A stretch of 64,000 nt of DNA. It comes from Mixia osmundae IAM 14324. Its lineage: Eukaryota; Basidiomycota; Mixiomycetes; Mixiales; Mixiaceae. The notes beneath the pieces were generated by a model, which saw only the letters and a program-made list of their open reading frames with translations, searched no databases and was not told the DNA's origin. The position numbers and the translations under genes were made by a program. The stretch is taken from the NCBI RefSeq assembly GCF_000708205.1, contig NW_014575550.1, forward strand, positions 124,001 to 188,000, in the 5' to 3' direction. Below, piece by piece: positions 1 to 64,000 of this stretch. Each line of letters opens with the position of its first letter. The stretch's first letter is position 1.

Positions 1-2921
1 AATTGACGTCCGGCACGCCCGGCAGGGACTTGCTCAGCGACGAAGCGATGGAAACCAGTGTAGCTTGAGCATCTCCAGCAGCCGATCCTGCAGCTGAGCT
101 AGCGGCTTTGTAAGCGCTCGTCGCATGCTCGACAATGCCTTCGGGCGAAGGCTCGATTCCAGCGGCTCTCTGAGCCGATCGAATGGCTTCATGAGCTTGC
201 GAAGATACCGCTGCAACGTAGCCTTGCTGCGGGATGACGCGCGACGTGATGGCGGCTGATGCAGCGGAAGCAGCTGATGAAGCCGAGGCAGAGGCCAGCG
301 ATGCGATCGATGCGGCAGACACTGACGCGACCGATACTGCGGATGCGCCAGAAGCTGACAAGACTGAAGCCGCGGAAGCAGCAGAAGCCTGTCCATAGTT
401 GGCAACGGACGACAGCGAAGCAGAAGCGACGGAAGCTACGCTCGCAGCCGAGCCTTGAACATCCGTCGGGATAATGGCAGCAGCTGCTGAAGCAGCAGCA
501 TTGTAAACGCTCGATGCGTGCTCTGTCAGACCTTCGGGGGACGGCTCAAGGCCAACTGCACTTTGCACTGATCTGTACGCTTGATGCGCTTGCGAAGAGG
601 CCGAGGCGACGTAACCTTGATTGGGATAGACTTGCGAAGAAGCTGCTGCCGTGCCTGCCACGAGCACAGACGAAGCAGACTCGTAGATGTCTGCAACGAC
701 GCCTGCGACCACAGCGGTCGGCGCAGCATCCGCTACTTTCGAGAGGAGAGATGTCGCCGTATCAGCCAGATCGGAGTAAACGCTTTCGGCCGAGGCAGAA
801 TAGCCACTTGCGGCAGGCGTGGTGATTGCGCCTCCTGCTGCCGAGACGACTGCTGCTGTGGCCTCCGCGTACACGCTCGAGACCGCTGCTGCTGCGCCCT
901 TGGCGCGATTGACGACGCCTTCGCCCTTGATGGCAGAAATGCCGACCGATCTCGAAGCCTTGAGACGAGTCTCAAAGGTCTCAACGATCGTGTCTAGCTC
1001 GCTCTGAAGTTCTGCCAGGGTAGAGATTGTATTGGGTGCTTTTGACAGAGCGGGATCTGACTTCTGACCGGATTGTAGCGCACGGAAGTCGGCAGCCCAT
1101 TTCTTCTCACTTTCTCCAAGCGCGTGGTAGCGAGTCCAATCGACCGCAGTCACATCCTCGAGCCACGTGAGACTGTGACCCGCCTCTTCCTGAGCAGTAG
1201 CCACTAGCGTCTGAATACCTTTGAAGGCTTTGTCGACCGCAGAGACTTCTAGCTGGGTCTGAGTGCGACGATACTCGTCGATCTCCTCTGCAATACTATC
1301 GGATCTTCTAGAGATCTTAGAAAGCGCCTTGGTGACGATCGTCTGTGCATCTGCCACGGCGCTGTCGACGTCTTCCTTTGCGGCTGCATCCGTCAGCTTT
1401 GAGAAGTACTTTGCCAACTTTGACAGGTAGCCCGTAGCGTCGTCTTGGATCTCGCGCAAGCGGGGCTCGAAGCGAGCAGGGATGTCGCTCGAAGCTGAAT
1501 TGCGAAGAGCAGTCAAGCGTTGGATGAGCAGATTTCTTTCACGTAGTGCGAGCTGATCGATCTCCTTCTCGTACGTCGCCAAAGCAGACTCGACTTTGTG
1601 TCGCTTTTCTGACACTGCTGGATCTTGTGCCGGTACCGGCGTCGCGGTGTCAGGGATGATTGCATCGGCATCGACCGCGCCATCTGCTAGTCCTTCGGCA
1701 TCGTGCGACACATCCTGCTTTAGCTCAAGAAGCACAGCTGTGTGGATTCAGCACCACATCAGTCGGAAGGAAAGATGAGCTCACTCTCTTCGTCCTCATC
1801 AGAATCCGAGACTTCCTCGAACAGTTTGATCTCCTCTTCAGCATCGGCAGCGACATCCGAAGCCACTTTCGCGGTCTTGTACTCGAAAACTTTTGCGTAG
1901 ATCTTGTCCGTTTGCGGTTTGATGTAGAGCGAGTGGAATCTCCTGAGCCATGGCAAGATCTTAGATTGCAAGAACGATCCAGAATGACGACTGAGGTCGA
2001 TGACGAGCGGGTGGACGTGGGTAGTGTATGTATCGCGCGTGGTCTCATACGTTTTGACAATGTGTGGCTGTGCGGCAGAGACATACTGCTGAGCGACAGG
2101 TACACTCTTCCTCACGACATTTGTGGCCGAAGTATATGCGGGCGAAACGACGCTATAAGCTTGATCGGAGTACTGCTTGGCCATCGAGGAAGCAGTGTTG
2201 ACGTGTGGATCGATATTGAGTTCATATACTTCGGCTGCCAGTTTCTGATATTTGCTGACCGTGGGGTGAAGATTAGACTTGTACTGTTTGTGCGCATGGT
2301 TGAACCAAGGTCGGGCAGTCTGGTGAGTGTGACTGAAGAGTTTGAGAACGCGAGGATGGACGTGCGTCTCGTAAGCATCATTGATGGGCTTGACGAATTG
2401 CTCGGCCCGATCGGTGTAAGGCTGTAGCCTATCCAGATAAGGGTCCGCATGCGCCAGATAGGGCGACAAGTGAGGCTTGAGCTTCTTCAGGGCAGCAGAG
2501 GCATGATGTTCCGCGCCATTGAAGCCGCGACAGACGCTATGAGTCGAGTTGGGGTCATTCGAGCAGACGAGCGCGTAGGCTGCCAGCAGATAGAGCGCTG
2601 TGCCCTTTGCTAACCAGCCCGACAGCCATCCGTTCCTCCTCTTCGACCGCACATCTGGACCCGAGCGGCTAGGCTTTGCGCTCGACTTGCCCCGCTGGAG
2701 CTTCTTGTACTCTTCATCCTGAACAGAACAGAATCATGATCAGCGTTCCACACGAGAGGGCGTAGACGGGCAAGACGAACGTAGAACTTGATCTCCGTCG
2801 AGCCGGGCGTGAAGCTGGCCTGCGTAGCACGTGGCGCATCGTCGACCGAGTTGACCTGGTTCTGCCTGGTGTGAGTGGATTCTACAGGATTCGGCCTTGC
2901 CGTGTTGACTGGCTGCGTCAT
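1..2921 (-). CDS. Ala/Ser-rich repeat protein with N-terminal membrane segment (3' end outside window)
   Basis: The gene reads leftward off the window edge. Two introns are placed at 2719-2780 (GTTCGT donor) and 1738-1784 (GTGAGC donor); the frame is open from 1737 to base 1. After a charged N-terminus (DEEYKKLQRGK) comes one hydrophobic segment (GTALYLLAAYALVC). Next is a region of repeated helices containing His-Pro, Tyr-Leu and Tyr-Val steps, then an acidic stretch and a coiled-coil region. The last part is Ala/Ser-rich with two copies of a roughly 132-residue repeat marked by QGYVA...SSQAH and EPSPEG...EHA. Basidiomycetes have similar long proteins of unknown role, sometimes misnamed hoxa13-like; I assign no function. 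The start at 2921 (MTQPVN) is the best ATG, but an upstream exon is possible. Confidence 0.6.
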
Positions 2922-3237
2922 ACCAGGCTTCTCCTCCTCTTCCTCCTGCGGTGCCTCTTGAGCATCAGCTATATGATCACGACCTTCAAGGCGGTCAGAC
3001 TGACAGGATAGAGTACTGAGCCTGCCCTGGAAAGCGAAGCTTGTCTGCGTGTGACAACCATCCAAACAGAAAAAGAGCTCGCTACGGCTTAGCTGCGATG
3101 ACGAGACGGGCGCCACTCAGAGGAGATCTACGCGGCGACTCGGCCGCTGATCACGAAAAATTATGTTGAGATGCGTACGTATGAATGAATGCATGCATGC
3201 ATGGCTGTGCTTCTTGCACTTTTGGAGGAGGTCTAGC
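2922..3237. other. Intergenic region, 316 bp
   Basis: This lies between the start of the Ala/Ser-rich gene and the stop of the SET-domain gene, both on the minus strand. It should hold the promoter of the former and the 3' UTR of the latter. A short GCATGCATGCATG run lies near 3190. No convincing gene or TATA box is visible. Confidence 0.4.
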
Positions 3238-4204
3238 TCAGTATTCGCCAAACCCGTTCGTATGGCCGTTTGTGCGATGATGATCAGATGCTGCGGCGTG
3301 GCCGTTGGTTGGTTTTACATTGTTCTGCTCTGCTGTCTGCTGCTCTTGCTTTAATTCGAGAATGTGCTCGTTGATGAAGTCCCTGTCAGCCATCGAGTAC
3401 TATATCAGTCTGGTGCCTGATATGTGCTTGCTGACCAACCTTGTGAGGGTGTTCATCGGGATGTAACGCGCTCCTTGTATGCGTCCCAGGCATTTCGAAG
3501 TGCCGCAGATGCAATCGAAAGGTTGCGCCATATCCCATTCGGTCGAATAGTAGGCGAACGTCAATGCCTGCCTCTGATACTCTTCAGTGGGGAGTCTGAG
3601 CACAGAAGCGTCCGAGTGACCTCTCCTTGGGGTATATCTGTGAGCGCTCTGACGAGCCAGCGCGAGCGATCTTTGGGTAGCTCAAAGGCCACATTGGGGT
3701 CACAGCTGTGATTGACGTAGACGAGATCTGATTCGAGCTCGATGTGATCCTGAGATCCCTTGCCGACTTGTACGGACGAATAGGCCTTGACAGGAGCAGG
3801 AATCGTCTTGACCAAGGGACATATCACCTGGCCTTTGCTGAAGCTCTGTTTGGTATACCTCAGCTCTGCTCGCGTATGACCGCGATCAAAGCAACCTTTT
3901 CTGTGCGCAGACAAGAGCTATACTCGCCCGACTCGCCGCTAAATTCGACATGGAACAAGCCTGGATGGGTTGGCTGTCAGAAAGCAATGCACTGAGCTTT
4001 CTCGCTTCTGGTGGCTCAGAGAAGGATCTCACTGACCTTGTACGCTTGCCGCGTGGGTATATTGACCATCTGCGAGCCAAAGTCGCCGTCCCACTGCTCG
4101 CTCCGGTGACCGGTGACTTTCGGAGCGCGCGAAAGCAGCAAAGACCGCGACTTGTGCGCGCCTGCGTCGGTGTCGAGGTGAATGAGCCCAAGCTGATCGG
4201 TCAT
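3238..4204 (-). CDS. Small SET-domain lysine methyltransferase-like protein
   Basis: Five exons (4037-4204, 3896-3973, 3621-3845, 3436-3567, 3238-3399) join to a 254-residue protein. It contains the SET signature YVNHSCDPNV, an acidic-aromatic strand ending ALTFAYYSTEW, and a post-SET-like CICGTSKCLG cluster. These mark an AdoMet-dependent protein methyltransferase of the small fungal SET class. The substrate cannot be told from sequence. Each exon is a whole number of codons. The last intron (3400-3435) is only 36 nt, the shortest in the window. The start at 4204 overlaps the SEC6 start codon on the other strand. An internal ATG at 4069 (MVNIPTRQ) is an alternative that would leave 133 bp between the genes. 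Confidence 0.8.
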
Positions 4205-6531
4205 GACGAGTGCGCTCGCACCGTCTGCTGCAACGGCAGTAGCAGAGGTTCGTACAGCTACTAGCAGATACAGCCGCAAGAGCTGACAAGCAGTAGCAGT
4301 TTCTCAAATCACCAGATGATTTGGTCAAGACAGCCGCCTTTCGGGTCAAGCTAGAGAAAGAGAAAGCGTCCATCGAGGCCAAACTCAAGTCGGGCGCAAA
4401 GGAACAGCTTGATGCCACACGGGACGGACTTGCCAAACTTCGAGATTCGAGAACGTCGGTCGGACAGATCAGAGAGGAGATGGTCAGCATCGAACGCGTC
4501 TCCACCGATCCTACTGCAGTCGTCCAGGGCTTTCCCCTCATCCAAGAGATCTCTCAGGTGCATCGCAATCTCACTCGGACGATAGAGACCGTCAACAAGC
4601 TGCGAGGGATGTATGACAAGATTGATCAGATAGAGGCCATGCTCGCGCGAGAGCGATCAGATCCACTGGGCCCCTCGCCGAATTTGCTGCCCATACACCA
4701 TCATCTGTCCGAACTGGAAGCGTTTCGTAACGAGACAGTGCTACAAGCCAGTCGGTCGTCTCCAGAAACGACAAAGACGCTCAATAGGTACTTTGAACGG
4801 CTTGGCATGGTCATCGAGGCTTTCGAATCGCATTACCTGCACCTGGCCGGATCGCTCGTCGAGCTAGCAAAAGCAGACAACTCCGGCGTAGCTGTCAAGC
4901 TGGTCAAGATAGCTCAGGTCGAAGGGCTACGGGATGAGAAAGCGATTGCTGTCAGACTCGTCAAAAAGAACAACGCCGAACTGGCAGCACGGTTCAACAG
5001 TATCCAGGCAGACAGCAGAGTCATCAAGCACTATCGAGCAAAAGTGATGACGGCCATCAAAGACAGCGCAAAAGGTGTCGTGCAACGTCAGCAGTCCAAG
5101 TCGGTCGCGGCAACAGGAGATCCACTAGGATTTCTGGATTCACTAGATTTCTTCATGCAAGATCTGCTCGTCGTCGAGGACAGACTGGTCGAAGCTTTCC
5201 CACCGGATTGGAAGATCTACACCGTTTTCGTCAAAGCCTACCACACAGCACTGTACGAGTTCCTGAAAGGCTTTGTCAAATCAGACCCAGATGCAGGCGC
5301 CTTGCTGCGTGTCGCCCAATTCGCAAAGACATACGAAAAGACGTTGACGAAAGAGCTATCCATCCCGCCGGAGCTACTCCAACCGAAGCTGCTAGACGGC
5401 AGCGAGCAGACACTCGTAGACGATTATCTCAAGCTGATTGTTAAGAAGATGGAGGAATGGGCAGCCAACCTCTTCAAGACGGAGAGCGCGGAATACATCA
5501 AAAGAGAAGCTCCGCCAGAGGAAGCGGCGGATGGTCAATACAGTATGCAAGGAGCGGTCATCATGTTCCAGATGATCAACCAGCAAGTCGATCTCGCTGC
5601 CGACTCGGGTCAGGGATCCGTACTCTCTCGCGTAGTCGACGAGAGTAATCGCGTCTTGAGGGAGAATCAAGCCCAATGGATCCGATTGGTCGATAGCGAG
5701 TACCGCAAGCAGATCGATAAGCCTGATGAAGCTGGTGATGGCTTGGTGGAATACACTATTGCTCTTGCGAATGATCAGATCAAGAGCGCCGATTTTACAG
5801 AGGCTCTGCTCTTGCGTATCGAGCCGCTCGTGTCGGAAAAGTACAAGCTCAACATTGTCGACAAGCTCAATGAGGCGATGGATGGCTATCTTGACGTGTC
5901 CAAACGTTGCGTACAGCTCTTGATCGACATCATCTTCAGCGACCTTCGTCCTGCTGTCAAGACGCTCTTTGGCAGCTCGTGGTATAGCGATGATCCGATG
6001 ACGCAGATCATCGAGACCGTCAAGGATTACTTGCAAGACTATCGTCAGCATCTCAATCCGAATCTGTTTGATCTCTTCATCGAAGACGTGCTCGATACTT
6101 TCGTCATCACTTACCTGACCTCGCTCAAGAAAGCAAGCAAGTTGAAGATGCCCAAAGCGGCAGATCGCGTTCGAGAAGACATCCGATCGGCATACAACTA
6201 CTTTGCTACGATCAAATCGACAAAGGAACTGGCGCCTTACTTTGACGTCCTGGACGCCGTTCTCAAGCTCATCACGGCATCAAAGATGATGTTCTTCCTC
6301 GACTACTTCCCTTTTGCCAAACAGTTTGGGCCGCAATTCGCCTTTGTCGAAGCAGTCTTGCGAGCGAGAGAGGATCTCGATCGCAAGCAAGTAAATGAGA
6401 TGGTGCGTTCTCTGTCCGCCCACTTGCGCTGTTCTGACGAGGCTGCGCAGATGGAAAGCATCCGCAAAAAGGCAGCAGACGAGCAGATTGAGGATCCGCT
6501 CAACTCGGTCTTTCGTCGCTTGCCCAAGTGA
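4203..6531 (+). CDS. SEC6: Exocyst complex subunit Sec6
   Basis: Sec6 is a subunit of the octameric exocyst, which tethers secretory vesicles to the plasma membrane. Exon 1 (4203-4247) encodes 15 residues. A 49-nt intron (GTTCGT...GCAGTAG, 4248-4296) then leads into QFLKSPDDLVK, the usual Sec6 N-terminus, and the frame runs open to 6531 for 759 residues. The family features are an N-terminal coiled coil (to about residue 130) and long helical bundles without membrane segments. The C-terminal region has the conserved FGSSWY and LFDLFIEDVLDTF blocks. It is divergent from the SET gene with overlapping ATGs. It is convergent with VPS51, another tethering-complex gene, with 43 bp between the stops. 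The length fits the family. Confidence 0.93.
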
Positions 6532-6574
6532 CCATGCCGCGTTCCTGTATTATGTTGTACCAATTCTTGCATGG

Positions 6575-7449
6575 TCATGTTGTCGCTGCACTGACGCTTT
6601 GCCGTCTCGTCTTGATGATCTGTCGGCATTCCTCGAGTATCTCATCTACGCCCTGTACTCCACTGATCTGCCATTCACGCAGGATAGGCTCCCATTCTCC
6701 CCACAAGCCAGCACGAGCATTGGTAGCTCGCAATCTGTCGGGTAGATCAACGATAGGTTGCAAGTGCTTGATCGGATCCAATGCCCTCATCGAGGGACCC
6801 GTGACCACTGCAGGCGGGAATGCGGTGGACAGCGAATCTGTCAGCTGCGCGATCGCCTCGAAGGCTGTGCCAAGTTGCTCGAGCGAGCTATCGAGAGACT
6901 CTGCGCGAGTCTTCATCTGTCTTGCGCGCGTCAGAAACCCCATGCGCGCTGATCGCCGATCTGCATCTTGCCTTCTGTATCAACGTCGAAGCTTCGATGA
7001 GCTCATGATGATGGTTATAGACGAGCGACTGTCGCTCTGCATCAAGCTCGCGGATGTCTGCATCATCGGCTCAGCGCTTGTCGAGTGACGACGCGTGCAT
7101 CCGTACCGACGAGCAAGTCATTCTCTTTCTTGATGAGGTCCGGAAGCGTCTGACTGTTCAGTAGATGTGTGTACAAAGCCCTCGGGTCGAATGCGGAGGA
7201 ATCGACTGCGAGATGGTCGCCTTCTTTGCTCGGTGTTGGTGCATTGAGACCATAATAGTCCCTGAGTAGATTGCGAGCTCTTCGTCTGGGCGTGGTCTGA
7301 TCTGACGTTGTGCCCGCTCGAGGCGTGGACGCGACCGAGCCTGTCGAGCGATGCGACGAGGTCCTCGGCAGCGGTGGGGCCATCGCATGCAAGCTGACCG
7401 CTGAGCCGGTGAGCCTGGTCAAGTCGAAGAAGCGCGCGGCAGTCGACAT
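6575..7449 (-). CDS. VPS51: GARP complex subunit Vps51
   Basis: Vps51 belongs to the GARP tether that captures endosome-derived vesicles at the late Golgi. Exon 1 carries the diagnostic LLRDYYGLN motif followed by FDPRALYTHLL. After a 49-nt GT-AG intron comes IRELDAERQSLVYNHHHELI, the core Vps51 helix. A second intron at 6917-6971 has a GC donor (CAGAAG|GCAAGA) and restores LIQKMKTRAESLD. The 256-residue product is short, as in yeasts, and consists of the Vps51/67 domain plus a modest C-terminal helical part. The first ATG is at 7449. MAPPLPRT at 7383 is a possible alternative start and would widen the very small gap to TAF10. Confidence 0.88.
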
Positions 7450-7473
7450 CGACAGTCGCTCGCTGCCGTCAGG

Positions 7474-8078
7474 ATGAACATCGACCCCTCTCTGCTATCG
7501 TCACGGCCTGGCAATGCTGCGACAGGAGCGAGCACGTCTACAGATGCACCCACGCAAGCCCAACTGAGAGCGGAAGCCACGAGGAACGAACACAACGAGG
7601 ACCTGACCGCGCAAGAAAGGTCCGTCCTGCAGTCAGAGCGCGAGCAGCTCTCCGAGACTGATGGGCTGGGCAGAGATCTAGCTCACTTCCTGACGCTGCT
7701 ATCACAAGACGATGCAAAGCCGCTCATACCGGATGAAGTGACGGATTATTACCTCGCTCGCGCAGGATTCGAGTGCGACGATGTCAGAGTGTACGCAAGC
7801 AGGTACCACCCGACATCCGAGCTGACGATGACGCTTCCTGATCGTGTAGGAAGAGATTGGTAGCGTTGGCCACACAGAAATTTGTAGCCGATATAGCGAC
7901 AGACGCCTACCAGTATGCACGGACGAGGACGCAGGCGACACCGGCTCTCGCTCGAGGCAAGGAAGCAGATGTACCGCGCAAGACAGACAAGAGCAAGACT
8001 GTCTTGACGATCGAAGACCTCAGTGCTGCCCTAGCAGAATACGGTGTCAACGCAACTAGAGCGCCTTATTATCTCTGA
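7474..8078 (+). CDS. TAF10: Transcription factor TFIID / SAGA subunit Taf10
   Basis: Taf10 is a histone-fold protein shared by TFIID and SAGA. Two exons (7474-7790, 7850-8078) encode 181 residues. The intron has a GTACGC donor and a GTGTAG acceptor. Joined, they give the family core: LIPDEVTDYYLARAGF, then KRLVALATQKFVADIA, then TVLTIEDLSAALAEYG ending in YYL. The N-terminal 85 residues are low-complexity and hydrophilic, as in other fungi. The start codon lies only 24 bp from the VPS51 start on the other strand. This makes a head-to-head pair whose 5' UTRs must overlap if both starts are right. Confidence 0.93.
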
Positions 8079-8206
8079 TCATGCTACTTCTCAGCGTTCA
8101 AGCCAAGTCATTGTGTACCCCGTGTTGTAATGATGCGTTGACAACAATAGTCTACTGCATGCGTGTGCTATGCGTTGCCAGCTACTGATTCCCCATTAGG
8201 TGTTGC

Positions 8207-9059
8207 TTACACTTGATGCATGTCTGTGTGCTCGTGTTCCGAGGCGGAATGCTTCTCCATACTGTTCGGGCTGTCGACACCGCTCGAAGCGACTTGTGCT
8301 GCCTTGCGCGACTTGAAGAGCGTCGCGTTGCCGACGGCCACTTCGTTGTGGCCAGATCGGAGCATGTGGCGCGCAGCCAGAGAGACGAGGAGCCAAGACA
8401 AGCTCATGCAGGCAAAGTTGACCCATCTGCAAAGAATCAAAGGTCAGCTTATGACTCTGAAGAGCTGACGACGGAAGAAGCGTACCCTACGATCATGGCT
8501 ACGCGAGGTGGCCAATTGGAGATGTAGGCTAGATTCTGGCCCGATGCGGCGACGAGTCGCGCTACGACAGCAGGTGAAGCGAGCGGTGTCGTAATCGTTG
8601 CACTCTTTGTGCTCGTGACGACCGTCATTGCGATGTTGGCGCCGAGCAAGAAGAGCGTCGCCAGGCCAAAGAGGAACTCCTTGATCATGATCGACCGCTT
8701 CGTCTCGATGGGATGGATCCGGAGAATCGTCATGAGGACGTAGACGGTGCACAGCAGAGACGCAAATCCAGAAGCTGCCGTAAGCGATCCATTGGTGTTG
8801 AGAATCTCCTGCGCGTGCAGTACTCCTTCGGGGATTTGCTCGGCCGTCATCTTCTTCTTATCGTTGAGGAACACCAGTCCATATGAGGAGATACCGACGA
8901 CGACGATGGACGTTGCGCTCGTCTGCTCGATCGCCACATTGCTCAGCTTTGCTAAGGAGATTCCAAGGCAGCGAGACGTACAGCTTGGAAAGCGAGAGCT
9001 CGTGGGATATGGAGGTAGGCATGCTGATCGGTCGGCTTGCCAAAGTGTAGCTTGACCAT
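8207..9059 (-). CDS. Conserved four-helix membrane protein, unknown function
   Basis: Three exons, split by two 59-nt GT-AG introns, encode 244 residues. The protein starts MVKLHFGKPTDQ. It has four hydrophobic segments: SIVVVGISSYGLVFL, FASLLCTVYVLMTILRI, FLFGLATLFLLGANIAMTVV and WVNFACMSLSWLLVSLAA. A polar C-terminal tail ends HTDMHQV. The layout resembles small fungal MARVEL-like or tetraspan proteins, but I see no diagnostic motif and give no function. Intron removal gives a whole number of codons. A TATATAA element lies about 37 bp upstream of the ATG. Confidence 0.75.
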
Positions 9060-9381
9060 CTTGTCTCCTTGCTCTGGGTACTGCAGCTCGTGCGCTTATA
9101 TAGCCCCTCTCGTGCGGTCTTGGCAAGGAGTTGCAAGACAGCGAATGACCTCTTGAGCGAGTCTGAACAGGCGATGCTACCCCAGAGAAGATCCCTTGGC
9201 CTTTTTCTGCCACAAGACTGGCCAAGGTTCCCCAGACTGCGCCCGGAATTCGGGTTCTATCAATTCGCGAACCATGCTATGATCGAGCGAATTTGTCGAG
9301 TCGCGCGAGATCTGATCTAGCGCAGAGACATTCCCGTGCAGCCCATTAGCACGGCAAGTGTTCTTCCGTGGCTGTTGCTTG
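9060..9381. other. Intergenic region, 322 bp
   Basis: This lies between the start of the membrane-protein gene and the stop of the PTPA gene, both on the minus strand. It contains the TATA element at 9096-9102. Nothing else convincing is visible. Confidence 0.4.
9096..9102 (-). promoter_or_regulatory. TATA-box-like element
   Basis: The minus strand reads TATATAA about 37 bp upstream of the ATG at 9059. Position and sequence suit a core promoter for the membrane-protein gene. The call rests on sequence match alone. Confidence 0.45.
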
Positions 9382-10498
9382 CTATTTGGAAGGAGAGGAC
9401 AGCCAGGGCAAAAGTTGGCCAAAGTAGAAATGCTGCACGACGGGCGCCTTTTCGAGCACTTCGGCTGACCACATCTTGATCATACCGCTATTGACTTTGC
9501 TCCAACTGGCGACCGTCGTAGCGATCGAATAGAGCAGAGGTGAATGCTCACGGAATGCAGCTCTCTTTAGATCTGTGACGTGTGCTATGCACCGAAAGAA
9601 GATGAACGAGTCACACGCTTTCCGTACCACGATGGGCTGCAGTATCTCCGAAGGCGTGTGTTCAGGATGATCTGCAGACGGACAAAAGTCAAATGTATGC
9701 AGCTGCGAATAGCTACGATGACGCGCCTATGAGCTGGGAAGAGCCGAAGAGATAGGCCAAATGGAAGTGATCGTCGAGTCCCCAAGCGCCCTTGCTACCT
9801 GCAGGCTCAAGATTGTACTTCTTCTGGAGCGTCTGACAGATTGCAAGGTATTTCACAAAAAGCACAAAGACGGTATCGCGTTCGTCTGCAGGCTCGAGCA
9901 GGCGCAAGAGATGGAGTATGGTCAGGTAGGCCAAAAAGGACAGCTCGTGTCCTGTGCCAAAGTCCAGCCGAGACGCCGAGCCGAATGAGCCTTCGAAGTG
10001 ATGCAATAGCTCGGGCAATGCAGTGTGATACTCTGCAGGCATCGCATCGACGTGAAGCTCTTTGCCTCGCTATTGCAGATATAGACAATGAGCATATTAG
10101 CAGCTCGATGTAGCATTGCACCGACCTCATGCAGACGCGCAGACCACTTGCGAAAGGCGGTATTGCCGAATCGCTGTGGACCTGTATCGAGTGGCATTTC
10201 ATCTGCCCAGGTCGCTATCATGTCCAAGATCGCCGCGATCCTTTGCACAGTCTGCACGGCGTCTTAGCTATAGCTTGCAAGCGAAGTGGACCACAGCGCT
10301 GACCGGACTGAGAGAGGTAGTTTTGGGCAGTGGCTGACGGTAGACTGAAGCGTTGAGTCGTAGCATCATCAGGTATATACGTTTGTAAGCAGGCGAGCGT
10401 TTCCATGCCGCGATGTCTGAATCGGTGTGAATCTTCCGCACTGGTTCGCTGGGCTCAGAGGGTACATCAAGTCTCGGAAGGTCTGGTAAGCGTTCCAT
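9382..10498 (-). CDS. RRD2: PP2A phosphatase activator PTPA (peptidyl-prolyl isomerase, Rrd1/Rrd2 type)
   Basis: PTPA loads metal into, and so activates, protein phosphatase 2A catalytic subunits. Four exons encode 317 residues. Family blocks in order are RFGNTAFRKW, RLDFGTGHELSF, WGLDDHFHLAYLFGSSQLI, FREHSPLL, WSKVNSGMIKMW and VVQHFYFGQLL. The introns are 52, 56 and 55 nt. The third (9672-9726) has a GC donor, ATAG|GCGCGT. A GT alternative a few bases downstream would run into a stop, while the GC site gives SSQLIDHPEH. Rrd1 and Rrd2 cannot be told apart here. A second PP2A regulator, TAP42, lies 10 kb away. Confidence 0.92.
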
Positions 10499-10609
10499 CT
10501 CGCGTGCTCATCGACAGCACAAAGCGGCGCGCGTGTAGTGCGAAGTATATAAGCAGCTGCCCCAGACGGGCCCAGACGCGCGACGCCTTCACGGGGCCGG
10601 AACCTGAAT

Positions 10610-12054
10610 CTATGCTGCTTGCAATGGCCTGAAGCGTACAACAACTTCCTGTACGCCCTTGAAGTCATTCTTGAGTCTACGTGTGAGCTCCACCTCGAGC
10701 TGGTAGGCCTCGACGACTGAAAGCCCTTCTGGCACCAGCAGGAGCAGATCAACGAGCTTGAATCCGCCAGCCTTGTACAGTCTGGTCTCGCAGACGCACA
10801 GGATGGGCAGATCGGCCTGCCGATGGATAGCTGCACGTTCTTGGTGGTGTGCGTGATCGTGATCGTGTTGCTGCACAGAGGTAGCGGGTGAATCGAAACG
10901 ATGCTGGTCATCTGCACATTGTACGGGCGCATGACGGTCTGCTTCTACCGCAGACGGTGGCACTTGTGGGGAGTCTGCTGCTGCACGGACAACGGTGGGA
11001 TTGCGCTGGGCGAGCAGCCAGGTTTCGAGCTTGGTCGTAAAGCTTGGATCGTCAGACCGATCGACGAGCTCTTTGAGTGCTGCGAGGCCAACTCCAGCGC
11101 CTTGTCGTAAGATCAGTGCCGACACGAGCAGACCACCCAGTGGATCTAACAGCGGATAGCCCAAGGCAGATCCGCCCTGTCTCGGCTTTGAGTATAGATA
11201 TGCATAGCGGCGCGAATACGTACAATGGCAACGAGAGCGACACCGCTCGTGTATGCGTCCACGCGATGGTGGATCGCATTCGCCATGAGCACATTGGACC
11301 TCTCCTGTATCGCTACTTTTGCCGTGGCCCGGTAGACCCATTCTTTGATACCGAGCGAGGCAGCAGCGAACCACATGGCATGAGGGTTCAGCAGAGAATC
11401 GCTCTGGTGGTGTGCATGTGAGTGACCAAACTCTAGCACGCTGGGCAGGAGGAAGCGACCCCAATCTGCCAGTGCAGCCTGATCTGATGCTTCGAGCGCG
11501 CAGACGAGCAAATGCCAAGAATGTGATCCGATGGCAAGTGCACCGCCGATGAGCAAGATGGAGATGCTCAGACTGCCTATAGATTCGAATTTGCCCATGC
11601 CGAAAGGGTACAGTCTCGAGGGCGGTCGACGGGAGATCCGCCAGGACGCGAGGACGACAAAGTCAGCAAGGAGATCAGAAAGGGAGTGGGCAGCATCAGC
11701 GATGAGCGCGGCGCTGTTGGTGAGATATCCGCCTACGCCCTTTGCGAGGACGAGACTGACATTGCTCGCCAAGCCAATGAGCGTGATGCGCGAGCCTGCA
11801 TCCCCTTTGCCTTTGACTGCGGCCAGCAGCGCTTCCGCCGTTTCTTCCTGGTGCCCCTCGTGCGCATGACCGGCATGCCATCGCCGCTGAGACGGTACGA
11901 GCTGCCTCGAGTCGATCTGTCGGCGTACACGAGCTGAAGAGCGCGAGATTAAGACGGCTGAGCGGGTCACAGAGGGACTGTAATGTCGCTGGCTGAGGCG
12001 CACAGCTGTCCATGGGAGCGACTCGATCGCTCTGCAGGCTCGACAGCTCAGCAT
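10610..12054 (-). CDS. MMT1: Cation diffusion facilitator, mitochondrial iron transporter type (Mmt1/2-like)
   Basis: This is a CDF-family proton-coupled metal exporter. Mmt1/Mmt2 move iron out of mitochondria. Two exons around a 47-nt intron encode 465 residues. The N-terminus is basic and hydroxylated (about 60 residues), like a mitochondrial presequence, followed by a His-rich patch (HAGHAHEGHQEE). The CDF signature is clear: helix 2 has IADAAHSLSDLLADF, and helix 5 has ANAIHHRVDAYTS. These are the H/D pairs that form the transport site. A second His cluster (HDHDHAHHQE) sits in the C-terminal domain. The start at 12054 is 183 bp from the POLI start on the other strand. Confidence 0.88.
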
Positions 12055-12237
12055 GCTGACCGAGCAAGGGTGATTGAGTCAAGGGCGTGTTGCTCTCTGG
12101 AACGTCTTTGGACGCGCGCGCTGTTCATCAAAGTGTTGCTTGCCCGGCCCACTGCTGCTTGCTTGACGACTGTAAGGCTGAGACGGCCGTCGCATGAGCT
12201 CGCTCTCACACCATCAGACTTGGACATCGATGACGCT

Positions 12238-14171
12238 ATGACTCCCATCAACGATCACGAGAGGATCATCATCAATCTCGATCTCGACTGCTTCTACGTT
12301 GCTTGTGAGCGACTGGCAGACCCAAGTCTCATCGGACGGCCGCTCGGCATCCAGCAGAAGCAGATCTTGGCCACGACAAGCTATGAAGCTCGGGCGCAAG
12401 GTGTGGGCAAGCTCTGTCTGGTCACGGAAGCCAAGAAACGATGTCCAGATCTTATCATTCGCTCAGGCGAGGATCTCACCCGCTACCGAGCCCATTCGAG
12501 GCGTTCCTTCGCTCTCGTTCGCTTGGCCAATGCTCCCTATCCGACCGAACGACTGGGCATGGATGAGATCTTTTGCGATGTCACGCAAAAGATACGCGCA
12601 CATCTTACAAGACTCGAGACCGCCCAAGAGACAGTTGCCACAGACGATAGAGGCAGGCGGTGGTTCGCCCTCCAGGAGAACGATCTCACGAGCAGAGAGG
12701 TCATCAACGGGTTCTGGTACGACCCTTTGCAGCTACAAGGCATCACACTGCCGCTGGAGTGTCCCGAGCCCTTGCAAGCTAGCCCGATGACGAGGATCGC
12801 TTCCCACTTTGCCGCTTACCTGCGCATGCGAATCCACAGCGAGCTAGGCTTCACAGTCAGCGCAGGCGTTGCGCCTTGCAAGGTCTTGTCAAAGCTAGCC
12901 AGCGACATGCACAAGCCAGATAAACAGAGCGTATGGCACGTCGATATTGCTCGACAGGACATCGAGGCCCAGCTGTTCCTTGCGCCTTTCAAAGTCGAGC
13001 GGTACGCATCCTTCACCATGCAATAGCGCTCCAGCTGATGAACAGGAGCAGACTACAAGGCTTTGGTTATCAGACAGGCAAAATGCTGAGACACAAGCTC
13101 CTGGGCGAGGGCACACCTGAGAAAGGCATCTGGGGCGACCCAGATCGACACAGTCATCCATACTCATCGACAGATCCACTCATCATGAACGAAGAGTCCC
13201 TCAACACTTATTACCAGACAACAGACGAAGCCGATGCCGGCCGAAGAGCTCACGCTGGCCCTCTCACCGTCGCTCAAGTCCGTCAAGCGGCCACGGAGGC
13301 AGACATGATTAGCTGGTTCGATGAGCGGATCGGCAAGAGATTATGGGGCCTGCTGCACGGCTACGACCCTGCGCCTGTGCTTGCTACGCCAGACTTTCCG
13401 AAACAGATATCTATCGAAGACTCGTATTTAAAGGTTGCGACTATGGAAGACGCAATGGCGAAAACGCTGCCACTCATCACTTCGCTCATCAGGCGACTTG
13501 AGCTAGAGCTCGGTGCAGATACGCAGGAGGCCGCGGGTAAGGAAGCCAGTGCTGTCGCAAAGACCGCCTGGCTACGCTATCCTACCAAGTTACGGTTCAG
13601 CATGAGAGCGACGGGCAGAGGAAGGATCTCCAAATCTGTGCTCATGCCTGTCGAGACTTTCGACACAACGCAGACAAAAGAGACACGAGCCGGCCTGCTC
13701 CTGCAAGGGCCGATCAAGCGAATGATGCAAGACATCTTCGGGATAATTGCATCTGACCCCGTCGCTACAAGGACGGCAAAGACGCTCGCGCTTGATGTGC
13801 ATGTCATCAACGTTGCTGCTACCGATCTATCGCCCACCAGGCCCGTGGGAATCCGAGATGCCTTTTCTCGTGCGCCGATGGAGAGGCCTTCTCCAAAGCT
13901 AGACGAGTCCGTTCTTGCTTTCTTGCCCGCAGATCTGCGTCGCGAGGTCGAGCAGCAATACGGCGTCAAGCGAGCGCGCCCGGCCGAGGCCGAAAGCAAG
14001 CGCGGCAAGCCGAAGCGAGTTGCTGATGTCATCACCATCGACGATAGCGACGAAGAAGTTGTTGAGAGCACTTCGCCCAGTTTGACAATCTGTCCCCAGC
14101 CGAACTGCGGTCAGCGCGTTCTGGGCTTTGCGATGGCCGCGCACTTGAGATTCCACCAGATGGCGAAATAG
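12238..14171 (+). CDS. POLI: Y-family translesion DNA polymerase iota
   Basis: Pol iota inserts nucleotides opposite damaged template bases in the nucleus. Two exons around a 44-nt intron (after KVE) encode 629 residues. The palm begins IINLDLDCFYVACERL with the first metal-binding Asp. GIQQKQILATTSYEARAQGV and SGEDLTRYR follow, then the second catalytic pair in ERLGMDEIFCD. The thumb helix-hairpin-helix is GFGYQTGKML. The little-finger domain contains PDFPKQISIEDSY. GIQQK...TSYEARAQGV and IEDSY match animal Pol iota better than Pol eta or kappa. Near the C-terminus, CPQPNCGQRVLGFAMAAH with a further His looks like a UBZ ubiquitin-binding finger. The start ATG is the one just before the palm. 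Confidence 0.88.
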
Positions 14172-14199
14172 CAGATTATAATATGTCGCGTTGTTGTTG

Positions 14200-15463
14200 C
14201 TACGCTTTTGCAGAGATCTGTCCGGCATCACTAGGATGTGCAGCGGCAGACTGGGCGGCCAGTCTTGCCCTGAGAAACGCTTTGGAGGCTCGTACGTCAG
14301 GATCCTGCACGATGGCACCATCCGCACTCTTGTCTGACGTCTCCTCCTCCAAGGAGCGCCAGAGAGCATAGAGCGATGTCATCTCCTGTATCGCTTCCAG
14401 CAGTATCGGCATTTGCACATTGAGCGATGCCAGGAACGTAACGGGCTCAGTTCCTCTTCTGTGTGTGGACGCGTTAGGGGCAGGGCTGCCAAGAGCAGGA
14501 GAGCTCGTGACAGCAGGCGAGCCAGCGAGTGACTTGAACGATTCCACGTGTACGGCTGATCGCATCAAGTCGTCACGAGCTGTCAGATTTCTGATGGACT
14601 CGGGCGGTGTGATCGTGAGACAGAGGTATATAGCTGCGACTGCGATGATGTACGGCGGATAGAGTAGACACAGGTCAGATCGGTAAGTGTCATTGATGAT
14701 GTACCACGCCATCTGAAAATGCGATTCTTCGAGATCAATGCAGTCTGCTTCCTTCTCTTCGCTCTCGCTTGGATCTCTTCCGCAAAGCTTGACGAGACTC
14801 TGGTATGGATGGTATACGATCAGATGAAATTCCAGCTCTTCTAGCAAGTCTGTTCGAATCGTCAGCTTGCTGGTGTAGCTCGAGCACAACGACGTGCAGA
14901 ATTCCATTTCGGCCACTTTGGTCGTGTCGGATGAGAAAGGTGGCATGCCGCACTCGGTACAAGTCGCTCTGCCCTCGGCAACGATTGCTTTGATGTGAAC
15001 GGGCGTTTCTTCTGCCTTTGTGGCGACATACAAACACGTCGCAGCCACAAGACAAGGGTCCGTCTCTGCGGTCTCCAGATGTCAGCCTGCAATGCTAGCT
15101 GTACCGTTCGAGACGAGCCTAGATAGCTATTCTTGAGATAGAATCGTCTGAGAAAGACAATGGCGGTCGCAGTCACCTGCTGACGCAAATGAAGCCGTTT
15201 CGCGAGCTTTTGACAGACTGTCTGGCTTGTCTGAGCTCATGACAGTGAAAGAAGGGGAGCAAGGCGAACAGTTGGCGAGCCAGATGGCGAAAAAGCCCAG
15301 TTCTCGAGGAGTAGCATGGCGTAAGTCCTCCTGACGTGAGGCCGAGAGGAGGTGTCGGTCGACGAGCCAGTAGTTCCTTGGCAGTCGAGTCGAGATGAGT
15401 GCGTGATCCAAAGCGTGTGACGAGAGCTCACGCGTGTGTCGAGAGCCAGAAGTTGGCCGCCAT
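14200..15463 (-). CDS. SSN8: Cyclin C, Mediator kinase-module cyclin (Ssn8)
   Basis: Cyclin C partners Cdk8 in the Mediator kinase module. Five exons encode 351 residues starting MAANFWLSTHANYWL, the family N-terminus. The cyclin box includes LRQQVTATAIVFLRRFYLKN, then AATCLYVATKAEETPVHIK and EFHLIVYHPY. Introns 3 and 4 have GC donors: 15066-15118 (CTAG|GCTCGT), giving SYLETDPCLV, and 14850-14897 (TTCT|GCACGT), giving AEMEFYLLEEL. Both junctions rebuild strongly conserved cyclin C text. The C-terminal 90 residues are Ser/Ala-rich. It shares a 118-bp divergent promoter with the acetyltransferase gene. Confidence 0.93.
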
Positions 15464-15581
15464 CCAGAGGACGGCGACGACGCCTTGGGCCTTGCCTAGT
15501 TCTTTCGGCGCGCGACTCGCGACTGGACAGGCGACCTGGCTCGCCTGCGTACAAGGCTCTCTCTTTTGGCCTGGACAGTGG

Positions 15582-18778
<3,197 letters not shown>

Positions 18779-18801
18779 TGTATGGGGCAATGGCATTGCA
18801 A

Positions 18802-20718
18802 TCAATGACCTTCACGCTTTCGCGGAGCTGATCGAAGTACATTGTCTACTCTGACGATCATCTCCGCTGCTTCAGAGGCAGACAGGACGACTTGTCGTTT
18901 GAGCTTGTAGGATTCTGTTATGCCCAGATTCTTCATTGATCCGATTGTGCCTTGCTTCATATCGAGACCTGCGTCAGATTTGCCATCGTGATGGGCTGCG
19001 CGTAGCTGCGCGACAAGCTCGGCGGAATCGAAGCCAGCATTATCAGCCAAGATCGTGGGCATCTGTAACGAGATGGTTCAGCTAGGCTTGCTAGCTTGGG
19101 TAGTGGGGACACAGTACCTCTCTGAGCGCTTTGCCGAATGCTTCTGCAGCTAGAGCTTTCTTCCCTTGAGTCTTCTTTGCAATGTCGTCTACTCGGTTTG
19201 ACATGAGCATCTCCGAGCATCCGCCGCCATAGACGATACGAGTCTCTTTGACAGTCTGGGATAGCACGGAAAGAGCATCGTGCAAGGATCGTTCGGCTTC
19301 GTCGACCATCTGAGTGGTCGCGCCGCGCAGCACGACAGTACACGCCTCGCCTGCTGCAACGCCCGAAAACTTGATGAGCTGTGGATCCAATTCCAAAATC
19401 AGCCTTGTCAGCTAGCACCAAAACCGTTCCTACCTTGTCTTCGCCGATCATGACCTCTTCTATCCTCGCGCAAGAGCCCAACTTGACCAGATCAGGTCGA
19501 TCGAAAGTACTCGCAATCTCGCCGCCCGTCACGAGCGCTAACCGCTCGACGCCTTCGAAATCGGCATGCTCGATACACATGATGCCTTCGGCTGCAAAGA
19601 GTGATTCGGGGTAGTTGTAGACGAGCTGTCGGTTGACGAAGCAGGTGATGCCATGCGCTTTGATCTTTGCTACTTTGGCCTTCATCTTTTCCTGCGGCAA
19701 CCGAGACCATCAGCAGATTGGTCGTGCGTAGAGATCATTCGACCCACTCTTTCTGCTCGTTCTAGTTCTGCAAGTTTGCCCGTACCATCCACGCGTACTC
19801 GCGCGCCGAAAATTTTGATCTTGTCGGTGTCCATGGCTGAATGCAGGGGCAGGATCATCAGCGACGGAGACCCCGATGGATGCGGCTCTACATACAGGTA
19901 TTGGCGATCATAATCTTTGCGTTCTCTGCCATGCGAGGGCAGTTGACGCTGATCTTCTTGTCGAGGATGAAGCCATCGTCGAGGTAGGAGTCCACGAGCC
20001 TTCCGCCGACTTTCTTGATGATCTGGATGTGCTCTAGATCTGTCGAACCCTGGCAACGTGATGCGCTCAGGTACCACGTCTGCAGCTGAGTAGGGATCTC
20101 GGTACCTTTAAACGGAGCACGGCGTCGACTGCCAGGTTGGCAAAGTAGTCCTTGTCTGCCGACAGGACTTTTGACGAGAGTGTCGTTCGAGCGATGTTGA
20201 GCAAGTCTTGCTTGAATGCCTCCGGGTTGGCTCTGCGCGTCAGCCAAGGCATGCTCTCAGCGCGAAATACAGGGGGAGCAAAGGGCGAGCAAGACTGACG
20301 AGTTGTCGATCGCGGCGCCTTCGAGTGCCAGCAGAGCTTCGCGAGATGCTATCCGGAAGCCTTCGACGATGGTCTGAGGGTGTAGCTTGATAGCGATCAG
20401 CTTTTCCGCTTCTCTCAGCAATTCTGCCGCCAGTACGCAGACGGAGGTCGTGCCGTCGCCTACTTCATCATCTTGTACTTTGCTGATGTTCACGAGGATC
20501 TTTGCTGCGGGGTTGTCGAGCTGGATGGAGGATAGGATCGTCCGGCCGTCGTTGGTGACGATGATGTCGCCAGTAGAGGCAGAGTGTAGGATCTTGTTGG
20601 CTCCCGAAGGCCCTAGGGTCGACTTGACCAGGTCACCTAGTGCGAGTGCACCCACAAAGGAAGCCAGGCGAGCGTTCTCTGCCCTCTCCTGCGTGGCTTC
20701 GTCTGCAAAGACGTTCAT
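18802..20718 (-). CDS. CCT2: Chaperonin-containing TCP-1 subunit beta (CCT2)
   Basis: CCT2 is one of eight paralogous subunits of the cytosolic chaperonin that folds actin and tubulin. Seven exons (six GT-AG introns of 55-67 nt) encode 522 residues. The start [18 protein letters not shown] matches the family. The ATPase core has [22 protein letters not shown] and [13 protein letters not shown]. Later blocks are [28 protein letters not shown] and [20 protein letters not shown], with [14 protein letters not shown]-like text near the end (here [14 protein letters not shown]). The beta-specific text and standard length make the subunit assignment firm. Confidence 0.95.
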
Positions 20719-20858
20719 CTTTGCAAGCTTGTCTCGACAGCGCGCGAGTGTTGCGCGAAATTTCAGAGAGAGAGAGAAATGTGCCCCGACCGAGAACGGA
20801 GCTGACGCGGGAAAGAACAGGATGGCCACCACCCCAGCTAAGGCATGCATTGACGTGA

Positions 20859-22266
20859 TCAGCCACGATTATGACGATTGCCTTCGCCGCGTCTGTGGTC
20901 ATCAGTGTAGAGATCCCACTCGCGTTGTTCGCGGACATGACGCTCATTCTCAGCATAGCCCGCAGCATTGTCGCCTTCCTCTATCCTCTGCGTCCTCTCG
21001 CTCGTCGTCTCTCGTTCTGCAGACGCTTGGCCTCCGCCGGAGATGATCCTGCCCTCTGCTTGCTCAATCTCGAGGAACTCGTCAATCGACATTGTCGGCA
21101 ACCGGTGGTCAGGCTGAAAGACTTCGGCCTGCAGACGAAGACGCGTTTCAAGAGCTGACTGAGGACCGCCTTGCTTCGTCGATGGCAAGATAGTGAATGG
21201 CCGAAGCACCTGATTGCTGACATCAGTACATCGATGTCATGTACAGAGAAACATCGACTTGCCTTGCCACTTGAGGACAAGACGGGACCGGTCGTCCAGT
21301 CTGACCGGCGATGGCCGAGATCGTCCAGTCGCCAAGTCGAGGCATCATCACGCCTCGAATGCGATGCTCTCGCATCCTGTCGTCCGTCGCGGGTACTGGA
21401 TGGCAGGTCGACCATGGCAGGCTGAGACGCGAGCAGTTCTGATTCTAGTGCGATGGAGGCCAGCTCGCCATGTACCTTGATGCAGTGTAGAGTCAACAAG
21501 TTGATCATGGTCGATCGCAGCACATCGTCGTCTTCTTGTGCGTCGTCGCCAGATGCTGAGAAACCGTACCGGTCTTCATCGTCATCTTGTGCATCAGCGA
21601 GGGTTTTGGAAGACGAAGCTACAGGTGCCTGACTGCCTCGAAGTGACAGGCGTGCTTTCGACCTGCGCTCGGCGAGCTCGGCCAGCACAGCTGCCACTTG
21701 TCGTTCCATCCTGTACTGCGCAAGCTTTGCATTCCGCTTTGCTGCGGGATCTGCACCGTGGCGGGCAGAAGGTCCAACGAGCACATCTCGCTTGTCCTCT
21801 GCAATGATCTGGTAGCGCTCTAAGCAGTCGAGAAATTCGAGCGCGTAAGCCTTTGCTTGGCTGAGATGTGTTTGTCGCTCGATGGAGGAAGGCGACTTGA
21901 GCAGAGGGGTCAGTCGAGCTTGGTAGGCAGGCAGGAGGAGCACTCTGAGCGTGGCAGTCGACAGATCCTCGAGCGTTTCGTTAGGCGACAGCACGCCCAG
22001 ATGATCAACAAGAGAACGACACAGCCGCAGATCAGCCAGGACGCTCAGGAGCTTGGCCTGCCCATCCATCAGATCGCCCTCCAAGCGGACCTCAGGGCAT
22101 GCGTACCTGTGCAGCTTGTCAAAACGAATCTGCGACCATGACGCGTTGTGCTGACCTGAACGGGCGGTGATGTTGGCGACGGTGCTTCGAGCACGGCATC
22201 GGAGCGTAGCAGTGTCCTACCAAGCAACTTTGCCAAACTGATCTCATCCTGCGCATCGTCCGACAT
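20859..22266 (-). CDS. TAP42: PP2A-associated protein Tap42 / alpha4
   Basis: Tap42 binds and stabilises PP2A-type catalytic subunits downstream of TORC1. Three exons encode 437 residues. The N-terminal helical repeat domain runs from [11 protein letters not shown] through [19 protein letters not shown] to [13 protein letters not shown]. The C-terminal family motif is [10 protein letters not shown], followed later by [15 protein letters not shown]. The second intron (21210-21262) has a GC donor (GGCAAG|GCAAGT) and a 53-nt length; it places the conserved LRPFTIL right after SSGK. The first intron is 41 nt. It is divergent from GID4 across 341 bp. Confidence 0.92.
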
Positions 22267-22607
22267 TCTGCCTGCTTCACTGTTGAAATGCGCCAGTAGG
22301 GGAGATCGCATGTGGGGCCGAAGTCAAGAGCCCCGCTTGCTTGCTCGACCCTGCCGCGAAATTCGAACAACGCAGGCAGGCAGTGTGGGCCTGTTCGAGC
22401 AAGCAATGACACCAGCGCAGCAGAGCATCACAAATACCCACATGCTCGTCGAGCCAGCATCAACACGTCTCTTCCGCTTGTCGGTGCTACCCCGCGCGGA
22501 GTAGGCGTCGAGCTCGTGTCCGCCTACTTCTGCGCTGCAATCTGACAATACAATCACCGCAAAGGAATCACTCGAAATCATCATCATCACCATCGTCACG
22601 ACGCTGC
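22267..22607. other. Divergent intergenic region, 341 bp
   Basis: This lies between the TAP42 and GID4 start codons and should hold both promoters. There is a TCATCATCATCACCATC run just upstream of GID4. No TATA box or further gene is evident. Confidence 0.4.
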
Positions 22608-24121
22608 ATGTCAGCATACCTCGCTATGCGCTTTGAGCACACAATGGCCGGGTCACGCGACCTCCAAGAGGCTCTCGATGCGGATAATGACCTTGCCCTG
22701 AAGCTCGACTCGAGCTGCTCTATTGACACTGCTCGTCACGCTCCGGCTGAGCCAAGCATGCACCGACCGTGCCGCAGATTCGCAGACCCGAGCCTGGCTC
22801 TGACGGCGGGGAAGATCTATCGCCCGCTATCACATACCGGCCCACTCACTCAGACGTCACGTGGCCCATTGCATGCAGGAGCAATGTGGAAGGGTACCCA
22901 ACGTTCCGGCAGAGCATGTTATGACGTCCAGATCACATTTCTGGACACCGAGCTGGAGAGAGGCTACGCTGCGGGTCTGCTCAAGATCAAAGGTCTCACG
23001 CCTGCTCTGGCCGAACTGACGACATTCTTCGAGGCCGAGATCATTGGCACGACGCATGGCTTCATCACTGGCAAGTGGAGTGCATCGGAAGCTGAAGACC
23101 TGAAACACTGGTCTCGCTTTCCTGCTTTCCGCACTCATCTCGCAAGATCGAAGAACGCTGCCAAGCCAGAGCTCACCTACTCTTCCTTCGACCGTGCGCT
23201 GGCGCCTTGTCAGCTGTATGAGAATGTACTGACAAGAGTGCGATCGCAGGCCCGCAGCTGTTCATGCGTTTCAAGGAGCGCTTTCCCGTCAGCGAATGCG
23301 AGACAAAGTACGATGACCACGATCTCTCTGGCGCCTCTTTTGAGGGCTTCTACTACGTCTGCATGGACTTGAGCAGACCCATAGTGGCGCCAGCCTTATC
23401 TCGATCGATGAGCAATACCTCTGCGCCTCGATCGCCGCCTACAAGGCCGGGCCCTCTGGATGTGCGCGCACTCGACGTGCAGCCTCGTGCAGACGCTGAA
23501 ACACTGGCTCGATCGGCGCCCGCTCATATCAGTCCCATCGCGCACACCATGGCGAGCTCGGTTCGAGCGAACAGTCAAACGAGACCGACCGTGCGGCGCA
23601 GGCGATCTTCGGTCACGACGGATTCATATGCTGCTGTTGTGCGGGGCTTGGTCTCGCCCAGTATCGCCAATGTCGAGCTCGAAGAAGAGGAGGTCGTACC
23701 GGAGTGCGAGCAAGATCGCAAAGCAGACGAGTCGTGTTCTTCGCCTGCTCAGTTGCGCACGCAAGCCAGTGAGCCACCAGCGACCGGTCTCGGCCTTACC
23801 GGTGTGTCTTCACCTCAAGAAATCCCACCTTCTCCTCGTAGCCGGCGAACCAGTCAGCCTCGTACGCTCAGCGCAGATAGAGCCCGTCCGCTTTCGTTCG
23901 GTCCGATCAGTCCTTCGCCTCTGACAGGTTACGAAGGCATATGGTCTCATGCCAGAATGACGGGTTTCTACCATCACTCGAGTAGCGAACCTTACCAGGA
24001 ACTCGATCTTCGCTATTGCGGCGATCGAGCGATGCAAGAAGAGCAAGAGAAGCAGATGGTGCTCGCAACGCCCATGAGAGCGTGTAATCGAATGGGCAGC
24101 TCTGCTTTCCAAGTACTTTGA
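22608..24121 (+). CDS. GID4: GID/CTLH E3 ligase substrate receptor Gid4 (Vid24)
   Basis: Gid4 recognises Pro/N-degrons for the GID ubiquitin ligase, which degrades gluconeogenic enzymes. Two exons around a 56-nt intron encode 485 residues. The beta-barrel motifs are WKGTQRSGRACYDVQI, LKIKGLTPAL, TTFFEAEIIG, FITGKW, WSRFPAF, LFMRFKERFPV and GASFEGFYYVC. The last strands (MTGFYHHSSSEPYQELDL) come only after about 195 inserted residues, rich in Ser, Pro and charged residues (roughly 23365-23950). The family usually has a short loop there. The insert is open in frame, so it may be a disordered loop, or part of it may be an unrecognised intron. Confidence 0.88.
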
Positions 24122-24199
24122 TACCCCTGCTGTTGCACTATGTCACGATCAATCTAATGTGCTGTACTTCCGATGTCCGAATTTCGTTTGCATCGTGAT

Positions 24200-25487
24200 C
24201 TACAGCTTTGCCGCGGGTGGCTCAGGCATGACGCCTTCAACTCGCTTTAGGCTCTTTCGGGTGATATCCCGCAGAGAAGGAAATCCACCGACGGTCATGA
24301 GAATGTCGAGGTCGGCCAGAAGGCATTTGGTGACGTGCATACAGCCTTCGTAACCTCCTGCGGACATGCCAAAGATCCACAGTCTGCCAAAGAGAACAGC
24401 TTTGGCGCCTAGAGCGATAGCCTTGAAGACGTCTGCGCCCGTTCGTACGCCGGAATCGTAGATGATGGTCAGCTTGTCGCCTACGATGGGCGCTATCTCT
24501 GCTAGGGCATCCAGACTGCCTAGCGCACCATCGACTTGGCGACCTGCGTGGTTGCTCACGACGATACCGTCACAGCCGTATTCGACTGCTTTGAGGGCAT
24601 CCTCGGTGGACTGAATGCCTTTTAGCAAGAAAGGTTTGTCACCGCTGATCTTCTTCCATTCCTGCGGACGAAACTGAGGATGAGTGTCAGGTCGATGATA
24701 GCAGAAGCGGGCTTGCCTTGATGAGTGCAGGGAGCTCCTTCCAGGAATGTGCTTTCCCGTGCCATACTGCTTTGTCAATCCACCTCGAAGGATCTTTTTC
24801 TAGCTCTTTGCCATACTTTTTCATGAAGGCAGGGTCGGACGTTCCCATCTGATTGCCCGTCTTGCCGTAGTAGAAGCTGTAGTTGGAAACATCAATGTCC
24901 GTGGGTCGCCAGCCGAGCTGCCAAGTGTCAACTGTGAGTATACATGCATCGTAGCCGCTCTTGTGTGCTCGCGTGAGAAGCGAAGTCGTGATCTCGGGAT
25001 CATGAGGCCAGTAGAGTTGGAAGAAGCGCGGTCCGTTGCCGTTCGCTTTTGCCACATCTTCAATCGAACGACTTGCTGCCGTCGATAAGCAGTAGCCCAT
25101 GCCTAGCTCACCCGCCACACGTGCAGGGATGAGCTCGGCATCGGGATGATAGTTTGAGTTGATGCCAATGGGCGCAAAGAGCAGAGGGTTGGGCAGCTTG
25201 TGACCAAAGAGGTCAACGGACAGATCGCGCTCGTTCGTGTCGACGAGCATGCGGGGGATGATTTTCCAATTGAAGAAAGCCTGTCGGTTGGCTTGGTCTG
25301 TCCAGCCTTCGCCTGCGTTGGAGACAGCATAGAGGTAACCTTTGTCCGTCAACTTCTCCTTTGTTGCCGCTTGGAGTTTCGTGGGCTGCGCGCTGACGAT
25401 ACTCGTCTCGCCCCGGGTACCTTTGAGGAACTGCTCGCGCTGGTAGAGCGAGTAGTGCTTCTCGATCGACTTGCCATCTGGATCCAT
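24200..25487 (-). CDS. FMN-dependent alpha-hydroxy-acid dehydrogenase (lactate 2-monooxygenase-like)
   Basis: This is a flavin enzyme that oxidises L-2-hydroxy acids. Two exons encode 410 residues with no cytochrome b5 domain, unlike Cyb2. Family text includes PLLFAPIGINSNYHPD, FQLYWPHDPEIT, ILTVDTWQLGWRP, GIVVSNHAGRQVDGA (with the catalytic His), IIYDSGVRTGADVFKAIALG and AVLFGRLWIFG. The 55-nt intron at 24662-24716 has a GC donor (CAAG|GCAAGC) and restores ALIKEWKKISGDKPFLLKG. The substrate (lactate or another hydroxy acid) is not resolved. The start is the first in-frame ATG. It is divergent from RPL32. Confidence 0.88.
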
Positions 25488-25694
25488 TGCTGATGATGTT
25501 GATGACGGCGTAGACGGATATAGGGACGAGTGACCCGCTCACGCGGAGATTCTCGTCGCATGTCAACGCGGGGCAGTTGCTCATCATCATAATCTGCGCC
25601 TCGGATTTTTAGCGACCAAGACAAATTCGGTTAAAACGCCTCTGCAGGCAAAGTCGAAGCAAGGCCAGAATCGAAGGACAGTGAAGGCGCAGGT

Positions 25695-26185
25695 ATGGCA
25701 ATCGCACCGCCCATCGTGAAGAAGCGAACGCACAAGTTCAAGAGGCATCAGTCCGACCGATATGCTGGCCTGAAGGAGAACTGGAGAAAGCCAAAGGGTA
25801 TCGATAACAGGCAAGTTGTCGATGTGCCACCATGGAGAGCTCGACTCTCGCTCTCTCTCTGTGGCACTGTCAGATAGGCAGGCCTCTACTGACGTTATAG
25901 CATCATCGCAGAGTCCGAAGAAGATTCAAGGGACAGACCCCGATGCCCAAGATTGGCTATGGCAGCAACAAGGCGACAAAGCACATGATGCCCAATCGGC
26001 TCTACAAGATGGTCGTCTCCAACGTCTCCGAGCTCAACCTGCTCTTGATGCACAACAAGACCTACGCAGCAGAGATTGCGCACAACATCTCGTCTAAGAA
26101 CCGCATCACTCTGCTAGAGAGGGCAAAGGCGCTCGGCATCAAGGTCACCAACGCTTCCGCTCGTCTGCGCAAGGAAGAAGCATAG
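25695..26185 (+). CDS. RPL32: 60S ribosomal protein eL32
   Basis: This is a cytosolic large-subunit ribosomal protein. Two exons (25695-25810, 25912-26185) encode 129 residues: [51 protein letters not shown] and [16 protein letters not shown]. The intron (25811-25911, 101 nt) has a perfect GCAAGT donor after AACAG. It rebuilds the invariant [12 protein letters not shown], so this is one of the firmest GC-AG introns in the window. The length matches the family. Confidence 0.95.
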
Positions 26186-26251
26186 GCTGGCTTGTCTGCC
26201 AGAGAGAGTCTTGTAGACGTCATGCATCTTTCTGTACTGCCACGTATCGTC

Positions 26252-26278
26252 ACAACAACAACAACAGCAGCAGCAGCG
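26252..26278. repeat. Short AAC/CAG trinucleotide repeat
   Basis: A run of ACA units followed by GCA units lies between RPL32 and the phosphatase gene. It is non-coding. Confidence 0.6.
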
Positions 26279-26306
26279 AACTGCTAGACAACCCCTTGAC
26301 GAGGAG

Positions 26307-27366
26307 TCACAGTTTGGGCTTGAGGGCTTGCTCGACTGAGAAAGCATCCTCATGCACGCTGGCACCTTCTGATAGACTGAAAGGAGCCTTGTCGTCCTCA
26401 CTGGGCACGTATGACGGATCCAATTCTCCTTCTTCCTCGTACTCCTCGACATAGCTGAACTGCCAGTCTCTCTGCGACACCGTCAGCTTCGCTCTGCTCG
26501 TTCGCTGCGACGGTCTTGAGACGGACCTCCTCTCCAGAGGTCAGGAAGCTACAATCGCCGTTGCGTTCGCATGTCCATGTGCCCAAGACATCTTGCCGGC
26601 CCAAGCCAAAATACTCGGCATCCTCTCGCGTCCTGCGATCTTGGGGCTCAAGTGTGCGTCTGTACGCACTCAGTGAGCATGTGCCCACATGTATCCTCGC
26701 ATCTCTCTCGCCAATCAATGCTCGACCGAGTGCGATGTTGACAGCAGCATGTGCGACGATCAGTATCGTCCTAGGCGCGTAAATATCTTCGTCGTACTGT
26801 CGAACGATGAGGCGCAGTATCTCCTTTGCACGCTCGTGAAGCGCTTCTTCGGACTCGCCTTTGCGTGACGGATACAAAAGTGACTGGTGCGCGTCGGGAT
26901 TGATGTGCGTGAAGGAGTGTGACAGATGTGCAGCTGTACCTGGACGGGGATGGACGCCCTTTGAGGCAGCGCGGATGGGCAGATACCATTCTCTGCACGA
27001 CGAGACATCAATCAGAGCGACCTCGACAGACCGTTTTGGCTCACGATAGACCGTGCTCGACGAGTATCTCTCCTCCCGTCACGCCAATGATATATTCTGC
27101 CGTTTGCAAGCACCTGCACTTCCACGTCTCACGCGGTGCAGGGAATCGTGCCGAAGAAGTACGAGCCTCGTATATGGCGAGCAAAGAAGACGGTCGACTT
27201 TGAGACCCGACACGCTCAAGTGTTGTCCCAGCTCAATAGCTTGATCACGTCCGTGTGAAGTCAAAGGAGGATCGTGCGGCGTGCCCGATGAGCTGAACGC
27301 ATTGCCCCATGCGGAGCCTGCCATTCGGAAGCCATGACGGGCTATCAGGATTGTCTCGACGGGCAT
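26307..27366 (-). CDS. Histidine phosphatase (phosphoglycerate mutase-like), possibly TFIIIC tau55 type
   Basis: This is a branch-1 histidine phosphatase fold. Four exons encode 304 residues. It opens VETILIARHGFRMAG (catalytic RHG), then DPPLTSHGRDQAIELGQHL, LLCSPYTRCLQTAEYI, ILIVAHAAVNIALGRALIG (second catalytic His), and a C-terminal acidic tail (EEYEEEGELDPSYVPSEDD). SPYTRCLQTA plus the acidic tail resemble fungal Tfc7/UBASH3-like proteins more than glycolytic mutase, but the substrate is unknown. The first intron (27114-27166) has a GC donor, ACGAG|GCTCGT. The third is only 40 nt. It is divergent from the OM14-like gene across 118 bp. Confidence 0.82.
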
Positions 27367-27484
27367 ACACGGAAGCGCTTCCTGTCGGCAGTGACGCCCA
27401 ATCGACCGTCGACGTGGAGCTTTTCGCGATGACGGCACTGCGCGAATTTCGAGGGCGGCCAGCGAAGTCGACTGCCTGAGAAGA

Positions 27485-28993
27485 ATGAGGCAAGCCTTCC
27501 CTTCTGTGTGGCCGAACAAGGCTGACATCCGCTGGGCTACATAGTAGCTACGCAGCCGTAGCAGCACACGATGCGCCCGCGCCGGAGGATCAGCCCACAC
27601 CGGCTCCAGAGCCACAAATTATCGTAGCCAATGATGCTGCAGTACACTCTCTGGCCGATGTCGAGAATCCGACGCCGGCAGAAGCGGCAGCCATGTCGAG
27701 CACCGAACACGACCCGTCGACCGAATCGCTGGCTGCATCTTCAGACCTAAAACCCACCGCTGCTCCCTTCAAACCGTCTTCATCGCCCAAGCCGACAGAA
27801 TCTCGTCATCCCGCAGTCAATGAGACGAAGCAGAACGCTCAGCAGACTTCAAAGGACGTCAAGTCCGCTGCGAGCAAGGTGGAGAACAAGTCGAAGCAAG
27901 AGGGCGCAAAGGCCAAGGCGGCCGTTTCCGATTCTGCGGACAAGGCGAATAAGAAAGCCAGTGAGGTTCGCAAAGAGGCCAATGGCAAGGTGCAAGAGGT
28001 CAAGAAGGATGCCGAGCCCTATGTGAACAAGGCAAAGGAGGAGGCAGAGGCTGGAAAGCAGAAGGCCTCTCAACTCGCCGAGAACACTAAGCAAGGTGCC
28101 TCTGACCTCGCAAAGCAGGCAGAAAAGAAAGCCTCCCAGATGCAGAGAGATGGTTTGTGGAGCCCGTTTGGTGGATGTGGAGCACTGCTGATCAGATGTG
28201 ACCAGCCGAGCCTTACATCGAAAAGGGCAAAGAGAACATCGAGGCGGGCAAACAGAAAGCAGCTGAATTGGCAAGCTCAGCACAGCAGAACGCGTCGGAC
28301 TATGCCGCCTCGGCGCAGAAGACCGCATCTGATTATGCTGCTACTGCCCAGCAAAAATCATCGGAGCTGGCTAGCTCGGCACAGAAGAATGCGCAAGAAT
28401 TGTCCGATGCTGCCAGTCAGAAAGCTCAGCAGCTCAAGAAAGATGCTCAGCCGTATATTGCTGATGCAGAGGAGAAGATCGAGGCTGGCAAACAAAAAGC
28501 AAGCGAGCTCGCTGCTTCGGCTCAGCAAAACGCTTCTGAGCTCGCTACATCCGCTTCTGCTCGTGCGCAAGAGATTGCGGACCAGATCCAGGCCGCAACG
28601 AGCAATGCTTCTGCTTCTGCTCAGCAAGGTCTCTCGGACGGCAAACGCAAGCTGTCTGAGCTTGGCTCTGAGATCAACGAATCGGTCGACTCTGCGAGGA
28701 AGCGCACGGCCAGAGATCTGAGAGACCCGGAGAAAGTGCGATCGTACCTTGGCTTCATCAATGTCGGCGTCATAGCTGCTGTTGCAGCGCTGGCTTTCCG
28801 ACATTGGGAGCAACCAAGATGGGACAGAAGGATAGTCACCGCCATCTCTGCAAGTCTCATAGGCTTTTTTGGCCTGCAAACGTAAGTCGCCTCAGATTGT
28901 ATCGCGCCCTCGACTGAGGGTGTCTGCAGGCCTTACGGGCAAGATCAGTTCCAACGAGCGAGACGTGATGTGGACGCCAAAAGACGACAATAA
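27485..28993 (+). CDS. OM14-like repeat protein with C-terminal membrane hairpin
   Basis: Four exons encode 449 residues. Exon 1 is only five bases (ATGAG, 27485-27489). A 58-nt GC-AG intron (27490-27547, GCAAGC donor) then gives MSYAAVAAHDAPAPE, the N-terminus typical of fungal OM14-type mitochondrial outer-membrane proteins. The middle consists of Ala/Lys/Gln-rich amphipathic helix in three copies marked by KDAEPY or KDAQPY and EAGKQKA. The end has two hydrophobic segments (FINVGVIAAVAALAF and VTAISASLIGFFGL) and a short tail. Family knowledge suggests an outer mitochondrial membrane protein; the repeats also recall LEA or perilipin helices. Function is inferred only. Confidence 0.72.
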
Positions 28994-29090
28994 GTGCAGA
29001 CATGAGCAAAGGCATACATACACGATCTGCAAGAACTGTACATCTGTATCAATGCAAGCATGCATAGTACCCATCTAGTTCTGCAACGGA

Positions 29091-29891
29091 TCATCTGAGC
29101 CTTCCACCGTACCGCAAGCGCTGCCTGATCAAAAGGTAATATGCGATGCCCGTCAGGCTGCCGCCGATGTGAGCTGCGCCACCAATGCCCGATTGCGGCG
29201 ACATGGCATGGTAGACATCCCAGCAGACGAGCAGTGGGATGGCGACTTTGATCGGCATGGGTATGACGAAGAAGAGACCGATCTGGAGATTAGGCGCAAC
29301 GCAAGCACAGAACATCAGGCAGCCGCTCAATGAGCCCGAAGCGCCCAATGCCGGCGTATCCTGCCGGTAGTATGCATTGGAGGCGAGTTGTAAAACGCCC
29401 CCCGATAAGCCTGCAGCCATGTAGAGTGACAGAAAGCGCGTGTTGCCTACGACTTGCATGACCAATGGCGCGAAGGAAACGAGTGTGATGAGATTGGCAG
29501 CCAGGTGAGCGAGACTCATCTGGGAGAAGCAAGAGGTGATCAGGGTGTACCACCGCCCTTGCTGCAAGTTGTGCCAGGAGATCGTGAAAGTGCGCATCAT
29601 GCGAGCTAGCATTCCTCTGGGAGCGCCTGGCTCTTTTGCATATTGCCAAGCGCCAAAGACGAGAATGTTGGCGCCTACGAGAGAGTAGAGCAGAGGTTTC
29701 GTCCACCTCGGTTCATCTAGTTTCTGGCGGAAAGATTGGCCTTGCGATCGTGACCGTGTGGAGCTGAGGCATCGTCGTTGCAGACTAGTGAAAGGGCTCC
29801 GCTGATGTCGAAATAATGGCTTCGTATTCAGACGAGGCGAGGAGCTACGCTGATGTGCACGCCACACTTGCAAGCTCACAGGGCTGGCCAT
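29091..29891 (-). CDS. PCP1: Mitochondrial rhomboid protease Pcp1/PARL-like
   Basis: This is an intramembrane serine protease that processes inner-membrane proteins such as Mgm1 and Ccp1. The gene is a single exon of 266 residues. The N-terminal 55 residues are Arg/Ser-rich, like a mitochondrial presequence. Family motifs are QGRWYTLITSCFSQMSLAHLAANL, GASGSLSG (catalytic Ser) and SGIGGAAHIGGSLTG (catalytic His). There are six to seven hydrophobic segments. The length is shorter than yeast Pcp1 but normal for the core enzyme. Confidence 0.9.
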   Translation of the reverse strand: MASPVSLQVWRAHQRSSSPRLNTKPLFRHQRSPFTSLQRRCLSSTRSRSQGQSFRQKLDEPRWTKPLLYSLVGANILVFGAWQYAKEPGAPRGMLARMMRTFTISWHNLQQGRWYTLITSCFSQMSLAHLAANLITLVSFAPLVMQVVGNTRFLSLYMAAGLSGGVLQLASNAYYRQDTPALGASGSLSGCLMFCACVAPNLQIGLFFVIPMPIKVAIPLLVCWDVYHAMSPQSGIGGAAHIGGSLTGIAYYLLIRQRLRYGGRLR

Positions 29892-30354
29892 CGCTAGGCC
29901 TAGGTTAGCAGCCTGTACTGTGACTCATGCGCGACAAGCATGTCATGCAATATCGCAATCCTGGTCGCGCCAAGCGGAAATCTTGACCCTTCCCCTGTCT
30001 CCTTCAGCTCTTTGCACTCGCATCTACGCAGCCAGCGTCATTCCTTTCCTGCTGAGATCCCTGGTCTCCTCTTGTGGCTGAAACGTCTACATTCATTCGA
30101 CATCCGAGGCATGCACGCAAACTCGCGCAACGCCACTGCCAACTGAACGGGATCTCAACACCCTCGATCCCTACGACACCTACGAGCAATGCGTGCGTTG
30201 GTCGGGTCATGGACGCGCGTGACATGTATCGCTCGCCCGCATGCGTATGATCTAAATCATTGGCAATGACCTGCGACACTGAGCGAATCATGTAACGCGT
30301 CGATGCCCGCGCTACTGCTCGCGCGCTCTTTGCTCTTCAGGATCTCAACTCACG
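29892..30354. other. Divergent intergenic region, 463 bp
   Basis: This lies between PCP1 and the first secreted-protein gene, and is one of the longest gaps in the window. It should contain both promoters. No TATA box, RNA gene or repeat is evident. Confidence 0.4.
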
Positions 30355-31754
30355 ATGATGCGCAAGCTGGCCCTGATCGTTGCGCTCTCCTCGATGCTCA
30401 CCGCAAGCGCCACATCGGCGCGGCTCGTCGAGCATGCAGTGTTTCCTTTGAACAACGACTCGATTCAGATGTATGCGCACCCCGATATAGAGCCCTCAAA
30501 TACTTGGCCCACGATCATCTTTGCTTCTGTTATCGGTGCGTCCGATCAGCGGTCGTCGCCCGAGCTCATGAAGGCACAGTCGATGTGATGACAGAGTGTC
30601 CCCGTAAGCTGTAATCTGACTCGACAACAGTCTGCTCACAGGATCCCAGAGGGACGTACCCGGCTCGGATCCGGTGGTTTCAGCATCATCGTTCTCCGTA
30701 GCGGCGGTGAGGTCGAGCTCAAAGTGTTCAACAAGCGCAACGGCGTTCGCGCTGTTCGCATCCTCAACGTGCCCCCCTCTGGCAGCTCCATCACTTTCGC
30801 CATGGATCTACGTGGCTTCGGATCCGACCAAGTTGCTGCTGGTCACAAGGGATGGTCTTCACTCGATGATCGTATGTGCTGTCGTCCTTGGGCCACCCTC
30901 ATCATCTCGATCGATCTCGAGCGCTTGCTTGTCGTGGTCGACCCAACTGCTGCTAAAAGCTGGGTTGTGTGTCCCATGATCGCGCAGACCATCGCCGGGC
31001 CAGATCGATGTGGAAAGCAATATCCTGTTGGTAGGCTCTATCTCAAGATGGTATAACAGTGCTCATCTACAAACAGGCCGCTACGAATGCACAGACAGCC
31101 TACAGTCTCTCCAACTCGTTCACGTTCCCATAGGAGAGCAGCCCGCAATCTCGGTCTACCCTATTTCCGTCGTAGCTCGTGCAGAATGCCCCGACGGACC
31201 AGCCTTTACCAATCCCGGCAGCTTCAAAGCGGCGGTCATCTCGCAAACTCAGCCCAGTTGGGTCGGTCTGATGACTTATGATCGTGTGTGGGTCAGCAAC
31301 ATCTTCCAAAAGGGCGTCCAGAACACCAACGGCGTGCGCGAGCTACAAATCGCCTTTTCTTCAGTGTCAGTCGCCGCTGGTCATTAAGTCTGATTGCAGC
31401 TGATGTGTTCCAGCAGTGGATCTGGCGCGGGACAGCCATGGCCGGACCAGCAGCGTAGAGCATGCTGTTATCCTTACTTCAGGACGGGCGCCTTTCTCGG
31501 CATTCGCACGCCCAGATTTCGCTACGCCATCAACGCCTTCGCCACTCTCTTCAAGATTTCTTGCTATCCCGGTCAGTCGGCACAGGTAGACTTCAGGTCG
31601 TGCTCATGCGAGGGACGTAGATGGTATGACGACTCGACCGTACGATTGCGAGCGGACTACACCGTTCGAGCTTCCGCCGATGTGCCATCAGATCCTCCCT
31701 CAGATTACGCTCATGGCAGGTGAGACTCCGATAGACCCTGTGCTGCTGCAGTAG
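30355..31754 (+). CDS. Secreted two-domain Cys-Cys protein, unknown family (copy 1)
   Basis: Five exons (introns 102, 46, 48 and 49 nt, all GT-AG) join to 384 residues, a whole number of codons. The N-terminus MRKLALIVALSSMLTASATSA is a clear signal peptide. The mature part holds two copies of a domain: a beta-rich stretch, then an acidic/aromatic approach to a Cys-Cys pair (DDRMCCRPW and RRACCYPYF), then a further Cys 25-32 residues on. Between them lies YECTDSLQ...ECPDGPAF, and the C-terminus ends ETPIDPVLLQ. It aligns along its length with the convergent gene at 31780-33087. The exact first splice junction is uncertain. I do not recognise the family. Confidence 0.7.
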
Positions 31755-31779
31755 AGCAATCCTTGCGTGTGCAATGAAT

Positions 31780-33087
31780 CTAGCGCGAAGGCATCAATAG
31801 AGCAGGATCGACCGGTTCCTCACCCGATGCGAGCGTGACGTAGGGTTGAAGATTGCTACAGATAGGTGCACGGCCGACAAATTCCGTCTGCGTGCATCCC
31901 TCGGGTGCCACTGCCAATTGACCTGCATTCAATGTGAATGAATTTCGATACCATCTCCAGAGAGCCAAGCCCACCGGGGTAGCAAATATTGTCAAAGCGG
32001 CTGCTTTCGGCCGTGAGGCTGTAGCGAAACATGGGAGCATTCAGTCCGAGCCAGATCTGCGAGCGGAAAGCCGGTCGGCAGCATGCTTGTCTTGTTCGAT
32101 CTGGCCAGCTCTGTCGTTCGCCTATGCCATCAACAGCGAAAGTGATGCCCATCTCGATGATGCCGTCGCGTGCGACGAGTCCCACTTTTGCCATGTCGCC
32201 CACGAACGCCCGGTCGTACTGCTCTCGGAATCAGCCTAGGTACTTGAGCGGCATGCCGAGAACGGACTGAAATGAAACCCTCAAACTTGCCGTGCTTGAT
32301 GACGGCGAGCTTGAAGAAAGCCTGTTCTGTGAAGGAGGGGCCATCGACTGCAAAAGTCCTGAGTCCGGCTCAGGAGACACGCAGGATGAGCGCACTGGGA
32401 CAGTCTGCTACTGCTCTGGCTGCGATCGGGTAGACGAGAATGGCAGGTTTGTCTGCAATCTGTGCAGTCTTGACGCTGATCTGCTGCCATTGCTGGTAAC
32501 ATTCGTAGCGAGGTTCCAGATGGTGAGTGTGACAGAAGCTGCTCGGATCCGGATCGAACTTGCATTCCACATGTACCGTCACATCGTTCTCGTTGAAAAA
32601 CAGGACCGATGTTTGCATGTTCACGGAGAATTTGAGCCGAGCATAAGGTCGACAGCAGTACCTAGCCTGTTTATCCGTCCAGCCTGGTGATTGAGCAGGT
32701 CCGTAGCCACGAATGGTGAAGCTGAAGTAAGCCATTGGGCCGACGACGGCATCGAGAGCGACGATCCGCATGGCATTCAATCGATTGTAGACCTTGAATT
32801 GAACGTTGAGATCACTCGTCTGAACTGCAAGAAAATCGAATTCGGCAGTACTGAACCGTGTGTATCCCTGTGGACAGATGGCGTTGCTTTGCACTGCAAT
32901 GCGTCGAGGGTAAGCGGCATGTTTGTCCTGCTTCGGACGACTTGCTCGTTAGGGAGGCTGACACCCAACGGTCGATGACATCTCGCGCTTGTAGGTTGTC
33001 TGTAGGAACGTAGGTCACTTGAGGAAGGTCAAGTGGCTGTGCTTGAGTGAGGCTTGGCAAGAGCAGGAGAAGAATTGAAGCAAGCAT
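31780..33087 (-). CDS. Secreted two-domain Cys-Cys protein, unknown family (copy 2)
   Basis: This is a paralogue of the gene at 30355-31754, in inverted orientation with 25 bp between the stop codons. Five exons give 353 residues. MLASILLLLLPSLTQAQ is the signal peptide. Domain 1 has GWTDKQARYCCRPYARL and domain 2 has SWPDRTRQACCRPAFR; each is followed by a single Cys. The linker PRYECYQQW...ADCP and the tail GEEPVDPALL match copy 1. Introns are about 97 (first, junction uncertain), 48, 49 and 52 nt. The intron positions after CP and after CYPG match those of copy 1, supporting a duplicated gene. Role unknown; secretion is inferred from the signal peptide. Confidence 0.7.
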
Positions 33088-33188
33088 GTTTGCCAACGAA
33101 GCGAGGAAAAAAGAAATTAAAGACGCGTCGATATCGATATTGGTACCTGGATTGGCGGAAGTCTCTCCTCTGGGCCAGCGTGCCTCTC

Positions 33189-33964
<776 letters not shown>

Positions 33965-34008
33965 CGCGCGCACAGCAGATGTCCATATCGGAGTACAACA
34001 CTCGGCGG

Positions 34009-35583
34009 CTACAGTCTGGCTTGTTGCCAAGCTTGCCAATCTTGTCCCGCTCCTTCGCGCCGGACAAGGATCTTGCTCGCATCGGATCCGCCAAAGAAGT
34101 TGGCGCTGATCCAGCTCTCCATTGAGGATTGTGGAAACGGGCCAAACGTCTTGTCGATTTGATCGGATGCCACGCCTGAGTCTGCCTTCCAGCGATACAA
34201 GTATTGCGGTTCTTGCTGCTTGACGGAGGCAGGCTCGGGCTGGCTCGGACGAGAAATAGCGGGTCGTTTGACCAGCCCGTCGGCTTTCCTCGTTGTCTTG
34301 TCTGCACGAGACTCTGGCTGGATTGCATCTCCCGAATTAGTCATGGGTGGCTTGGGCTCCCAACCTCTCGGCACTTCGCCCTCTATCCTTAGCGTACGAA
34401 TGATGGATTCGTACGTGCTCTCGTAGATATCGGCCTCGCCGTACGTGTCGAGCAGCAATGAGGCCATTCGCGTAAGAAGCTCGATCTGTTCTAGTATGTC
34501 TCTGCCCTCGGGGGCAGCCTTTTTTGCATCGCCCAATCGTTTGAGAGCGGCCATGACGCTCTCGCCTGGCCTGATCGGCCCGCCATCGACCAGTATGCTG
34601 TAGCATTGAGCAGCGGAAGCAGGTAATCTCGCTCGATCTGCTTTCTCTTGCGCTTCCACTTCGGCATCACGTTTTTCTTTCGCCAGCCGAGCCGCTTTGA
34701 TCTCCTTCTTCGACGAGACACCTTGCAGCCAAGCATCATGGACCGCAAGCGGGTCGCCGCCAGAATGTAAGTATGCTGCAGGAAAGCTTCAGTCTCGTGA
34801 GTCGGATCAGAGACGTGATGAGGACGTACTGCCATCTGCTGCTAGCCTGCCCTCTTTGAGTTCTTCGACCATGTTGAAGCCAGACATGGCGTATCCCATG
34901 CCCTTCTTGCTCCTCCTCGAGCGAGGAGCATCATCGGCATTGGCGTGCTCGTCACCTTGCTCAAATTCCTCTTCCTCACTCTCGCTCGTTTCCTCCTCGT
35001 TCGACTGAGCTTTCTTCCCTCTCTTGCCCCTCGGACCATCGTCTTCATCCTCGCTGTCCCGCATATCCTTTGCAGAGATCTCTTGACCCTCTATATCGTT
35101 GAGGTCGAGAAACTCTTTCTGACTTGCAGCTGAACCCTTGGGCTCCAATCCCGCATCTCTCACTCTGTCTGGATTGCTCCCAGACGCGGAAGGCGGGACA
35201 GCATTGGCAGATGAGGTACCCGTCGCCGCACCGAACATGTCATCGTCATCATCTTCCTGACCTGGCTTGGTAGCTGAATCGGCAGCGGCAGGTTTACCCT
35301 CGTCAGACGAGTCAGAGTCGTAGCCGTCAGTCTGGATGGTGCCCCGTCGGGCAGATCGGCTGTTGCGCTTCTTGCTCTGACCTGGGAAGTCGAGCCTGCG
35401 CTGATCTATCAGTGCGAGAGATGCTGACGGGCTGCAGACTCACTCGGCGTCGCCATCGTCTGTCAAGCTTACTGGATCAGCTTTGGAGAATTTGACTTTC
35501 TTCTTTGAGCTTGGGCCCGAGCCGATGGCTGTTCTATCCGACTGAGCAGCATAGGGATCTAGGCCACGCTTTCTGTTGCTCAT
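34009..35583 (-). CDS. LIN1: U5 snRNP GYF-domain protein Lin1 / CD2BP2
   Basis: Lin1/CD2BP2 is a GYF-domain protein of the U5 and tri-snRNP. Three exons encode 490 residues starting MSNRKRGLDPYAAQ. The N-terminal half is acidic and basic low-complexity. The middle has MSGFNMVEELKEGRL and SGGDPLAVHDAWLQGVS, which are family text. The C-terminal GYF domain reads YLYRWKADSG...DKTFGPFPQSSMESWISANFF. Introns of 48 and 54 nt (GT-AG) keep the frame. Confidence 0.9.
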
Positions 35584-35724
35584 AAGTCGAAGGTTAGTTC
35601 CGACGAGCAAAGGCGGCAAAGCTCAAAGCGCCAAAGACGCGACGTCAATGCATCCATCATGCATGCATGCATCACCAGGAGGCGCATCCAAGCAGACGGC
35701 ATCATACAGAGCATGCATTGGCGG
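35584..35724. repeat. Intergenic gap with short ATGC repeat
   Basis: A run of CATGCATGCATGCAT-type sequence near 35648-35670 lies between LIN1 and MET14. A similar run occurs near 3190. It is palindromic low-complexity DNA; no gene is seen. Confidence 0.4.
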
Positions 35725-36532
35725 TCAGATAAACTTGTTGTCCTCTAGATACTTGACTAGCTGCTTCACCGCGTCTTCTACAGAGGTATCGTTCGTCTTG
35801 ATGTGCACCTCTGGCTTGTCGGGCGCTTCGTAGGGCGCCGTGATGCCCGTAAACTCTGCAAGTCGACAGGAGAGTCATCAGCACGACGCGCTGCTGATGC
35901 AATCAGGCCGACTCGCCTTTGATCTCGCCTGCTCGCGCTTTCTTGTAGAGTCCCTTGGGATCGCGTCTCTCTACTTCTTCGAGCGTCGCATCGACAAAGA
36001 CTTCGATGAACGCCAGCTTGGACTCTTCGTGAATCTTGCGCGCAGTCTCTCTGTCGGCCTTGTAGGGCGAGATGAAAGCTGTGATGGCGAGTGTAGACGA
36101 AGAAGCGAAAAGCTTGGACACCTGCGCAAGACGCGTGTGAGCCCTACGGGTGAGCGTGGAAGGCTGTGCTCGCCTCGCCAATACGTCGTATGTTCTCGTT
36201 TCGATCTTGTACGGAGAAGCCCAGGTCCTTGTTGAGGCCGAACCGGATGTTGTCGCCGTCTAACCGGAAAGCTCTCTTGCCAAGCTGAAGCAGAGCAGCC
36301 TCGAGGGCGACGCCAATGGTCGACTTGCCAGACGCTGACCAGAACCCGACGTGAGCCCATGTTAGCTCCTTTGACTGACAGGCGAGCGTACCTGACAGGC
36401 CCGTGAGCCATATCGTTGCACCTCTTTGGCCTGTCAATTTGATCCTGTCCTCTTCAGAGACCGTGGACGCGCTGTTTCGCAGCGATGAGTCAAGCCGGGT
36501 GGCGTGGCAGATGACGTGAGACTGACTGCCAT
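35725..36532 (-). CDS. MET14: Adenylylsulfate (APS) kinase Met14
   Basis: Met14 phosphorylates APS to PAPS in sulfate assimilation. Five exons encode 197 residues. The P-loop is GLSASGKST, split by an intron. Other motifs are [65 protein letters not shown] and [16 protein letters not shown]. Two introns have GC donors: 36122-36173 (GCGAG|GCGAGC) and 35856-35916 (AAAG|GCGAGT). Both junctions rebuild invariant text, so they are strong cases. The first intron (44 nt) places MAVSLT before the P-loop domain; this start is less certain than the rest. Confidence 0.93.
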
Positions 36533-36661
36533 GTCAGATTGGTGCCCTTGGTCAGCGATCCGCTAGCAGGAGCCGCCATGATGCTGCGAGTGAGCCAAGA
36601 ACACAAATTGAAGGGAGACCGCGCGCGACGAAAGCCAAAGACGACACTCGACAGGAGAGGA

Positions 36662-37560
36662 ATGGCCTACCATGGATCTCAGCCCTCGGCATTGTCCACA
36701 CCGACCTCGCCAGAGCGGAACTCGCGCGGTGGCGGACTAGGATCCTACGGAGGCTATGCGGGCATCGTGGCACCCTCATCGGGTCATTCGCCCTTTGCTC
36801 GTCCAGAACAATTCGACCGTCCCTATGTCACCTCACCCGAGCAACGCTCGCGCACTCAGACCCTGGAAGAAATGGTCAGCTCATCTGCGAGGACGTGCAT
36901 GCTACGTGTCTGATGGCGCGCCAATGTGGGCAGTACTCTGCACCGGAAAACTACCTCGAGATCGAAGTCAGAGATCCAAGGACGCATGGTCAGTTCGCTG
37001 CCGCTGGCTCCATCTCTCAGCTGAAGAGAGACTGCTCGCAACAGAGACAGGCCGAAAGATGTATACCGACTACGAAGTGACATGCCGCGTGCGTGCCTGA
37101 GCGCGTTTGACGTCTATCCTGCTCATCTCTCATCCCCAGACGAACATACCTGCATTCAGCCTCAAGTACTCCACCGTCCGACGGCGCTAGTAAGCTCATC
37201 TTGATCAAGGACGCCTTCACGGCCTGACAGCGTGAGCAGCTCGGATTTCGAGGCGTTTCGAGATATCCTTGAACGAGAATCGACGCGCGTCAACATCCCC
37301 CCTTTGCCTGGCAAGGTATTCACCAACCGGTCAGTCTTGCGTCATGCTCTCCCATTCGATCTCATAGCTGTGGCAGATTCACGGAAGAAGTCATAGAAAC
37401 GCGGCGAGAGGGACTCGAGCGTTTCTTACAGATCGTCGCTGGTCACCCGCTGCTACAAGTGAGTATACCTCGATGGCCTCGCCAGTAAACTAAGCAGGCT
37501 CTGCAGACGGGCAGCAGAGTCTTGGGTGCATTCCTGCAAGATCCTTCGTGGACGCCATAG
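36662..37560 (+). CDS. SNX3: Sorting nexin Snx3 / Grd19
   Basis: Snx3 is a PX-domain protein that binds PI3P on endosomes and acts with retromer in cargo recycling. Seven exons (six GT-AG introns of 47-62 nt) encode 193 residues. The N-terminus is low-complexity. The PX domain reads [46 protein letters not shown] and [26 protein letters not shown]. It ends [11 protein letters not shown], as usual. RRRYSDFE and PLPGK are the lipid-binding motifs. It starts at the ATG of MAYHGSQPS. Confidence 0.92.
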
Positions 37561-37726
37561 CGCAGTCGGGCGGTTGTAAGATGTCACATTATGTACAGGT
37601 TCCAGAATGCATCATCCATCACAAATGCAAAGACGACAAGATTCACAATACGTAGTTTGTCTATGGATTGGTCTCGGGCAGACCCATTCTGCCGATCTTA
37701 CCTGAATCCTTCCCTTTCTGAGCCCG

Positions 37727-39628
37727 TCAGGCGCGCTTTGTGGTCGATAAGCTCTCGAGAGTCGACTCCATCGAAGCTTCCTCCAAGTCCAGCCAGCTCT
37801 GAATTTGCTTCGCGCGACCCGGGGTCGGCTTGTGCGACGGATTGAAACAGCGCAGCTTGCTAGAGCTAGTAGACCATACGCCGGTCGCAAAGTTAGAGCA
37901 GTGACGCTCGCAAGCGTGTGTGCTACAGTCCGGATCAGGGTCGGCCCGACAGCCGTCGCCGGCGCATTTGCCTGAAGCTATGACAGGGCCGAGCTCGGTA
38001 TCCTTCTGCCGAAGCATAGCGATGTAATTGCCCAGATGACGATTCGCAACATCTTCGTAGAAAAAGGTATGCTTGAAGACCAATCCGAACATCTGTCTGG
38101 TGGATCGGGTAGCTGCGCAGATATCGTAGAGTGTGTTGTAGCGGTCGTGCGCGAATCTTCGGAAGAGGGTGGGGCCAGCCGGTACAACGAGCTCTCTGAC
38201 CACGAGCGACCGGGGCTCCGCCTTTTCGTCCAACTGAAGAGCCGAATGACGCTCGATTTCCTGCCACACTAGATCTGACGGCTTATAGGCCCGCGCTTGC
38301 GAGTTGCCCCATTCAAAGGGCGCGTATCGATCGGCCCCGTTCTTCGCGTTATGAGCCGCGGCAGCGAGCGTCTGCATCCTCCTCGTACATTCTTGGACCG
38401 ACTTTGCCTTATCCTCGAACTCCTTCAAGAGGTTCTGGGCGATCTCGTGGTTTTTCTCCGCATAAAATGCTTCCAAAGAGGGGACCATCGAACTGATGAG
38501 CCACGGAGGCCGCATGTCCGGACAGAACGGGATCTTGCTCATGTTGCATGTATCTTCGAACACCTCACAGAGAGGACTGCACGACTGGATTTGCGAAACC
38601 CGGTACGTGTGGCGTTGATAAACTCGTCTTCTCAGCTCAGAGCGCCGAGAGGTCTCTGCCAGCTGGACGTGCTTGTCACCAAGAGCTGCTATGCGCAGCG
38701 TTTTTTGGAGGTTTTGCCAACGCTCATCGAGCTGTTCCTCGCATTCGTCACAGGGCGTGTTAGCAGAGTGGTCATATTTGGCGAGCTCCTGTGGACTCAG
38801 GCTGAAGATATCGAGGGAACAGGTGTAACATTGACGATTGAGCAGTCGGACTGCTCTGAGTCGAGGTTGTCGGGCAAATGTTTTGGGGCGAGGTTGTCGG
38901 AAGAGAGTGCCGATGGATGCGTGACAGATTCTATCCCATTCATGAGCTCTGCTAGCAATCGCCGCCCACCAGGACTGCTCTGAGAAGAGCACAGCCCGCC
39001 AGAAGCGACAGACTGCTTCTATGTTCATGACTTCTCTGAACTCCTCGAAATCGAGCTGCCAGGCCACTTTGAGGATGAGCTCTGCAGGCAAAGACAGCGC
39101 ATTCGTTTGCCTGGGCTGTAAGGCGCGATCGTCGTTGATGAGTCGCTGCAAGCGTTTGACAAGGGTAGCCTTGTTCTTGGGCAGCGCATCAGTCGTACGG
39201 ATGCCAAGCTCGAATCGCAATTTGCCAAGTGGCCAATGTTTAACCTCGCCGGCGTGCCAGCAGGCCAGCAGTTCTGCTTCGGCATACAACTTATTCAGCT
39301 CTTTTGTCAGGTCGGCTTGTGACAGTGTCTTGAGTCGAGTCTCCTCGTCATCGCGTCCAGACGCATGAAGGGCTCGTATTGTGCGCGTTCTGATGGTCGC
39401 GATCAGCCAAATATCTAAGGAGGTCTGACGCGAATTGACTGACCGCAATTCGTCGAGGGTCATGAGACCGATCTCTGCCTTGCTTGGCAAGCGCGTTGAC
39501 GTCGTCGCGGCAGTCTGGCCGTCGCTGGATTGTGAGTTTGATCCGGGCTCTGAACTCGTCGCATGCTGATCAGTGTTGTTCATGTTCGAACCAGAAGCAC
39601 TGTTTTGCTCCTCTGAGAAGGCTTCCAT
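37727..39628 (-). CDS. F-box protein with SAP-like region and C-terminal Cys/His cluster
   Basis: This is a large hydrophilic protein. A SAP-like helix pair (LGKLRFELGIRTTDALPKNK, then LVKRLQRL) is followed by an F-box (LSLPAELILKVAWQLD...VCRFWRAVLF). A long middle has scattered CxxC pairs (CDECEE). The C-terminus is Cys/His-rich (KCAGDGC, CSTHACERHC). It probably acts as a substrate adaptor for an SCF-type ubiquitin ligase; that is inference from the F-box. The frame is open throughout, but 39390-39443 (GTCAGT...CATCAG, 54 nt, multiple of three) is probably an intron. Removing it joins LDELR to TRTIRALHASG and gives 615 residues. Confidence 0.8.
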   Translation of the reverse strand: MEAFSEEQNSASGSNMNNTDQHATSSEPGSNSQSSDGQTAATTSTRLPSKAEIGLMTLDELRSVNSRQTSLDIWLIATIRTRTIRALHASGRDDEETRLKTLSQADLTKELNKLYAEAELLACWHAGEVKHWPLGKLRFELGIRTTDALPKNKATLVKRLQRLINDDRALQPRQTNALSLPAELILKVAWQLDFEEFREVMNIEAVCRFWRAVLFSEQSWWAAIASRAHEWDRICHASIGTLFRQPRPKTFARQPRLRAVRLLNRQCYTCSLDIFSLSPQELAKYDHSANTPCDECEEQLDERWQNLQKTLRIAALGDKHVQLAETSRRSELRRRVYQRHTYRVSQIQSCSPLCEVFEDTCNMSKIPFCPDMRPPWLISSMVPSLEAFYAEKNHEIAQNLLKEFEDKAKSVQECTRRMQTLAAAAHNAKNGADRYAPFEWGNSQARAYKPSDLVWQEIERHSALQLDEKAEPRSLVVRELVVPAGPTLFRRFAHDRYNTLYDICAATRSTRQMFGLVFKHTFFYEDVANRHLGNYIAMLRQKDTELGPVIASGKCAGDGCRADPDPDCSTHACERHCSNFATGVWSTSSSKLRCFNPSHKPTPGRAKQIQSWLDLEEASMESTLESLSTTKRA

Positions 39629-39803
39629 TGAATTGATTTAAGGCAATGAACGCGTTCGAAGATGAGCCGATGAAGAGCGAGCTCGAAGCAAGCTGCAAGC
39701 AAGTCGCGGTTCGCGCGCGACGTGATTCCATAAAAAGCCTCGTCCACAAACTCTTGACGTGCGTTTGAGGTGCGTCTTAGCGAACACGGGGTCGCCGCAA
39801 GGG

Positions 39804-41549
39804 ATGACGGAAGGTAGGCAAGCATGCTCAATCCGCCGACGCAGCATTGACTGTCATATCTCGCAGTGGACAAGGAACGCTGGTTCGTCTGCACGCATCG
39901 GCTGCCGAGTTCGACCGTGCTGCCGACCAATGATCATGTCGTATCGATCCTGCTGCAGGCAGCAGAGCTGCTGCCGCAGAAGAAGCTTCAATTCGAGCAG
40001 CAATTCGTGGATCGTCCTGAGCGTCAGCGTTCGTCTCATTCGGGCGCAACACGAGCTAATCTATCTTGCAGCGGGTACGCAATTGCTCATCTTTCTAAGA
40101 GATGGACATCTACCGCCCGACGGAATACGCTATGCGCCTTCCTATGTGGTCACACGGACGCCTCCGACCGGTATGGCATCAGAGAATTTGCCCATGGAGA
40201 CGAGAGACGAGTTGCGGTTCGGCAATGCTGACCTCGAAGTCGTCACGACCCATTCTGGCTTTCTTCCGCCTATCACGCCTGACCGTCCCGTCGATCCATC
40301 GGAATGCGATCTATCACGCTATAGAGTGAGATACAGGCTCACTCGGGGCGGCATGCCTCAGCTCTGCGTGGTCTACTATGGTCGAGATCCATCGAGAATG
40401 GCCAATGCCTTGACGGGCCAGATCCCGCCTGAATGTCGCATCCCACCCAATCAAGGTTGGGAACGTCAGCCCATGAGACGGTATCCTCTTCCGGGAATGG
40501 ACATGCCTCAGGGCAGTACCCACACTGCACCGCCGCCCATGGCCCACTCGCAAACGCAGCAGAGAGACCAACACGCACAACAAATGATGATGGCTGCCGC
40601 TGCCAAAGCCGCTCCTCAGAACGGTGCCTCAGCTCAACAGAGCCCTGCAGTACCTACATCGACAGTTTCACAGGGTCCAACATACTCACAGCCATCTGCA
40701 CAAGCACTGGCTGCGCAGCAACAGGCACAACAGCAAGCTCAGCAGATGCGATATGCTCACCAGCAAGAATTGCAAAGGCGTGAGATGGCACAGAGACAAC
40801 AACAAGAACAGCAGCAGCAGCAGAAAGAGATGGCGCAGCGACAGCAGCAAGAAGTGCTGCAGCAACGACAGATGCAGGAGCATTTGCTTGCACAGAGGAA
40901 CGCGGCAATGCAACAGGCGCAGCAGATGTCGGGCATGCAGACCGGTCATGCCAATCCTATGCCTATGCAAGCCGCCATGACGCCACAGCAAGCTGCTCTG
41001 ATGGCGGCGCAAGCTCGCAGCGGTCCTGCTATGAACCGTTCGACGCCGCAGCAGTCAGCCCGTGTGCCTCCCTCTGTCCAGCAAACGCAGCAGATAGCTG
41101 CCTATCGAGAGCAACAGCAACGACAGGCAGCTCAACGTGCTCCACTGCAACAGGCACAGGCTAGTCAAGCAGAGACACCGGACTTACAGGGCGATGCGAG
41201 AGATCTCTGGACTGAGCGACAGCTTGCTTTGCTACGCTTACAGCGTAACCAGGCGATGATCAATCCCATCTTTGATGCCCACTCGACACAGCAGCTCTTG
41301 CTGCATCAGGCTGCGCTCATGGGCGCCCTGCCACCCAATGCAGCTCATGCGCCTGCAGAAGAGCTGCTTGACGAGAAGCACAAGCTCAAGGCCGGGCCGA
41401 TGCCCCTGGACGATTACAACACGCTTCGGACTCAGTCAAAGGCAAACCTGGCCGAAAAGCTCGAGAAGCTGCGATCAGAGTGTGACGTGCTGACGCAGAC
41501 ACATGCTGCACGCATGGCAAGCCTGCGTTCGCAGCCAGGTACGGTCTGA
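39804..41549 (+). CDS. SSR4: SWI/SNF and RSC chromatin-remodelling subunit Ssr4-like
   Basis: Three exons encode 547 residues. The first exon is 10 coding bases (MTE plus one base), then a 53-nt and a 49-nt GT-AG intron. The N-terminal domain reads VDKERWFVCTHRLPSS, FVDRPEPGTQLLIFLRDG and LPPDGIRYA, which resembles the fungal Ssr4 N-terminal domain. The central 300 residues are Gln/Met/Ala-rich with runs of Q (about 40690-41170). The C-terminus is helical. Assignment to Ssr4 rests on the N-terminal pattern and overall layout, so it is likely but not certain. Confidence 0.72.
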   Translation: MTEGRQACSIRRRSIDCHISQWTRNAGSSARIGCRVRPCCRPMIMSYRSCCRQQSCCRRRSFNSSSNSWIVLSVSVRLIRAQHELIYLAAGTQLLIFLRDGHLPPDGIRYAPSYVVTRTPPTGMASENLPMETRDELRFGNADLEVVTTHSGFLPPITPDRPVDPSECDLSRYRVRYRLTRGGMPQLCVVYYGRDPSRMANALTGQIPPECRIPPNQGWERQPMRRYPLPGMDMPQGSTHTAPPPMAHSQTQQRDQHAQQMMMAAAAKAAPQNGASAQQSPAVPTSTVSQGPTYSQPSAQALAAQQQAQQQAQQMRYAHQQELQRREMAQRQQQEQQQQQKEMAQRQQQEVLQQRQMQEHLLAQRNAAMQQAQQMSGMQTGHANPMPMQAAMTPQQAALMAAQARSGPAMNRSTPQQSARVPPSVQQTQQIAAYREQQQRQAAQRAPLQQAQASQAETPDLQGDARDLWTERQLALLRLQRNQAMINPIFDAHSTQQLLLHQAALMGALPPNAAHAPAEELLDEKHKLKAGPMPLDDYNTLRTQSKANLAEKLEKLRSECDVLTQTHAARMASLRSQPGTV

Positions 41550-41591
41550 AAGGGGTTTTTCATGCAAATGTTGTTGTCATGCATACTTGTC

Positions 41592-42495
41592 TTACAAGAT
41601 ACGACGTTTGCGAGGTCTCACACCGCCAATTTTGATTGGCGTAGCGTCTATGACTCGGGTCACGAGCTCTCTCACTCTGTTGCCGGGCTCGGTGAGCATG
41701 GCCGCATGGACTGCATCCCGCCCTTGACCGAAGCCAGAATAGCTCACTTCGATCGATGTTGGCGGCGCTCGCTTTGTCCTGGCGTGACTCTCAGCAAACA
41801 CGGCGTGATAGAGACCGTAGCGAGACATACTTCCACTGCCCTTTGGCGCCTTTGATGGCGTCCATGCCCTTGTTCTGAATGAGGCCATCGATGAGAGAGA
41901 ACATTTTCTGCGAGGTCTGCGTGCCGGCCTCGTAGCCTCCCCGTTGACCTTTCTTGAAGCCGAGCTGACCGGCAGTGACAGTGAAGACCGGTTGACCCGG
42001 CAGAGAAGGTTTCTCCTGCTGGCTCTGCGTGCTGGACCCTGCAGATGCGATGACACCAGGCGGCGGTGGGGCGACTGCGTAGCTACTGAGAGCGCCCAGA
42101 GAGCTGTAAGAGCTTCCGTAGGAATCCTTTGACCATGATCGGCTGTGCTTGTCGCTGACTGAAAAGGTCAGGATGGTGTTGTTGCTCGTCGAGTGCACAT
42201 GGAGCGTGTAAGGCGCTCTCGCTCTCGAGAGACCCCGTCCGCCAAAGCTGAACGGGTTCAATGAGGGTGTGTTCGGTTGACTGGACGGTTGTAGGTCTCG
42301 GCCGGGCTGTGAAGCTCGTCTGGCGGGTGCTGAGGCGGGTTGAGAGGCCAATCGCCTGAAGAGATCAAGATCTATGCCAATGGTTTCCTTTGTTGTCTCT
42401 GCAGGCGCTGCTGCTGGGTCTGTAGCAGATCCATCTGCTCTCCGCCGGGCTGTGCTTGCAAAGTGCCGCCGTCCGAGCTGTGTGGCTCGCTGCAT
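41592..42495 (-). CDS. MRPS18: Mitochondrial ribosomal protein uS11m (Mrps18)
   Basis: This is a small-subunit mitochondrial ribosomal protein of the S11 family. Two exons around a 52-nt intron encode 283 residues. The N-terminus MQRATQLGRRHFASTARRR is presequence-like. The uS11 core reads YTLHVHSTSNNTILTFSV, then FTVTAGQLGFKKGQRGGYEAG, then YSGFGQGRDAVHAAML and VTRVIDATPIKIGGVRPRKRRI at the C-terminus. The PIKIGGVRPRKRR end is diagnostic. A linker of about 45 residues within the core is rich in Ser/Gly/Pro. Confidence 0.92.
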
Positions 42496-42625
42496 AGTCT
42501 TCAGTGTGCCGTCGATGCTGTCGCGACACGAACAATCGAAATTGTTGAAGCCCAGAGAAACCATCGCTTCACCCCCCTTTCGCAGACAAGCTCCTCTTCT
42601 CAGAAGCTCTATCGCAAGAACAAGC

Positions 42626-43537
42626 ATGCGCTCTCTTCTCGCTGTGTGCACCTTCCTCGCTCTCGGCCTCGTGCGATCAACTCCAACCATGATATCAGAA
42701 AGGGGCGACGTGACCGGCGAGCTATCCAAGCGATACGAGACTTACACCAACTATGCTTTGTCCATGATCAGCAGTGTATGATACATATGCAGCTTGGTAT
42801 CCGATCTACTGACACTTTGAGCAGCGCGGAGTTCGCTTTCGCCTGGCGGATGGCTCATGGGGTCGGCCGAGCCCGCTATTCAGCAAGCTCATCCAAAAGT
42901 TCACTGTCATCAAGAAGAAAGACTTCTTCGACGTGTCTGCAAACTACGAGTACACTGTCGACTTTGCTATCCTCTCTGGCGTTTCTGCATCCTTCCAGTC
43001 CACGTCACTCGTTCACAAGAGCGAGCAAGTCTCTCACATCATTCTCGACTGGGCCACTCGCATTCAGTTCAGTGGAGCAGCTGGACAGGAGCGAGATGCG
43101 ATGAGTCCGTTCGAACAGTGCTGTACGGTTGTGTACAATTACGAGCAAGTCTACGCCTCGCTTTGGGGGTTGTCATCGGTCAGCTGATTCTCGAACGCAC
43201 AGCATTCCGGTTTCATTCGATGGCAAGCAGATGTGTCAGTCGCTTATTCGAGATATCGCTCACAGATGGCTGATGAGGAAGCCAGGGATCCTCTCCTCAC
43301 CCTACAAGCCAAAGGTGTCAGTCGATTTGGTGTGCGGACGCGACCATGCTCTTGCCTTTCCCTTCACGGCGCAGTGCGAGGACTTCGTGAAAGGTCTAGC
43401 CAGCGTGGTCCCGAGCAGCTTGTTCACTGACGTACGGACCAGATTACGAGAGCAAATTCGCATACACAGACATCTTGATCGATCATCATGTCGATCTGCT
43501 CGATGGCAACCTCAAGCCTATACCGTCCAGAGGCTGA
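42626..43537 (+). CDS. Secreted Cys-Cys protein, single domain, exon structure partly unresolved
   Basis: Exon 1 encodes MRSLLAVCTFLALGLVRS, a signal peptide, and about 32 more residues. A GT-AG intron then leads to a beta-rich exon with ANYEYTVDFAILSG and SPFEQCCTVVYNY. A GC-AG intron (43145-43202, GCAAGT donor) would continue as DIPVSFDGKQMCQSL. The CC pair followed by a Cys resembles the domain in 30355-33087. The last exon probably ends KFAYTDILIDHHVDLL...IPSRG at 43537, which reads well as protein, but the junction into that frame is not settled. Treat the 3' half as tentative. Confidence 0.5.
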
Positions 43538-43640
43538 TCACATTGCATTCTCCCTTGTCAGCGCCTACAGTCACGCTTGTGACTCGTCTGACGCGATGAA
43601 TGTGTGAGATCGCGGCGATCCACAGAATATAAGCATGCAG

Positions 43641-43687
43641 AGATAGATAGCCAGACAGATGGATAGATTGATAGATAGATAGATAGA
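43641..43687. repeat. GATA tetranucleotide microsatellite
   Basis: Imperfect GATA/GACA repeats end in a run of four to five perfect GATA units just before 43688. They lie in the 3' region of the secreted-protein gene, about 75 bp before the arrestin-like gene. Confidence 0.75.
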
Positions 43688-43761
43688 CCCCCACATTACG
43701 AACAACGACCCGACAGGTCATCAAGAACGTGGAGAGTGCGAGCAAGGAATCCCTCATCGCC

Positions 43762-45424
43762 ATGTCGATCACGGCGCCCATTACAGTCGTCTCTCAAGGC
43801 TCGGCCCGAATGGGTCTATCGACGCAGACGTTCAACGATAGAGTACCGTCGGCGCGCTTGGACAAGTCGCTCTCGTCGACATCGAGCTGTCCTTTCCAGC
43901 TCGAGGTCATCCTCGATCCAAGCCGACGAGGAGGCTATGTGTACTATGCGGGAGAGGATATCACCGGGGTGATCGAAATCTCGCGAAAGCCTGGAATGAG
44001 CAGCGGGGGAGGCAGCAACGAATTACCCCGCGCCAGGATTGATCTGCACCAGGCTTGGGAGAGCCGGTGCTTGTTCCATCAGTACGCACTCGCAGAAGGG
44101 AAGCAACGATTTGTTGGCACACGGAGTATCAACGTCGTGCCGCGTCACGAATGGCATCGATCCATTTCACGCTCTGTGCTACACGAAGGACCGATCACCT
44201 TGCTCGCTCAGAACGATCCTGACGATCAGAGGCAGCAAGTGCCTTTCCATGTAACGCTACCGCATCGGATAAGTAGCGATCAGTGTAATGCCAATAGCGC
44301 TTCCTTTCCAGTCGACCGCGTCAAACTACGCGCGACCAGACGGAGCCCGCCACCGACGATGATGAGCGATCAGGCCATCGTGGAAGCCTACCTAGAAGCC
44401 GTCTTGCTCCTCGACACGTCTCACACTGACATCGAGATCAGCTCAAAGGATGCCATGGACCTCGAGACGGGCTGGATCAAGCCAAGTCAAAACCGACTTG
44501 TCACTCGAAAGCTGTTCAAGACGATGACGAGCGACGACTATGTCGATGACTACGAGGTCGAGGGGATCCCGACGTTCGTGAGAGACGCTACGGCAGACAA
44601 GTACGTGCCCGACGGACTGCAGATCGTCGCTTCCAGGTCGGTGCGTGAGAGGCTACGGACGCAGGGCAACTGGCAAGTCTTCAAGCACCGCTCGGAAATC
44701 AAGAGCTCAAAGATCTACCGCGACATTGGTGCTCTCACCAGTACGGTCAGTTCAATTGCATCATCTGTCATCCTGGCTGATGGATTCGTACACGTTCTGA
44801 TAGGTGGCTATTCCGAGTGGGCTCAAACTCGACCGAGGCACCCTGACGATCCCCATACATATTCTACTGGCATACCAAGGCCAAGCGCGCAAAGTCAAGC
44901 CGATGCAAGTGCAGAGCGCTGTCGTCAGGCTACTCTGTCGGACGAACAGTCGTGGGGGAGCAGATACAAAGCCGACACAGACGATCGATACCATCAAGGA
45001 GCAAGCTTTCCTGCTCAGCACATCCCTCATGCCAGGCGCAGCAACGCATCACGAGATCAGTATCGATCTAGGTGTCCCTCTCGAAGAGCGGCAGCCGGAC
45101 ACGACGCCGAGCTTACTCGCAAAACAGACGCCTACTTTTCGAATGCCGAACATCGAAAGAGATGTGAGTCTGGCGGTAATTCACCGGAGCTCTTGCTGAC
45201 TTTGCGGACAGTATTTATTGACCGTCTCTGTGAGATGCGAGTATCACACTCATCAAGCGCTTCGGAGACCTATACAGCTCCTCGCAGGTGCGATCAACGA
45301 TCCGCCAACTTTTGCAGATTCTGTCGACTATCAGCTCCCTTCATCCTCACGGCTGGAAGAGCTGCCCTCATACGAGGTGGTATCTTATGCCAACATTGAA
45401 CGTTATGTCTTGTCACCCACATAA
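43762..45424 (+). CDS. Arrestin-like protein
   Basis: Three exons (introns of 58 and 48 nt, GT-AG) encode 518 residues. The N-terminal half has beta-strand patterning beginning CPFQLEVILDPSRRGGYVYYAGEDITGVIEI, typical of the arrestin N-domain opening. The second half has GLKLDRGTLTIPIHILLAY and ends with DYLLTVSVRCEY, resembling an arrestin C-domain strand. The extreme C-terminus has LPSYEVV, similar to but not a true PPxY motif. Such proteins adapt membrane cargo to Rsp5-type ubiquitin ligases. That role is inferred, and other beta-sandwich families are possible. Confidence 0.6.
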
Positions 45425-45660
45425 CTTGTTTCTGTATTCACATCCAATGTTTTGACGGTTGACGTTCTTTTGCATTGTTTTAGTACGTTTCTAATTTCTT
45501 TGTGAGGCCCGCTTGGCTCTCGTCGAGGGATGTTGATACACGACTCACCACGAGCGGTAGAGGTCGAGTCGGGGGCGTTTTGTTCGAGCACAGAGGAATG
45601 ATGCGAAGCAGGGTTGAGCCTGCCTGATTTGCCTTTCGAAGGGCTTTTCCGAACGAAAGT

Positions 45661-47120
45661 CTATTGCTTGAGCTGTCTTGGCTTCTCCCATGGGTATGCG
45701 GCTGCGCAGAGCGTCAAAACACACTCTTGTGAGCCGGTAAGAGTCACTCACGGTTGCCGAAATGACCGTAGCAGGCTGTTGGGCCATACTTGACAGTTTG
45801 CAGGCCGAGCTCTTTGACGATCACACCCGGTCGGAGATCAAAGTTGGCCTGGATGATCTTGACAATCTCGGCATCGCTCTTCTTGCCGGTACCGTATGTG
45901 TCGACAAAGATGGAGAGCGGCTCAGCGACGCCAATGGCGTAAGAGAGTTGGACGAGAACACGTTTGGCTAGACCGGCCGCGATGACTGACTTGGCGATCC
46001 AACGACCCGCGTATGCGCCTGATCGATCTACCTTTGACCAATCCTTTCCGGAGAATGCACCACCACCTGTTGCACGGTGCGTGAGTGATGTTCGCAATTT
46101 GTACAGAGAGCGCAGCTTACCGTGAGCACCCCAGCCGCCGTAGGAATCGACGATGATCTTACGGCCTGTAAGACCGGCATCACCTTGAGGACCGCCAATG
46201 ACGAAACGGCCAGATGGCTGGATGTGGTAGACGGTCTTGCTGTCAAGCATGTTGGCAGGAATGACGGCCTGGATGACCTTCTTGTACACCTCGGATCGCA
46301 GGTCTTCGGTCGAAATCTCCTCTGCGTGTTGTGTGGAGATGACGATGGTGTCTACACGCTTTGGCGTCACGGAACCGTCCTTTTCCTTTTGATATTCGAT
46401 TGTGACTTGGGTCTTTGTGTCTGGTCGAAGCCACTTGCAAGTGCCAGTTCGTCGCTCTTCTGCCAGCTTACGGTTGAGTGCGTGCGCGAAAGCGAGCGTC
46501 ATGGGCATGAGATCAGGCGTCTCGTCGGTCGCGTAGCCGAACATGATACCCTGATCACCTGCACCGTGGTTCTCGAGGTCACCGTGGTCGAGACCTTGTG
46601 CAATGTCGGGCGACTGCTGCTCGATGGCGACGAGGACGTTGCAAGTCTTGTAGTCGAAGCCCTTTTCAGAGTCGTCATAGCCAATGTTCTTGATCGTATC
46701 GCGGATGATCTTTTGGTAGTCGAGCGGTGACTTTGTCGTCTGCTCGCTCCTTCATCAGCTCTGCGCCTCGTGCAGATTCGCAAGAGAGCGTACAATCTCG
46801 CCAAAGACCATGATCATGCCAGTCTTGCAGGCAGTCTCGCAAGCGACCTTTGACCAAGGATCATCTTTCAGGCAAGCATCCAGAATTGCATCCGACACTT
46901 GATCGCAAATTTTGTCAGGGTGTCCCTCGCCGACCTGCGCCATTCCAGAGGGTCAGCACATAGCTTGTCAGAGCTGGTCTCGAGTGAGCTTGCCGACTCG
47001 GAGGTGAAGAGGAATCTGTACAAGCAACCGTTAGCTCGGGCGCACGTGCGAGTGCATATGCTAAAAGACTTGCCTGCCTTCGCCGAGCGGCTCTGTTGAG
47101 CGTGTCTGGTTAAGTGACAT
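45661..47120 (-). CDS. SAM1: S-adenosylmethionine synthetase
   Basis: This enzyme makes AdoMet from methionine and ATP. Six exons encode 394 residues. Motifs are [73 protein letters not shown] and the C-terminal YGHFGNPAYPWEKP. The first two introns both have GC donors: 47016-47073 (GCAG|GCAAGT) and 46935-46993 (GTCG|GCAAGC). Between them is a 22-nt exon (46994-47015) encoding FLFTSES. The fourth intron (46067-46120) is 54 nt and stop-free, so it can be misread as coding. A TATATA lies 31 bp upstream of the ATG. Confidence 0.95.
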
Positions 47121-47787
47121 CGTATGAGCTGAACCTGAGATGGACCGAGCTATATAGACGCTGGGCAAGTCGGTCAAGGTACGCAACTTTTTTTTGATGC
47201 GAAGAGCGCGCAAGGCGTGATTGTGGTGACGTGGCAAGACATGATCAGATGAGACGGCAGTCCCATCATCGTACCACATATTCCTCACTCATAGACACTG
47301 ACTCAATCTCTGCAATGCACATATCTTATCATGCAGCAAGCTGGTACAATCGCAAGCAATTGCCTGTCAAATCGTACCAAATATGACCATATTGCCAGAC
47401 CTCGCTGCCTTGCCAACGGTAGCTTCCTCCTCTCTTTAACTTTGTGTCGCTGCCTCGTCGCCTGATAGCAAGCCAAGCCAGTAAAGCTCCTGTGGCTTGC
47501 TAGATCCCTCGCCCTGACGTATGCCTGGCCTAAGCCAGAATAAATCCGAGAATTTGCGCAACACGAAACAGGCAGAAGCATACGAGGGATCTGTGTCGCA
47601 TCTGGCTCAGGGAGGCGAGGTCGCCAAGGCCGCGGTGAGCCGAACGATCGAAGAAGGACAAGCGTCGGCACAGATCGTGCGCACGCCGCAAAACGCAATG
47701 GTCGTCAGTGCTCTGGTCTGGCGAGTGACGACTGTTGAACGCAATGTTTAGCGGTAGACGGTACCGGCCCCTCCTGGCGCGATGAAT
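47121..47787. other. Intergenic region with one doubtful small reading frame
   Basis: This is the upstream region of SAM synthetase. A 76-codon frame at 47521-47751 (MPGLSQNKSENL...) is hydrophilic, has no signal peptide and matches nothing I know. It may be a small gene or chance. A poly-T run lies near 47190. Confidence 0.3.
47151..47156 (-). promoter_or_regulatory. TATA-box-like element
   Basis: TATATA lies 31 bp upstream of the SAM synthetase ATG at 47120. Spacing is short but fits a highly expressed gene with a compact promoter. The call rests on sequence alone. Confidence 0.45.
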
Positions 47788-48123
47788 GTACAGGTTATCG
47801 ACATGGAGGTGTTGCCTACGACGATAGTATGGCTGTTCGAGGCAGATGTTCTAGCCAGGGTATTGCCAAGTCAGTCTGCCTTTCGTCCGTCGAGAGATAT
47901 TGACAACAAACCTAGACTATGCCGCGGATGATGAGGAGAAGCGGAAGCCGCTGCATTGCGGCTCTGCCATCCACTGGATCGAATTTCGGTACAAAGTTCT
48001 CAAAGGCGTCGACTTCATCTGGACGCGAAAATACGATGTGATCTGCGGTTCCGAAACTCCAGCGTGTGCTTTTGTCTGGCCTGAAAAGGGTGGCTCGTCT
48101 GACGGCGACGAGAGGCTGTGCTG
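47788..48123 (+). pseudogene. Fragment resembling the secreted Cys-Cys domain
   Basis: The stretch reads VQVIDMEVLPTTIVWLFEAD in one frame. After a possible 37-nt intron it continues LDYAADDEEKRKPLHCGSAI to YDVICG and stops at 48121-48123. The strand pattern and Cys spacing resemble the domain in the genes at 30355-33087, but the Cys-Cys pair is His-Cys here. I find no signal peptide upstream. It could be a degenerate copy or a gene whose 5' exons I failed to find. Confidence 0.35.
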
Positions 48124-48261
48124 AATCGAAGCAGCCAAATGGACGTGCCGAGTCTACGCTCGACGCAGGGTAAGCCGAGCAATGACGAACGTGCGCATTG
48201 GTGTTTCACAGACGTCTTGTTCTTGTATGCCGCGCTTCTGCTGTGCAACGATTGAGCGAAC

Positions 48262-48939
48262 ATGCTCACAGCTTTCTTGTGTGTGCTCGCCGTAGCACTG
48301 CGCGTCGTCATAGCTATTCCGCCCAGTGCTCTGCAAGTAGATACGCTCGATATACCACTGCAATATGACTTTGGCTGGCCGGCTCGACGACGGACTTGCG
48401 AAGGATCGGGATCGGTTTGGATTCACGACATTCCCACGATCGCAGTCATCAGCGCGGAATTGCTCGTCAGACCCGGTTTTGTCAACCTGACTATTGACCG
48501 ATGGAACGTCCTGATTGTGAGTCATGACGTTTTCCGAGCAAGCGTCTATGTGAAGCATGGGCTTGTGCAGACTGGCCGATCAAGCCCGCTGGTCAATACA
48601 CAAGTGCTTCGGCAAACATTCAAGCCGTACAGCGTCAATTACACGCTCGAAACAACGCTCGCGGTCAATGTCATGCCTCGTGGGTCGCTTTCGAGCTCCG
48701 TGCATGCGAGACAGCACTGATATACGGTGCCAGAACTGATCGACCTGAAGCAGATGGACTGCTGTCACGCCGAGGGATCGATCGTCTGGTCAATACTGAA
48801 GACGGCAGACAATGTTACGCCCTTCCATCGGCACAGTGTGCGTTACCTTGTCTACTGCGGACCGTACCATACGAACTGTGCGAGCGTCTACACGCAGCCG
48901 GGTGAGCGCTTCCAGCATCGGAGTATTGACCGATTCTGA
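48262..48939 (+). CDS. Secreted Cys-Cys protein, single domain
   Basis: Two exons around a 54-nt GT-AG intron encode 207 residues. MLTAFLCVLAVALRVVIA is a signal peptide. The mature protein has an early Cys (RRTCEGSG), several beta strands with an Asn-Leu-Thr glycosylation site (FVNLTIDRW), then MDCCHAEGSIVWSIL and VRYLVYCGPYHTNC. The DCC pair followed about 30 residues later by a Cys matches the domain of the paired genes at 30355-33087. Function unknown. Confidence 0.65.
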
Positions 48940-49336
48940 TGATCTGCCGGGCAGTATCGTGGCAATGTAATGCGTGAAACTTTGCTTGAGCAGATTGGCC
49001 AGGCAGCGGGCATTAGCGCTGATGCGAGACCCTCGCTTGTCAAACATTGCATCTTCTGCCTGACTCGGGGCAGTCGTCTGCGAGATGCTAGGTGAACTTG
49101 AGACCAGGCCAAGCAAATCAAGTCTGCTGGCCACGAGAGGTTGCCGTATGCTGAATTGTGAGCTTCAGATGAATGATCAGTCACGATGTGCTGAGTAGCG
49201 GATGTGTGCACTGTGCGCTGCCGAGAGGATTCAGGATGTCACGACAGGGAGAATCGAGGTTGTCCAAGCCAAGGAGGAAGAGACGCGCTGCTAGCACTGT
49301 CGACCCGCCCGTCCTCGCATCCTTGGGTCCGAGAGC
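48940..49336. other. Intergenic region, 397 bp
   Basis: This lies between the secreted-protein gene and MMS2 and should hold the MMS2 promoter. Frames here are short and lack any recognisable motif. Confidence 0.4.
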
Positions 49337-50231
49337 ATGCAGTCGCAGGCCAAAGGTAAGGCGTGAGCAGCTCTCACATCATCAGCCACACTCTTGCGCA
49401 CATCCCCGGACCCCGGAAAAGCTAGGCAGAAGCGCAAAAGGGCAAGATAGCTGACTCACGAGCTTGTCCATCTTGTACAGTGCCGCGGTCGTTCGTACTG
49501 CTTGCAGAGTTGGAGAAGGGCGAGAAAGGGATTGGAGATGGCTCATGCTCGTACGGACTGGGCGATGGCGAGGGGATGGACATGAAGAAGTGGCAGGGTA
49601 CGATCATTGGTCCATCACATGTCAGTCCCCTTGCCGCTATTCTGCCCCTCTGTCCAGCTCTGCTTCGAAACATGCCACTGCTTGCCGTGTCAGCTCTGCC
49701 TCCCAGTAGCGCAGCAGCGTTGGCTTGCCATCGCGCTTCAAGCCCGATGGCCAGGCTATCTGCTCAGGCCATCCGCATACCTTGCGTACAAGGCATCACA
49801 CGACTTCACCGGAGAGGTCTAGAGAGGCCAGAGGCTGATCATACAAGCAGAGCGTACACGAGAACAGGATATACAATCTCCTGCTCATCTGTAACGATGA
49901 CTATCCGGACGCTCCGCCAGAGGTGAGATTCACGACGCGCATCAACCTGCCTTGCGTCAGCCCGACAAACGGCAAGGTTAGCTCTATTGTGCTCGACTAT
50001 CACAAGGATAACTAAAGCGGATCGTTCTTGACAGGTCGAGCCACGACTGCTCGCTTGTCTTGCGCAATGGCGACGAGGCTTTTCAATCGAGACTGTTCTC
50101 GTCGAATTGAGGAGGCAAGTTGGAAGCTCGTTCATCAGATGCAGTCTGGCTGAAAGCGGCGCTGCGGCAGAGAGATGGCATCACAGAATAACAGAAAGCT
50201 ACCCCAGCCTCCAGAAGGCTCGTCGTTCTAG
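49337..50231 (+). CDS. MMS2: Ubiquitin-conjugating enzyme variant Mms2 (UEV)
   Basis: Mms2 lacks a catalytic Cys and pairs with Ubc13 to build K63-linked ubiquitin chains in error-free post-replication repair. Five exons encode 141 residues: [71 protein letters not shown] and the C-terminus [22 protein letters not shown]. The last intron (50115-50170) has a GC donor (GGAG|GCAAGT) and is needed to give that near-invariant tail. The first two introns (125 and 230 nt) are much longer than the rest in the window. Exon 1 is 19 coding bases. Confidence 0.95.
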
Positions 50232-50573
50232 ACAGCGCGCACTCGTCGCGCACCTGTCAGGAAAGAGCGAACATGATCGAGGCAAACGACCAGAGCTCTG
50301 CCCGTGCATTCTGTAGACTTGTAGGGTGACATCCTGCTGCCACAATTGAACTGTTTCTCTCGTTGTCTTGCGTGAGTCTGCTCGGCGGTCACGGGCTTAC
50401 CATCATCCTTCGCCTTTGCTGCAACGCGCCGCGCAACGCAGACGATCGCGACGCCCGAGAATGATGACAATGGCTTGCGAGCGCTTTGGCTTTGTCAAGC
50501 GATAGCTGTACTCCCTTGCAGTCTGCTCACGCCAGCTTCAGCAGCACGAGGGCTGTAGAAGGACAGCACAAAG
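50232..50573. other. Intergenic region, 342 bp
   Basis: This lies between MMS2 and KEX2. If KEX2 has an extra 5' exon, it would be here. Nothing else is evident. Confidence 0.35.
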
Positions 50574-53529
50574 ATGGCGTTGACCAATTGCTCCTGCTCG
50601 TGCGGCGTCGCTACAGGCGACCAATCACAGCTTGCAGACCTTCCAGGTCGACCAACACGGCGAGAGGACCGCACTCGAGCGCCCTCGCTGTCCAGCAGGA
50701 AGGCGATCAGCTGGCTGTGCCTGGGACTCTTGTCTATTTCCGGCTTAGGTGGTGCTCAAGCCAACAGCCTGCTGGCCCGCCCGAACGAGCACGGGCGCTC
50801 ACTGCCGGCGTCTGAACACCTCGAGAGGTACAGTCATCATGGCCAAGTGAGACAGCCAGCCAGGCGAGAGTATGACACGCATCATTACTATGTCGTCGAA
50901 CTCGATGCCGCTCACCAACTGGCGTGGCATCCCGATGGACCCGCTCAAATAGCTTCATCACTAGGGGCAGAGCTAGTCGAGCAGCTTGGCGAGCTGCAAG
51001 ATCACTACCTTGTTCGAAGTGCGAAGCCGCTGTCCCGTCGCGATAATGACGAACACGATGCTGTGCTTGCTCGCTACGCTGCGCTAAAAGAACGCTCAGA
51101 TCTGATCAAGCGCTCCGACGATCACGGGGCTGCTATACTGTCGCTAGACAAACAGGTCCTGCGTCACCGTGTGAAGCGCTTCATGGAACTCGGTGATCTG
51201 TCCAATGAAGTTTTGCCGCGCTCGCCACAATACCCCGGTGCAAAGCAAGACAACAAGCCTGTGCCCAAGTATCTACGCATGCTCGCGGATCGCTTCTCCA
51301 TTCCAGATCCCTTATGGCCGAAGCAATGGCACCTCGCCAATGACGACATGCGCGAGAACAGCATCAATGTACCGCCAGTCTGGGAGCAAGGTATCAACGG
51401 GTCTAACATCGTCGTCGCTATCGTCGATGATGGCCTTGACAGCGAGTTCTTCCTTACGTCAGCAGTACCCACTTGGCTGATATGGTCTACCGCTCGCAGT
51501 GCATAGCATGGACTTGGAAGATGCCTTTGCAGCCAAAGGATCGTGGGACTACAATGACCACACCAATTTGCCGGAACCGCGTCTATCTGACGATCAGCAT
51601 GGTACACGGTGCGCAGGAGAGATTGCTGCTTCCAAGAACGACGTCTGCGGTCTCGGGGTGGCATATGGAGCAAAAGTGGCGGGCATACGGATCCTGTCTG
51701 GCCCAATCTCGGATGCCGATGAAGCTGCTGCATTGAATCATGGCTATCAGGTCAACGATATCTACTCGTGCTCCTGGGGGCCGCCAGACGATGGAAGATC
51801 GATGGAAGCGCCCAGCAGGCTGATCTACAAAGCCATGCTCAATGGCATCCAGAAGGGTCGGGATGGCAAAGGAAGCGTCTTTGTTTTTGCAAGCGGTAAC
51901 GGCGGTGCCCTGGACGATCAGTGCAATTTCGATGGTTACACCAATTCAATCTTCTCCATCACCGTTGGCGCAATCGATCGCAAGGGTCATCATCCCTTTT
52001 ATTCGGAAGCTTGCGCTGCCAACATGGTCGTTACCTACTCGTCCGGCTCAGGCGATAATATACATACGACGGACGTCGGGCGTAACAAGTGCACTGATCA
52101 CCATGGCGGAACCAGTGCTGCAGCTCCGATCGCCGCCGGCATCTTCGCTCTCGTCCTACAAGTCCGACCCGATCTGACCTGGCGTGATATGCAGTACCTC
52201 TGCGTACAGACCGCAGTGCCCGTCAATACGGACGAAGACGACTGGCAGACCACGCAAGCTGGTCGACCGTACAATCATCGGTACGGCTATGGCAAACTCG
52301 ATGCATATGCCATCGTCGAAGCCGCAAAGAAGCACAAGCTCGTCAAGCCACAGGCATACTGGTCTTCGCCCGACCGGGAGAGCGCACTGTCACTGTCCAA
52401 AGCCGGCGTATCGACAGAGATCGATGTAACGCGGGAGATCCTCAAGAATGCCAACTTTGGCCAGCTCGAGCATGTCACTGTCATTGTCAATATCACCCAT
52501 TCGAAGCGAGGTGACGTCGAAGTGATATTGGAGAGTCCACATGGCACGCAAAGCATTCTAGCCCGGACGAGACGCTACGACTCTGCTAGCACTGGCTTCC
52601 CGAGATGGAAGTTCATGAGCGTCAAGCATTGGTCAGTCGCTTGTCTCAAGGTGTATATACCCACTAAGCCTATGTGCGACAGGGGCGAGAGTCCGCTCGG
52701 CAAGTGGAAGCTGACCGTGAAGGATCAAGGCGACTCGCAGCAAAATGGCACATTCTATGCCTGGCAGCTGGATCTCTGGGGCGAGAGCGAAGATGCCTCA
52801 CTCGCGAGGCCATTCAAGATGGCAGACGATGCTCAAGTCATACTACCCAAGCCTGGCTCGCTTGCAGATCTCAACATGACCGACCCAGACGCACAGGACA
52901 AATCCAATGATGACTTACTTGAGCTTCAGCCCGGGCAGACCGATGCTACCAAAACGATACCTAAACCGACGGAGCATCTTCCGTCGAATCACTCCCAAGC
53001 GAACCTCGATAAGCCTGCACAGACGGAGAAGCCAATCAGCGACATAGAGGAACCTCATGCTGACGACAAGCCGCCTAGCACTGAGTACCTGGACGATGAC
53101 AGCGAAGACGATGGCTATCTCGGTAGCATGTCGTCCATGCTGGCCAACCAGCGCGGCTTCTTCGCAACAGTTGCAGGCGTCGTTCTCACTGCAGGCTGTG
53201 TCGGTGCTTTCCTCGTCATACGACGCAATCGATTACGAAGACGAGAAGCGATCAACCGACGTGGTTACTTCTTCGAATCTGTGCCTGCCGCAGACGACGA
53301 GATGGGTCTCAAGCGAGGCGCTGGCGATGCTTCTCTTGGCGGTAGAACGCGCGATCTCTACGACGCTTTCCAAGTGGGCGACTCGGACAGCGATGACGAA
53401 GAAGGGTTCCGTCAGTCAGAGTCATCCAGATTAGTTGGACGGAGTCTCGATCGGCAGCGACAATCGCTCGGTGAGCCACCTGCTCGACAGTCTGCACAGC
53501 TCGCAAGTGCAGATTCGAAAGCTGTATAG
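50574..53529 (+). CDS. KEX2: Kexin, Golgi subtilisin-like proprotein convertase
   Basis: Kexin cleaves secretory precursors after KR/RR in the late Golgi. Three exons encode 948 residues. A hydrophobic segment (AISWLCLGLLSISGLGGAQA) acts as signal, but it begins about 48 residues after the first ATG, so the true start may be spliced. The propeptide ends at HRVKR. Catalytic residues are Asp in VAIVDDGLD, His in DDQHGTRCAGE, Asn in FASGNGG and Ser in HHGGTSAAAP. A P domain follows, then an acidic Ser/Thr stem, one transmembrane helix (FFATVAGVVLTAGCVGAFLVI) and a cytosolic tail. Intron 51442-51499 has a GC donor (GACA|GCGAGT). Intron 52632-52682 is 51 nt and stop-free. Confidence 0.92.
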
Positions 53530-53646
53530 CCTCCATGCATTCGATGTTGTAGCTCTTCTTCAACCGTCACGCGAGTAATTGACGCGAAGCGCGTCACTCG
53601 ACCGCCTCGTCGGTACTGATTTTGGTCGATGAGCAGATGAGCAGGG

Positions 53647-55948
53647 ATGTCGCACATGGCTGCCTCTGGGCCGGCGAGTAAGTCCAGAGGTAAAAAGACT
53701 GCAAGCCAGCATATCGAAGGCCGCTCGCCTTACCAAAGTGCACGCAATTATGCTGCACGAGCAGGCGAGTGCGACTGCCTCCATCTTACCTGGGCACGAG
53801 CTCAAACCTACCGTCATATGACAGCAGAGGATCTTCGATTTAAGAAGCGTGCAAAAACGGCTCATGTCGTCGATTCAGCCCCACTGCGCACGTTTGAAGA
53901 CGAGAATGAAGCGACCAAAGCATCCTTGCAATCGAAGCGTGGAGCCTCGAGTGCACAATACTGCTCCTCTGTAGTTGTTCCTTCTTCGAGTGCTCGCACA
54001 CGCAACAACATATTCAGCAAGCGAAGCCTAAAAGATTCGTCAGACGAGGAGCTGCCAGACCTCCCAGCCCTTGGGGAAACGCGCGCAAAAGCAGAGCAAG
54101 CGGCGCTCGACGAGGAATTGGCAGATGAGCTTGCAGCGCTCCCTCCTTATCGAGGATCAAGTATATCGCCTCCGCCCGCTTTGCCTCCGCCTCTTTTACG
54201 ACCACGTCCAACAGGCTCGCCTAAGGAGTCAAAGCGCCGGCGGATTTCGCCGCCGCTCGTTGCGCACACAATAAGCGAGGCTCCTCAACGGCCAGATGTG
54301 GCGCTTAAGAATCTCAGCGGCGCCAGATCAAGATCAGTGTCGTCTGTGCCTACGTCCAGCGGCTCCGCAGTCCAAAAGCGATCTCGCGGTCAACCGATCC
54401 CTGTGCCAGGAGGAGAATACTCACAGCCAAAGCGAAGGTCCCCGCCGGAAGTACGGAAGAAGAAGCCCCTAGCGCCCCGTATCGATTCGTCGAGCGGATC
54501 TGAGTCTGACAAGCGCTTTCGCAATGCACCAGCCTCTGCATCGCAGCCAATTACGACCAGGGGCAACCCCATTGCTGATACGACGTTAGGCCAGCCCGTC
54601 ATGTCAATTGCTCGATCAGGCTATAAGATTCCAAAGAAGAATACAAATGGTACTTCTGCACAAAGCAGCGCCAGGCCGTTTCATCTTACCCCACGAACGC
54701 AAGCACCTCCCGCACCTCAAGTGACCTCGCCAGAGCCCGAGGACGATATGGATCTAGCACCACCTGAGGAGACTCAGCGCGACAGAAATTGGTTTGCAAA
54801 ACGACTCGAACAGATCCAACGAGACGTCGAGACGCGGATTGAGGAAGCCGTACGGCTGAAAAGGAAGGAGACCTTGGCCGAAATCGAAGCAGAGGATCAG
54901 GCCGAGGCGGAGGAAAGAGCGGCAGACGTGGCTGCTGCTGCTGCTGCTGCGCGATCGCCGTCTCATACGGATATCTCGTTAGAGATTGACCCATATGGAC
55001 TCGATCGTATCGAGCGAGAGGCTGCCCATAGAAAAGCAGGAATCGCCCGCAAGGCCTTAGAGCCTCTAGTTGACGATGCCGACGACTTTGGTAGGCACGA
55101 CTGTCAGAACACTGAGCGTGGCACTGACTTAAGTGCTCGCAGAACCCGGCAAGCGGTATTGCCCCTTCTGCGACAAAGAGATAATGCAGACGATGAGTGA
55201 GGATGCAGAGAAGATGCTTGCGCGGATGCTACGGCGACGCGATGCTACGAAGCGCTTGGGAACAGCAAATCCGAATCCTGTCAACATACCGCCAAGAATC
55301 TCTGGCGAATTCTGCTACGTGCATTTCAAAGAGTCGATCACCATTCCAAAGGGCCAAGCAGCTGGCTATCCCAGTCCGGAGCATTTCGATTGGAACAACT
55401 TTGAGAAGTTCGTCTCAGAAATGCTCACTGCGCTGTCATCTGACGGACGAGTACAGGCGGGTCGCGAAAACGCACAAGAAGCTGATACTCGCTCTCATAG
55501 ATGGTACGCAGCAATCCGACTTCAAGGACGCAGCAGTACATGAATATGTAACGAGGAAACGGCGGCTAGATCCGTTCGCTAGCTTTGAGACCGAGATACC
55601 TGGCTAGTGAGCTCTGCTTCGCTATCTCGATGCCAGCTACTGATGCCGTATAGCTATGGCACGCGTGGCTACGAAGGCATCTACAAGGCCATCCAGCTCA
55701 ACTTTACAATGAAGGGCAGATTGAGAAGAGAGCAAGTCGAGCCGATCGACCCGACGACATTCATGCGACGTGTTCTCATCCCAGAGGTCGGCATGGCACT
55801 TATCAGGGAAGATCTTGCCTGCTCGCGGGAGGAGTCGCTCAGGATCTTAGAAGAATCGAGAGATTACGGCATGGCAATCAATGTCAATGTAGCTCCGCGC
55901 GAGGAGGGCGCACCGTCAGACTGGGACTACTCAGATGACGAACCATAG
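53647..55948 (+). CDS. Nuclear protein with C-terminal RTC4-like domain
   Basis: Four exons give about 720 residues. The first 450 are disordered, basic and Ser/Pro-rich with a coiled coil near RNWFAKRLEQIQRDVETRIEE. The C-terminal domain has a zinc-like YCPFCDKEIM...FCYVHFKE pair, then PEHFDWNNFEKFV, RRLDPFASFETEIPGYYGTRGYEGI and FMRRVLIPEVGMALIREDL. This fits the RTC4 domain named after yeast Rtc4 (restriction of telomere capping). Introns are 52, 40 and 47 nt. Bases from about 53677 (GTAAGT) could begin an additional in-frame intron near the N-terminus, so the first 60 residues are uncertain. Confidence 0.75.
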
Positions 55949-56020
55949 AGATCGTTACAATCGCACTGTGCTTATGTTTTACAACATGTACATGCCTTAC
56001 AAAACATGTAATGAAGCCGC

Positions 56021-57597
56021 TCAGGCTGACTGGGAGCAAGATACGACTGGCAGATTAGCTTGTGTTATGCCTGTCACAGTATTCGAGAAAGGTGGCGTGA
56101 GACCGCTCATAGAATATGCATGCTTGACGAGCGTGATTAGGCGGGTTTGCATGTCTTTCGTTTGACCTGGAAATGTCAAAGTAAAGCCATCGTTATGTTC
56201 GACGTAATGACAGCAATCGTTGTCTCGACCGAATAGCGACCAGTACAGACCACCGGTGGCGTCAGACTGCTCGAGAGCATTGGTGAAGCTCGTCACAGAG
56301 TTAGGCCGAAAGGCGATGACGATGCCGACGCCAATGGGGATAGTAAGCAACCAGAGTAAAGCGAGATGCCAACGATGGACGAGCACTTCACGCTGACTTG
56401 TTTCGCTTTGTCGCGCTGCTAAGGTATCCATGAGCTCTATAGGCTGTGTATCGTCCAGCGAGAGATCAAGCTTGCTTTGCGATGGCGTGGAGAGGTTGAG
56501 GTACTCGCCCTGCACTGGCTTACTCGGATTGAGTAGACTCTTCCGCCTGGCGCGCTTCCCACAGGCAATGCGCTTTGGGAACCATCGTGCTGGTAATACA
56601 AGCGTGGTGGCTGCCAATACAACCGGCACCAAAATGAACAGATACGGTAGTGTGTCGTTCTTGCCATTCCATTCGTATTCGCCTGCGATGTAGGCTTTCT
56701 TTGCGCTTGTCGTAAGAGACAGATCGGAGTGCAATCGTTTGTTCATAGTGGGATAAAAGTGGTTGCTATGGATATCGACGGTAGGGATCCGGAGAGCGTC
56801 TTTCTGCACGCCGTAGCTGCCATCAATGACGAGCGTGCTAGGCGCAAGGAGCTTGATATGCTGCGAAATTTGAGACGTCCAGTCGGCATTGCCTCGCAGT
56901 TCGTTGCCTGTCTCGAACGCAAGCACAGTAGGATCGATGGCCATCGTGAGGTTGGTATAGGTGCTCTTGTGATTGAGCAGATAGGTTATATAGTCTTTAA
57001 AGTCGGTGAAGACGAGCGAGCTAGTATCGAAAAAAGCAGACGTCTTGCTGCTCGGGAGGTTGCGCCATCGCAAAAAGGTCGGTAGGCCACCATGATAGTA
57101 GTCATATTGGTCTATGAGTGGTATGATGACCTTGAGGCCATATTGTCGAGCGGCATAAAGAGCAAAATCGATGCTGTCCATTGCACTTGCAGAGAAATTG
57201 CCGAGGCTGGGCTCAACAGAGAGCGGGTTGCCCACGCTGACACCTAGCGTCGTTGATCTGATGGTCGTAGCTCCCATCGTCGCGGCTGTGGCGATGACTT
57301 CGAGTACACGCGCGTGCGTTGGGTATGACGGCGAGGGCTGCACATTCTCGTCGAGGCCGAGCTATCGCCTTGCTCAGCGTGACTTACTCTCGAGCGACTT
57401 GACCTTACCCAGTAGATGTTTGGACCTGCGACACGAAACCGATTGCCGTTGAGAAAGAGCTGGCTGTGATTGCGGACAATGAATGAATCGCGAGAGGAGA
57501 CGAGATAAGGTCTTTGCAGGTCACTTGGCGAGCCGATCACTGATCTCCCTATGGCGGAGATCGCTGCGCAGCCGGCCGAGGGATTGAACACTGCCAT
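56021..57597 (-). CDS. GH5-like glycoside hydrolase with a membrane hairpin inserted in the barrel
   Basis: Two exons around a 47-nt intron encode about 509 residues. The barrel begins FLNGNRFRVAGPNIYWLGLDE, as in endo-mannanases. The acid/base strand is VLAFETGNELRG and the likely nucleophile strand is AYIAGEYEWNG. Instead of the final strand, a hydrophobic segment (LPYLFILVPVVLAATTLVLP), about 90 polar residues and a second hydrophobic segment (LALLWLLTIPIGVGIVIAF) follow. Only then comes GGLYWSLFGRDNDCC. So the last barrel strand lies beyond a membrane hairpin. Substrate is unknown. No clear signal peptide is seen and the start is uncertain. Confidence 0.72.
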
Positions 57598-57916
57598 GCT
57601 CGCCCCGGCCTTGCTGCCAAGTCGAAATGCGGAGCTGCGGGGGGGAGGGGCGGCAATATCGATGACGCGCCTGCTCGAGCGCTCGCTCGGTATGATGGCC
57701 ACCTTGGCTCAGCTTCAGTCGAATGCTTGATCGGCATGGCAGCCAGTAGTAGCGGCAGGAGATCCACAGGGGACTCGGGCAAGCTTCATCGTCCTCACTG
57801 GGAAAGCATGATCTGATGGCAGTAAGGTGACTGCAGCTGCGCACGCTGGACTGTTCAGGCCATTGCTCGGTCCGGCAGACAGCAATCCTGCTCGGTCGGG
57901 CTCAGGAACCGCTCGC
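57598..57916. other. Divergent intergenic region, 319 bp
   Basis: This lies between the GH5-like and lipase genes. Missing 5' exons of either gene could be here, since both starts are uncertain. A GGGGGGGAGGGG purine run lies near 57640. Confidence 0.35.
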
Positions 57917-60900
57917 ATGATCTCAACCGTTCTCCTTGGAGCACCTCCGTTCACTTCGTCGACAAAGTCTAGCAACAAACGTCGTAATCCCTCTCGTCAA
58001 CGCGCGGCTTCAACTGACCGGACGCTCCCGAGCAAGCCCAACGGCCGAGAGATCAAGGACGATTTTGAAAGGCGCATCTTTGATGATGCAGCTGCTCGGC
58101 CTTCTCTCAGGCGGCAAAACGCAGTTCCGTCTCATCGTGTTGCGCGTGACAGTGATGACACTGAGCTGGAAGAGCCGCCGAGTCCATCGCTCTTGCCGGG
58201 CGGCTACACTTGGTCAGTAGGAAGATCACAGGAGCAGAATGGCAAGCAATCCGAGCAGTACCATGCAGCGCTCAGGCTGCCTCCGCCATTGCTCGACGAT
58301 GCCAGCACACCGGAAAGCTTTGAGGGTATCTTCGTCTCAGGCCAATCAGGCGTATACTGAAACCTTCGCAGGGCTGCTGGGCATACGTCGTGATAGAGAG
58401 ACACAACGTAGCCTGGCTAGACAGCAACGATTACAGGCTCGCGATCGGCCGCCGCCCAAGAACTTCTCAGAGTCACTCCTCGGCGCAGCTAGCAAGCTGT
58501 ACTATACCCTCGCGCCCCCCACACTACCCCCTGCTCGTCCAGTCGCGAGACGTGCGCCAAGCTCGCATTTTGTGGCCTCGCCCACAGCTCTCGATGATGA
58601 TATACCCCTATTAGACGAAGAGGAACAAGAAGCGAGCAATCGCAATTTGGTCAAAATGGACCGCCGTCGCGAACGATCAGAGCTTTCTCTGAAGGGCTAT
58701 GAAGCGACAGGCAAACTTGCTACACGTGTAGCAACGCGACTGCGGCGTGAAGCCTCAAGCAGACGCTCAAAAGCTGTTGCAGAAAGCAAAGGCTTGCATT
58801 TGTCGCTTGACAGGGCGGACAGCCTTGTCGTCTCTGAATCAACGAGAACAGATCAGCGTACTCTTCCACCGCGAACGTTGACGCCAAGCGCTCTGTTTGC
58901 ACCACATACTCGCAGTCAAAGCGAGACGAAACCCACAGATGTGGAAAGCGAAATGCCCCTGAGTGTACCACGGGCGCCCCGCTTAGTAGCATTAGAGTCT
59001 GACATCCTGCCATCGCCCTTTCCCTTCGAGCCAAGCATACCTGCGCCAAACAAGCTGCAGCGACCTGCACAAGAGAACGACTACTTTGCAACAAGCCACA
59101 AGCAAACGCACCAGTCTCATCTGTCTTTACTGCATGCTCTACGCAGCATGATAGAGTACATTCGATCCAAGTCGGACGCACTGACTTGGCTGTTGATTGG
59201 CGATTTCCAAGAAGGTGCCCAGGTTGAAGAAGTCGGCGGTCTCATCGGTGCAATCTACCTCCTAGCTGGCTTCGTCTATTTTGTGCTCGTCCACCTTGTT
59301 GCACTCCTTTATTCTACAGCACAAGTCTTACGAACGGCATCGCTATTTGTATACTGGATCTTTGTCAACCTGACGGGCAAGACGGATCTATCTCGCGTCG
59401 TTATGCGATACTATCGATCTTGCAGGGCCGAATGGGACTCGGTCGCATCGCAGGATCACGAGACACTCAGCTTGTGGGCCGTCATACTTGGCTTGGCGGA
59501 GATGGCGGCCGTGCATGCTGTCACACGCGACCGCTATCTTCTCGAGGGACCTGGTCAGCTCGAGCGATTGTCTCCTGCAAGCCTGTCGGGGCCGAGCAAT
59601 GCTACAGCTCACTCTTCGCCCCGCATGTCGCGTCGCCAGAAGCGGAAATCCGTGTCAGCAGAAGGCGAGCAACTGATTGTGACCAAGGACGAAAACAACA
59701 TTCTCGAAGGCACACTGTTCTCACCTCGAGCAGATACTACGCAAGAGGAACGATTTGCCTATCTGGGCGGCATCTTGCAGTCGCCCGCTCTGGAACCAAT
59801 GAAGCCTCGCAAGAGCCTCGACGCGAAGCAAGATAGCGATGACTTTATGCGACGGCTCAAACGTCATTGTCGGTTTTCGACTGCATCATACGGCCTTCAC
59901 AGCTACATCTTGCATCCGCCCACGCCATTATTCACCCCGTCTGGAGCAACCCTGCCGCATACGATCTTTTCGTCTCTTAGCAAGATAAGTGACAAGGCTT
60001 CTGTGTTGCATGTCGCAATCCAGAAAGAATACTCGGGCGCCTGGGGAGCCGATGAAGGCTCGGACACCGAATCGGAATGGGAGCCTAGTTTTTACCTCAT
60101 CAGAGATCACGACAACCGCGAGATTATCGTCACATTTCGCGGCACTCAATCACTCCATGACATCGTCACAGATCTAACAGCGGATGACGAGACCCTGATG
60201 CTGGACAACCTAGAAGGCGATGGTCAGACAAGCTATCGCATCCATTCCGGTATTCTGAAAGCTGCGCGAAGGCTGATCGATGCTGACCGCTCGCCACTGT
60301 ATGCCACGCTGAAAACTGCCCTGCAAGATAATCCGGACTATGCGCTCGCTCTGACGGGCCATAGTCTCGGCGGTGCCGTTGCATCCGCAGTCGCGATACT
60401 GTTGGCGCAATATGAGCCAAGCGCCCAAGATGCTGGCTCTGGGCGTTGGCGACTATCAGCCAAATGCGATCTGCCTGGACCTCGCGATGTGTATGCCTAT
60501 TGCTACGCTCATCCTACGACATTAGATGCAGCTCTGTGCGACTATTGCGCCGCAGGCACACAGCCACTGGTCTACTCAGTATGTCTTGCAGCCGACATCA
60601 TTCCACGCATCGGTCCCTCGCAGATGCGTGAAACGCGTCGCATACTCGGTCGACTTGCTCGCCTGCGTCGTGGCGTTATGCCAAAGACGAAGCACGCACT
60701 CTTCGAGACGGAGGAATCCCAGCAGCACGCTTCTTGGTCCATCTTGCGGCTCTGGTGGCGATGGCGTCGTCTCGGTGGCGGGGTCGTGCTTGCCGAGGGC
60801 CAAGAGCTGCCGGAAGAGGCTGCACAATTGGCAGAGCACGCCTGGTCAATCCGGAACGGACTGGATATGGCTTTGGACGATTCGACGACGCGTGACGAGC

Positions 60901-61142
60901 CTGCAATGATGCGTCCACCTGGCAAAGTCTACCATGTCGATAGACTGCCTGTTGCAGAAGAAGCACGAGCCCGTCTGGAAGCCAGATCTACGGCGTCACC
61001 AAACGATGAGGAAGAAGAGGAGCGATGGACGATCTATCGGGTGACAAAGCCGTCGTCCTTCTTTGCCTACCCTTGGCTCGAGTTGGACGCCGTTCGAGCT
61101 CACTTGCCGCAAGTCTATCTAGACAGCATAGAAGCGCTGTAA
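57917..61142 (+). CDS. Class 3 lipase with membrane segments (diacylglycerol-lipase-like)
   Basis: This is an alpha/beta-hydrolase of the lipase 3 family. Two exons around a 46-nt intron encode about 1059 residues. The first 320 residues are disordered. Two hydrophobic segments follow (IGAIYLLAGFVYFVLVHLVA and QVLRTASLFVYWIFVNL). The catalytic domain has REIIVTFRGTQSLHDIVTDL, RIHSGILKAARRL and the nucleophile elbow ALTGHSLGGAVAS, with DIIPR near the expected His region. The layout resembles fungal sn-1 diacylglycerol lipases. The ATG at 57917 follows an in-frame stop at 57809; an upstream exon cannot be excluded. Confidence 0.82.
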
Positions 61143-61186
61143 TGTTCTACTCATCGCATGCATCGTACAACATCTTGGCACAGGAA

Positions 61187-62605
61187 CTAGCTAAAGCCGA
61201 TGAGATTCGGTCTTGCACGTCGATTGAGTTGTAGGACCTTTCGACTGACGAGGTGATAGATCTGACGATGACATTGATCATCGGCTACGCCTTTTGTGCG
61301 GCCATATTCGCATATGAGCGATTTCACAGCGGGCTCTTCGAACCAAGCGTGCTTCTTTGCAGTCGCGGGGTTCTCGATTAACTTGGCAGGGGGCGAGCTG
61401 CTCGAATCGCCAAGTGACGATAGCAGCAGTCGAAGTAATTCTGCTTGAATCATCACATTGGCAGGCGCTGTCGCTGTTGGCTCGCCGCCGGCGATGTGGG
61501 CGAGCAGCGGTCTGTCAACCTAATCAGCTGGCTTATTGGAGCTTTGAGCAGCGCCGCACAAAGTAGTTCGCAAGTTGCGCTTAGTGTCCGCATCTTCTAG
61601 GCTAGGCCCAGCTGCTGATCTCAGTACGTCGCCCAAAGCAGTCCATATCGTGTTCTGGTGCGCACGTCAGCAGACTGCGCGCGATAGATTGGCAGTGCGA
61701 ACAAGGATAGCCTGTATGTCTGCATCGGGTATGAACGACTTTCTGCCAGGACTAGCGGGAATCTGTGCTCGCGCTGGGCTCTTGCGAACGGGCGAAGTAG
61801 GCAGAGAAGGCGCTTTGGCTGGACTGGCAGCAGTAGGCGTGGCTGGCTTTGCGGCGGTTGTAGCTGCCGCAGGTCTGACCGGCGAGTCTGGAGCAATTGG
61901 AGAGGCCTGCAGAGAATTGTCAGCGGTAGCCACTCTGCCTACGCGGTAGACGGACGAGCTCCTTGGCTGGTACGGGACGGATGGCACGCGGTGGGCGCGC
62001 CGGGCTCTTTGGAGGAACGACCGGCGACATTTGTTTCGCTCGCGCCTGCAGACCTCCCATGTGGATAAGATGCGAGCAGGCCTCTTGCACAGAGGACTGA
62101 CCTGCCGCTGCTTGGTCGTGATGGCGTCTTTGAGCGTCATGATCTCAGTCTCTACCTTCAAGACGCTCGCTTCGAGTACGAGATGATCCGCGGGGATCTT
62201 GGATGTCGTAGCTCGAGGCTGAGCCAGCTCTGCTTCTAGCTTATTGATCGTGTTGGCCAGGGCATTATACTGCGTGCATAGCTCGTTCAATCGCAGCGTC
62301 GCGCTCGGCAAGGGATATAGGCTGAGCAGCGTCGCCGCGGCCTGCAAAAACACCTCAGGCTGGTCATCCCTTGCTTCTATTGGCGGTATCTTTGGTGCCG
62401 CTTTGATGCTCTGGGCTGTTCGAGCAAAGAGAGATCGCTCGTGCGGCAGAGCTTCGCGTAAGAGGACATGCTCGAACTCTGAGCTTGGTAATGCAAGGGC
62501 TTGATCGAAGGAGCCTGTCTGCCTGAAGTGGAGCTGTCCGATGCGCTGACTGCCACGCGCGAGCTCTGTCAGCGTCTCTATCATCCTCCGCGGCGAGTGT
62601 GACAC
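61187..62605 (-). CDS. SPC34: DASH complex subunit Spc34 with C-terminal extension
   Basis: DASH couples kinetochores to microtubules in fungi. Five exons (introns of 56, 49, 48 and 48 nt, GT-AG) give 405 residues. The N-terminal domain has IGQLHFRQTGSFDQALALP and LLREALPHERSLFA, then a coiled coil (LNELCTQYNALANTINKLEAEL, then LKVETEIMTLKDAITTKQRQ). A Pro/Ala-rich linker leads to a C-terminal part with NTIWTALGDVLRSAAGPSLEDAD and WFEEPAVKSLICEYGRTKG. The N-terminal part fits Spc34. The C-terminal 180 residues are beyond the usual family length, and their exon joins are inferred from frame. Confidence 0.72.
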
Positions 62606-62669
62606 CGACTGGGCGCTGGGCGACGCTCGACGCGACGGCTCTTTCCGACTGTCCTCCCCCCGTCGATCG

Positions 62670-63377
62670 ATGACTTTGCGCGACTATCTCCATCATCACG
62701 GCCTCCTGAACTCGCAACACGATCTCATGAGTCCCTTGCGAGACTACGAACAAGCTGCGACTAGCCCGCCCACCGTCGGAGACACTTTTCTCTCGGCAGG
62801 TCAGGAGAGATGGGAGATGACCCGTACAGAGGCCATCAGCGCGACAAAGCAAGCCCAGCACACTCTTGCTGCACTGAACGAGTCAGTAGAGAATAGAAAA
62901 TATGCTCTACCGCGTGCAGAAGGTTTCATCGAAGCGCCACTAGATCGCCTCTTCGTTTCCACGCCTACGACCGCATTCACCATCCCCGCCTTCGACGCAA
63001 GCCCAACTTCGAGCAGTCAAGGGATACATAAGCCCTTGCTAAGGGAGCCCGAGGAGATTCTGGGCATCAAGTGGCAAATAACGCAAGGTCAGCTCGAGCG
63101 GTTGCGACGCCTTGCCAGACCCATTCGTGCACAAACGCTCGAAGAAGCGAACGGGCAACCACTATCGGACGCTGATGAGTATGAGTTGGCTTCGCTTTTC
63201 GAGCGCCGAAGTGAACGGTCTTTGCTCACGCTGGAGAGCAAGGCGCGCATGAAGTTGACAGACATCAGCGGGTTATCATCCTCGCCCCTCGCAACTTCGC
63301 CGGCGACAGCAATGGGCAAGGAAGATATGGAAGATCTAGTGAGGACGCTACACGAGGATCTAGGTGTTGCAACATGA
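62670..63377 (+). CDS. Hypothetical helical protein
   Basis: This is a single exon of 235 residues starting MTLRDYLHHHGLLN. It is predicted mostly helical and hydrophilic, with a likely coiled coil at RTEAISATKQAQHTLAALNE and another at QGQLERLRRLARPIRA. No signal peptide, membrane segment or known motif is seen. It begins 64 bp from the SPC34 start on the opposite strand. That suggests shared regulation, but neighbourhood is not evidence for a kinetochore role. Confidence 0.6.
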   Translation: MTLRDYLHHHGLLNSQHDLMSPLRDYEQAATSPPTVGDTFLSAGQERWEMTRTEAISATKQAQHTLAALNESVENRKYALPRAEGFIEAPLDRLFVSTPTTAFTIPAFDASPTSSSQGIHKPLLREPEEILGIKWQITQGQLERLRRLARPIRAQTLEEANGQPLSDADEYELASLFERRSERSLLTLESKARMKLTDISGLSSSPLATSPATAMGKEDMEDLVRTLHEDLGVAT

Positions 63378-63421
63378 GCTCTCCAATGCAGTACAACAGC
63401 TCGCATACGCTGCAATACAAC

Positions 63422-64000
63422 TCATTGAGCCTTCTCGTTGATCCGCTCGTTTTGCTTAAAGTCTGCTACGGCGAGTCTGACGCCTTCTTGTAGTGATACG
63501 ATGGGCTCGTAGCCTAGCACACGGCGTGCCTTTTCGATGTTGTAGTACTTATCGTTGAGGCAGAGGGCGACCTTGAAGCGGCTGAACTTGGACACTCTGC
63601 CGGTGAGCCTGCCGAAAAGCTCTGCGCCCGCGCCCAGATACCACGCGAGCCACTGCGGTAGGGAGATGATGCTCGAAGGAACGTGACCATTATACTCGTG
63701 CCAGACGTAGCGACCGAGGTCCCAGAAGTAGGTTGGCTCGCCATTGGTGATGTTGAATGCCTCACCCGCGACACGATACGTCTCTTGGGCTTCCTCGACG
63801 CTGTCCGCCCCGAAGTACTGGTCGAATCGATTTCTGCGCGCGTCGAGGGGTGCATCGATCCCCTCGTCAGAGAGATCTGTGCTCTGCTCCAGAGCAGCAG
63901 CTTGTCGCCGCGTTAACCGTCTGGCATCGAGCTCGGCAGCGAGCGCGCGCTTCTTCGTGGTGGGTATATCTCTTCTCGGAATCGTCGATTCGACTGGTCC
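63422..64000 (-). CDS. ERG26: Sterol-4-alpha-carboxylate 3-dehydrogenase Erg26 (5' part outside window)
   Basis: Erg26 performs NAD-dependent decarboxylation in C-4 demethylation of sterols at the ER. The visible 3' part is one open frame to the window edge. Family text includes VAGEAFNITNGEPTYFWDLGRYVWHEYNGHVP, FSRFKVALCLNDKYYNIEKARRVLGYEP and VSLQEGVRLAVADFK. Before it lies a charged insertion of about 60 residues (KKRALAAELDARRLTRRQ...) relative to yeast Erg26. The catalytic YxxxK and NAD-binding region would be upstream, outside the window. Confidence 0.88.
   Translation of the reverse strand, partial: GPVESTIPRRDIPTTKKRALAAELDARRLTRRQAAALEQSTDLSDEGIDAPLDARRNRFDQYFGADSVEEAQETYRVAGEAFNITNGEPTYFWDLGRYVWHEYNGHVPSSIISLPQWLAWYLGAGAELFGRLTGRVSKFSRFKVALCLNDKYYNIEKARRVLGYEPIVSLQEGVRLAVADFKQNERINEKAQ

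Follow-up and report, generated by a model that had tools for sequence, protein, structure and literature searches.

A high predicted share of GC-AG introns beside a canonical U1 5′ end in the fungus Mixia osmundae

Two algae with genomes of 66-70% G+C have large shares of GC-AG introns, 39.6% in Aureococcus anophagefferens and 22.2% in Micromonas pusilla (PMC3033335). Mixia osmundae likewise appears to carry a large share, but it is a fungus, found on ferns, with about 55% G+C. In the animal Eurytemora affinis, 12% of 297 introns have GA or GG donors although the 5′ end of U1 is canonical (PMC5714493), as it is in Mixia, where the unusual donor is GC. For Globodera rostochiensis, a manually validated GC-AG share above the usual 1% is cited in PMC5906903, yet at under half of about 9% it remains below that of Mixia. 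The GC-AG introns of ordinary fungi have the same donor type and acceptor, but with a mean of 1.009% (PMC7072748) they are about 15 times rarer than those considered here. A value for Mixia was not found in the open-access literature searched; the 2014 genome paper or the per-species tables of PMC7072748 could hold one.

GC-AG introns in the window and beyond

We analysed a stretch of 64,000 nucleotides from M. osmundae IAM 14324 (the window), in which an earlier note had placed 18 GC-AG introns. On the strand of its gene, each of the 18 begins with GC, ends with AG and has G at +5, and 15 have G at -1, as the note had described (Table 1). Protein evidence backs 17 of them, in the form of a conserved domain or an alignment that spans the junction, or of a deposited protein. 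In two of these, FMN dehydrogenase and KEX2, the advantage over GT-only splicing is slight (5 to 7 bits). For FMN_dh the listed intron scores 347.2 bits, the GT-only version 340.8 and the version of our gene model 338.7. GC splicing at 15811-15869 yields the stretch CGRSGHFSC of the MYST acetyltransferase, and the micro-exon of SAM synthetase codes for RFLFTSES, which adjoins the conserved VGEGHPDK.

Table 1. Listed GC-AG introns and the micro-exon between two of them (positions in the window)
Feature	Position	Strand	Evidence
VPS51 GC-AG intron	6917..6971	-	exact in model; junction residue 143 within VPS51_Exo84_N match 83-166
PTPA GC-AG intron	9672..9726	-	junction 221 within full PTPA match 19-311; domain cut short by GT-only
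Cyclin C GC-AG intron	14850..14897	-	junction 106 within Cyclin_N match 21-116
Cyclin C GC-AG intron	15066..15118	-	junction 50 within Cyclin_N match 21-116
MYST acetyltransferase (PHD finger) GC-AG intron	15811..15869	+	PHD_4 35.4 bits, 23.0 with model's GT alternative 15831-15889
MYST acetyltransferase GC-AG intron	17265..17313	+	junction 456 within MOZ_SAS match
TAP42 GC-AG intron	21210..21262	-	exact in model, delta 7.7; junction 317 within TAP42 match 41-423
FMN-dependent dehydrogenase GC-AG intron	24662..24716	-	model: same donor, acceptor 24674; weak preference
RPL32 GC-AG intron	25811..25911	+	eL32 alignment gapless over junction; gene split by GT-only
Histidine phosphatase GC-AG intron	27114..27166	-	junction 66.7 within His_Phos_1 match 6-201
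OM14-like gene GC-AG intron	27490..27547	+	model: same donor (27490-27544), delta 7.9; basis is frame and signals only
MET14 (APS kinase) GC-AG intron	35856..35916	-	deposited Mixia protein identical, 209 aa; PDB alignment ungapped at junction 166
MET14 (APS kinase) GC-AG intron	36122..36173	-	deposited protein and ungapped PDB alignment, junction 98; residues lost by GT-only
L969DRAFT_97240 (deposited protein) gene GC-AG intron	43145..43202	+	deposited protein equals GC-spliced model, residues 1-199; junction 135.7
SAM synthetase GC-AG intron	46935..46993	-	PDB alignment ungapped
SAM synthetase 22-nt micro-exon	46994..47015	-	flanked by two GC-AG introns; junctions 68.7 and 76.0
SAM synthetase GC-AG intron	47016..47073	-	PDB alignment ungapped; RFLFTSES garbled by GT-only
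MMS2 GC-AG intron	50115..50170	+	spliced C-terminus gapless to UBE2V2/Mms2, E 1.4e-6; not in final model run
KEX2 GC-AG intron	51442..51499	+	exact in model, delta just 0.9; junction within Peptidase_S8 match; weak preference

Introns were counted with a gene model trained on the Mixia genome, so that the GC counts are model-based and come from sequence alone. Each intron was scored by the likelihood lost once its donor is forbidden (delta, in nats), and calls with a delta of 4 or less were termed weak (25 of 78 GC calls and 112 of 398 GT calls). The final fit recovers 14 of the 18 listed introns exactly and an earlier fit 15; two more share the donor and differ in the acceptor (24674-24716 and 27490-27544), while 15811-15869, for which a GT alternative was chosen, and 50115-50170 were missed. 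Among strong introns, 53 of 339 are GC-AG (15.6%, CI 11.9-19.9%), or 52 of 336 without the calls that fail inspection, which is well above the fungal mean of 1.0% (PMC7072748), as had been claimed. We therefore regard the excess as confirmed at the level of prediction from sequence and gene model. Roughly one in six Mixia introns, with lengths of about 50 bases, appears to begin with GC and to be otherwise an ordinary intron of the major spliceosome. In the window, for which 18 of 97 had been proposed, the model gives 24 of 111 for all introns and 15 of 69 for strong calls. Outside it 35 of 228 strong calls are GC.

The share varies with how it is counted. It drops to 11/99 at 8 nats and 1/33 at 10 nats, partly because GC has the lower prior in the model, and contiguous stretches show more GC than 3-kb loci (34/174 vs 19/165, p 0.05). 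Loci chosen by donor pattern were removed from the count: L002-L016 and L074 were picked by a donor-like pattern, and L001, L076, L077, L087, L094 and L117 either duplicated or overlapped other loci or had been chosen by pattern. Every 400-base locus was likewise left out, as were introns that contain N or lie no more than 15 bases from the end of a locus, and the 339 do not include one call with an AC donor and one with a TT donor. Loci L086-L093 had been chosen for GGNAA; without these and without the loci of the snRNAs and U1C, the count is 50 of 297. Other model settings, with L002-L015 still included, yielded 80/476, 93/518 and 110/581 and recovered 15, 14 and 14 of the listed introns. 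The initial settings had produced about 900 gene fragments and few of the listed introns, which was cured by harsher start penalties.

Chance calls were gauged by keeping GC and adding one of 14 other dinucleotides at GC's weight. Each then received 5-18 calls in all, 0-6 above 2 nats and 0 or 1 above 4 nats (mean 0.21 strong calls). This control supersedes one in which GC was replaced by another dinucleotide (21-51 calls each) and which is hard to interpret, since removal of GC pushes real introns onto neighbouring dinucleotides. In the first sample, which included the donor-selected loci L002-L015, moving the weight of GC to any of the 14 gave at most 20475 nats vs 20849 for GC, and training blind to the dinucleotide ranked GC second (67/485), followed by TC (20). 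On unbiased loci blind training gave GC 62/484, then TC 21; some of these 62 are probably false, as other dinucleotides receive 6-21 each.

When ten genes were compared under GT-only and GC-allowing models, eight lost at least 14 bits or the domain: PTPA (352.7 to 229.8 bits), RPL32 (159.5, split into 37.6 and 93.7), APS kinase (224 to 150.5), histidine phosphatase (74.9 to 41.4), VPS51 (74.5 to 32.8), MYST (252.7 to 217.5), the N-domain of SAM synthetase (153.3 to 138.4) and the cyclin N-domain (45.5 to no match). Peptidase_S8 of KEX2 changed from 163.9 to 158.7 bits. The statement that standard predictors would break these genes holds only in part, as two deposited Mixia proteins, MET14 (two) and L969DRAFT_97240 (one), already lack three of the listed GC introns.

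Intron class, U1 pairing and U1C

GC introns resemble GT introns in branch site (CTNA in 0.95 vs 0.96), acceptor (YAG in 76/78 vs 393/398) and length, and G occupies +5 in 0.96 of the 78 GC calls. Minor-spliceosome U12-type introns, whose donor motif is RTATCCTT, were rejected, the GC donors being GCAAGY-like with G at +5. Judged by donor, acceptor, +5 G, compensation and branch site, the GC-AG introns would fit the major (U2-type) class.

As delta-filtered calls are biased towards GC donors with strong flanks, compensation is quoted for the dinucleotide-blind set. There GC donors form on average 4.8 of seven other pairs with U1 vs 3.8 for GT donors (p 6e-10). Matches to U1 are more frequent at -2A (46/62 vs 119/254), -1G (47/62 vs 142/254), +3A (42/62 vs 101/254) and +4A (43/62 vs 118/254), and at -3 compensation is absent (26/62 vs 96/254). 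Among delta-filtered calls the GC share rises from 2/123 donors with three or fewer other pairs to 18/28 with six or seven, a gradient made steeper by the filter, which favours strong-flank GC donors; in the blind set it is flatter at the low end (7/105, rising to 17/25). Such compensating pairing of GC donors is usual in other organisms and is therefore not in itself an explanation of the high share.

U1 was located by the pattern ATRCTTRCCT, which occurs at 123 places; 20 of these, among the 100 listed, were examined as regions. Two copies were found, identical over a 174-base match and both with the 5′ end AUACUUACCUU. Every intron-pairing base including A7 is canonical (AUACUUACC in both), and nucleotides 3-9 are unaltered in either copy. 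A +2 C opposite A7 is thus a mismatch. The match to RF00003 covers the full length (1-166) at 32.8 bits (E 1.9e-6), below the gathering score of 69.5, and the U1 body is diverged. Searching the whole genome with the U1 sequence returned these two places only. Profile searches of the whole genome with RF00003 and RF00488 gave no U1, none of the matches read for the patterns ATACTTNCCTG, CCTG..GATCANGAAG, ACTTACCTGG and TTNCC..GATCANGAAG resembled U1, and Rfam found no U1 in the matches of ATACTTNCCTG and ACTTACCTGG. The U6 ACAGAGA and U2 GUAGUA motifs are intact.

The earlier note had suggested a shift in U1 or donor recognition. Its U1 part does not agree with the canonical donor-pairing bases of both copies, while a shift in U1C is possible from the protein sequence. 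The Mixia U1C gene is predicted to carry a GC intron within its zinc finger; once this is removed, zf-U1 matches at 68.6 bits over 1-38 of 38 with C6, C9, H24 and H30 present. Residue 22 is His, where 109 of 112 parsable homologues have Lys and three have Arg, which makes it a possible lead for a relaxed reading of +2. PMC4383343 describes Lys22 as lying near the RNA backbone, U1-C as fine-tuning mismatched sites, and +2C as bound better than +2A; the same source attributes donor selection predominantly to base pairing and sees no major role for such U1C residues. In yeast, K22A combined with two U1 variants is severely sick, and YHC1-K22A alone grows normally and does not act synergistically with deletion of mud2 or nam8 (PMC3985668).

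Explanations for the high GC share

An annotation artefact, with GC donors being misplaced GT donors or retained sequence, has a precedent in Heterorhabditis, whose published genes had 8.9% GC-AG introns before re-annotation and 0.8% after it (PMC5906903). The Mixia evidence also consists of predicted junctions, about a third of the GC calls are weak (as are a similar part of the GT calls), and one of the window's 15 strong GC calls does not survive inspection. This call, 20838-20881, has no G at +5 and, instead of lying within a TCP-1 domain, joins TAP42 to the next gene, so it was rejected as a gene fusion; in that fused gene the model had also placed intron 22058-22106 directly beside intron 22107-22155. 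However, the near-empty strong calls of the control dinucleotides, the protein agreement at 17 of 18 listed junctions and the cost of GT-only splicing (at least 14 bits or the domain in eight genes, 5 to 7 bits for FMN dehydrogenase and KEX2) make this very improbable. We give still less credence to a U1, main or variant, altered in its donor-pairing bases, for instance A7 to G pairing with +2 C. The profile searches that first failed and the diverged body would suit it, but both copies have the canonical 5′ end, the genome search yields just those two, and GC donors pair better with canonical U1 at other positions, as expected for a mismatch; the idea would need a U1 that differs strongly from these copies or is missing from the assembly.

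Conversion of +2 T to C by base composition alone was proposed for algae with 66-70% G+C (PMC3033335). Mixia introns do hold more C (0.288) than T (0.252), third codon positions reach 60.7% G+C, and the equilibrium at strong donors agrees with the intron ratio. Yet G+C is 55.4% in the window, 54.9% in intergenic sequence and 53.7% in introns, far under those algae, and the correlation given in PMC3033335 is weak outside the most G+C-rich species. Composition may set the ceiling; it cannot alone relax the constraint, and we consider it an improbable sole cause. A stronger contender, though we would not bet on it, is that the +2 C is let through not by U1C but by Luc7 or by laxer proofreading at a late stage (U6 partners, Prp8, Prp28). 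Position +2 is read again once U1 has left, and as the U6 ACAGAGA is canonical, suspicion would fall on a protein; on the other side, U1C shows a concrete lineage-specific change.

Taken as a whole, the data are probably best explained by a relaxed reading of +2, with C tolerated where the rest of the U1/donor duplex is strong. The machinery that checks this duplex would have become lax at +2. Where the remaining pairs are strong, it would matter little whether +2 is T or C, and their ratio would drift towards that of intron sequence; C/(C+T) in introns is 0.53, and GC is observed at 18/28 donors with six or seven pairs. Where they are weak, a +2 C would be removed by selection. The weakest step is to locate the relaxation in a protein beside the duplex, such as U1C. 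The specific version, that Mixia lost the +2 C check through such a change (candidate U1C Lys22 to His), with T and C equivalent at strong duplexes, is doubtful; owing to the GC intron in its zinc finger, the U1C gene would then itself depend on the lost check.

The GT donor is near-universal and among the most constant signals of eukaryotic genes. On the practical side, many conserved Mixia genes are broken by a GT-only model. The gradient from about 2% to 64% GC with duplex strength is material for fitting models. Small and culturable, with GC at about 15% of its donors and a U1 whose 5′ end is canonical, Mixia would allow base pairing and proofreading at +2 to be told apart, and it could show how much strictness a cell needs in reading the second base of an intron.

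Protein evidence for GC-AG introns in the window

In the window of Mixia osmundae (Pucciniomycotina, class Mixiomycetes; window G+C 55.4%), all 18 stretches that the earlier note had named as GC-AG introns do read GC...AG on the strand of their gene, with G at +5 in 18/18 and at -1 in 15/18. Since 17 of the 18 lengths are not multiples of three, retention of any of these 17 would break the reading frame. Conserved or deposited proteins support 17 of the 18. Pfam matches span the junctions in PTPA, cyclin C (two introns), MYST, TAP42, FMN dehydrogenase, RPL32, the phosphatase, MET14 (two), KEX2, VPS51 and SAM synthetase (one of its two), and alignment with relatives of solved structure reveals no gap at either junction in SAM synthetase or APS kinase, nor at the junction in eL32 or in MMS2. 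Splicing of the first GC intron of the MYST gene restores a PHD finger, and a micro-exon of SAM synthetase lies between two GC-AG introns (see table). Furthermore, two deposited Mixia proteins are consistent with GC splicing at three introns (two in MET14, one in L969DRAFT_97240).

We compared GT-only with GC-allowing gene models for ten genes by their Pfam scores. Restriction to GT donors led to a loss of at least 14 bits or of the domain for PTPA, cyclin C, RPL32, the phosphatase, APS kinase, SAM synthetase, MYST and VPS51, and to a loss of 5 bits for KEX2 (163.9 to 158.7 bits). FMN dehydrogenase scored 347.2 bits with the splicing of the earlier note, 340.8 with GT only and 338.7 with the acceptor chosen by the gene model itself.

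Coordinates of individual features (L-numbers are sampled loci of the Mixia genome)
Feature	Location	Strand	Remarks
U1 snRNA, first copy	L096:101-274		
U1 snRNA, second copy	L097:128-301	minus	
Micro-exon, 22 nt	window 46994-47015		GC-AG intron on either side; codes for the RFLFTSES segment of SAM synthetase
GC-AG intron in U1C zinc finger	L116:1631-1691	minus	log-likelihood loss 5.1 when its donor is forbidden

Share of GC donors in the sampled genome

A generalized hidden Markov gene model was trained on the Mixia genome alone, with all 16 donor dinucleotides permitted and an initial preference for GT and GC. The first sample, which still included donor-selected loci, yielded 480 introns (GT 394, GC 83, others 3), and the unbiased loci gave GT 398, GC 78 and others 2. 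When only strong calls are considered, i.e. introns that lose more than 4 nats of log-likelihood if their own donor is forbidden, 53 GC and 286 GT introns remain, a GC share of 15.6% (95% CI 11.9-19.9%). Other cut-offs gave GC counts of 60/412 (2 nats), 35/236 (6), 11/99 (8) and 1/33 (10), and a stricter choice of loci gave a strong share of 50/297. The excess also extends beyond the window (35/228 strong calls); the strong share was higher in three contiguous stretches (34/174) than in 3-kb loci (19/165; p 0.05).

Inspection led us to reject one strong GC call, window 20838-20881, as a fusion of two adjoining genes. At window 22058-22155 two predicted GT introns abut without an exon, the sole such pair in the unbiased loci, which represents either one longer intron or an error of the model. 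Once these three calls are removed, the strong share is 52/336. As to the assembly itself, contig C17 (152 kb) appears to repeat the right-hand part of contig C8 in collinear order (loci L010 and L016), with a constant offset of 623,140 common to four pairs of matches; this is either a large duplication or a redundancy of the assembly.

Could the preference built into the model have generated the GC calls? In runs blind to the donor dinucleotide, GT and GC still led, with TC next (251, 67 and 20 of 485 introns in the first sample; 254, 62 and 21 of 484 in the unbiased loci). When a third dinucleotide was given the weight of GC alongside GT and GC, it was used 5 to 18 times, with GC meanwhile at 73 to 78. 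Above 4 nats, 14 control dinucleotides averaged 0.21 calls and never exceeded 1, compared with 53 for GC. As far as sequence can show, the high GC-AG share of Mixia is real.

U1 snRNA and the surroundings of the GC donors

The U1 genes are two inverted copies on contig C4, about 24 kb apart, identical across a 174-base match and first differing 17 bases past it. They match RF00003 over its full length with 32.8 bits, under the cut-off of 69.5. Energy folding of the first 180 bases gives a four-way junction and a 3' stem-loop; 150, 165 and 200 bases give other shapes. The 5' end is AUACUUACCUU and is canonical at all bases pairing with donor positions -2 to +6, including A7 opposite +2. The change at the donor-pairing bases of U1 suspected in the earlier note is excluded for both copies found; a further copy, unassembled or too divergent to be recognized, may exist. 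Base 11, usually G, is U in Mixia. The body of this U1 is strongly diverged, with UUUCACGAGA in loop I and AAUACUUCCUA at the position expected for the Sm site, which is usually AUUUNUG-like. The ACAGAGA of U6 and the branch-pairing segment of U2 are intact. About 1.1 kb away from the main U2 gene, on the opposite strand, is a further U2-like match that is weaker and falls below the cut-off (44.6 bits; L077).

In the blind set, A at -2, G at -1 and A at +3 and +4 are commoner in GC than in GT donors, with no difference at -3, +5 and +6. The GC share rises with the number of other U1 pairs (maximum seven): among strong calls it is 0/32 for one or two pairs, 2/91 for three, 15/114 for four, 18/74 for five, 15/25 for six and 3/3 for seven, and in the blind set 7/105 for up to three, 17/112 for four, 21/74 for five and 17/25 for six or seven. 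With at least six pairs, GC donors make up 18/28 of the strong calls, a share that cannot be told apart from the 53% that equivalence of C and T in introns would predict (p 0.26). Calculated duplex energies agree with this pattern: in free register, the medians are -4.25 kcal/mol for GC and -4.95 for GT donors, and -8.95 for GC donors after a computed substitution by T. Median intron lengths are 54 (GC) and 52 (GT), and branch and acceptor signals are alike. Across all sampled loci, the branch sites of the first model mostly read CT(G/C)A followed by C or T (frequencies C 0.94, T 0.99, G 0.74/C 0.22, A 0.99, then C 0.47/T 0.37).

Known systems and the U1C protein

The fungal mean of GC-AG introns is 1.009% (PMC7072748), and two algae of very high G+C are reported to reach 39.6% and 22.2% (PMC3033335). 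Eurytemora has 12% GA/GG donors together with a canonical U1 5' end (PMC5714493). The 8.9% GC-AG introns of a nematode turned out to be an annotation artefact (PMC5906903), and RNA evidence is therefore still essential for Mixia. Our open-access literature search for Mixia and GC-AG introns found no paper, nor did the literature searched contain an earlier description of such a share in any fungus.

The U1C gene of Mixia, located via zf-U1, itself carries a GC-AG intron; once this is removed, the zf-U1 domain is complete (68.6 bits). Its residue 22 is His; among the matches listed (120 of 144 homologues), eight were off pattern and left out, and the 112 parsable ones have Lys (109) or Arg (3). 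No Mixia U1C is among these 120 of 144 matches, whose lengths were restricted to 0.55-1.75 times that of the query; its deposited model may be defective, different in length or absent. In the human U1 snRNP, Lys22 of U1-C is close to the RNA backbone, and U1-C adjusts how tightly mismatched donors are bound, with +2C bound better than +2A; the same paper argues against a major influence of such residues on selectivity (PMC4383343). In yeast, K22A does no harm by itself but makes cells severely sick in combination with two U1 variants (PMC3985668). His22 of U1C is a candidate for a relaxed component, to be taken as a lead only. The best reading is that C at +2 in Mixia would be a mismatch that is tolerated and compensated by the rest of the duplex.
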